IMG/VR virus record: IMGVR_UViG_3300030451_000692
Location: 1-30,030 of that record
Source of the DNA: a virus
Length of the DNA stretch: 30,030 nucleotides
Direction: 5' to 3' (one strand)
Numbering within the stretch: the first letter of the stretch is position 1; each line of letters begins with the position of its first letter. Both the position numbers and the translations under genes were made by a program. The notes beneath the pieces are model-generated. The model was not told where the DNA came from. It made no database searches and saw nothing but the letters and a program-made list of their open reading frames with translations. Of the stretch, positions 1 to 30,030 are shown piece by piece.

Positions 1-77
1 TACTGAGTGAAAGCAGTAGGCAATCATTTGTTCATTGTGAGAATAGTCAGAAGTAAATACGGTTGAAGTTGGTAATG
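1..77. repeat. Terminal overlap, left copy (identical to 29954..30030)
   Basis: The first 77 bases are identical to the last 77. Both copies lie inside one open reading frame that stays in frame when the ends are joined. The simplest reading is an assembly overlap of a circular (or circularly permuted) genome, not a biological repeat; 77 is also a common assembler k-mer length. The unique genome is then 29,953 bp. Confidence 0.95.
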
Positions 78-1359
78 CTGCTGTAGAATTAATTTTAGAA
101 CCACTTGTAAAAGACAAATAATCCAAAGTTCCATCAATAGCAGTAGTATATATAAACCAATTTGAGGTAGCTTGAAGTCTTTTTGTAATATATAATTCAG
201 GAGCAGAACTTAATCCGTGTCCTATTGTATCAGATGCATTTGACTCATTTGTCCATTTCACAATACTAAAACCAGAAGCAGTATTTGCTCTAACATCTGC
301 ATCTATATCTCCTGAAGTATCAGTTACTGTAGTTCCTCCTGCATTCCAACACCAAGCTACATAATCTTCATTATTGGTGTTATATGAATTTCCTGCACCT
401 ACTGTGAAACCATTACTATCAAAACTTGTTATTCCAGCAGTAAAAGCATCAAGTTGCACAGATTGTGAATTAGTCTCCAAATAATTTGTCCCCCTTAAAG
501 CATCTTGTAATCTATGACCATCATTCTGGTCTCTATTTTTTATCCAAACCCAATCAGGCCGGAAATGCGTAGCTTCTTGATACACTATATTAGAAGCAGT
601 ACCATTATGTGTGCCTCCTGTATCATTAGCATTCCCATCTAATTGGTATAAAGCAACCCCACTATTATCAGAAAATATATCTGTAGTAGATATTGTAGTA
701 GATGCGTGTGTTTCACCATACAAGGTTGTTACTTCTGATGAAGATAATGCTTTGTTAAATAACCTTACTTGGTCAACAGTACCATCAAGATAGTTTACAT
801 TATTACCATCTTGACCAATCAATGTGTTAGTCTGTATTTGTGTGAAAGTATTAGCTTCACTTGTTATGGTTTGAGAAGAATTGTTTATGTAAAAAGTTAT
901 TGTCCCACTATCCATAACTAAAGCTATATGCATCCAAGTATCCGCAGTAGCACTATTTGTAGGTGTTCTTAAATTTGCTGCATTTGCATTGGAAGCATTG
1001 TACTGTGTACCTAAAGTTCTAAAAATGTAAAATCTATTACTAAAAATACCAAAAGCTACTTGGTTTTCAGTAGTTGTTCCAAGTATGTTAGTGAATATCC
1101 TGTCTATTGATGACGACACATCAGGTAAATTTATCCACATTGATATTGTGTAAGTAGCAGAAGAGCCAAAGGTCAAACCTGCATTTGTTGGAATTGATAT
1201 TTGACTGTTACTCCCATTAAATACAGCACCTCTATTTATATACCCACCAATACGTTGAGTACCTCCGTTTCCTGTGTATAGTACAGTATTAAAGTGTTCT
1301 GAAGGAACTAAAGCATCAGCTCCTGCTTGGTGAAGCATTTTCTTTTTTCCTAAAGCCAT
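1..1359 (-). CDS. Tail fibre / adhesin with LamG-like domain, N-terminal part (continues across the circular junction)
   Basis: Partial only because the circle was cut here: the frame runs off the window start and resumes at 29953, ending at 29654, for about 552 residues in all. The N-terminus reads MALGKKKMLHQAGADALVPS. Next comes a stretch typical of LamG/concanavalin-A-like folds (AVFNGSNSQI, then YTISMWINLP, WMHIALVMDSGTITFYINN and GTVDQVRLFNKALSSSEV), roughly residues 45-215. The downstream half (PDWVWIKNRDQNDGHRLQDA and NEDYVAWCWNAGG) resembles the repeat-rich C-terminal region of marine phage fibres. It probably binds a host surface polysaccharide. The start overlaps the stop of the upstream gene as TAATG. 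It follows a fibre-assembly-like gene and precedes the lysis genes, a usual place for a receptor-binding protein. Confidence 0.85.
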   Translation of the reverse strand, partial: MALGKKKMLHQAGADALVPSEHFNTVLYTGNGGTQRIGGYINRGAVFNGSNSQISIPTNAGLTFGSSATYTISMWINLPDVSSSIDRIFTNILGTTTENQVAFGIFSNRFYIFRTLGTQYNASNANAANLRTPTNSATADTWMHIALVMDSGTITFYINNSSQTITSEANTFTQIQTNTLIGQDGNNVNYLDGTVDQVRLFNKALSSSEVTTLYGETHASTTISTTDIFSDNSGVALYQLDGNANDTGGTHNGTASNIVYQEATHFRPDWVWIKNRDQNDGHRLQDALRGTNYLETNSQSVQLDAFTAGITSFDSNGFTVGAGNSYNTNNEDYVAWCWNAGGTTVTDTSGDIDADVRANTASGFSIVKWTNESNASDTIGHGLSSAPELYITKRLQATSNWFIYTTAIDGTLDYLSFTSGSKINSTAALPTSTVFTSDYSHNEQMIAYCFHSV

Positions 1360-1823
1360 TATTCAGGGTTTGGAAGTTGATAATCTACTACTTGTGCTTT
1401 AGTTGTTTTTGCATTTATTTCTCCTTCTTTAGTAGCACACTCTGTTCTTAGGTCGCTTCTTTCAGTAGCTATGTCGCTAGGTACTGCTGTACCACCTTCT
1501 GCTGCTCTAACCACATACCAATCTGTTGATGATAGTTTTGAATTATAGATAGCTTTTAGGTTTGCAATTTTTTGTGTTTTAAGTTCTGCTACTGATTGAG
1601 AAAATGTCTTGTTGTTTACAGGGTATGTGAATCTACTATTGTCAGCATCCCATTGTATCTCACCATACTCTTGTGATTCTTTTTTACTTGGCTTTTCTAC
1701 ATCGTAGAATCCTATTGTTTCTAAATCTGAATCACTTGCATACTGTAAACCTATCTTTCCGTTCCAAGACTTTGGTACACTAGAGAAAGTTTTTATCGTT
1801 CCGTTGTCGTTTATTGCTTTCAT
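1359..1823 (-). CDS. Putative tail-fibre assembly / tail-associated protein
   Basis: A 154-residue soluble protein. The C-terminal half (about 75-145) is a Lys/Glu/Ala-rich helical segment containing KIANLKAIYNSKL and DIATERSDLRTECATKEGEI, like the helical part of phage fibre-assembly (DUF4376-type) proteins. No catalytic motif or signal peptide is seen. Its stop overlaps the start of the LamG fibre as TAATG, so the two are translationally coupled, which fits a chaperone or accessory role for that fibre. Function is inferred from position and composition. Confidence 0.7.
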   Translation of the reverse strand: MKAINDNGTIKTFSSVPKSWNGKIGLQYASDSDLETIGFYDVEKPSKKESQEYGEIQWDADNSRFTYPVNNKTFSQSVAELKTQKIANLKAIYNSKLSSTDWYVVRAAEGGTAVPSDIATERSDLRTECATKEGEINAKTTKAQVVDYQLPNPE

Positions 1824-1824
1824 A

Positions 1825-2337
1825 TTATGGTGTTGTATCAGATGTATAAGTTAATATTGAATAGTTAAATACAGCAGTTGCATCGTCATCTATACACTCT
1901 ACTATCAAAACATTTGTAGATGCTCCATCGTAATCATTTGCACCCACCTTGTTAAATGTTTCACTTGTTGCTGCATCAGAATCTAATGTAATAGTTTGTG
2001 AGCCTGTAAGGTTGTGTATTGTAAGAACTTGTCCTGTTTTAAAATTAGTAAAGTCAAACTCAATTGCACCTGTCAAAGAAGAACCCATTACATAGTTAGT
2101 TGCTGATGACCAATCAACAGAAACTGCACCTGTGTAAGTTGTAATGCTTCCTGATGCTGTGTATCTTGCAGCTAACTCATCGTGGTCAATAGTATCATCT
2201 GCTATACGAGCATTAGTTACAAAATTATCGCCATAAACTTCGTCAAAGTTATCATTTAGTTTATCGAAGGCGGTTCTTAATGGGTCTCCTGTTCCGTCAT
2301 TTGCAGCACTCCCAATATTTACTGTTTGTTTAGCCAT
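1825..2337 (-). CDS. Tail fibre / virion protein with 'NIG..ANDGTGDPLRTAF' N-terminus
   Basis: 170 residues. Residues 6-35 (NIGSAANDGTGDPLRTAFDK, then a DNFDEVY segment) match the short N-terminal module that recurs on phage tail fibres and appendage proteins. The rest is Thr/Ser/Asp-rich and beta-prone, as in trimeric fibre shafts. It ends one base before the next gene begins. Likely a virion appendage; host target unknown. Confidence 0.75.
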   Translation of the reverse strand: MAKQTVNIGSAANDGTGDPLRTAFDKLNDNFDEVYGDNFVTNARIADDTIDHDELAARYTASGSITTYTGAVSVDWSSATNYVMGSSLTGAIEFDFTNFKTGQVLTIHNLTGSQTITLDSDAATSETFNKVGANDYDGASTNVLIVECIDDDATAVFNYSILTYTSDTTP

Positions 2338-2347
2338 TTTATTTTAT

Positions 2348-2515
2348 TTAATATTCTGTTGCACTTGCTCTATAAGCATTTGTGTCTGCTTTTACTGTGT
2401 TTACATCTGCTGTTAAAAATGAGCCATCTGCGTCAAAAGGATACACAATACCCCATCCATTACTTTCGTTTGTGTTACCAAACCAACTAACTTTATATAT
2501 GCTTCCGAATCCCAT
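2348..2515 (-). CDS. Small conserved-looking virion-region protein (55 aa)
   Basis: ATG at 2515 overlaps the upstream stop as TAATG, giving a 55-residue protein starting MGFGSIYKVSWFGNTNES and containing NGWGIVYPFDADG. Aromatic- and Gly-rich, no membrane segment. The coupling to neighbours on both sides and protein-like composition support a real gene. It sits in a run of three tiny genes between the head-tail connector and the fibre genes, so a small virion component is likely. Function unknown. Confidence 0.65.
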   Translation of the reverse strand: MGFGSIYKVSWFGNTNESNGWGIVYPFDADGSFLTADVNTVKADTNAYRASATEY

Positions 2516-2622
2516 TATAAACAACTTGGTTTAGAATCTATGTCAATAGTAAATTGGTTTGATGTTGTATCCCCCCACCAAGAACTGCAATAAATATTAC
2601 CCCAATTAATGCTGTTTGACAT
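2515..2622 (-). CDS. Small hypothetical protein (35 aa), first gene after a promoter-like element
   Basis: ATG at 2622, stop TAA overlapping the next ATG. The 35-residue product starts MSNSINWGNIYCSSWWGDT and carries two cysteines and four tryptophans. The start lies 6 nt after a TTATTGT box in the same arrangement as the starts at 5302, 9868 and 18053, which supports it. No function recognised. Confidence 0.6.
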   Translation of the reverse strand: MSNSINWGNIYCSSWWGDTTSNQFTIDIDSKPSCL

Positions 2623-2623
2623 A

Positions 2624-2731
2624 TTATAACAATAATTTTTTTACTGTTTTGTTATTTAGTTTTTTTAAATACTCTTGCAACTTTGTTACATTTTGTTGCT
2701 TAGGTTTGTAGGTTTTCTTTACAGTACCCAT
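2624..2731 (-). CDS. Small basic hypothetical protein (35 aa)
   Basis: Starts MGTVKKTYKPKQQNVTKLQE and ends in a Lys/Leu-rich helix (11 Lys of 35). The ATG at 2731 lies 12 nt inside the end of the connector gene. Its 3' half coincides with the promoter-like element at 2629..2653, which would explain the A-rich codons there. Probably a real small gene, but alternatively this is only regulatory spacer. Confidence 0.45.
   Translation of the reverse strand: MGTVKKTYKPKQQNVTKLQEYLKKLNNKTVKKLLL
2629..2653 (-). promoter_or_regulatory. Bipartite promoter-like element (AACAAAA-N11-TTATTGT)
   Basis: On the minus strand AACAAAA (2653..2647), 11 nt, then TTATTGT (2635..2629), 6 nt before the ATG at 2622. 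The same layout occurs at 5309, 7575, 9875 and 20790, with a weaker upstream box at 18060. The last 20 nt up to and including the ATG differ by one base from those before the 18053 start. Confidence 0.55.
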
Positions 2732-3219
2732 CCTCCGAAAATATCTTTATCAGGATATACATCCTCGTTATTGTTTGTATAGTATTCAGGAAACTTACTT
2801 CCTGCATTAAATGACAAATAGTCAATTAGTCTATCTGTATAATATTGCGCTGTATTGCGTTCTTTTTCTAATAGATAGTCTACTTCTTCTTTAGTAACAC
2901 CCTCTGCGTTTTCGCTTGTATGTTTAAAAACACCTTTATTAGATATTGATATATTTGCAAATGGTAAGTATTCTACCATCGCCCAATGTATTAAACAAGG
3001 TTTTACCCAGTCATTAACCAAAGACAAATAGTCACCAGTTAGTGTACTAGCAACAATATCTGCTTGTATTTTATTCATAAGGTCAGTACCTAAGTAATTT
3101 TCTATATGCTTGTCTTGCGCTATTTTGATGTATTGTATAAACTTGTCTGTGTCCACATTGCCATTCATAGCTGTGAACTTTACTACATCCTTTCTTGTTA
3201 TTAATAATGCTTCTGCCAT
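2719..3219 (-). CDS. Head-tail connector / adaptor protein (DUF6712-like)
   Basis: 166 residues, mostly helical, no signal or membrane segment. It resembles a family common in Bacteroidota phages immediately after the portal gene: an N-terminal RKDVVKFTAMNGNVD segment, then ENYLGTDL, HWAMVEYLPFA, KHTSENAEGVTKEEVDYLLE, and the C-terminal PDKDIFGGWVL. This family is thought to sit at the head-tail joint, like the gp6-type adaptors. It starts 3 nt after the portal stop, consistent with co-translation. Family placement is from memory; role is inferred from family and location. Confidence 0.8.
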   Translation of the reverse strand: MAEALLITRKDVVKFTAMNGNVDTDKFIQYIKIAQDKHIENYLGTDLMNKIQADIVASTLTGDYLSLVNDWVKPCLIHWAMVEYLPFANISISNKGVFKHTSENAEGVTKEEVDYLLEKERNTAQYYTDRLIDYLSFNAGSKFPEYYTNNNEDVYPDKDIFGGWVL

Positions 3220-3222
3220 TTC

Positions 3223-4959
3223 TTACTTATTTACAAAACCCTGATTAGGCATATCCTTTGGTCGTTTAGCTACCTTTGGGTCATTAACTTCAGGTTTAAA
3301 TCCTTCTTTTCTTGCTTTGTTTACACTAACTTCTGCTCTAGGGTTTTTAACATCAGGTTTTACACCTTTTGCCATATACGTTTTACGCATCCAAAAATGA
3401 TGACAAGCACCACCGCCTTTGTAAAGCCATATATCGTACGTTGCTGCGCCATTTAAACCCCATCCTGCATTTACCGCTCTTTCACTCATTGCCATAATAT
3501 CTTCTTTGCGGTATATTTTTTTAGCAGCAATCATTTTTTTACAAAAGTCACGAGATACAGACTTACCACCTTTCATTGTTTCTTTTAATGGTGCATACTG
3601 ATAACGTACTTTAAACTTCATATCGTCTACCTCACCATCTTGTTCGCTTTTAGCATTAGGTTTCGCAGAACCAGTCGATGCCAACCCTATCATTTTATCA
3701 AGTGCATCTTCTTGGTCGTAGTCAACTGGTCTTTCATCCACTAATTCCCATTCTTCTAAATCTTCATCTTCGCCTATCTCTATTAGTTCGTCTGCGATAT
3801 GGTCAGGTATTTTTTCATCACTTAGTTTTACACCTGTTTCTTCTTCTCTTGCTTCGTCTGTTATAGCGTTGTCTGTTTCTATAAATTCTAGCGGTTGTAA
3901 CGTCCTAAAATATAATTTTAGACTTATTTCATTAACTGCTAATATTTGCTCAATAGAATCAATTATAAGGTCTTGATATGGTCTAATAGTAATGTTTTGG
4001 AAAAGTAAACTCGCTGTTTTTATTTCGTCAGCGTTATTTCCTAGTCCATTATTTCCATCTCTAATACCTAATAGTAAAGGTGATGTAACTCTGTGTGCAA
4101 CCATTAGTTTTCTAGCACATTCGTTTGCTAAATACTCATAATGTGCAGGTGCATCATTTAACGGTACATCATCTATTGTAGTTTTGCTTTCTGCGTTGTT
4201 GTTAAAAGCAATAATTACTTTTTCACCTCTTGCACCTGTAAGTTTGTGCATTACATCATTCTTGATGCTTAGTTGTTTTTCTCTATCAGGTACACCGTTG
4301 TTAAAGTTTACAACCTTAGTACCACTAAAACCATTTTGTACATCGTTTATTAAGTAGTCTGCTACTTCTGATTCTAGTTCAGCGTATGCTAAACCACCTT
4401 GATAGTCAACAGGGCAGTAATAGTCGTAACCGCTTACATATTTTTTTACTATTTCTATTTCAGGTTCTTTACCGTTACCATAACCAAATGCTGCTATTCT
4501 TTTTGGTTTGTCACTTTGTTTTATCTTTTCCCAATTAGGATGATAGTAGTATGCTTCTATATATCCATCTTCATTACACTTTTCTGCTCGTAATGTTTGT
4601 CTAGGAAAATGTTCTGCTCTTACTACTCTACCATCTTTGTATAAAACTTGAAAAGATGCTTCACCTAACATTTTTAAGTCAAGTGCTACTTTCTTCAAAC
4701 ACTTATCGTGAAATATAGAACGTAGTGCAGCATATTCGTCTGTTTTCGTACTACTATCTAAGGCATCTAAACCTTTACCATATATCATATTAGACACACC
4801 ATTTATTACAGCATTGTTTGTTGTGCTGTTGGTGTATAGGTCTATAAGGTATTGGTAGTAATTATTGTTATCACCGTAAGCTACCCAGTCTTTCTTTTTG
4901 TCCTCTTGTACTTTGGGTCTGTTATAGGATGATAAATTAACTATATGTAAATTCTCCAT
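3223..4959 (-). CDS. Phage portal protein with an extra C-terminal domain
   Basis: 578 residues. Residues 1-375 have portal features: an N-terminal WVAYGDNNNYYQYLIDLY segment, MIYGKGLDALD, then LLGIRDGNNGLGNNADEI and QNITIRPYQDLIIDSIEQIL, the conserved clip/stem region of PBSX/HK97-like portals. Twelve copies would form the DNA channel. After an acidic linker (about 385-440) comes a second domain (about 450-545) with FCKKMIAAKKIYRKEDIMAM, NAGWGLNGAATYDIWLYKGG and GACHHFWMRKTYMAK, including a Cys-His-His cluster. A basic tail follows. This extension is seen on other flavobacterial portals as far as I recall, but its function is unknown. The gene sits downstream of the capsid gene, not before it. 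Confidence 0.88.
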   Translation of the reverse strand: MENLHIVNLSSYNRPKVQEDKKKDWVAYGDNNNYYQYLIDLYTNSTTNNAVINGVSNMIYGKGLDALDSSTKTDEYAALRSIFHDKCLKKVALDLKMLGEASFQVLYKDGRVVRAEHFPRQTLRAEKCNEDGYIEAYYYHPNWEKIKQSDKPKRIAAFGYGNGKEPEIEIVKKYVSGYDYYCPVDYQGGLAYAELESEVADYLINDVQNGFSGTKVVNFNNGVPDREKQLSIKNDVMHKLTGARGEKVIIAFNNNAESKTTIDDVPLNDAPAHYEYLANECARKLMVAHRVTSPLLLGIRDGNNGLGNNADEIKTASLLFQNITIRPYQDLIIDSIEQILAVNEISLKLYFRTLQPLEFIETDNAITDEAREEETGVKLSDEKIPDHIADELIEIGEDEDLEEWELVDERPVDYDQEDALDKMIGLASTGSAKPNAKSEQDGEVDDMKFKVRYQYAPLKETMKGGKSVSRDFCKKMIAAKKIYRKEDIMAMSERAVNAGWGLNGAATYDIWLYKGGGACHHFWMRKTYMAKGVKPDVKNPRAEVSVNKARKEGFKPEVNDPKVAKRPKDMPNQGFVNK

Positions 4960-4960
4960 A

Positions 4961-5302
4961 TTATAAAACTATAAAATCGTTGTCAATACTGTTTTCCGTA
5001 TATGCGTTGTTATTTACAGAATAAGTAGATACTGTTTGATTTGTGCAAAATATTTTATCCCTAAATATTAGTTCGCTTCCTGCTGTAATTTCTAAATTAT
5101 ACATCGTGTCCTCTACTAGCGTAAAAGTATCGCTATGCTGATAATAATAATCATTAGCAGTAAAGGATGTAGATGTGCTACTATAAACTTCTGTATTCGT
5201 AGTTTCATTAGTTATCTTAATTGTATAGGTTGTTCCTTGCGTGTAAGAACGTGGTATAAAATTAAAGGTTTGGCTGTCACTTGTGTTTTGTAAAACAATC
5301 AT
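4961..5302 (-). CDS. Conserved hypothetical virion-region protein (113 aa)
   Basis: Begins MIVLQNTSDSQTFNFIPRSY followed by TYTIKITNETTNTEVYSSTS, a beta-sandwich-like, Thr/Ser-rich protein without signal peptide. The frame is open further upstream to an ATG at 5359, but that ATG lies inside the stem of a terminator hairpin. The ATG at 5302 sits 6 nt after a TTATTGT box as at other structural genes, so 5302 is chosen. Between the tube-like gene and the portal; possibly a head decoration or joining protein. Confidence 0.7.
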   Translation of the reverse strand: MIVLQNTSDSQTFNFIPRSYTQGTTYTIKITNETTNTEVYSSTSTSFTANDYYYQHSDTFTLVEDTMYNLEITAGSELIFRDKIFCTNQTVSTYSVNNNAYTENSIDNDFIVL

Positions 5303-5308
5303 ATATAT

Positions 5309-5333
5309 ACAATAAAATAACTTTTGTTTTGTT
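5309..5333 (-). promoter_or_regulatory. Bipartite promoter-like element upstream of 5302
   Basis: Minus strand AACAAAA (5333..5327), 11 nt, TTATTGT (5315..5309), then 6 nt to ATG. It lies 11 nt downstream of an intrinsic terminator, the expected place for restarting transcription. Confidence 0.6.
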
Positions 5334-5344
5334 AAGTTAAAAGC

Positions 5345-5368
5345 AAAAAAAAGGGGCATATAGCCCCC
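5345..5368 (-). terminator. Intrinsic terminator after the tube-like gene
   Basis: Minus strand reads GGGGC-TATAT-GCCCC followed by eight T (5352..5345): a 5-bp GC stem, 5-nt loop and U tract. It starts about 24 nt beyond the stop of the upstream gene. Confidence 0.85.
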
Positions 5369-5391
5369 TCTTTATCCAAGTCAAATTCTAG

Positions 5392-5940
5392 TTACGAGTT
5401 AGTACCTTCTGTAACTGTAACTGTTCCTGTCAATCCTGCAAATGGGTCTGCTTCAGTAGCACCTTCTAAAAAGTTAGCAGGTATTTGCTCTTGTGCATTT
5501 AGAGTAAGAGTATATCCACTCAAATCACCCATTGCTGCACCTGTAACAATAGTTCCACCTGTTACCTCTGCTCCGTGTTCTGCACCCATTAAAAATGCGT
5601 TACCGTTGTAATCGTGTACTACAACGTGTGGTCTACCGTAAGATAATAATTTTAATTCTTTATTATCTTCTTTTGACAATTTTTTAAGTGTTAAATTTAA
5701 AGTTTGGTCAAAGAAAGTAGTTCCGTTTTCTCTTGAAGATGTAATAGCTTGTTCAAAGCTACTATTACCTTTTATTTCGTATTTGTAGGCAGTAACAGTA
5801 CCCAAGTCATCAATTACGTCTGTGTCTGTGGCATCGTAAGCAATAGTAATATCTCCGTAGTCTAAGAAATATACCGCTTTGATTCCACCTACTACGTCTT
5901 TGCAGGGTTCTTTTCTACCTCTAGTTAAATCACAAGCCAT
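5392..5940 (-). CDS. Putative major tail tube / virion structural protein
   Basis: 182 residues starting MACDLTRGRKEPCKDVVGGI, a start I associate with Bacteroidota phage structural proteins close to the capsid gene. The body is beta-rich (IKGNSSFEQAITSSRENGTT, FFDQTLNLTLKKLS, GRPHVVVHDYNGNAFLMGAE), consistent with a tube-type beta sandwich. It is isolated by terminators on both sides (5954..5988 upstream, 5345..5368 downstream), suggesting separately tuned expression as for abundant virion proteins. Tail tube is the best guess; a minor capsid or decoration protein is possible. Confidence 0.65.
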   Translation of the reverse strand: MACDLTRGRKEPCKDVVGGIKAVYFLDYGDITIAYDATDTDVIDDLGTVTAYKYEIKGNSSFEQAITSSRENGTTFFDQTLNLTLKKLSKEDNKELKLLSYGRPHVVVHDYNGNAFLMGAEHGAEVTGGTIVTGAAMGDLSGYTLTLNAQEQIPANFLEGATEADPFAGLTGTVTVTEGTNS

Positions 5941-5953
5941 ATTTATTTTTATT

Positions 5954-5988
5954 AAAAAAGGGTAGGCAGATATAAAACCACCTACCCT
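5954..5988 (-). terminator. Intrinsic terminator after the major capsid gene
   Basis: Minus strand GGGTAGG, 14-nt loop, CCTACCC, then six T (5959..5954). It is located 24 nt past the capsid stop, and could limit read-through or protect the capsid mRNA 3' end. Confidence 0.8.
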
Positions 5989-6011
5989 CTTTGGTTAATT
6001 TTTATTTACTC

Positions 6012-6965
6012 TTAGTTAGCAGAGTTAGTGATACCGTATGTTACAATATCTTCAACAATTCCGTATTGTACACCTGCTGTAAATCGCATTACAACACGAA
6101 CGTTGTCAGAACCATCTAGGTCGCTCATATCTAGTACTTTTACTTCGTTGTGGTCAGCTAGTAGACCAGTTCCAAAGAACAAGTTAGACTTTTCAGAAGC
6201 AATAGCTGTGTTGTCAGACATACCGTTTGCAACAAACAAGCTAACACCGTCAAATGATAGGCTTCCGTTATTCCACCATTGTGTACCCATTGCGTTTGTA
6301 CCTGCTGCACCAAGACCTGAAGCACCAAATCCACCTAACGCTCTTACATAAGCACGAGCAATGTTTTGTGAAATATATACGTTTAAGTCCTCACTTCCGT
6401 AAAGTGCAGAAGGGATAGCATCAACAATTTTACCTAATTCAGTAATTACGTTAGAAGCTGTTACAGTTGTACCTGCTACTTCTTGTCCTGATGGTAAGTC
6501 TGCATCTAATGCTAGTGTAGTTTCAAACCCATCAAATTGACCGTTGTTTGAAGTTGCACCTGCAAAAATAGACTGCTCTGTACGCTGTGCTACTTTAGAA
6601 GCAACGTGCGCAATTAAAAAGTCAGAAAAAGAAGGTGGTAAATCGTGATGTGCTGAATAGCCCATTTGGATAGCTTCCCAATCTGAAATAAAGTCTTTCT
6701 TACATAGTTGTAAGTTTACTTGCTGAAATTCTGGTTGTAGAACTCTTTCAGTAAGTGTAATTGTAGAAGTTGCATCAAAATCACAAGTAGCATCTTTCAC
6801 GATGTCGTTAGTAGATACTTTCTTGATAACTTCTTTGAACTTTACATTTGGTTTTACAGTAATACCACCGTTTTCGATAGTAGAACCGCTTAATAAAGCA
6901 GCAGAGATGTACTGTCCTGCACTTTCTCCTGCATAAGTAGTTGTAATACTAGTTGTAGTTGCCAT
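6012..6965 (-). CDS. Major capsid protein
   Basis: 317 residues, soluble. It carries features of an HK97-fold major capsid protein: a flexible N-terminus, an E-loop-like segment (ERVLQPEFQQVNLQLCKKDF), a long helical segment (DFLIAHVASKVAQRTEQSIF) and a Gly/Ala-rich A-domain (FGASGLGAAGTNAMG). The C-terminal strand VVMRFTAGVQYGIVEDIVTY is typical. It resembles capsid proteins annotated in flavobacterial phages. It lies 5 nt after an acidic, scaffold-like gene and is followed by its own terminator, both usual for capsid genes. Confidence 0.85.
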   Translation of the reverse strand: MATTTSITTTYAGESAGQYISAALLSGSTIENGGITVKPNVKFKEVIKKVSTNDIVKDATCDFDATSTITLTERVLQPEFQQVNLQLCKKDFISDWEAIQMGYSAHHDLPPSFSDFLIAHVASKVAQRTEQSIFAGATSNNGQFDGFETTLALDADLPSGQEVAGTTVTASNVITELGKIVDAIPSALYGSEDLNVYISQNIARAYVRALGGFGASGLGAAGTNAMGTQWWNNGSLSFDGVSLFVANGMSDNTAIASEKSNLFFGTGLLADHNEVKVLDMSDLDGSDNVRVVMRFTAGVQYGIVEDIVTYGITNSAN

Positions 6966-6970
6966 TTTTA

Positions 6971-7567
6971 TTATTTATTAAAATTTCCAATTTTGTTAAG
7001 TACTCTATCAAATGTAGTAGTAACTCTTTTTTGTGCGTATAGTTTTAAGTTTGCTGTGTCAGCTTCAGCTTCAGGGTTGTGGTTAACTTTTTCAACTGGC
7101 TCTTCAACAGCAGACAATTCTTCTGCTACTGGCTCTTCTTGAACCTCTTCTTGTGGCTCTTCAGAACTCATTTCCTCTTTGTCTTTAATCATAGCTTTGA
7201 TTTCTTCTATCATTTCTTTGACCTCTGACAATTCTTCTTTAGTTGCGTATTGCATCTCTTCTTTTTCTTCCTCTGCTGCTTCAACTTCTTCAGCAGGTTC
7301 TTCTTCCTCTTCAGCAGCACCGATAGAAGCAATAATACCTTCTTCTTCTACTTTGAGTAATTCACCATCTTCTAAAGTATAATCGCCAACAGGCAACGCT
7401 ACTTTTTCATCTTCGGTGACAATAAATACTTCTGCACCTGCTTCAAATGATTCCGATTCTATTACAGTACCATTTTCAAGTGTAGCCTGTGCCAATTTAA
7501 CTTCCTCTACCTCTGCATCGATAGATAGAAGTTCTTTTGCTTTTGATAAAATTTCTGTTGCTTTCAT
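6971..7567 (-). CDS. Acidic coiled-coil protein, putative scaffold or capsid-associated protein
   Basis: 198 residues, extremely Glu-rich. The first 85 residues form a small beta domain (VKLAQATLENGTVIESESFE, VGDYTLEDGELLKVEEEGI). Residues about 87-165 are a highly acidic helical segment with KEELSEVKEMIEEIKAMIKD. The basic tail KVNHNPEAEADTANLKLYAQ plus KRVTTTFDRVLNKIG resembles the C-terminal capsid-binding helix of scaffolds. It is directly upstream of the major capsid gene, where scaffolds sit. The start at 7567 lies 7 nt after a TTATTGT box. Confidence 0.65.
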   Translation of the reverse strand: MKATEILSKAKELLSIDAEVEEVKLAQATLENGTVIESESFEAGAEVFIVTEDEKVALPVGDYTLEDGELLKVEEEGIIASIGAAEEEEEPAEEVEAAEEEKEEMQYATKEELSEVKEMIEEIKAMIKDKEEMSSEEPQEEVQEEPVAEELSAVEEPVEKVNHNPEAEADTANLKLYAQKRVTTTFDRVLNKIGNFNK

Positions 7568-7574
7568 ATATTAT

Positions 7575-7599
7575 ACAATAAGTTATTAAGTTGTTTGTT
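7575..7599 (-). promoter_or_regulatory. Bipartite promoter-like element upstream of the scaffold-capsid genes
   Basis: Minus strand AACAAAC (7599..7593), 11 nt, TTATTGT (7581..7575), 7 nt to the ATG at 7567. It occupies most of the 38-nt gap between genes in an otherwise gapless region. Confidence 0.55.
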
Positions 7600-7605
7600 A
7601 TATTT

Positions 7606-8079
7606 TTAGGCTTTCTGTTGGATGATAAACCACTCTGTTCCGTTACCCCATATCTTAATGCCTTCGTATGCTCTGTTTAAGTCAAAAGCACTATTAGCAC
7701 CATCTAAGTTTTGTGAACCAAAAGGAGTAAGGTTAGCGTGTGTTGAATTGCTAAATGTAGAATCTGTGATAAAACGCTTTGTTCTGTTTAGGTTCTTAGA
7801 AGCAGTTACATCAGGCAAAGTAAGTGTTGCTGTTCCATTTCCACCACTCCAAGAAAGTACAATTAGTTCAGCTTCATCATAAGTTGATGCACCTATGTCA
7901 TAAGTATTACCTGCACTAACTGTAAGTGTGGTAGGTTCTAGGTGGTTTATAATAAAGTGTTGTACGTCTGTAAGACTTGTTTTTTTAGTAGTACCTGTTT
8001 GTACAATAGGTAAATCTTCGCTTCCTGTTATGTTAGCTGCTGCTACTGCTGTTAGTTGACTTATTTTTTTGTCAGCCAT
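7606..8079 (-). CDS. Virion-associated protein with fibre-like N-terminus
   Basis: 157 residues. The N-terminal ADKKISQLTAVAAANITGSE and DLPIVQTGTTKKTSLTDVQ resembles the short N-terminal motif shared by many phage fibre and appendage proteins. The rest is Thr/Asn-rich beta structure (TLTVSAGNTYDIG, VLSWSGGNGTATLTLPDVTA, GIKIWGNGTEWFIIQQK). Its position among head genes favours a head fibre or decoration protein rather than a tail fibre. Start overlaps the stop of the upstream Cys-rich gene by one base. Confidence 0.65.
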   Translation of the reverse strand: MADKKISQLTAVAAANITGSEDLPIVQTGTTKKTSLTDVQHFIINHLEPTTLTVSAGNTYDIGASTYDEAELIVLSWSGGNGTATLTLPDVTASKNLNRTKRFITDSTFSNSTHANLTPFGSQNLDGANSAFDLNRAYEGIKIWGNGTEWFIIQQKA

Positions 8080-8282
8080 TATTGATATAATTTACTGTTA
8101 TCTTCTTGTATAAATTTTTCGCCTTCTTCCGTATATAAGAAAAACAAACTTCTTGTTATATTGCCTATGCCTTGCGCTTGGAAACTCCCATCGCAACATC
8201 TTCTACTATATGTACCATCTTCGCACAAACATCCCCTATCGTCATTCTTAGGACTTGGTGCTTTTTCGTTGTAATTTCTCAT
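8079..8282 (-). CDS. Small Cys-rich conserved phage protein
   Basis: 67 residues with a compact cysteine motif (RGCLCEDGTYSRRCCDGS, four Cys) followed by AQGIGNIT. I associate this motif with small genes next to the capsid operon in flavobacterial phages, but know no function; the cysteines could bind metal or form disulfides in the virion. It overlaps the protease gene by 4 nt and the next gene by 1 nt. Confidence 0.65.
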   Translation of the reverse strand: MRNYNEKAPSPKNDDRGCLCEDGTYSRRCCDGSFQAQGIGNITRSLFFLYTEEGEKFIQEDNSKLYQ

Positions 8283-9868
8283 TTAGGTGCTTTAGGGTGT
8301 TTAGCGGGTAATAAATCAAAATCTCCTGTATATTTAGGGTTTTGTGGTCTACCGTTTTTGACTAAATAAAGAAAAGCGTTTACTCTAGCAAAAGCCCATT
8401 GCGATGCACTACTTACTCTTGGAGAATGCGAGACATTAAAAGCACCTAATCCCCTTTGGAATACTGCTTTAAGTTTTCCTATGGTTACACCGTATCCTAA
8501 TTTATCTTTATATCTTTCGTTAAATTCGTCAGATTTTTTTTGTAAAGTTTGTTCGTCTGCTTTAGACACTTTAGCACCACGACTTGTAGAAGCATCCCCC
8601 TTTGCTGTTCCTTTACCTTTAGGATTTTTATTAGGTGTGCCTGATTTTGGTGCTTTAGGGCTTTTTTTTACTCCACCTCTTGGTCCTATTTCTGCTAATT
8701 CTTTTTCGCTTAAAGGTACACATTTATGTTTTTTATAATCTTTCTTGTAACCTTTAGGGCATTTATATTTTAAAAATTCTTCTTGGCTAAGTTTATGCTC
8801 TTTACAAGGCATATACCAAGTTTGCCCTTTGTACTCGTGGGTATGTATACCTTCACACCCTATATCTTTAGCCATTTCTTCGGCTTTTTCTTTACTAGAG
8901 TAAGCTAACCTATCATTTATAATAGCCGTATTTTCATCTATTACTTTAGATTGTAAACTTAAAAGGTCTAATTCTCTTAGTTTACTTCCTGACCAACGTA
9001 GTCCTGCTTTACCACCCCACAACAAGTAAGATATAGTGCCACACGCTTCGTTGTTGCCTTCGTCATAATATTCTTGCGCTCTACTTAGGTAGCTATACAT
9101 TCTTTGAATTGTTTTTACACTCAAAGGTTTTTTGTCTCGCAAGGTGGCTGCACGAATTTTCCCAATATTCGTTGCGCATTTGTTACCCACTTTCTCGTTT
9201 AATTCTATTCCTCTTTTAGCGTTGTTAGAAACTGCATCTGGGTAATCAGCAAATGATTCTAATTCTTCACCAGATAAAATCATTTTTAATTCTTCTACTA
9301 AGAAATCTTCTTCTGCTTGTTCCCAAGCTGATAGTTGGTTAGGTTCGTTTGGTCTTTCTAACTTGTCTGCAAAATATCCTTCTATACTAAAGCCTTTAAC
9401 TAAACCAGTCTTAACGTAGTTTTCCCAAACATCGTCATTCATTACTTTCATTGATAGCATCCAAGTTCCTAGCGGTACTTCCATACCGAAGGCTCTTGAC
9501 TTATCTTTTTCTAAATCTTCTACTATCCAACTTTCTACTGCTACTAGACCCGCAAGTGGTACTCGGTGTTCTAATGTAGACTTGTTGTAATTACCTTTTA
9601 TAAAAAACAGTTCACTTGCTTTGCGTACTGTATCTCGTGAAAAATATATGTAATATTCTTTATCTTCGTTTTTTCTGTAAATTGGTTTATTCGGAATAAG
9701 AGCAGCACCCATAAGGATACGCTTCTCTTTGTTCACTTCTGCAAATTTAAACTCTTGGTTTTTTAATGCTACGAAGTCCTCTTCAATCGCAGGGTTCTCA
9801 ACAATGGATACTGCTTCAATTCCTGAAACATCATCGTTTTCATCTATGAATAATTCTATAATGTCCAT
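8279..9868 (-). CDS. Prohead protease (XkdF / S78_2-like) fused to C-terminal domains
   Basis: 529 residues. Residues 1-170 form a phage prohead-protease-like domain: IEAVSIVENPAIEEDFVALK, MGAALIPNKPIYR, the STLEHRVPLAG stretch with candidate catalytic His101, and GLVKGFSIEGYF with candidate Ser161. Residues about 205-300 are a helical domain (NAKRGIELNEKVGNKCATNI to YLLWGGKAGLRWSGSKLREL). Residues about 365-529 have a Lys-rich linker (GPRGGVKKSPKAPKSGTPNK) and a terminal module with WAFARVNAFLYLVKNGRPQ resembling small phage DUF5824-type domains. The protease would cleave scaffold and capsid during maturation; the extensions may be packaged passengers or an internal scaffold. Start at 9868 is 6 nt past a TTATTGT box. 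Confidence 0.78.
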   Translation of the reverse strand: MDIIELFIDENDDVSGIEAVSIVENPAIEEDFVALKNQEFKFAEVNKEKRILMGAALIPNKPIYRKNEDKEYYIYFSRDTVRKASELFFIKGNYNKSTLEHRVPLAGLVAVESWIVEDLEKDKSRAFGMEVPLGTWMLSMKVMNDDVWENYVKTGLVKGFSIEGYFADKLERPNEPNQLSAWEQAEEDFLVEELKMILSGEELESFADYPDAVSNNAKRGIELNEKVGNKCATNIGKIRAATLRDKKPLSVKTIQRMYSYLSRAQEYYDEGNNEACGTISYLLWGGKAGLRWSGSKLRELDLLSLQSKVIDENTAIINDRLAYSSKEKAEEMAKDIGCEGIHTHEYKGQTWYMPCKEHKLSQEEFLKYKCPKGYKKDYKKHKCVPLSEKELAEIGPRGGVKKSPKAPKSGTPNKNPKGKGTAKGDASTSRGAKVSKADEQTLQKKSDEFNERYKDKLGYGVTIGKLKAVFQRGLGAFNVSHSPRVSSASQWAFARVNAFLYLVKNGRPQNPKYTGDFDLLPAKHPKAPK

Positions 9869-9874
9869 ACTATT

Positions 9875-9899
9875 ACAATAATATTTAGGTGTTTTTGTT
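9875..9899 (-). promoter_or_regulatory. Bipartite promoter-like element upstream of the protease gene
   Basis: Minus strand AACAAAA (9899..9893), 11 nt, TTATTGT (9881..9875), 6 nt to ATG. The upstream box overlaps the tape-measure stop codon. It lies at the boundary between tail and head modules. Confidence 0.6.
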
Positions 9900-11520
9900 A
9901 ACCTAGCGATGCGCTTTGTACTATATTTCTATCTAATGCCTGTGCGTTTGTTACTTCGTTACTTACAACAAATGCTTTTACTGGTTGTTGTTCTCTTTCG
10001 CCTATTGCTTGTGCTAATTGGTTTTCAGGTGAAGCACCTACTATATTAAATGCAGGGGCTTGTGATGTTGCTACTGATGCACCTCTTGGTGTTGATATAC
10101 CACCACCTGAAAAACCTCCTGAAAAGCCTACTGCACTAGCTGCTGACTTAGTAGCTGCAACAGCAGATTTAACACTAGATATAATTCCTGCTGCTTGTGC
10201 TGCAAATGCTATAAGTAAAGGAATATTTTGTGGGAAACCCACTCTAGCTGTTGCTGATGCACCTTTTGCTGTATCTACTTGTGCTTCTGCTGCTCTCAAA
10301 GTTATCCTTTCTAATGTTGCTTTAGCTTCATTAATTTGTTCTTTAATTAACATAGCTTGTTTTGCAATAAATACAGCCCTACCTATTTCAGTTTCTTGTC
10401 CTGCTGCATCTATAATAGCATCTAAATTGTTTTTTATACCTTCTCTTTCTTCTTGCCTTAATTCTGCTTTTAATTCAGCATTTTCTATTGCCTTTTCTTT
10501 TTCTTCATCTAACAAATCAATTCTCTCACGCTCTAACGAATTTACATTTATTAATTGCTCACTTCTAAAACCTTCTATTTGCGCAAGTATTCCCTCACGT
10601 TCTGCTTTAGCTTCTAATAGTGCAATTTGATTTTCATCATTTCCGTTTTTCTCAAACTGCGCTTGGGCTGCTTTTATAACTGCATCAGCATTAGCTAACA
10701 TTAATTTTTCTTGTTCATCTAGAACTGCTGCAAGTTTGTTATTAGCCTCAATACGCTCTGCTATTGTTTTTGATTCATCATCTCGTATTTGTCTTAACTT
10801 TTCAGCTTCTCTATCTTTTTGTTCTAATATTATACGGTTTTGTGCAATACCTACTTCTGCTGCTCTATTTAATTCAACAGTTTCCGCTGCTGCTTTTATT
10901 GTAGATATTGTATAGTCAGTTATACCTTTAACTACTGTTGGTACTGTTTCTGCTACTTTGTCAAAAGTATTATTAACACCTGTTACAACGTCAAATAATT
11001 CTTTACCTGCGCTTTTTGCACTTTCTGCTGCACCTGCAAAATCACCTTGAAATACTTTTACAACAGCATCTCCTAAAAACCCTAAAGCATCTAAAGCACT
11101 TTTTACTCGCTCTACAATATTATTTACTATCGCCTGACCAAAGTTTTGTATTGATTGTACAGGGTTCTCAAATAAACCTTTAAAATAGTCTATAACCGTA
11201 CCAACGTTTCTATCTAAAAAATTAAAGAAATCATTAAACAATAAAGACACTGCTTCAAAAGCAGTATTAAAAACATTAACAACTTTTTGGTTTTGTTGAA
11301 ATACCTCAACAAGTTTTTTAAAGGCAGCGACAGCAAATCCAATACCTGCTGCTTTTATTGCAAGTCCTATCCCTTTAAAACCTTTAGCAACTCCACCTGT
11401 GGTTTTTTTAACGTCCTCTAAATTTTTGTCAATGTTTTGTGCTGTTTTAGCAACACCTTCTAACTCTTTTTCAGCTTTGCCAACTCTAGCTTCTATCTCT
11501 ATTATTTTCTTTTCTGCCAT
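9898..11520 (-). CDS. Tape-measure-like tail protein
   Basis: 540 residues. An N-terminal coiled coil (IEIEARVGKAEKELEGVAKT) is followed by a hydrophobic, Gly/Ala-rich stretch (FKGIGLAIKAAGIGFAVAAF) and amphipathic repeats. A long Glu/Ala/Lys coiled coil spans about 220-400, and a second small-residue segment (IPLLIAFAAQAAGIISSVKS, then a GGFSGGGIST run) spans about 430-480. This architecture is typical of tail length tape measures. At 540 aa it predicts a short tail by the roughly 1.5 Å per residue rule (about 80 nm, inferred). It is fourth from the chaperone in the tail block. Start overlaps the end of the 51-aa upstream gene. Confidence 0.8.
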   Translation of the reverse strand: MAEKKIIEIEARVGKAEKELEGVAKTAQNIDKNLEDVKKTTGGVAKGFKGIGLAIKAAGIGFAVAAFKKLVEVFQQNQKVVNVFNTAFEAVSLLFNDFFNFLDRNVGTVIDYFKGLFENPVQSIQNFGQAIVNNIVERVKSALDALGFLGDAVVKVFQGDFAGAAESAKSAGKELFDVVTGVNNTFDKVAETVPTVVKGITDYTISTIKAAAETVELNRAAEVGIAQNRIILEQKDREAEKLRQIRDDESKTIAERIEANNKLAAVLDEQEKLMLANADAVIKAAQAQFEKNGNDENQIALLEAKAEREGILAQIEGFRSEQLINVNSLERERIDLLDEEKEKAIENAELKAELRQEEREGIKNNLDAIIDAAGQETEIGRAVFIAKQAMLIKEQINEAKATLERITLRAAEAQVDTAKGASATARVGFPQNIPLLIAFAAQAAGIISSVKSAVAATKSAASAVGFSGGFSGGGISTPRGASVATSQAPAFNIVGASPENQLAQAIGEREQQPVKAFVVSNEVTNAQALDRNIVQSASLG

Positions 11521-11657
11521 AACGTGTATTTTATTTCTCTTGTTGCATCCTTTAGTGTTGTAGGCAAATAATTCTTTCCTAGTGCTATATGCGTATACTT
11601 ACCTATTGTTTTTTGTTGTTTTGCTATCTCTAGCATATCTAGTATGTTTCCTACCAT
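11502..11657 (-). CDS. Small hypothetical protein (51 aa) between tail-tip and tape-measure genes
   Basis: Fills the gap between two large tail genes and overlaps both (7 nt and 19 nt). It begins MVGNILDMLEIAKQQKTIGK and contains HIALGKNYLPTTLKDATREI. Mostly helical, net basic. Tight overlap on both sides and absence of an alternative frame support it. May be a small tail-assembly factor; no family recognised. Confidence 0.65.
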   Translation of the reverse strand: MVGNILDMLEIAKQQKTIGKYTHIALGKNYLPTTLKDATREIKYTLWQKRK

Positions 11658-13822
11658 CTTATTTCTGATGAATCTGCTGTTACTACTGTACTGTCTGCGT
11701 TTACTACTCCTTGGTCTACTGTTTTTACAACCTGTGAAATAATATTCTGTACGCTAACATCAAAGTCTTGTACTTCGTTTACTAATTCAAGATTTGTAAT
11801 GTTAGTTTCAAAGTTTGTTACTAATTTATTTATTTTATACAGGTCGTTAAATATTATTACCCTGTCGTTTAGGTTTATGTTACTTATAACACTTAGAGGT
11901 AAAAACGCTTTGTATTTGAATATCCTTCTTGAACCATCAAACACCTCTTCTATATAATTTCTGTAATACGTTTGGAATAAAGAATTGTATTGGTTGTTAC
12001 CTGTCCGTTCATTCATCTCTACACCAAAGTGTATTGTTTGGGTATTTTCTGTAAAATCTACACCGTTACTTGGTATATGATAGTTGGTTAATTGGTGTCT
12101 TGTACCTCCTAGTGTTTCTGTAAAACTGATAGGTGTACCTGATTCTACTTTTACACCATAAAATATAAGTGGTTTACCTAAGTATGGTTCTTGGTCTTGG
12201 TCTACTGACCACCCCCATTGTACTGTTGTGCCTGGAAAACCTTCAAACTTATGGTGTTCAAAAGGTAGTTTTATATTGTATTCTTCAGATGTAAAGTCTG
12301 CACTATTATTATATGATAATGAACCCCAGTCTGTATTAAAAAACTCGGTGTGATATGCAGAGAAAAAAGAATCTTTACCTTCGTATTCAAAATTTACCTT
12401 GCTAAACGGATATGATACAGATACTTCAGATTTATCAGTATCTACATATTTTGTTATATCGTAAGCTATTGACGATTCATCATACCAGTCGTTTAATGGT
12501 ACAACTCTTATTTCAGTACCTACATAGTAAGATGTTAAATTGAATGTTTTAAATATAGATGTAAGAAAGTCTAGTATTTTTATTTTAGGTAGTTCATTAA
12601 GTACGTTTGTTCTTATGGTACCTACCACAGTTGTAACTTCGTTTGAAGCAGAAGCAAACTTAGGGTTGTCACCTTGTCCATCATATACAGAAGCATTAAC
12701 AGTAAATGTACTGTTTGTGTTTGATTTTATTTGTATAGTGTAGTAACGTGCGTATATATTACCTTGCTGACCTGAACCTAAGTCTTGTGTTTTAGTCATT
12801 AACAAACCATCGTTAAGAGTAACAATGTCATCGCTGCCTGTATGTTCAGCTTCATACTCGGTTGTACTTCCACCTACTATTTTTACTGTATAGTCAACTC
12901 CTGTTGGTGCATCTACTGAAACAACTAAATATCTTTTACCATCAAAGTTGTTTATGTTTCTATATCCTGTACCGTTTGATAATGTAAAACCTTCTTGTAT
13001 AGCTGTACTGTTTCCACTTATGTTTTCCCACTTACCAGTCATTCGTTGGTATTGTGGTTCTGAATCTGCTTCAGGTAATAAACCGCCTTTTTGTTTATGT
13101 AACCACAAATACAAATTATACCAAGTGGTATTTGCACTACTAAAGAAGTCAGCAGAAAATTCTAAACCAAATTGTTTTTCTATAGCTAACAAAATAGCGT
13201 GTAACCTTATTGCAGGTTTTAATTGGTCAAATACTACACCGTGGTTGTTAGAACCGTAGTGCATATTATATGTACCTGCTGTATCGTCTGTTGAATCGTA
13301 TAGTAGTCTGGCATTAGAAGATATAAGCGGATATATTATTGCATCATCTACCCTTACACCCTCTACTATTAAGTCCTTACCATTTTCCATTATGGTTCTC
13401 ACACCATCTGCTGTATATGTTAATGGTACATCGAGTATATTTAAGTCAGATAGCAACGCATCACCTAATATATCTTTTATTTGTATAGTGTTTCCAAAAA
13501 AAGTAATTCTATAATTAAGTGGGCTACCGTTTACTACCTCAACACTTTCTAATTTTATTCTACCCTTCTTATATGGTTTGTAGTTTATAAGTAGTTCAGC
13601 ATCTTGTTTTGCTTGTACGCTGTTACCTATAATAGAAGGTCTGTGGAAGTGTTTAAATATTACATTGTTTGATTTTGATGCAGGTATATTAAATGTTCTA
13701 CTGTAATCAGTAAACACTTTAGATATGTCTAATACATCTTGTAGGCTTTGTGTTAGGGTTACACTTTCATTATCGTGCAATTCAACTTCTTGCCCATCTA
13801 TAAGTAGTTGTAATTGTAACAT
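11651..13822 (-). CDS. Large tail-tip / baseplate-like protein
   Basis: 723 residues, the largest gene here. The N-terminus (LQLQLLIDGQEVELHDNESV, TLTQSLQDVLDISKVFTDYS, RTFNIPASKSNNVIFKHFH) is characteristic of a large structural protein I know from flavobacterial phages. The middle carries a long beta-rich region with YAEHTGSDDIV-type Ig-like stretches. The C-terminal third (FKYKAFLPLSVISNINLNDR, NKLVTNFETNITNLELVNEV) resembles baseplate-hub-like beta structure. No enzymatic motif is seen. It sits between putative distal tail proteins and the tape measure. Start overlaps the upstream stop by one base. Confidence 0.7.
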   Translation of the reverse strand: MLQLQLLIDGQEVELHDNESVTLTQSLQDVLDISKVFTDYSRTFNIPASKSNNVIFKHFHRPSIIGNSVQAKQDAELLINYKPYKKGRIKLESVEVVNGSPLNYRITFFGNTIQIKDILGDALLSDLNILDVPLTYTADGVRTIMENGKDLIVEGVRVDDAIIYPLISSNARLLYDSTDDTAGTYNMHYGSNNHGVVFDQLKPAIRLHAILLAIEKQFGLEFSADFFSSANTTWYNLYLWLHKQKGGLLPEADSEPQYQRMTGKWENISGNSTAIQEGFTLSNGTGYRNINNFDGKRYLVVSVDAPTGVDYTVKIVGGSTTEYEAEHTGSDDIVTLNDGLLMTKTQDLGSGQQGNIYARYYTIQIKSNTNSTFTVNASVYDGQGDNPKFASASNEVTTVVGTIRTNVLNELPKIKILDFLTSIFKTFNLTSYYVGTEIRVVPLNDWYDESSIAYDITKYVDTDKSEVSVSYPFSKVNFEYEGKDSFFSAYHTEFFNTDWGSLSYNNSADFTSEEYNIKLPFEHHKFEGFPGTTVQWGWSVDQDQEPYLGKPLIFYGVKVESGTPISFTETLGGTRHQLTNYHIPSNGVDFTENTQTIHFGVEMNERTGNNQYNSLFQTYYRNYIEEVFDGSRRIFKYKAFLPLSVISNINLNDRVIIFNDLYKINKLVTNFETNITNLELVNEVQDFDVSVQNIISQVVKTVDQGVVNADSTVVTADSSEIRW

Positions 13823-14811
13823 TAACGTACATTATTTATCTTGTTAAATGCAAAGTCAAACTCAACAGTATAGTCTATTAATTTATCATTTAGAGATGTC
13901 TTATTAGTAAACGCTTTGCTTTTAGGTACTACTGGTAATGTTTTACCTTCAAATCTTATCCATACGTTTTCTGACAAAAACAACTCTTCAATAGTTTGTA
14001 CTGCTGATTCTTTTATATAGCCTGTGTTCATTCTAAGTGACGTTTGACTATTTACATTATACCTTTGTCTTTGCCCTTCGTATGTAGGGTATGTAACTGT
14101 TGAGGTGTTTATGTTATTAACCTTGTAAGAAGCATCTGACACACTAAATGTTTCTGTTGTGCGTTTAAAGAAATATAAATCTTGATACGCTCCATACTTA
14201 TTAACGAATGTTACCTTGTAAGCTGTAAACTTAGGCTCACATATATTATTGACCGTTACTGTTTTTCTTAGTGTTGTATCGTCTGTATCGTAAACTTGTA
14301 TCGTACTACTATTAGCAGGTATTGTAACGTATTGTATTTTTTGGTTACTGTTACCGCTATCTGTAATTTGTGTATCTACGCTATCTATTGTAACCTTGCC
14401 TACACCCTCTGCAAATATTGGAAACTTACCTGCTGTGTTTTCAGGTATGTATATATCGTTTGCAGATATTAATGCGTTAGTAGATAGTTGTGGGTTTATT
14501 CCATCTTCGTATTCACCAAAACCATCCATCAAAAGATAGTTAGTTGTAACAGGCGAACCACTCGTAAACTCTACACCTGTTTCATCGTCTATTAACGTTT
14601 CTATAACAGTTACCCATTTTGTAGCAGACAAGTAGTCATCGTTAAAAGATACGTCTACATAATCTCTTACAAGGTTTGCTATTTCGAATATGATATTATC
14701 TCTAGATGATATTCTGTCTTTTGACAAGGTATATTTTAAGTCTGTATCAGTATAGCTACCTGATGTACCTGTGTATATGTATATTTTTATTGTTGCTGAT
14801 TTTAATCCCAT
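13822..14811 (-). CDS. Putative distal tail / tail structural protein
   Basis: 329 residues, beta-rich, no signal peptide. The N-terminal SATIKIYIYTGTSGSYTDTD and FEIANLVRDYVDVSFNDDYL precede repeated Thr/Ser strands. The central segment KVTFVNKYGAYQDLYFFKRT resembles the 'F.N.YG..D...FFK' stretch common in Bacteroidota phage tail proteins. It sits between the Ig-like 512-aa protein and the 723-aa tip protein. Likely part of the tail tip; exact homology not established. Confidence 0.65.
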   Translation of the reverse strand: MGLKSATIKIYIYTGTSGSYTDTDLKYTLSKDRISSRDNIIFEIANLVRDYVDVSFNDDYLSATKWVTVIETLIDDETGVEFTSGSPVTTNYLLMDGFGEYEDGINPQLSTNALISANDIYIPENTAGKFPIFAEGVGKVTIDSVDTQITDSGNSNQKIQYVTIPANSSTIQVYDTDDTTLRKTVTVNNICEPKFTAYKVTFVNKYGAYQDLYFFKRTTETFSVSDASYKVNNINTSTVTYPTYEGQRQRYNVNSQTSLRMNTGYIKESAVQTIEELFLSENVWIRFEGKTLPVVPKSKAFTNKTSLNDKLIDYTVEFDFAFNKINNVR

Positions 14812-14814
14812 ATC

Positions 14815-16353
14815 TTATTCTATTTGTACGTCACTTCCACTTGCTTGTGTATCACAATTTACTTTTGCTGTGCTTAATATTATTCCAAACTCGCTAATTT
14901 GTACAACCTTGTACGGTGCGTTTATATCTCCACCTGCACTTGCAGTAGGTGCTGTTGTTGCTATATACCAACGGTTACCCCCATTATAAGGTGTGTTATT
15001 TAAACATACTTGCTGACCTAAAGCAGAACTACCACTTACTGCTAATAATGCTGAATAAACAAGACCACAATGACCACCTGAATTTGTTACACCTGCTGAT
15101 ATGTAAAACGTACCTGATAAACCTGCACAGGGGTTAAACTCGGCAGGTTGTTCCCTAGTTATTGTGCATAATATATTATTACCTGTGTTGCTGAATCCTG
15201 AAGGTACTGTTATTGTTACTCTTATGTTTCTTGATGTATTTACGGTTACTTTGTCAAACGCTGTGTCGTTATCTGTACCTGTGTCTGCAAAGAAATCACA
15301 GCTTATACCATCTATAGTTACACTAGCATCACCTGTTACAATATCACCTGTGTTTGCTATTCTAAATCCGCTGTATCTAATTCTTTCATCACCACAAGCT
15401 ATTGAGGGTAATGTTGTACCTGCCTGTGTAACATCCTTTTCACATAACAAGTATTCGCTTAAAGTAGTTGAACCCTGCGGTGTTGCATTTGTATATGCAC
15501 TAGGTACTCTAAAATACATTTTTAAAGTAACTGTTCTTGAACTTGTGCTTGTGTTTGCAGGGTAGTTTGTAGAAGTATAATCTACTGCACCAACATATAC
15601 TTTATAAAGGTCTGCAACCGCTGTGTAAGATGGTCTGTTAATTACACCTGCTTGTGATATACTACCACCTGTTAAATTTATACCACCATCACCTGTACAT
15701 CCTAATGCTCCTGTTGCTGCTGCTGTTACTGTAAACGAATTTGATGTTGTTGTACAAGTATCATCGTTATTACTTGCTGTTACAGTAAAGGTTGCACTTA
15801 CTCCTGTTGAGGTTGTTGTAAAGGATAACGTTTGAGATACACCTGTACCACTAAGTGAAAAGTCTATTGCTGATGAACCAATTCTTGTTACGGTGTATTC
15901 TTTAAATGTAGCACCACTTTGTTGTGTAAAAAAACTACCTAAACTTACTGTTTGTGCTGAAGTATCTAGGTTTGTTATATCCGATATAGTACCTGCAAAA
16001 GTTGCCATATTAGTATTGGTACTAGGGTTACAAGACGCATCAGGTGGAAACTGTGTAGCTGATGCTGTACAAATTATTGTACCATCATCTGAGTTACTAA
16101 ATTTATCAGGTATTTTAATTGTGTAGTCTACTGTTCTAGCTACACTAGAATCGCCAATATTTAATGCTGCAAAACTTTCGTGTTCTCTATCTATTATTGT
16201 TCCGTTCAATAATGTAGGTTCTGTAATGCTACCATCACTAGCTACACTAAAGTTAGCCAGTCCTGCAAGTTCACAAGTTAATGCACCCTCTGCTAATGTA
16301 GGTGCTTCTGATTCTAAGTAAAACGGACTTCTAGCGTTAATCTTTGTACTCAT
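14815..16353 (-). CDS. Large beta-rich, Cys-containing tail protein (Ig-like repeats)
   Basis: 512 residues. It begins MSTKINARSPFYLESEAPTL, a start I associate with flavobacterial phage structural proteins. It contains several Ig-like or cadherin-like units of about 90-100 residues (for example TVTASNNDDTCTTTSNSFTV and VTIDGISCDFFADTGTDND) and about 15 cysteines. No membrane or catalytic motif. Probably an exposed tail ornament or adhesin. It overlaps the preceding gene by 4 nt. Confidence 0.65.
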   Translation of the reverse strand: MSTKINARSPFYLESEAPTLAEGALTCELAGLANFSVASDGSITEPTLLNGTIIDREHESFAALNIGDSSVARTVDYTIKIPDKFSNSDDGTIICTASATQFPPDASCNPSTNTNMATFAGTISDITNLDTSAQTVSLGSFFTQQSGATFKEYTVTRIGSSAIDFSLSGTGVSQTLSFTTTSTGVSATFTVTASNNDDTCTTTSNSFTVTAAATGALGCTGDGGINLTGGSISQAGVINRPSYTAVADLYKVYVGAVDYTSTNYPANTSTSSRTVTLKMYFRVPSAYTNATPQGSTTLSEYLLCEKDVTQAGTTLPSIACGDERIRYSGFRIANTGDIVTGDASVTIDGISCDFFADTGTDNDTAFDKVTVNTSRNIRVTITVPSGFSNTGNNILCTITREQPAEFNPCAGLSGTFYISAGVTNSGGHCGLVYSALLAVSGSSALGQQVCLNNTPYNGGNRWYIATTAPTASAGGDINAPYKVVQISEFGIILSTAKVNCDTQASGSDVQIE

Positions 16354-16868
16354 CTCAATCTTTTGTTGTTAAATGTAAAAGCTAAAAAATCTTCTACGTC
16401 TAAACCGTATGCTTCTACTAATTCGTTTGGTAATCTTTCGAATGCTTTTTCAAATGGTTTTGTAAAAAACAAACTTGGTTTTATTCCTTTCTCAAATATG
16501 CTTTTAGATATTATATAACTCATAGACTTGTAAGATAGAAACCTACCTTTTGCATCTCTAAACTGAAACCCCCTTTTGCCTATCCATTTTTCTAATGACT
16601 TTGCAGGTGGTCGTTTAGATGTATAACTAAATGGTGTGTTATACTTTTTCTTTGTACCACTTACACCTTTGTCTTGAAACACACCGTAATCTTCCATTAC
16701 AAACGAAAGACTAAAAGATGTTTTGCCTACCTCAACATCACCATCTAAACTTTTATACAATTTGCTATTTACGTTTTTCTTACCTCTAGTAAGATTTGTT
16801 CTAGCTTGTTGTATAACGTATTTCTTGAACTCGTTTAGTACATTATATGTATAACCCTTTGTTAGCAT
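16350..16868 (-). CDS. Putative tail completion / HK97 gp10-like protein
   Basis: 172 residues, basic, mixed alpha/beta. An N-terminal helix (EFKKYVIQQARTNLTRGKKN) is followed by a beta region (TSFSLSFVMEDYGVFQDKGV), a Gly/Lys loop, and the conserved-looking stretch KGRFLSYKSMSYIISKSIFE plus KGIKPSLFFTKPFEKAFERL. This pattern (long helix, 'YG.F.DKG', terminal 'PFL..P...') fits gp10-like proteins that join heads and tails. It lies between two other small tail-completion-like genes and the Ig-like gene. Confidence 0.65.
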   Translation of the reverse strand: MLTKGYTYNVLNEFKKYVIQQARTNLTRGKKNVNSKLYKSLDGDVEVGKTSFSLSFVMEDYGVFQDKGVSGTKKKYNTPFSYTSKRPPAKSLEKWIGKRGFQFRDAKGRFLSYKSMSYIISKSIFEKGIKPSLFFTKPFEKAFERLPNELVEAYGLDVEDFLAFTFNNKRLR

Positions 16869-17314
16869 ATTGTCATATCGTTAGGTATAAGCACATCAAA
16901 TGTTGCTGCCCATCCTGCTAGTTTGTTTTCAAATCTATCTACAAAAGGTTCACAAGTAACCTCACCCTCTACTTGGTATTTGTCGGTGTATAAGTCACCA
17001 CGTTGTAGTAAAGCTAATAACCTGTTTTGTATTGCTAGTTGTGTATTTAGTACGTCTTGTTCGTTGTCATTTCCTACAAAATCGTCAGCTTCTTTTTTGC
17101 TTTCGTCTACAATGTCCATTGACAATACACTAATATTAAACCTTAACGTTTTTGTACCAACAGCTACATTGTTTACTATGATATGCGATAAAGGAAATAT
17201 AGTTTGTTTGTTTAGGTCTATATCGTCTAGGCTACCATACGTTACAGTATTTACAAATGGTTCTGCTTGTAGCGTGTCTTTTATTTTGTCTGTTAAATCG
17301 TAAAAGCCTGTCAT
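16862..17314 (-). CDS. Putative tail terminator / completion protein
   Basis: 150 residues. The N-terminal helix FYDLTDKIKDTLQAEPFVNT precedes the strands FPLSHIIVNNVAVGTKTLRF and NISVLSMDIVDESK. The C-terminal strand ENKLAGWAATFDVLIPNDM has the helix-then-sandwich outline of tail terminator (gpU/Ne1-like) proteins. ATG overlaps the stop of the transframe chaperone product as ATGA, so it is coupled to the frameshifted, not the unshifted, product. Confidence 0.65.
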   Translation of the reverse strand: MTGFYDLTDKIKDTLQAEPFVNTVTYGSLDDIDLNKQTIFPLSHIIVNNVAVGTKTLRFNISVLSMDIVDESKKEADDFVGNDNEQDVLNTQLAIQNRLLALLQRGDLYTDKYQVEGEVTCEPFVDRFENKLAGWAATFDVLIPNDMTIC

Positions 17315-18053
17315 CTTCTTTTTATTTGTTGCTTTTCTAGTTCTATCTTTTCTTTCTCAAATGCTAAATGCAATAAACAAGTGTGAAAGTTTAATTTTGT
17401 TATATCGTCATATTTTGTAACATCCCCTTTAGCGATGCCATAGATGCTTTGATACCAACCCCATTTTCTGCTAAAGTTTGACGTTGCTCCATAGTCATTT
17501 TGTTCGGTAGTTCCTTGCTCAAATAATTCAGGGTAGTTTGTAGCAACTCTTTGTTTAAATGATAAAAAAAAACCATTGAACTCATTACAACATCAAGTGG
17601 CATCTTCTTCATAACATCTGCTGCATCTAATCCTTTGTATTCCTCTATTTGATATTTATCTTTTTGCTTTAGCTTTACAGGTCTGTATAAAACAGCCATT
17701 GCTTTGTGCATTGTTTGCCAACTACTAAAGTTCTCATCTAAGTCTATATACTCACCTAAACTCATATCGTCTAATACAGGTATAAAACCGTATTCTACAC
17801 CTTGTAGTGTAAACGTTGGTATTAGTTCTTCTTTTGTTGCAAATAAACCGTTAAGGTCATTTAAAATACTTTTAACGTAGTTGTATCTTATTTTTGCTAC
17901 ATCTCTTAAATTAAGGTTGCAAAATATCTCAACCATTTTGTGCATCAGGAAATTTGTATCCTGATTCTCTTCTGTATTTATCTTTTCAAACCTTTGATAT
18001 TGTTCTAAAGTTATTTCAGATAAATCCGTTGGTACTAGTATATCAACTTTCAT
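17311..18053 (-). CDS. Tail assembly chaperone, long product by programmed -1 frameshift (GT-like, 247 aa)
   Basis: Residues 1-163 are read in the first frame. A -1 shift at the T9 run (17564..17572) then adds 84 residues, starting LSFKQRVATNYPELFEQG and including FSRKWGWYQSIYGIAKGDV and ITKLNFHTCLLHLAFEKEK. It ends at TGA 17313..17311. The -1 frame has no stop from the T9 run to that TGA. It ends by overlapping the next gene's ATG, and its WGWY...IY.(L/I)A composition is protein-like, unlike a shadow frame. This is the G/GT arrangement of lambda-like tail chaperones. Frame arithmetic checks: 18054-17313 = 741, a multiple of 3. Confidence 0.75.
17400..18053 (-). CDS. Tail assembly chaperone, short product (G-like, 217 aa)
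   Basis: 217 residues, acidic N-terminal half, helical (LVPTDLSEITLEQYQRFEKI, MHKMVEIFCNLNLRDVAKIR, FTLQGVEYGFIPVLDDMSLG). The unshifted C-terminus is LSKELPNKMTMEQRQTLAEN through KASMASLKGMLQN. Chaperones of this kind coat the tape measure and recruit tube protein during tail assembly. Two coding frames overlap from 17400 to 17564, with the alternative -1 product listed separately. The gene is preceded by a terminator and a promoter-like element, and its start is 6 nt past a TTATTGT box. Confidence 0.8.
   Translation of the reverse strand: MKVDILVPTDLSEITLEQYQRFEKINTEENQDTNFLMHKMVEIFCNLNLRDVAKIRYNYVKSILNDLNGLFATKEELIPTFTLQGVEYGFIPVLDDMSLGEYIDLDENFSSWQTMHKAMAVLYRPVKLKQKDKYQIEEYKGLDAADVMKKMPLDVVMSSMVFFYHLNKELLQTTLNYLSKELPNKMTMEQRQTLAENGVGIKASMASLKGMLQNMTI
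17564..17572 (-). promoter_or_regulatory. Slippery run T9 for -1 ribosomal frameshifting
   Basis: On the minus strand nine T in a row in the codons GTT TTT TTT TAT. A U-UUU-UUU heptamer is a classical -1 slippery sequence because both tRNAs re-pair perfectly. The zero frame continues 54 codons to a stop and the -1 frame continues 84. Confidence 0.65.
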
Positions 18054-18059
18054 ATAATA

Positions 18060-18084
18060 ACAATAATTTTAATTAAAATATGTA
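18060..18084 (-). promoter_or_regulatory. Promoter-like element upstream of the tail chaperone (weak upstream box)
   Basis: TTATTGT (18066..18060) 6 nt before the ATG at 18053. The upstream box at the right spacing reads TACATAT and matches the AACAAAA consensus in only 4 of 7. The 20 nt ending at the ATG match the site at 2622 in 19 positions. It lies directly behind a terminator. Confidence 0.5.
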
Positions 18085-18086
18085 TA

Positions 18087-18110
18087 AAACAAAAGAGGGG
18101 CATAGCCCCC
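18087..18110 (-). terminator. Intrinsic terminator upstream of the tail module
   Basis: Minus strand GGGGC-TAT-GCCCC then TCTTTTG and a further T run. Short GC stem with 3-nt loop and a broken U tract. It lies between the 80-aa gene and the chaperone gene, separating the terminase block from the tail block. Confidence 0.75.
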
Positions 18111-18147
18111 CTTGTCAAAAAAAACAAAACTTAATATGAAAAAATTC

Positions 18148-18390
18148 CTACTTATAAGAACCGTAGTAGGCACGGTATAGTTCTTCTATTTTATCTTCTA
18201 ACTCTTTACTATTTTGTTTGTACTCTAATTTACCATATTTTTTCTTACCATCCAAATTGACAATTAGTCTTACTGGTGGTGGAGTTTTGCTATAACCTCT
18301 TTTAGTTGGTTTCTGTACAACAAATATCTTATTGTGCCAACACCACGCTTGTATCTCGTGTAGAGGTATGTTTTCGTAAGCATCAAGCAT
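18148..18390 (-). CDS. Conserved-looking hypothetical protein (80 aa)
   Basis: 80 residues, basic. Contains NIPLHEIQAWCWHNKIFVVQ and a proline/Lys segment (KTPPPVRLIVNLDGKKKYGK), then a C-terminal helix ending YRAYYGSYK. The first half could be a small winged-helix or nucleic-acid-binding fold, but that is a guess. The start overlaps the upstream membrane gene by 8 nt. The gene ends before a terminator. Confidence 0.65.
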   Translation of the reverse strand: MLDAYENIPLHEIQAWCWHNKIFVVQKPTKRGYSKTPPPVRLIVNLDGKKKYGKLEYKQNSKELEDKIEELYRAYYGSYK

Positions 18391-18550
18391 ACCAAATAGC
18401 TAACATTAGCCACATCATTACATACATCATAAAATAAGATGTAGCTACTAATAATGCAGCACCTAATATAGTGTTTATTACTCTCTTTCTATTCTGTTTT
18501 GCTGTAATTCGTTTTACTAGCTTGTATTCAAATGTATCTTGTATTCTCAT
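18383..18550 (-). CDS. Small membrane protein (55 aa)
   Basis: ATG at 18550; 55 residues. A basic N-terminal helix (FEYKLVKRITAKQNRKRV) precedes one long or two short hydrophobic segments (INTILGAALLVATSYFMMYV, then MMWLMLAIWYA). Predicted N-in, one or two transmembrane helices. It overlaps the next gene by 8 nt, supporting expression. Role unknown. Confidence 0.6.
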   Translation of the reverse strand: MRIQDTFEYKLVKRITAKQNRKRVINTILGAALLVATSYFMMYVMMWLMLAIWYA

Positions 18551-18562
18551 AATATTATATTT

Positions 18563-18583
18563 AAAAGGGGCATTACTGCCCCC
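18563..18583 (-). terminator. Probable intrinsic terminator after the 72-aa gene
   Basis: Minus strand GGGGCA-GTAA-TGCCCC followed by TTTT. The stem is good (6 bp) but the U tract is short. It lies about 7 nt after the stop at 18591, and 13 nt before the next ATG. Confidence 0.65.
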
Positions 18584-18590
18584 TGTTTTT

Positions 18591-18809
18591 TTAAAATATA
18601 TTTTCCCAACGGTTTTGCATTTCTAATTGTTGTTCCTTTTGTCTTTCAAGAAATTCTGGTAAAGAAAAATCGCCATTGATTACTGACATCGATGTAGGTC
18701 TTTTACCTACTATATCTCTTATTTCCCATCTAGCTTCGTGTATGTCCGAAGAAAATGTTTCAATTACTAAGGGTTGTGTCCCTGCGCCAAAGTGTACTAA
18801 AAGTCTCAT
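18591..18809 (-). CDS. Hypothetical protein (72 aa) behind a duplicated leader
   Basis: 72 residues: MRLLVHFGAGTQPLVIETFS, then SDIHEARWEIRDIVGKRPTS and a Gln-rich C-terminal helix. No family recognised. The gene is preceded by a leader almost identical to that of 22385..22603 and followed by a terminator, so it appears to be an independent transcription unit placed between terminase and tail genes. Confidence 0.65.
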   Translation of the reverse strand: MRLLVHFGAGTQPLVIETFSSDIHEARWEIRDIVGKRPTSMSVINGDFSLPEFLERQKEQQLEMQNRWENIF

Positions 18810-18860
18810 ATTGTTTGTTTTTAATTATAGTGCTAATATATAAACATTTTATTAACTAAA
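18807..18860 (-). promoter_or_regulatory. Duplicated leader/promoter region, copy 2 (ahead of 18809)
   Basis: Shares an exact 18-bp block (plus strand AAACATTTTATTAACTAA, 18842..18859) with 22639..22656, and nearly the whole path to the ATG (CTAATATA, then an AATTATA-like stretch and AACAAACAAT before ATG). On the minus strand TATATTAG resembles the Bacteroidota -7 box TAnnTTTG. No coding potential seen. Confidence 0.6.
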
Positions 18861-18880
18861 AAACTTTTTTACTATTTTTT

Positions 18881-20050
18881 TTAATAAATATGATATTGTC
18901 CTTTATTTGGGTTTTCTAGTTGGTCAGTTAGAACGTATCGAGCAGCATCAATACAATCTGGATGTTCCCCTGATGGTTTTTGTAACGTATTACCTTCTTT
19001 GTCCTTTGCCCATATATAACCTTGTAGTTCACGTTTTAGGTTTCTACTCCTGCTTGTTACATATATCTCATTTTGGTTTATTAGGTTTATACCATATACT
19101 ACGCTATCCCTTCCCTTGCTTACAGGATACACGCTGTGACCATATTGTACAAGTTCAGCTATTGACTTAGGTTCTGCTGAATCTGCTATAATGTTTTCTG
19201 TAATGTTGTTGCTTTGTAGGTATCTACTTATGTCACGGTTTAACATACCTTTCTTATATAGTACCTCATCGTATATATAAGCATCGTTCCATTTGTATAG
19301 TGCTAAAAGTGTTGTGGGGTCTACACTATAACCAAAGTCCATACCGTAGGATAATAACCTTGCTTCTTGTGGTATTGTATCTATTTCTTTCCAGTCAGGT
19401 ATGCAAACACCTTCTAAGCTACCTATCTCACCTAGCCCATATACTCGCCACCAGTTAGCCCAGTATGTTGAGGTTTTTGCTTTGTATTTTGCTTTCTCTA
19501 TCTCGTGTACTATTGTTTGCGGTAGTGCATCGTTATCTTTATAAGTAAGTGTAATAAAGTTTGTGTCAGGTTTACCTATTAGTTCTTTATCTACCCAAAA
19601 CAAAGATGATGGGTTGTAGTCTAACCATATATTACCTGATGTTCTTACTACGAGTTGTTGGTAGGCATCAAAAGGTATATTGTTACACTCATTAATATAA
19701 AGGTCGGTACGCCTAGCACCACGAAGTTTATCAGGCATATCAGTTGAAAAAAACTCAATATAGCTTCCATTTGTAAATGTGTATTTTAAAGTGCTTTTAT
19801 TGTATTGTGTATCCTTATACCTATTAAGACCTTTTAAGATGCCTAAGAAGTCTTTTAAAGCACCTCTACGAAGGTGTGGTATTGATTCACTTACTACGCT
19901 TATTTCTTTTCCTGCGTTTCTTATAGCATAGTCGATAAGTATAAGTAATATGCAAACGGTCTTACCTGCACTCGTGCCACCTCTTACTATTTTGACACGA
20001 TTGCCTAGTTCTCTAAGTTTACTAAGTGCTATTGTTTTTTTGACCTGCAT
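18881..20050 (-). CDS. terL: Terminase large subunit
   Basis: 389 residues; DNA-packaging ATPase and nuclease of the Terminase_3 type. Walker A is at 24-31 (GGTSAGKT). The Walker B-like LYINECNN at 117-124 has Glu121 as the likely catalytic carboxylate. The C-terminal RNase-H-like nuclease has acidic residues at Asp238 (YGMDFGYSVDPTT), Asp290 (IIADSAEPKS) and Asp365/Asp368 (EHPDCIDAARY). All key motifs are intact. At 389 aa it is short compared with about 420-450 in many relatives, mainly by a compact N-terminus. Thirty nt downstream of the small-subunit-like gene. Confidence 0.93.
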   Translation of the reverse strand: MQVKKTIALSKLRELGNRVKIVRGGTSAGKTVCILLILIDYAIRNAGKEISVVSESIPHLRRGALKDFLGILKGLNRYKDTQYNKSTLKYTFTNGSYIEFFSTDMPDKLRGARRTDLYINECNNIPFDAYQQLVVRTSGNIWLDYNPSSLFWVDKELIGKPDTNFITLTYKDNDALPQTIVHEIEKAKYKAKTSTYWANWWRVYGLGEIGSLEGVCIPDWKEIDTIPQEARLLSYGMDFGYSVDPTTLLALYKWNDAYIYDEVLYKKGMLNRDISRYLQSNNITENIIADSAEPKSIAELVQYGHSVYPVSKGRDSVVYGINLINQNEIYVTSRSRNLKRELQGYIWAKDKEGNTLQKPSGEHPDCIDAARYVLTDQLENPNKGQYHIY

Positions 20051-20080
20051 ACGTTTTGCAGAACAGGGTTTAGGTTATCC

Positions 20081-20326
20081 CTAGTCTACAAATAATGGTA
20101 TGTCCTCGTTTATAGTAATGTCTTTTGTTTCACGAGGTTTACCTAGATAATAGTTTAAGTACAGTTGTATCCATTTTAGTTCTCCTGATTCAACTCCCTT
20201 TTTTAGTGCATCAAGTGCTGCATCTTCTAACGGTGATAAACGTTCTACTAGTTTTATTTCTTCACTCTTAGGTTTTCTTCCACCTTTATTTCCTATTGTA
20301 CCTCTGTTATTTTTTCTACCATCCAT
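20081..20326 (-). CDS. Terminase small subunit-like protein
   Basis: 81 residues. The N-terminal Gly/Lys/Arg segment (GRKNNRGTIGNKGGRKPKS) is typical of small terminase-like proteins just before terL. A helical body follows (LVERLSPLEDAALDALKKGV, ELKWIQLYLNYYLGKPRETK) and an acidic tail. Shorter than classical TerS (usually 130-180), so possibly a minimal form. Overlaps the preceding T5orf172 gene by 11 nt; that protein starts with a related Gly/Lys/Arg motif. Confidence 0.65.
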   Translation of the reverse strand: MDGRKNNRGTIGNKGGRKPKSEEIKLVERLSPLEDAALDALKKGVESGELKWIQLYLNYYLGKPRETKDITINEDIPLFVD

Positions 20327-20756
20327 TAGTTGTACTGTATAAATATTCCATAGCTAATAAAACTTCCTCTTCAGTTAAATCAAACCATTCTCCATCTATA
20401 TTTTTATTTTCAAATCTATTGTGTAGATATGATTCAAGTTCAAAAGAATTACTGGATTCAATAACACATAAAGTTTTAATATTAGGATTATGTGTTTTAT
20501 AATTTTTTATTCTTTTATTAAAATTAGTAGTGTAACCTATTTTGTAGGAATTTTCTCCTTTCAATATATAAATATATTCTTGTATATCTTTATATTTTAT
20601 AACTAGTTGTTCAACTGCTTTTTGCTTTATTGCCTCGTTTTTAAGAATCTCTTCTACAAAATCTTGACAATACTTCTGTATATCATAAGTTATTCCAATT
20701 CCTCTTTTTCTTCCTGCACCCTTTCTTGCTCCTCCGTTAAACTTACGTTTGTCCAT
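20316..20756 (-). CDS. GGARKGAGRK-motif protein fused to a T5orf172 / GIY-YIG-like domain
   Basis: 146 residues. Residues 1-20 (MDKRKFNGGARKGAGRKRGI) form the basic motif found at the N-terminus of many small-terminase-like proteins. Residues 60-133 form a T5orf172/MUG113-type GIY-YIG-like domain: YIYILKG (61-67), YKIGYTTN (71-78), Arg82, Glu107 in ELESYLHNRF and EWFDL (123-127). GIY-YIG domains are nucleases of homing and restriction systems; here the candidate Tyr, Arg, His and Glu positions are present. It lies between the DnaA-like gene and terS/terL. It may be a terminase partner, or a nuclease domain captured by a duplicated small-terminase gene. Activity untested. Confidence 0.7.
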   Translation of the reverse strand: MDKRKFNGGARKGAGRKRGIGITYDIQKYCQDFVEEILKNEAIKQKAVEQLVIKYKDIQEYIYILKGENSYKIGYTTNFNKRIKNYKTHNPNIKTLCVIESSNSFELESYLHNRFENKNIDGEWFDLTEEEVLLAMEYLYSTTNGW

Positions 20757-20758
20757 AA

Positions 20759-20785
20759 TCAGTTAAATTCAGTTATCTGATTCAT
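20759..20785 (-). other. Tiny leader ORF (8 codons) after a promoter-like element
   Basis: ATG at 20785 four nt after TTATTGT, reading MNQITEFN then TGA, two nt before the ATG of 20756. It occupies the position of the start codon at the other five element sites. Could be a leader peptide coupling translation into the next gene, or chance. Confidence 0.25.
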
Positions 20786-20789
20786 ATAT

Positions 20790-20814
20790 ACAATAAAATT
20801 TACAGTAAGTTGTT
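20790..20814 (-). promoter_or_regulatory. Bipartite promoter-like element upstream of the terminase block
   Basis: Minus strand AACAACT (20814..20808), 11 nt, TTATTGT (20796..20790). It overlaps the end of the DnaA-like gene. The annotated gene start is 34 nt further down, unlike the other sites, which argues for a promoter rather than a ribosome-binding signal. Confidence 0.5.
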
Positions 20815-21204
20815 AATTAGCTGTTTTCTTAATTGTATGTTTTCTCGTTGCAAATCTCTTGCCTTAATAAGTGTTTGTGCATACTTGTCACGATAATAAA
20901 GCATAGGGTTATTATACTTTTCTCCAGTAGTTCTTCTAATGTTTTTATCTATGTCTAGGTATATCTTGTAGTATTCGCTTTCGTATCTTGTTATTATATC
21001 GTCAAATATTTTTATACCGTGTATTACACTAGCGTGATGTCTACCTACTACTGCACCTATTTTAAGTAGCGTGTACCTAGTGTGTTGTCTAGCCAGTTTA
21101 AAATATACTGCCCTTGCATATACTAGGTGTCTATCTCTACTTTCTTTATCAATCTTTTGGTTTGTTATTGTCTCTACTGTTGTTTTTATTGTCTCTAAGT
21201 TCAT
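20800..21204 (-). CDS. Free-standing DnaA domain-IV-like DNA-binding protein
   Basis: 134 residues. Residues about 20-75 match the C-terminal DnaA box-binding domain: SRDRHLVYARAVYFKLARQH, TRYTLLKIGAVVGRHHASVI, HGIKIFDD. RHHASVIHG at 55-63 corresponds to the DnaA signature helix (R-DH-(S/A)T-V-hA). No AAA+ module is present. The C-terminal 60 residues are helical and basic. It may bind the phage origin or recruit or compete with host DnaA. The location among replication genes supports a role in initiation. Overlaps the upstream gene by 56 nt. Confidence 0.78.
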   Translation of the reverse strand: MNLETIKTTVETITNQKIDKESRDRHLVYARAVYFKLARQHTRYTLLKIGAVVGRHHASVIHGIKIFDDIITRYESEYYKIYLDIDKNIRRTTGEKYNNPMLYYRDKYAQTLIKARDLQRENIQLRKQLINNLL

Positions 21205-21397
21205 ATAATCGTTTGTTTATTGAATCTATTGTATCGTGTCTTACTTCGTCTATTGCTTTTAGTATTCCTGCACAGGCTTCATAGTCCTCTACCTCCTGAT
21301 AGTATTTAATTGCTGCTTCTAGTTCTCTTATAGATGAACCGTGTGCTAAGTCAGCTAAGGCAAGGTAATAAAATTCCTGTACAATATCTTTATTCAT
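21149..21397 (-). CDS. Hypothetical helical protein (82 aa)
   Basis: 82 residues: MNKDIVQEFYYLALADLAHG then SIRELEAAIKYYQEVEDYEA, a TPR-like helical pair, and a low-complexity Asn/Lys/Asp tail (RDNKNNSRDNNKPKD). I recall similar small helical proteins in Bacteroidota phages without known function. The 3' end overlaps the DnaA-like gene by 56 nt, and the low-complexity tail lies within that overlap. Confidence 0.6.
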   Translation of the reverse strand: MNKDIVQEFYYLALADLAHGSSIRELEAAIKYYQEVEDYEACAGILKAIDEVRHDTIDSINKRLYELRDNKNNSRDNNKPKD

Positions 21398-21401
21398 CTA
21401 A

Positions 21402-21415
21402 TAGTGTAATCATAA
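21402..21415. repeat. 14-bp direct repeat, copy 1 (at the 3' end of the exonuclease gene)
   Basis: Plus strand TAGTGTAATCATAA, repeated at 22166..22179. The copies bracket the exonuclease ORF: one covers its start codon region, the other its stop. Each contains the minus-strand ATGATTACACTA. Confidence 0.6.
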
Positions 21416-22177
21416 TATCCCCCTCATTACATATTGGTCTATATCGTTGTCTTGTTCAAAGAAGTATTTATAGTTGTCTACTGCTTGATGAAATTTGTTT
21501 TCACCTCTTGCTATAAACTCTTTACTTGTTTCAAATATTCCTATATCTGTACTTGCCTTGTCTACCACTAAGAACTTAAAGTCCTCTGCACCAAACATAC
21601 GCTTGTACATATAGGCTTGTAAATCGTATCCGTATTTATCACAACTGTACTTGAAACTATTTAGGTCAGCAGATGTTTTAAGGTCTATTATTGTGTCACC
21701 TTGTATAATATCTGCTTTTGCTCTAAATGGTAAACCTTCTAACATTTCTATTGCAGGTACTTCAAAGTCTGACTTGTTTATTAGTCTTAGTGCTGCTTCG
21801 TTTCTTAGAACTGCATCAGCTATTCTTTCTGCTGCTGACTTTTCTTTTGCTAGAAACACCTCACCATATTCTGCTTTTGCTTCTTTGTACTTATTAGTGT
21901 TCTTTGTAGTAGCATCTACGAAGTGTAGTTTATCTACCTTGTGAGGCTCTAGTATCATCCAATGTACTAACTTACCCTGTGCAAGTGCAGGACTATCTGC
22001 ATTAGGGTCACCGTAGGTAGTTACGTTTCTGTAAGTCTTAGGACTTTTTAATATCATCTTTAGACTGGTACTGCTTAATGCGTTTTTACCTAAGTGTCCA
22101 TAGTAAAAATCATCATTGTACATCTGTACAAGTATTTCTTCTTTACTCCAATGTTCGTTGTTTAGTAGTGTAATCAT
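21410..22177 (-). CDS. RecE-like / PD-(D/E)XK exonuclease
   Basis: 255 residues. Resembles the exonuclease VIII-like PDDEXK family encoded beside phage annealases. Family marks: NALSSTSLKMILKSPKTY (32-49), ALAQGKLVHWMILEP (64-78, His72), FRAKADII (151-158, Asp156), IIDLKTSADL (163-172, Asp165 and Lys167) and the terminal helix YGYDLQAYMYKRMF (182-195, Gln187). These correspond to the metal-binding Asp-X-Lys core and the QxxxY motif. It would resect double-stranded ends to give 3' single strands for the ERF annealase. Flanked exactly by a 14-bp direct repeat. Confidence 0.83.
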   Translation of the reverse strand: MITLLNNEHWSKEEILVQMYNDDFYYGHLGKNALSSTSLKMILKSPKTYRNVTTYGDPNADSPALAQGKLVHWMILEPHKVDKLHFVDATTKNTNKYKEAKAEYGEVFLAKEKSAAERIADAVLRNEAALRLINKSDFEVPAIEMLEGLPFRAKADIIQGDTIIDLKTSADLNSFKYSCDKYGYDLQAYMYKRMFGAEDFKFLVVDKASTDIGIFETSKEFIARGENKFHQAVDNYKYFFEQDNDIDQYVMRGIL

Positions 22178-22179
22178 AA
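22166..22179. repeat. 14-bp direct repeat, copy 2 (at the 5' end of the exonuclease gene)
   Basis: Identical to 21402..21415, 764 bp away. Includes the ATG and the upstream gene's stop. Confidence 0.6.
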
Positions 22180-22341
22180 CTTTGTTTGTTCGTGTTGTGC
22201 TTCTTTTCTAGCAAACCAAACTTCTAAACATTTGGTTCTGTAACCCTGTAAGTGGTTTTGATTCATCCCTGCTTCTAACAGTTCTTTATCAGTCATCTCA
22301 TTGTAATACCAATCGGTATCGTAGTAAATAATGTTTTCCAT
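22174..22341 (-). CDS. Small hypothetical protein (55 aa) coupled to the exonuclease
   Basis: ATG at 22341; 55 residues starting MENIIYYDTDWYYNEMTDKE and containing LLEAGMNQNHLQGYRTKCLE. Acidic to neutral, helical. The stop overlaps the exonuclease start as ATGA. The leader ACAAAACAATT before ATG is like those of 22603 and 18809. It follows a strong terminator, so probably starts a transcript. Function unknown; may regulate the exonuclease. Confidence 0.65.
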   Translation of the reverse strand: MENIIYYDTDWYYNEMTDKELLEAGMNQNHLQGYRTKCLEVWFARKEAQHEQTKL

Positions 22342-22352
22342 AATTGTTTTGT

Positions 22353-22375
22353 AAAAAAGGGGGATTTCTCCCCCT
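22353..22375 (-). terminator. Strong intrinsic terminator
   Basis: Minus strand GGGGGA-GAAA-TCCCCC followed by six T: 6-bp stem closed by a GNRA tetraloop. Located 9 nt after the stop of 22385..22603 and 11 nt before the next ATG. Confidence 0.85.
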
Positions 22376-22384
22376 GTGGTTGTG

Positions 22385-22603
22385 TTACTTAAAAATCCCC
22401 TTACTTTCCGCTAAATCCATAAGGTAATCTGTTTCTGATTTAAAAAAAGAAAATTCAGTCCTAATCGTTCCACAATCTTCTAAGGTTTTTAATGCTGTGC
22501 CTTTCTCATAAGCACCTCTACCTTCTGTAAGTTCTAAAAATCTTTTTTTGCTAATCTTAAACCATTTTGGGTCATCAGCGTAACATTGATAAACATTTTG
22601 CAT
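22385..22603 (-). CDS. Hypothetical protein (72 aa) behind a duplicated leader
   Basis: 72 residues: MQNVYQCYADDPKWFKISKK, RFLELTEGRGAYEKGTALKT, then LEDCGTIRTEFSFFKSE. Compact, with two cysteines and many aromatics; no family recognised. The gene has its own leader (near copy of the one at 18809) and a strong terminator after it, so it is a self-contained unit, which suggests a regulatory or host-takeover protein rather than a structural one (inference). Confidence 0.65.
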   Translation of the reverse strand: MQNVYQCYADDPKWFKISKKRFLELTEGRGAYEKGTALKTLEDCGTIRTEFSFFKSETDYLMDLAESKGIFK

Positions 22604-22657
22604 AATTGTTTGTTTTAAAATTATACTACTAATATAATAAACATTTTATTAACTAAC
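22601..22657 (-). promoter_or_regulatory. Duplicated leader/promoter region, copy 1 (ahead of 22603)
   Basis: Near copy of 18807..18860, including the exact 18-bp block at 22639..22656. On the minus strand TTG, 20 nt, TATATTAG approximates the Bacteroidota -33/-7 promoter (TTG, N19-21, TAnnTTTG). The sequence between genes is only 56 nt, nearly all of it conserved between copies. Confidence 0.6.
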
Positions 22658-22659
22658 AA

Positions 22660-22878
22660 CTATTTTTGTGACTTTATTTTTTCTATATACAAACAAGCAT
22701 CCATAAGTTCTTCTTGTAGGTGGTTAAGGAACTTATAAAAACCATCAGGTGAATCGTGTAATGTTGTACCGTATTTTTCAATACCAATTAGTGAACGTAG
22801 TTGAAACTTATGTACTACTTTTTGTACGATAGGGTCACGTTTATCTGCTGTGCTATCGCTTACCCAATAGTCATCCAT
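22660..22878 (-). CDS. MazG-like / phage nucleotide-pyrophosphohydrolase-like small protein
   Basis: 72 residues. Contains RDPIVQKVVHKFQLRSLIGI, EKYGTTLHDSPDGFYKFLNH and LQEELMDACLYIEKIK. The pattern 'R...G..KYGTTL...(F/Y)...HL.EELMDA..Y.EK' is a recurrent small phage family related to MazG-type all-alpha NTP pyrophosphohydrolases, where the Glu-Glu-x-x-Asp helix binds Mg. Shorter than full MazG domains (about 90-100), so catalysis is uncertain. Starts one nt after the stop of a 22-aa ORF. Confidence 0.6.
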   Translation of the reverse strand: MDDYWVSDSTADKRDPIVQKVVHKFQLRSLIGIEKYGTTLHDSPDGFYKFLNHLQEELMDACLYIEKIKSQK

Positions 22879-22879
22879 A

Positions 22880-22948
22880 TTATATTGTTTTTGTTATTGC
22901 CCACTCTATAAGTCTAAATACTACATAACCGCATAAAAAATTTGTCAT
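22880..22948 (-). CDS. Possible tiny hydrophobic protein (22 aa)
   Basis: ATG at 22948 overlaps the upstream stop as ATGA, and its stop TAA lies one nt before the next ATG. Reads MTNFLCGYVVFRLIEWAITK. The coupling at both ends suggests it is translated; length is too short for function assignment. Confidence 0.4.
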   Translation of the reverse strand: MTNFLCGYVVFRLIEWAITKTI

Positions 22949-23244
22949 CCTAGTATTCTTTTATAGTTTTCTATTTGCTTCTCTAGTTCAGCTATTTTTG
23001 TTTCAGCTTTTCTTGCTCGTTTTATCGCACGAAGTTTGTCAGTACGATACTCTTCTATTGTTTTGTTCCAATACCATTCTTGGTTTTCCAATCCAATAGT
23101 ATGTAAATACATTTCACTCAATGCTCTTGACATTTTGTCAAGTATAGGCAATGGTTTCTTTTTATTCCATTCTAATACTGTCTTAGAAATTAGTTCGAAG
23201 TTTGACATATAGTCAATGCTCTTTAATAAATTTAGTTTGTTCAA
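22945..23244 (-). CDS. Hypothetical protein with C-terminal coiled coil (99 aa)
   Basis: 99 residues. The N-terminal half is helical (FELISKTVLEWNKKKPLPIL, SRALSEMYLHTIGLENQEWY). The C-terminal RAIKRARKAETKIAELEKQI is a basic coiled coil. The start overlaps the nuclease gene as ATGA. No family recognised; it lies among DNA-metabolism genes. Confidence 0.65.
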   Translation of the reverse strand: MNKLNLLKSIDYMSNFELISKTVLEWNKKKPLPILDKMSRALSEMYLHTIGLENQEWYWNKTIEEYRTDKLRAIKRARKAETKIAELEKQIENYKRILG

Positions 23245-23633
23245 AATCTACATTTTTTACAGTTAAAGTGTTCTCCTATTTTGTTAATGTAAGTTATAAA
23301 ATTTTTTGGTTTCTTAAAATATGTCCAGTCACCTTTGTAATACCTGCCTGTAACAGTACACTCTTCTAGTGGTATGTTAGTGTTATCGTCTTTGTAGTTG
23401 TGTTCTACTTTTAATGCAATACCACCTTCACCCCATCTATCTACAATGCGTTCTAATATTAATCTTTGACCAGTAGGTATCTCATTGTACCTTCTTTTTA
23501 CTTCGCCTAGTATTAATATTCTTTCGTCAAATTCTAAAACAAAGTCAATATCACTAGGGTGCATCTTCCCATTCTGCACTCCTGTAAAATCAATGACTTG
23601 TTTTACTTGGTTTCTATTTCTTATTAAACTCAT
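23241..23633 (-). CDS. PD-(D/E)XK-like nuclease (resolvase-like)
   Basis: 130 residues. HPSDIDFVLEF (25-35) followed by ILILGEVKRR (39-48) gives an Asp...Asp...Glu-X-Lys arrangement (Asp28, Asp30, Glu44, Lys46), the metal site of the PD-(D/E)XK fold. It is followed by a helix (GQRLILERIVDRW) and a strand (GGIALKVEHN). Two Cys near the end (CKKC, 125-128) may add a metal site. Could be a Holliday-junction or flap nuclease; NinG elsewhere in the genome is an alternative resolvase. Assignment rests on motif only. Confidence 0.65.
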   Translation of the reverse strand: MSLIRNRNQVKQVIDFTGVQNGKMHPSDIDFVLEFDERILILGEVKRRYNEIPTGQRLILERIVDRWGEGGIALKVEHNYKDDNTNIPLEECTVTGRYYKGDWTYFKKPKNFITYINKIGEHFNCKKCRF

Positions 23634-24037
23634 AAATATTGGTTGTACACCTTAACTAAGTCAGCCCATACAGTTTTAGCAAAACTACAGGGTGTGCAAG
23701 ATACCTTAGTATTAAATATCCTTTCAAATATTGCTACATACTGGTTTTGTTCTTCAGGTGTAAATTTATTCTTTCTAGTTTCAATAGCCATTCGTATTAA
23801 CTCGAATTCTGCTTCTGTTAAACATTCAGGTTTACTATACCTAAATACCTTGTTTAGTTTTTCTTTTCTTTCATCGCAACCACAATCTTCCCCTGCTATA
23901 AACTTCACCGCTTTCTTGATTCCAGTAGCGGTTGTTATCTTTTCTACTGTGTCACCAAGTCCTTTACTTGCTTTTTCGTGTTTGGCTTTCCACGCTTTGT
24001 ACTCTTTAGTTCTTTTGTCTCCTTTAAATTCGCTCAT
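23630..24037 (-). CDS. Conserved-looking Cys-containing phage protein (135 aa)
   Basis: 135 residues. Contains a basic N-terminus, the stretch KGLGDTVEKITTATGIKKAV, a CGCDERKEKLN motif (about 52-62), then ETRKNKFTPEEQNQYVAIFE and FNTKVSCTPCSFAKTVWADL. Four of the cysteines occur as CxC and CxxC, suggesting zinc binding. I recall the GLGDTVEKIT...ATGI.K..DCGC arrangement from flavobacterial prophages, without a known role. Between the sigma-like and nuclease genes; overlaps the former by 14 nt. Confidence 0.65.
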   Translation of the reverse strand: MSEFKGDKRTKEYKAWKAKHEKASKGLGDTVEKITTATGIKKAVKFIAGEDCGCDERKEKLNKVFRYSKPECLTEAEFELIRMAIETRKNKFTPEEQNQYVAIFERIFNTKVSCTPCSFAKTVWADLVKVYNQYL

Positions 24038-24599
24038 AATCTTCGTTTTTTAGGTCATCCCAGTCCTCTTGTATTTTATTTTTTATGTCTTGTTTTAGGT
24101 TTTTTAATGTGTTAAATATACTAACCCAACTTATATTGGTTTCCTCTGCTAGTTTTCGTATGCTCATATCTGTTTGACTGTACAGCTTCCACATCTTTTT
24201 ATCATACCAATGCCAATCTTCAGAAACCTCATCTATCATAGTACATATTTTATGATAGGCTTGTTGTTCTTCTATATTGTCCTCGTGTTGTAGTTGCCAC
24301 GTTTGTTCGTGGTCATCTAGTCTTATTTTTTTATATTTCTTCTTTTTGTTATAGTATTGATAGAACAAGCTACGCAATGTAAAATACATATACCCCCTGC
24401 TTACTTTTCCGTTTTTTATTATCTGTTCAGGCTTCGCATACTTTGTAAGTGCTATGTAACTTTCCATTACTATATCTTCAGCAAAGTTTTTCTCACCAAA
24501 ACTTCTAACTATTGTAACCCATTCATTATGCTGCTCTGCTACTATGCTAAGCCATTCGGCTCTATCCATACTATTGTAATACTTAAAAATACTAGGCAC
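24024..24599 (-). CDS. Sigma-factor-like transcription protein (sigma-70 family, ECF-like)
   Basis: 191 residues. Residues 25-85 resemble sigma region 2 (WVTIVRSFGEKNFAEDIVME, SYIALTKYAKPEQ, RGYMYFTLRSLFYQYYNKKK), with the aromatic/basic helix expected for core binding and -10 melting. After an acidic linker, residues 130-175 look like region 4 with a helix-turn-helix (KLYSQTDMSIRKLAEETNIS, WVSIFNTLKNLKQDIKNKI). Two-domain layout and size fit ECF-type sigma factors. It could direct host polymerase to phage promoters such as the AACAAAA-N11-TTATTGT elements. An internal ATG at 24569 would reduce overlap with the upstream gene. A small-terminase-like HTH protein is an alternative. Confidence 0.7.
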   Translation of the reverse strand: MPSIFKYYNSMDRAEWLSIVAEQHNEWVTIVRSFGEKNFAEDIVMESYIALTKYAKPEQIIKNGKVSRGYMYFTLRSLFYQYYNKKKKYKKIRLDDHEQTWQLQHEDNIEEQQAYHKICTMIDEVSEDWHWYDKKMWKLYSQTDMSIRKLAEETNISWVSIFNTLKNLKQDIKNKIQEDWDDLKNEDYERI

Positions 24600-24760
24600 A
24601 CTTGTAGTGTATGTTCACGCCCATCATCATAGTCTGTAAAAGAATACAAACCTCCAACCATAAAACCAAGTATAGGTGCAAAATAAAACTCTGCTCTATT
24701 AGCTAAACCAATAGCAATAGAAACTAAACCTACAATACAAAGTGCTATTATAAAAATCAA
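24542..24760 (-). CDS. Small membrane protein (72 aa), TTG start
   Basis: The frame opens with TTG at 24760 overlapping the helicase stop (TTGA); the first ATG is 34 codons in. Hydrophobic segments: IFIIALCIVGLVSIAIGLAN, YFAPILGFMVGGLYSF and LQVCLVFLSITIVWI, giving two or three transmembrane helices. The 3' end overlaps the sigma-like gene. Real gene likely because of hydrophobic pattern and coupling; function unknown (superinfection exclusion or host membrane effect possible). Confidence 0.5.
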   Translation of the reverse strand: MIFIIALCIVGLVSIAIGLANRAEFYFAPILGFMVGGLYSFTDYDDGREHTLQVCLVFLSITIVWIEPNGLA

Positions 24761-25671
24761 AATAAAATATCTTTTAATTCACTAATTTTTGAATGTAATA
24801 TATTCTTACCTAAAAATTCAAATCCTACATTGTTTTTCGACATACGAAGTCTTATTGGTTCTTCATAAGGTGTGCATCTCCCTCCTGTTTCTGTTTCTTT
24901 TATTTTTAAAACGTGCAAGTGTGAATACATCCAGTCAGTAGGATGCGATGTGTAACGATGGATACATATTACATCGTCTGCTCTGTTACCCCACTTACCT
25001 CCACCTTCAACAGATGCTAACCCTAATGGTGTTGGTAGGTTTTCATATTCGTGGTTGTTAGGATGTGTTCTGCGCATTGCTTCTGTGACACCGTGTGCAT
25101 TTAAAAAAACAGCTACACTATTCTTTTTTGCAAACAGTCTAAGTTCAGAAGCCACCTGATAGTCGTACTCGTGACCACCGACACTCCTTAACAGTTGTGT
25201 ATCTTTAGATAAAGAATTATATGGGTCTATTACTAAACCTTGAAAATCCCATACATCTTTTATTGCATTTACTTCTTTTAGTAACTCTTTATATGTGTAC
25301 AGTTCTTCTACATCTATAATTTTAAAATATGTATTGCACCAATCAATGCTTTGTGATATTTCTTCTTTAGATGCTGTATGTATAGGTTTACCCATTTTGA
25401 ACTCTATAATTTTGCGTACAATACTTTGTGGTGTATTCTCGCTAGACCATATAACAAATTTAAGTTTGTGTAGTACAGCCCATACTGTAAGCAGGTAACA
25501 TATAACAGTAGTTTTACCTACGTTAGCGTGTCCTATAATTAGGTTAAAATTACCTTGTTTAAAACGTATGTATTCGTCTATATCAGGTATTCCTATTTTA
25601 AGACCTTCTTGTATCCTGCCTTCTTTAATATCAAATATCTTTTCTTTAATATTGTCTGTTGTTGCTATCAT
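24757..25671 (-). CDS. DnaB-like replicative helicase (RecA-fold ATPase)
   Basis: 304 residues, corresponding to the C-terminal helicase domain only. Walker A at 47-54 (GHANVGKT), preceded by KQGNFNLIIG. H1a-type Glu in VIWSSENT (about 73-80). Walker B at 145-151 (GLVIDPY, Asp149). H3-like FLNAHGV (189-195). The segment EGGGKWGNRADDVICIHRY is typical of DnaB family motif H4 surroundings. No primase or N-terminal DnaB domain. It would unwind DNA at the phage fork, using host primase and polymerase. Start overlaps the stop of the upstream 51-aa gene (TAATG). Confidence 0.85.
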   Translation of the reverse strand: MIATTDNIKEKIFDIKEGRIQEGLKIGIPDIDEYIRFKQGNFNLIIGHANVGKTTVICYLLTVWAVLHKLKFVIWSSENTPQSIVRKIIEFKMGKPIHTASKEEISQSIDWCNTYFKIIDVEELYTYKELLKEVNAIKDVWDFQGLVIDPYNSLSKDTQLLRSVGGHEYDYQVASELRLFAKKNSVAVFLNAHGVTEAMRRTHPNNHEYENLPTPLGLASVEGGGKWGNRADDVICIHRYTSHPTDWMYSHLHVLKIKETETGGRCTPYEEPIRLRMSKNNVGFEFLGKNILHSKISELKDILF

Positions 25672-25826
25672 TAGTTTAAATCACCATTTGGTTTTATTGC
25701 ATATTTGTTTGTTTCTTTTTCCCAGTTTCTTCTCATTCTATATGGATACCCTAAAAGTATATTTACATCGTAATTCCAAAAGTCATCAGGTATAGGGTCT
25801 CCGCATTTATATTTCTTTAGTGCCAT
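25671..25826 (-). CDS. Small basic protein (51 aa) coupled to the helicase
   Basis: ATG at 25826 directly after the T tract of a terminator. 51 residues starting MALKKYKCGDPIPDDFWNYD and containing YPYRMRRNWEKETNKYAIKP. Stop overlaps the helicase start as TAATG. Basic and aromatic, no membrane segment. Could be a helicase loader or accessory factor by position only. Confidence 0.65.
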   Translation of the reverse strand: MALKKYKCGDPIPDDFWNYDVNILLGYPYRMRRNWEKETNKYAIKPNGDLN

Positions 25827-25849
25827 AAAAAAAGGGGCTAAAAGCCCCC
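25827..25849 (-). terminator. Intrinsic terminator abutting a start codon
   Basis: Minus strand GGGGCT-TT-AGCCCC then seven T, immediately followed by the ATG of the 51-aa gene and about 6 nt after the SSB stop. Read-through must occur for helicase expression unless a promoter lies within SSB; attenuation is likely. Confidence 0.85.
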
Positions 25850-25855
25850 TGTTGT

Positions 25856-26173
25856 TTAAAAAGGTAAATCTACTTCTCGTGCCTCGTTCTGTTGGTTATT
25901 GGTTACTTCGTTTCTTTCTGCAACCCTTATACCATCTTCCGAAAGCCATCGTACAGCAGCGTTACCTAATGTTATAGGTTGTGCTTTATTTTCTCTTTCT
26001 TCTTTTGATAGTGTTTGTGTTACCCATACATTGTTACCGTATTGTGACTGGTTCTGTACCATCATTGTTATGTTGAGGTACTTCTTACCATTCTTACCTT
26101 CTACTAGCTTTGTTTTGTCAATTGCTGTAAGGTCGATACTTCCTGAAATAATTGCTGTTGTCTTTTTTTCCAT
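25856..26173 (-). CDS. Single-stranded DNA-binding-like protein
   Basis: 105 residues. An N-terminal OB-fold-like strand pattern (TAIISGSIDLTAIDKTKLVE, KKYLNITMMVQNQSQYGNNV, VWVTQTLSKEER) is followed by a Gln/Asn/Glu linker ending EAREVDLPF. The acidic tip ending in Pro-Phe matches the protein-interaction tail of bacterial SSB (DDDIPF). Smaller than host SSB (about 150). It would protect ssDNA between the exonuclease and ERF steps. Followed by a terminator, preceded by the ERF gene. Confidence 0.75.
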   Translation of the reverse strand: MEKKTTAIISGSIDLTAIDKTKLVEGKNGKKYLNITMMVQNQSQYGNNVWVTQTLSKEERENKAQPITLGNAAVRWLSEDGIRVAERNEVTNNQQNEAREVDLPF

Positions 26174-26227
26174 ACTACTTTAAATTTAAAATTATTATAT
26201 TCTCCTATGTAATATACATTTTTTACT

Positions 26228-26740
26228 CTACACCTTTGCAAGTTCATCCTGTACTTTTTTAGATACCTTGTACTTAGACATAATTGCTTGAATGTTACCA
26301 CCGCCTTGAATGTATTCTATTGCTTTACTATATTCAGGCGTGTTAGTGTTTAACCACTTTCTTTCTTGTGTCTTACCACTTGCTACATTACCATCATCAT
26401 CTTCTGCTTGTAATGCGAGTAGTGACTGTAATGTGTATCGTCTGTAATAAGTTATAGCACTACCTAGTTTTTGTGGGTCGTTTAGTTCAGGTAATTTAAG
26501 TCCTGATATTACACCACCTGTACCTTCAACACAAATTATCTTACTATACACCATATCTTCTTCAATAGGTTGTATAAGCAGTAGCTTGTATTTTTTTAAT
26601 AAAGGTTGTAGTTGTTTAAGTAGTGAGTTGATGTCAAAATACTTTGACTTGTAAAAAGGGTTACTAGCATCTTTGCTAATAGTTCCTATTTCTTGTTGTA
26701 GCTGAAATAGCTTTTGATTAATGTCTAGTTGTTTGCTCAT
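26228..26740 (-). CDS. ERF-family single-strand annealing protein
   Basis: 170 residues. Matches the ERF superfamily: N-terminal KLFQLQQEIGTISKDASNPF YKSKYFDINS region, the strand KLLLIQPIEEDMVYSKI, and the family hallmark GSAITYYRRYTLQSLLALQA then EDDDGN (93-118). The C-terminal 50 residues are a basic helix pair (ILGGNIQAIMSKYKVSKK-like). ERF proteins form rings that anneal complementary single strands, here paired with the RecE-like nuclease. It has its own putative promoter behind a terminator. Confidence 0.88.
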   Translation of the reverse strand: MSKQLDINQKLFQLQQEIGTISKDASNPFYKSKYFDINSLLKQLQPLLKKYKLLLIQPIEEDMVYSKIICVEGTGGVISGLKLPELNDPQKLGSAITYYRRYTLQSLLALQAEDDDGNVASGKTQERKWLNTNTPEYSKAIEYIQGGGNIQAIMSKYKVSKKVQDELAKV

Positions 26741-26763
26741 AAAATATATTTTAAACTAAGTTA

Positions 26764-26793
26764 CAAATAAATATTTAAATAAAAAAAGGGCAA
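26764..26793 (-). promoter_or_regulatory. Bacteroidota-type promoter candidate ahead of the ERF gene
   Basis: Minus strand TTG (26793..26791), 19 nt, TTTATTTG (26771..26764): matches -33 TTG and -7 TAnnTTTG in 7 of 8. The -33 box lies within the terminator stem, so terminator and promoter overlap. Start codon is 24 nt past the -7 box. Confidence 0.4.
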
Positions 26794-26807
26794 CATTTCT
26801 GCTACCC
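26781..26807 (-). terminator. Intrinsic terminator after ninG
   Basis: Minus strand GGGTAGCA-GAAA-TGTTGCCC then seven T. The 8-bp stem has two G-U pairs and a GNRA loop. Lies 32 nt beyond the NinG stop. Confidence 0.8.
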
Positions 26808-26839
26808 TTTCTTAATTAGAACAAACAATTATTAAAGTA

Positions 26840-27253
26840 TTAAAGATACTTCCTAACTTCCTGCGAGTAATGTTCATACATATCTTGCAGTTCGTCAATA
26901 GTAAATTTAGTTATTTCATTACTTTTCTTATATAGTTCTTGTGACAAGTTATTACCAAGATATTGACTAAACTTATATTGTTCACCTGCTCTATATACAT
27001 TACAAGCTACACATTGAGGCTTTACATTTCTTTCATCCCACCTTGTAGAATAATGTTTCCTACTCATAAAATGTCCCGCTTGAATACCTCCTGTTTTCCA
27101 ATGTCCTACTTTACCACAAGTAACACACTTACAATACCCACGTTTATCAGCATTACTAAGTCTTACATACTGACTAAATACAACATCTATTTTTTTTACT
27201 AATTTACTTCGTGAAGGTTTTTTAGATGTTCTAGGCATTGTTTTTTTATTCAT
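26840..27253 (-). CDS. ninG: NinG / Rap-like recombination protein
   Basis: 137 residues, shorter than lambda NinG (204) but retaining the core. CKCVTCGKVGHW (41-52), GGIQAGHFMSRKH (55-67), STRWDERNVKPQC (69-81) and CVACNVYRAG (81-90) give a Cys4 zinc site with an HNH-like His61. Basic N-terminus. Rap (NinG) resolves or stimulates strand exchange at Holliday junctions in lambda recombination, fitting its place beside ERF. ATG at 27253 overlaps the upstream stop; a second in-frame ATG at 27238 follows an A-rich tract and may be the true start. Confidence 0.85.
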   Translation of the reverse strand: MNKKTMPRTSKKPSRSKLVKKIDVVFSQYVRLSNADKRGYCKCVTCGKVGHWKTGGIQAGHFMSRKHYSTRWDERNVKPQCVACNVYRAGEQYKFSQYLGNNLSQELYKKSNEITKFTIDELQDMYEHYSQEVRKYL

Positions 27254-27482
27254 CCATATACTCTAATAGTAATTTACCTGTTTGTTCGTTTATACCTCTT
27301 ATACAGGAGTATATGTGTTTAGAGTTTTTTTTTACTTCTTGTCTTTCTAGTAGTGTAGAATCAATACCTAAGTTAGCATACATATCACAGTCTAACGCTA
27401 ACAACTCATCTGTTCTTTCTTTTATACTTTTTTGAAAGTTAATTGCTATTTCTTGTGCTAGTTGTTTAATGTCTTGTGTCAT
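27246..27482 (-). CDS. Hypothetical protein (78 aa)
   Basis: Starts MTQDIKQLAQEIAINFQKSI and contains KERTDELLALDCDMYANLG and KHIYSCIRGINEQTGKLLLE. Helical with three cysteines. The frame can be extended to a GTG at 27503, but a promoter-like box at 27508..27515 would put transcription start near there, so the ATG is preferred. No family recognised; first gene of the DNA-metabolism block. Confidence 0.6.
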   Translation of the reverse strand: MTQDIKQLAQEIAINFQKSIKERTDELLALDCDMYANLGIDSTLLERQEVKKNSKHIYSCIRGINEQTGKLLLEYMDE

Positions 27483-27507
27483 ATATACGTTATTAGCCTC
27501 CACCCAC

Positions 27508-27538
27508 CAAAGGTCGAAGTTTTTAAATTAAAAATCAA
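27508..27538 (-). promoter_or_regulatory. Bacteroidota-type promoter candidate ahead of the replication/recombination block
   Basis: Minus strand TTG (27538..27536), 20 nt, GACCTTTG (27515..27508), 7 of 8 to TAnnTTTG. The 63-nt gap (27504..27566) between holin and this gene is very AT-rich and has no ORF, fitting an early promoter. Confidence 0.35.
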
Positions 27539-27566
27539 TAAAATTAAAAAATGAAATATTAACAAA

Positions 27567-27983
27567 CTACCTGTGCTTGTTGTTGCCCATTATCTTTTCT
27601 GCCCCTCTACTACCGAAGTAACCGATAAAAACAATAGTTAATAATTCTTTTATTACGTCTAGTTCGTCTAGTTGCATATACCACCCTATCACAAATGCTA
27701 CTGTAAGAAATACTAAGGTAAGTGGTCTAACGTTTTGTGGTAACCAACCGCTTCTTGAATCAGCAACCCAACGTCTAGTAATACCATCAAACTCGTGTAT
27801 CTCTTGCTCTAGTTTTTTAAGGGCAATCTCTTTGTCAGCGTCAGACATTTCCGACCCACCAATAATAGTCCTAACAACGTTCCCAATGGGAGTATCATTA
27901 GCAAGGCTACCGACAACATTGGGTATTTTTTCCAGTAAAAACTTACCAACTCCTGTATCTTTAAATTTCTTTTTATCTGACAT
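27567..27983 (-). CDS. Holin, GTA_holin_3TM-like
   Basis: 138 residues. Resembles the 3-TM holin family used in gene-transfer-agent release: N-terminal amphipathic segment (KFLLEKIPNVVGSLANDTPI), acidic helix EIALKKLEQEIHEF, then NVRPLTLVFLTVAFVIGWYM (84-103) and LLTIVFIGYFGSRGAEKIM (114-132). The 'NVRPL.....GYFGSRG.EK' pattern is the family signature. Only two strong transmembrane segments are clear. Start overlaps the nested lipoprotein gene by 11 nt. Would form the lesion releasing the M15 endolysin. Confidence 0.85.
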   Translation of the reverse strand: MSDKKKFKDTGVGKFLLEKIPNVVGSLANDTPIGNVVRTIIGGSEMSDADKEIALKKLEQEIHEFDGITRRWVADSRSGWLPQNVRPLTLVFLTVAFVIGWYMQLDELDVIKELLTIVFIGYFGSRGAEKIMGNNKHR

Positions 27984-28146
27984 CTAAAACCATTTCTCTG
28001 TATAGTGCTTGTGCTAAAAGTATTTCATTTGGACTTTCTATACAAATATCTTTTGTTAATTCTCTAAAGTCAGCTATCCTTTCTGTTCTCGCACTTGCAC
28101 AGCTTGACATCGCTGCAACAAGTATCATTATCATTATTGTTTTCAT
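27973..28146 (-). CDS. Small lipoprotein, o-spanin (Rz1)-like, nested in another frame
   Basis: 57 residues. Signal peptide MKTIMIMILVAAMSSC: basic residue, hydrophobic core and lipobox (AMSSC, Cys16 the acylation site). The mature 42 residues are short, charged and helical (TERIADFRELTKDICIESPN). The gene starts inside the 62-aa ORF in a different frame and ends by overlapping the holin start. Overlapping lipoprotein genes beside an inner-membrane coiled-coil partner are characteristic of spanins that fuse the outer and inner membranes at lysis. The product lacks the Pro-rich stretch of Rz1, so function is inferred. Confidence 0.7.
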   Translation of the reverse strand: MKTIMIMILVAAMSSCASARTERIADFRELTKDICIESPNEILLAQALYREMVLDVR

Positions 28147-28258
28147 AACGTTTGTATGTTTGTTGGAGCATTATTGCTTCCGTTAGTTTGTCGATACTTT
28201 TGCGTATCTCTTTTAATTCGTTTCTTAGTCCGTTAGACTTTACTTTAACTTCGTTCAT
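28070..28258 (-). CDS. Hypothetical coiled-coil / Cys-rich small protein (62 aa)
   Basis: 62 residues. The N-terminal helix NGLRNELKEIRKSIDKLTEA is followed by an Asn/Asp/Lys tail with four cysteines (CCSDVKLCKCENRKDS). That tail is encoded by the same DNA as the lipoprotein's signal region in another frame, so it is probably the constrained, secondary reading. Start overlaps the upstream gene by 14 nt. No membrane segment. Confidence 0.55.
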   Translation of the reverse strand: MNEVKVKSNGLRNELKEIRKSIDKLTEAIMLQQTYKRYENNNDNDTCCSDVKLCKCENRKDS

Positions 28259-28487
28259 TTTTTTTTGCTTGTAACAGTCCTCTTTCGTATTCAGCTTTTT
28301 TTTCTATTTCTAGTATTCTCTTTTCTAAATTATCTATCACTTCTATTTTTTCGTCTAACCTATCGTGTACTAAGTGTATTTCATCTTTCAAAGCTGTAAA
28401 CTCCGCAAATATTCCACCTGCTGTAAAAACAGTAACTACAAAAGATACTACTAACGACAGGTTATCTTTAATAAAAGTATCTGCCAT
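28245..28487 (-). CDS. Inner-membrane coiled-coil protein, possible i-spanin
   Basis: 80 residues from ATG 28487: MADTFIKDN, a single transmembrane segment (LSLVVSFVVTVFTAGGIFAE), then a long coiled coil (ALKDEIHLVHDRLDEKIEVI, DNLEKRILEIEKKAEYERG). This N-in, one-TM plus periplasmic coiled-coil layout is that of Rz-type i-spanins. An in-frame ATG at 28520 would add 11 residues. The 28487 start is preferred because it lies one nt after the stop of a small basic ORF (TAAAATG). Two genes upstream of the lipoprotein. Confidence 0.65.
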   Translation of the reverse strand: MADTFIKDNLSLVVSFVVTVFTAGGIFAEFTALKDEIHLVHDRLDEKIEVIDNLEKRILEIEKKAEYERGLLQAKKNERS

Positions 28488-28488
28488 T

Positions 28489-28578
28489 TTACTTTTTCTT
28501 AGCAGGTTTGTTTCTGCCATTCTTTTGCGCCCTTGTACAATGACTATACTTACCTCTTCTGTTTAATGACTTTCCCAT
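28489..28578 (-). CDS. Possible tiny basic protein (29 aa)
   Basis: ATG at 28578, 20 nt after the endolysin stop; reads MGKSLNRRGKYSHCTRAQKN and ends KPAKKK. Net charge strongly positive, one Cys. It fills the gap between endolysin and the coiled-coil membrane protein and ends one nt before that gene's ATG. Supported by position only. Confidence 0.4.
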   Translation of the reverse strand: MGKSLNRRGKYSHCTRAQKNGRNKPAKKK

Positions 28579-28598
28579 CTATTGTACTACCTGTTGTA

Positions 28599-28961
28599 TT
28601 AGTTGTACACCCATACACATTCAGCAGGTTTTGCGGTATCAACGTCAAGATGTATGAAGGTGTTAGCAATTCCAATTCTGTTAAACCCAAGTTTAAATGC
28701 CTCGTTGAGTAAATCGTGTCTATCCCCTGAAGCTGTACAAGCAATGTCAACTGCAAGTCCTTGCAAGTGACTGCTGTTGGAAACTCCACCGACCTTAGCA
28801 TTGTGGGATTCTGTACGGTATCCACTTGTAATACGAATGGGCTTTCCGTATCGTTCTCTAAGTAAGTCGATTTTGTACAAGAGACCATTGTCCATATAAT
28901 TACCAGAACCTTTTTCATCTGGCGAATCAAATTCACTTATGTCAAAATATTTCAACTCCAT
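28599..28961 (-). CDS. Endolysin, peptidase M15 (D-Ala-D-Ala carboxypeptidase / L-Ala-D-Glu endopeptidase-like)
   Basis: 120 residues, single catalytic domain with no signal peptide. Zinc-site residues: SSHLQGLAVDIA (63-74) with His65 and Asp72, and FIHLDVD (102-108) with His104. The upstream segment PIRITSGYRTESHN (41-54) matches the conserved substrate-pocket 'SGYR...N' of M15 peptidases. This family cuts peptide cross-links or stems of peptidoglycan. It would need the holin to reach the wall. Start overlaps the small membrane gene as TAATG. Confidence 0.9.
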   Translation of the reverse strand: MELKYFDISEFDSPDEKGSGNYMDNGLLYKIDLLRERYGKPIRITSGYRTESHNAKVGGVSNSSHLQGLAVDIACTASGDRHDLLNEAFKLGFNRIGIANTFIHLDVDTAKPAECVWVYN

Positions 28962-29101
28962 TAAAAAAATATTACGCTTAAAATTCCTGCAACACAGATA
29001 CCAATACCTACCATAATTAATAAGTCTAATGCCTCACCACTTTTGTATTTAGTATCAAACCAGTTTTTTACTTGTGTTAGTGTAGATTTTATTTTATCCA
29101 T
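28961..29101 (-). CDS. Small single-TM membrane protein (46 aa) in lysis cassette
   Basis: ATG at 29101 overlaps the previous stop, and its stop overlaps the endolysin start, both as TAATG. An N-terminal amphipathic helix (MDKIKSTLTQVKNWFDTKYK) is followed by a hydrophobic segment LDLLIMVGIGICVAGILSVI with FF at the end. Probable holin or antiholin accessory. Coupling on both sides makes it a confident gene though below usual length cut-offs. Confidence 0.7.
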   Translation of the reverse strand: MDKIKSTLTQVKNWFDTKYKSGEALDLLIMVGIGICVAGILSVIFF

Positions 29102-29517
29102 TACTTATCGTTTAGTTTTTTCTTTGCTGTCTCTCTATCGTCAAAGTCAAGTGCTGCTTTTAATACTAGGTTATCCATCATATTATTCTGTGTTTCTAGC
29201 ATTTGTTTCTGTAAGTCTATAACCATAGCTTCTAGGTTATCCTTAGCAGCAACTAGCAACTCTATTTGATGTTCTTTCTTTTCTAGTGATGACTTCAACG
29301 CTTGTACATCATCAGGCTTACTACCTGTTATTGTACTTACAATAATACCAATACTAGCAGAAATAGTACCTATCATCATCATAACAACTTCCTTGTTGGT
29401 TTCTAATACAGGGTATTGAATTAGTGCAATTATAATTCCTATAATAATAAGAAAAATAAACAGCGACCCTACATAGTGACGAATCTCTTTAGCTACTCCG
29501 TTTCTTGGCATATTCAT
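29101..29517 (-). CDS. Two-TM membrane protein with C-terminal coiled coil (lysis-region, holin-like)
   Basis: 138 residues. Transmembrane segments at about 14-34 (VGSLFIFLIIIGIIIALIQY) and 43-63 (VVMMMIGTISASIGIIVSTI), then a coiled coil 68-137 (DVQALKSSLEKKEHQIELLV, AKDNLEAMVIDLQKQMLETQ). Predicted cytoplasmic coiled coil if both TMs form a hairpin. Could be a holin/antiholin partner of the 3TM holin. Starts with an ATGA overlap on the 46-aa gene. Confidence 0.65.
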   Translation of the reverse strand: MNMPRNGVAKEIRHYVGSLFIFLIIIGIIIALIQYPVLETNKEVVMMMIGTISASIGIIVSTITGSKPDDVQALKSSLEKKEHQIELLVAAKDNLEAMVIDLQKQMLETQNNMMDNLVLKAALDFDDRETAKKKLNDK

Positions 29518-29654
29518 TTCAGTTTGTCTTTTATTTGTATTACAGTCCAGATAAGTGATGCTATAAGCACAAGCGTACTCAACATCATATTTATATTTGC
29601 TAGGCTAAAACCTACTGCCATTGAATTAATTATATACAATCTTAAATTTTCCAT
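29514..29654 (-). CDS. Small membrane protein (46 aa) after the tail fibre
   Basis: ATG at 29654 overlaps the fibre stop (TAATG) and the stop overlaps the next ATG (ATGA). Reads MENLRLYIINSMAVGFSLAN then a hydrophobic stretch INMMLSTLVLIASLIWTVIQ and a short basic end. Single, perhaps two, TM segments; first gene of the lysis cassette. Confidence 0.7.
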   Translation of the reverse strand: MENLRLYIINSMAVGFSLANINMMLSTLVLIASLIWTVIQIKDKLK

Positions 29655-30030
29655 TATGCTATTGCTAGATAGAGATAAGTACCTGATGAATTATTGTAAC
29701 TAGCATCAGTAGTAATTATTTCAAATCCAGTCGAATTAAAATTAGCAGCACTAAATGTGCCTTCTGAATTAGATAAGTTAGGATACAACTCCTTGTTTCT
29801 TGGGTTGCTTGGAGACCTACCACTATCTAATATTCTCCAATTAGCAGTAGCATCTGTTCTTTTTATCATTAAAAATCTAGGTTCAAACCCAGTTGTGATT
29901 GAATTAGAAGAAGAACCATTACCCGAATAACTACCTATTTTTTGATAGCCTTCTACTGAGTGAAAGCAGTAGGCAATCATTTGTTCATTGTGAGAATAGT
30001 CAGAAGTAAATACGGTTGAAGTTGGTAATG
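29654..30030 (-). CDS. Tail fibre / adhesin, C-terminal part (continuation of the gene at 1..1359)
   Basis: The 3' part of the wrapped fibre gene; the first 77 nt here duplicate 1..77. Reading continues in the same frame from the window start. The region contains IGSYSGNGSSSNSITTGFEP, FLMIKRTDATANWRILDSGR and a final SSGTYLYLAIA, typical of C-terminal marine phage fibre repeats. The ATG at 29980 is an internal Met, not a start. Confidence 0.85.
   Translation of the reverse strand, partial: LPTSTVFTSDYSHNEQMIAYCFHSVEGYQKIGSYSGNGSSSNSITTGFEPRFLMIKRTDATANWRILDSGRSPSNPRNKELYPNLSNSEGTFSAANFNSTGFEIITTDASYNNSSGTYLYLAIA
29954..30030. repeat. Terminal overlap, right copy
   Basis: Identical over 77 bases to 1..77; see the left copy. 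Joining 29953 to 1 restores one open frame across the junction. Confidence 0.95.

Follow-up and report, generated by a model that had tools for sequence, protein, structure and literature searches.

A marine Bacteroidota virus very likely makes its own ECF-like sigma factor for the six promoters of its structural genes

Among the described systems closest to the one treated here, phage 7-11 has about eight bipartite promoters of the form GTAAtg-16-aCTA before its late genes, with transcription starts 6-9 bp from the element, and phage phiEco32 has promoters of the form tAATGTAtA with starts 6-8 bp downstream, its relatives with a distant sigma having different promoters (PMC8948821). Two thirds of ECF promoters have AAC in the -35 element, and the -10 specificity of these sigma factors is determined by their loop L3 (PMC4598750). 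Furthermore, the primary-sigma promoters of Bacteroidota consist of a -33 TTTG and a -7 TAnnTTTG box, and in F. johnsoniae leaders are longer than 10 nt in 87% of the transcripts with a probable promoter, with a mean of 33 (PMC6847099). The DNA discussed here, called the window, is a stretch of 30,030 nt from a marine Bacteroidota virus (positions 1 to 30,030 of IMG/VR record IMGVR_UViG_3300030451_000692), and sequence comparison makes it very likely that this virus produces its own ECF-like sigma factor for the six promoters of its structural genes.

A search of the window with [AT]ACA-N14-TTATTGT gave six matches, all on the minus strand and all with 11 nt separating the boxes, and none on the other strand (Table 1). 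These are the six bipartite sites which the first-pass annotation had proposed as a phage-specific late promoter, and its description was accurate in all six coordinates, in the perfect downstream but divergent upstream box at 18084/18060, in the two sites lying directly behind terminators (terminator-like hairpins precede 5333 and 18084), in the copies of TTATTGT inside coding sequence (at about 7419, 11238 and 29339) and in the mismatch to the Bacteroidota -33/-7 consensus, TAnnTTTG being found at none of the six. Its ATG distances of 6-7 nt stand at five sites, but the sixth is 33 nt and not 34.

Table 1. Putative regulatory features and the sigma factor gene in the window
Feature	Boxes	Positions	Strand	Remarks
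Putative late promoter	AACAAAA-N11-TTATTGT	2629..2653	-	Exact match; ATG 2622 at 6 nt; orthologous site in G048
Putative late promoter	AACAAAA-N11-TTATTGT	5309..5333	-	Exact match; ATG 5302 at 6 nt; terminator precedes
Putative late promoter	AACAAAC-N11-TTATTGT	7575..7599	-	One mismatch; ATG 7567 at 7 nt; orthologous position conserved
Putative late promoter	AACAAAA-N11-TTATTGT	9875..9899	-	Exact match; ATG 9868 at 6 nt (Peptidase_S78_2 gene); orthologous position conserved
Putative late promoter	TACATAT-N11-TTATTGT	18060..18084	-	ATG 18053 at 6 nt; terminator precedes
Putative late promoter	AACAACT-N11-TTATTGT	20790..20814	-	Two mismatches; upstream of terminase genes; ATG 20756 at 33 nt
Intrinsic terminator-like hairpin		5347..5373	-	Just ahead of the 5309 promoter
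Intrinsic terminator-like hairpin		18093..18113	-	Just ahead of the 18060 promoter
ECF-like sigma factor gene		24024..24599	-	Family profiles and predicted structure

All six sites lie in the late module and none in the replication region, and the majority of the genes of the window are without the motif. When one or two mismatches are allowed, AACAAA stands at the putative -35 position of five of the six, which would bear out the likeness to ECF-type promoters remarked earlier, and TAC stands at one, the 18060 site, whose upstream box resembles the form of its orthologues in relatives, mostly TACAWAW. The upstream box at 9875..9899 overlaps the stop codon of the preceding gene. All 14 class A records that were checked have a site at the orthologous position of 5309, in two cases with TTATTAT. 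Neither RNA families (Rfam) nor tRNAs (ARAGORN) were found in the window.

The motif is conserved in relatives, as a scan proposed in the first-pass annotation revealed. The gene strand of 159 related loci contains 83 copies of AACAAA.-N11-TTATTGT and the opposite strand none, other spacings give 0-4 matches, and the site density is 8.3 per 100 kb of gene strand vs 0.1 for the other, these sites being homologous and the counts therefore not independent. A blind word count ranked ACAA-N13-TTATT at the top in clade A and in clade B; in a gapped word count across whole loci, conserved coding sequence swamped the signal. ATATTGT before the class B protease gene was considered as an exception and rejected, as it sits in coding sequence. 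A megablast search against cultured phages gave no match, and the capsid protein matched only Nonlabens phages P12024S/L, at 30%. Taken together, the fixed spacing, the gene-strand bias, the conservation, the restriction to the late module and the variable ATG distance argue for the phage-specific late promoter proposed earlier.

The best candidate for the reader of the motif is the product of the gene at 24024-24599, which has 181 aa from ATG 24569 or 191 aa from GTG 24599 and sits among the replication genes. Of 40 family members, all matched PHROG 1740 (sigma factor), 25 matched Pfam Sigma70_r2 and 21 matched r4_2, while the window's own sequence alone gave PHROG 1740 with a weak E value of 0.05 and no Pfam sigma match. 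Its predicted structure has two helical domains with a loose linker, across both of which sigmaE, sigmaH and sigmaL match, and the region 4 model superposes on E. coli sigmaE at 1.8 A over 69 residues. As in group 4 of the ECF sigma factors, only regions 2 and 4 are present, regions 1.1 and 3 being absent. No anti-sigma gene was recognised adjoining it, and a tblastn search of cultured phages with the sigma gave no match. This gene, the joint change of sigma and promoter in relatives and the initiator-like T/purine described below are additions to the first-pass annotation.

It is highly probable, judging from sequence, that the six sites are late promoters for the host RNA polymerase carrying this phage sigma. 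Region 4 would bind the upstream box with AAC as the -35 element, and region 2 would open the DNA and read TTATTGT as the -10 element, the G of which is predicted to be read by Arg58, in a loop ahead of the second half of region 2. Because its gene sits among the replication genes, the sigma would be made first and would then activate the packaging, head and tail genes.

Related viruses have changed their sigma and their late promoters jointly. As in other phage late-sigma systems, a different phage sigma goes with different promoters: in sister-sigma phages TTATTAT or TTATTTT replaces TTATTGT with unchanged spacing, and class B and Gln/Lys58 phages have lost the TTGT half and retained AACAA and the spacing. 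Arg58, placed by the predicted structure in the putative -10-reading loop, is the only well-ordered sigma column tracking the G of TTATTGT, and column 58 changed twice on the tree, both times together with the G, so the link amounts to two events. In addition, the motif is missing from all five orthologous positions in each of three phages that have a foreign sigma although their capsid proteins are 84-85% identical. One of these phages, G050, has two sites with TGCAAA-N15-CGTTA, and G049 and G051 have AAC-N14/15-TAGTTA-like sites. Scans of relatives bearing those sigmas gave a weak signal and their promoters were not firmly identified, so no foreign-sigma motif is claimed; when the G050 pattern was lengthened and used to scan IMG/VR, it returned scattered contigs and no clear family. 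We give an even chance to the broader proposal that in this large family of uncultured Bacteroidota phages a mostly leaderless late regulon is read by a phage ECF-like sigma, that lineages recoded all late promoters with Arg58 going to Gln/Lys and G to A, and that the alleles form mutually insulated classes despite shared capsid genes.

Transcription would start 7 nt past TTATTGT, at a purine that follows a T. This T+6/purine+7 is conserved at 57 sites that have no ATG, a signal which derives mostly from the orthologues of one site, and in class A it coincides with the A of ATG at 72 sites out of 147. The predicted start at ATG-adjacent sites is therefore the A of ATG, in agreement with the near-leaderless transcripts suggested earlier, so the late mRNAs from these sites should be leaderless. 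In the window, five of the six sites would start on the A or at most 1 nt off it, and the terminase site would give a leader of about 27 nt.

Other readings of the motif have to be weighed against the phage-sigma promoter. Since the genome is AT-rich, the matches could be chance similarities, and a scan of the window with three mismatches found 26 against 19.2 expected, which is not significant and therefore by itself gives no support to the motif; TTATTGT alone is weakly enriched (26 vs 17.4). Yet exact minus-strand matches number 3 vs 0.0025 per shuffled window (shuffles counted on both strands), which is about a thousandfold and answers the shuffling comparison suggested in the first-pass annotation, and matches with at most one mismatch number 5 vs 0.145 expected, with a maximum of 3 among 400 shuffles; together with the conserved spacing and strand in relatives this refutes chance, whose probability is practically nil. 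The fifth match obtained when one mismatch is allowed (11273-11297) falls within the 9898-11520 gene and was left out of the site count. The five sites that end 6-7 nt ahead of an ATG would suit a signal for translation initiation or ribosome binding in Bacteroidota genes. Such a role of the motif is nevertheless very unlikely, because the start-codon distance is not fixed, being 33 nt at 20790, 19-34 nt at the orthologues of this small-terminase site and, for the most part, 10-38 nt in the sister clade, class B, against 6-8 nt at most other sites; moreover, most genes of the window lack the motif, and the 25-nt geometry of the box pair and T+6/purine+7 are kept where ATG is absent. The earlier argument from the sixth site is thus strengthened, and as the ATG distance varies by site and by clade, the motif is, on this comparative ground, a promoter and not a ribosome-binding signal.

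Two further readings concern the protein that binds. ACAA-N16-TTGT forms an imperfect dyad, for which reason half-matches to the pattern also arise on the other strand, at 2628 and 9874, and an operator for a repressor or activator dimer could be imagined; the fixed orientation relative to the genes and the one-sided loss of TTGT in class B and Gln/Lys58 phages make this a scarcely credible reading. The promoter could also be recognised by one of the host's alternative sigma factors, or host polymerase could use it with the help of a phage activator, the phage sigma-like protein having another role; several ECF sigma factors coexist in many bacteria (PMC4598750), and the tie between sigma and motif is a comparative one. 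This is unlikely, however, in view of the fact that motif presence and -10 letters follow the phage sigma type, even where capsid proteins are 84-85% identical, and that the letters changed twice together with Arg58. The phage sigma acting with host polymerase is accordingly preferred.

If this is true, it provides a complete and testable late-transcription programme for an abundant phage family of marine Bacteroidota, one for which a literature search found no description; the promoter letters of a whole regulon would have changed along with its sigma, and the pairing of Arg58 with the -10 G would be a concrete prediction of protein-DNA recognition. Natural sets of sigma/promoter pairs, possibly orthogonal, could be useful as expression tools in Bacteroidota. 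Bacteroidota messages are without Shine-Dalgarno sequences and mostly have leaders, and the primary sigma of the phylum is unusual; leaderless messages would be predicted within a phylum of mostly leadered ones.

As in the 7-11/phiEco32-type systems, a recurrent late-gene promoter that is absent from early genes is found here. SaPh711_gp47 of phage 7-11 is, like the sigma proposed here, phage-encoded and used with the host core polymerase, but that phage has other sequences, an enterobacterial host and a much larger size, and the available portion of the source was not found to describe a concerted promoter switch or leaderless placement (PMC8948821). Likewise, gp36 of phiEco32 is a phage sigma for middle/late promoters, but its promoter has a single element and the protein no recognisable region 4 (PMC8948821); here the motif has two elements, and region 4 of the sigma is clear. 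ECF group 4, to which E. coli sigmaE belongs, shares the presence of regions 2 and 4 only, the -35 AAC and a variable region 2 loop for the -10 element, and differs from the phage case in that the gene here lies among replication genes and the -10 TTATTGT is A/T-rich (PMC4598750). Finally, the Bacteroidota primary-sigma promoters differ in their boxes and from the start predicted here on the ATG at most sites, and they and the phage sites probably use the same host core polymerase.

The first-pass annotation had proposed that the motif AACAAAA-N11-TTATTGT is a phage-specific late promoter, and this reading is supported at the sequence level by its fixed spacing, its confinement to one strand, its conservation and its position in the late region. 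All six of the reported sites are present on the minus strand where they had been placed, with the two boxes 11 nt apart. Three matches are exact, as against 0.0025 per dinucleotide-shuffled window, and five are found when up to one mismatch is allowed, as against 0.145 (maximum 3 in 400). In addition, [AT]ACA-N14-TTATTGT, a more general pattern drawn from relatives, picks out these six sites and nothing else in the window of 30,030 bases, with no match on the plus strand. All six lie at or past the terminase region and none is located in the replication region of the window.

The main genes of the window are all on the minus strand, with replication and recombination genes (ERF, DnaB-like helicase, NinG, DnaA-C-like) first, followed by terminase, tail, head and portal. 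The 77-base terminal direct repeat makes it probable that the contig represents a whole genome, of about 29.95 kb, though the record has been treated as possibly partial. Genome matches are to contigs of Bacteroidota metagenome assemblies only and the terminase is similar to those of Flavobacterium phages, which suggests a host among the Bacteroidota, probably a flavobacterial one. The gene that directly follows the 20790 promoter resembles an insertion of the homing-endonuclease type, and between this promoter and the ATG at 20756 lies an eight-codon reading frame, ATGAATCAGATAACTGAATTTAACTGA, whose own ATG is not conserved among the relatives inspected.

Features of the window (motif sites are given by their lower coordinate)
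Feature	Position	Strand	Remark
Motif site	2629	minus	
Motif site	5309	minus	
Motif site	7575	minus	
Motif site	9875	minus	
Motif site	18060	minus	
Motif site	20790	minus	
Terminal direct repeat	1-77 and 29954-30030		77 bases
First gene after 20790 promoter	20316-20756	minus	small-terminase-like start (KGAGRKRG) + GIY-YIG/T5orf172 domain
Intact small terminase-like gene	20081-20326	minus	next after 20316-20756 gene
Eight-codon frame	20785-20759	minus	
Sigma gene	24024-24569	minus	181 residues; 191 from upstream GTG
Near-identical stretches	22604-22660 and 18808-18873	minus	before two small genes

The 159 IMG/VR loci retrieved through similarity of capsid or terminase contain 83 copies of AACAAA.-N11-TTATTGT, all of them on the gene strand, while each of the other spacers from 4 to 23 gives 0-4 matches; since the relatives' sites share ancestry, such counts overstate independence. 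In nearly all of 15 records of class A, the window's clade, four late genes are preceded by the motif at the orthologous position, and the 11-nt spacers there differ among these records. The upstream box at 18060, described earlier as poor, does deviate but is a genuine variant, since it reads TACAWAW in most of the clade. Moreover, a blind gapped-word count of intergenic DNA ranks ACAA-N13-TTATT first in both class A and its sister sigma clade, class B.

The motif is, on this evidence, which like all that follows is comparative, a promoter and not a translation signal. The downstream box lies 6-8 nt from the ATG at most sites; at the small-terminase site this distance is 19-34 nt, and in class B, where the internal geometry is unchanged, it is mostly 10-38 nt. 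Where class A sites have no ATG close by (57 sites), position 6 past TTATTGT is occupied by T in 95% of cases and position 7 by a purine in 91%; this signal, contributed mostly by orthologues of a single site, resembles the usual -1 pyrimidine/+1 purine initiator. At 72 other sites this position is the A of the ATG, and, as an analogy, transcription from the sigma-dependent promoters of phiEco32 and 7-11 begins 6-9 bp from the element (PMC8948821); from both we infer that the late mRNAs would be leaderless. Of the F. johnsoniae transcripts with a probable promoter, 87% have leaders >10 nt (PMC6847099).

The likely reader of the motif is the product of the sigma gene. All 40 aligned family members match PHROG 1740 "RNA polymerase sigma factor", and Pfam sigma-70 regions 2 and 4 are found in 25/40 and 21/40, respectively. 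The structures closest to its predicted model (mean pLDDT 82, pTM 0.44, disordered linker at residues 77-96) are sigmaE, sigmaH and sigmaL, all ECF sigmas. The best whole-protein match is sigmaE (Z 10.7), but the rmsd is 24 A owing to a different placement of the two domains, and the structural evidence therefore counts per domain; the C-terminal domain, superposed on region 4 of sigmaE in its complex with -35 DNA, gives 1.8 A over 69 residues. Two thirds of ECF promoters have AAC at -35, with which the AACAAA box agrees, and -10 specificity of ECF sigmas is set by region 2 loop L3 (PMC4598750). A homologue is present in every terminase locus where the sigma stretch could be found, and no recognisable relative was found in cultured phages (50,697 records).

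Furthermore, sigma and promoter letters vary together. TTATTGT is found at 35/46 distinct class A sites and 0/34 in class B, where 32/34 read TTATTAT or TTATTTT and the sigma is about 50-57% identical to the window's, with Lys at position 58. A third group (L205, L215, L219; Gln or Lys at 58), nested in class A on the tree, has TTATTAT, and its two long records have A for G at 10/10 orthologous sites. The tree needs 2 label changes, as against 19.7 with shuffled labels. When every column was searched for a residue that is invariant in the G class but lost from the two other classes, two came out: Arg58 (R in 36/36 versus Q/Q/K and K in 38/38), the joint Arg58/G change representing two events, and position 92 in the disordered linker.

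Three records with foreign sigmas (G049, G050 and G051; L269-L274) show strong mosaicism relative to the window, with capsid proteins 84-85%, sigmas 30-42% and TerL 26-37% identical. None has a motif site at any of five orthologous positions; therefore, as far as these sequences indicate, the motif is kept with the sigma type and not by capsid similarity alone. Among loci gathered by these foreign sigma types, the density is 0.1-0.4 sites per 100 kb versus 8.3 in class A. In the three records, the residues aligned to position 58 are R, K and I, in sigmas too distant for a one-residue comparison. In G050, TGCAAA-N15-CGTTA occurs at both orthologues of the 5309 and 7575 sites (record positions 23981 and 21709), 7 nt upstream of the ATG in each case, and is possibly the promoter of another sigma class; promoters of foreign-sigma phages are only hinted at.

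The two near-identical stretches of the window read TTAGTTAATAAAATGTTTAT...ATTAG...TATAATT...AAACAAACAAT-ATG and are probably promoters for a host sigma, belonging to another class of expression. Relatives have ten copies of GTTAATAAAATGTTTAT, every one on the gene strand, and one of them continues with TATATTTG, like the -7 element TAnnTTTG of Bacteroidota.

The phage sigma would redirect the host polymerase to the late promoters, a kind of scheme for which phages 7-11 and phiEco32 provide precedents; new here are the phage family and its host phylum, a reader that is ECF-like and has two domains, the near-leaderless placement, and the way in which sigma and late promoters have changed in concert, with a single residue as the candidate for recognition.
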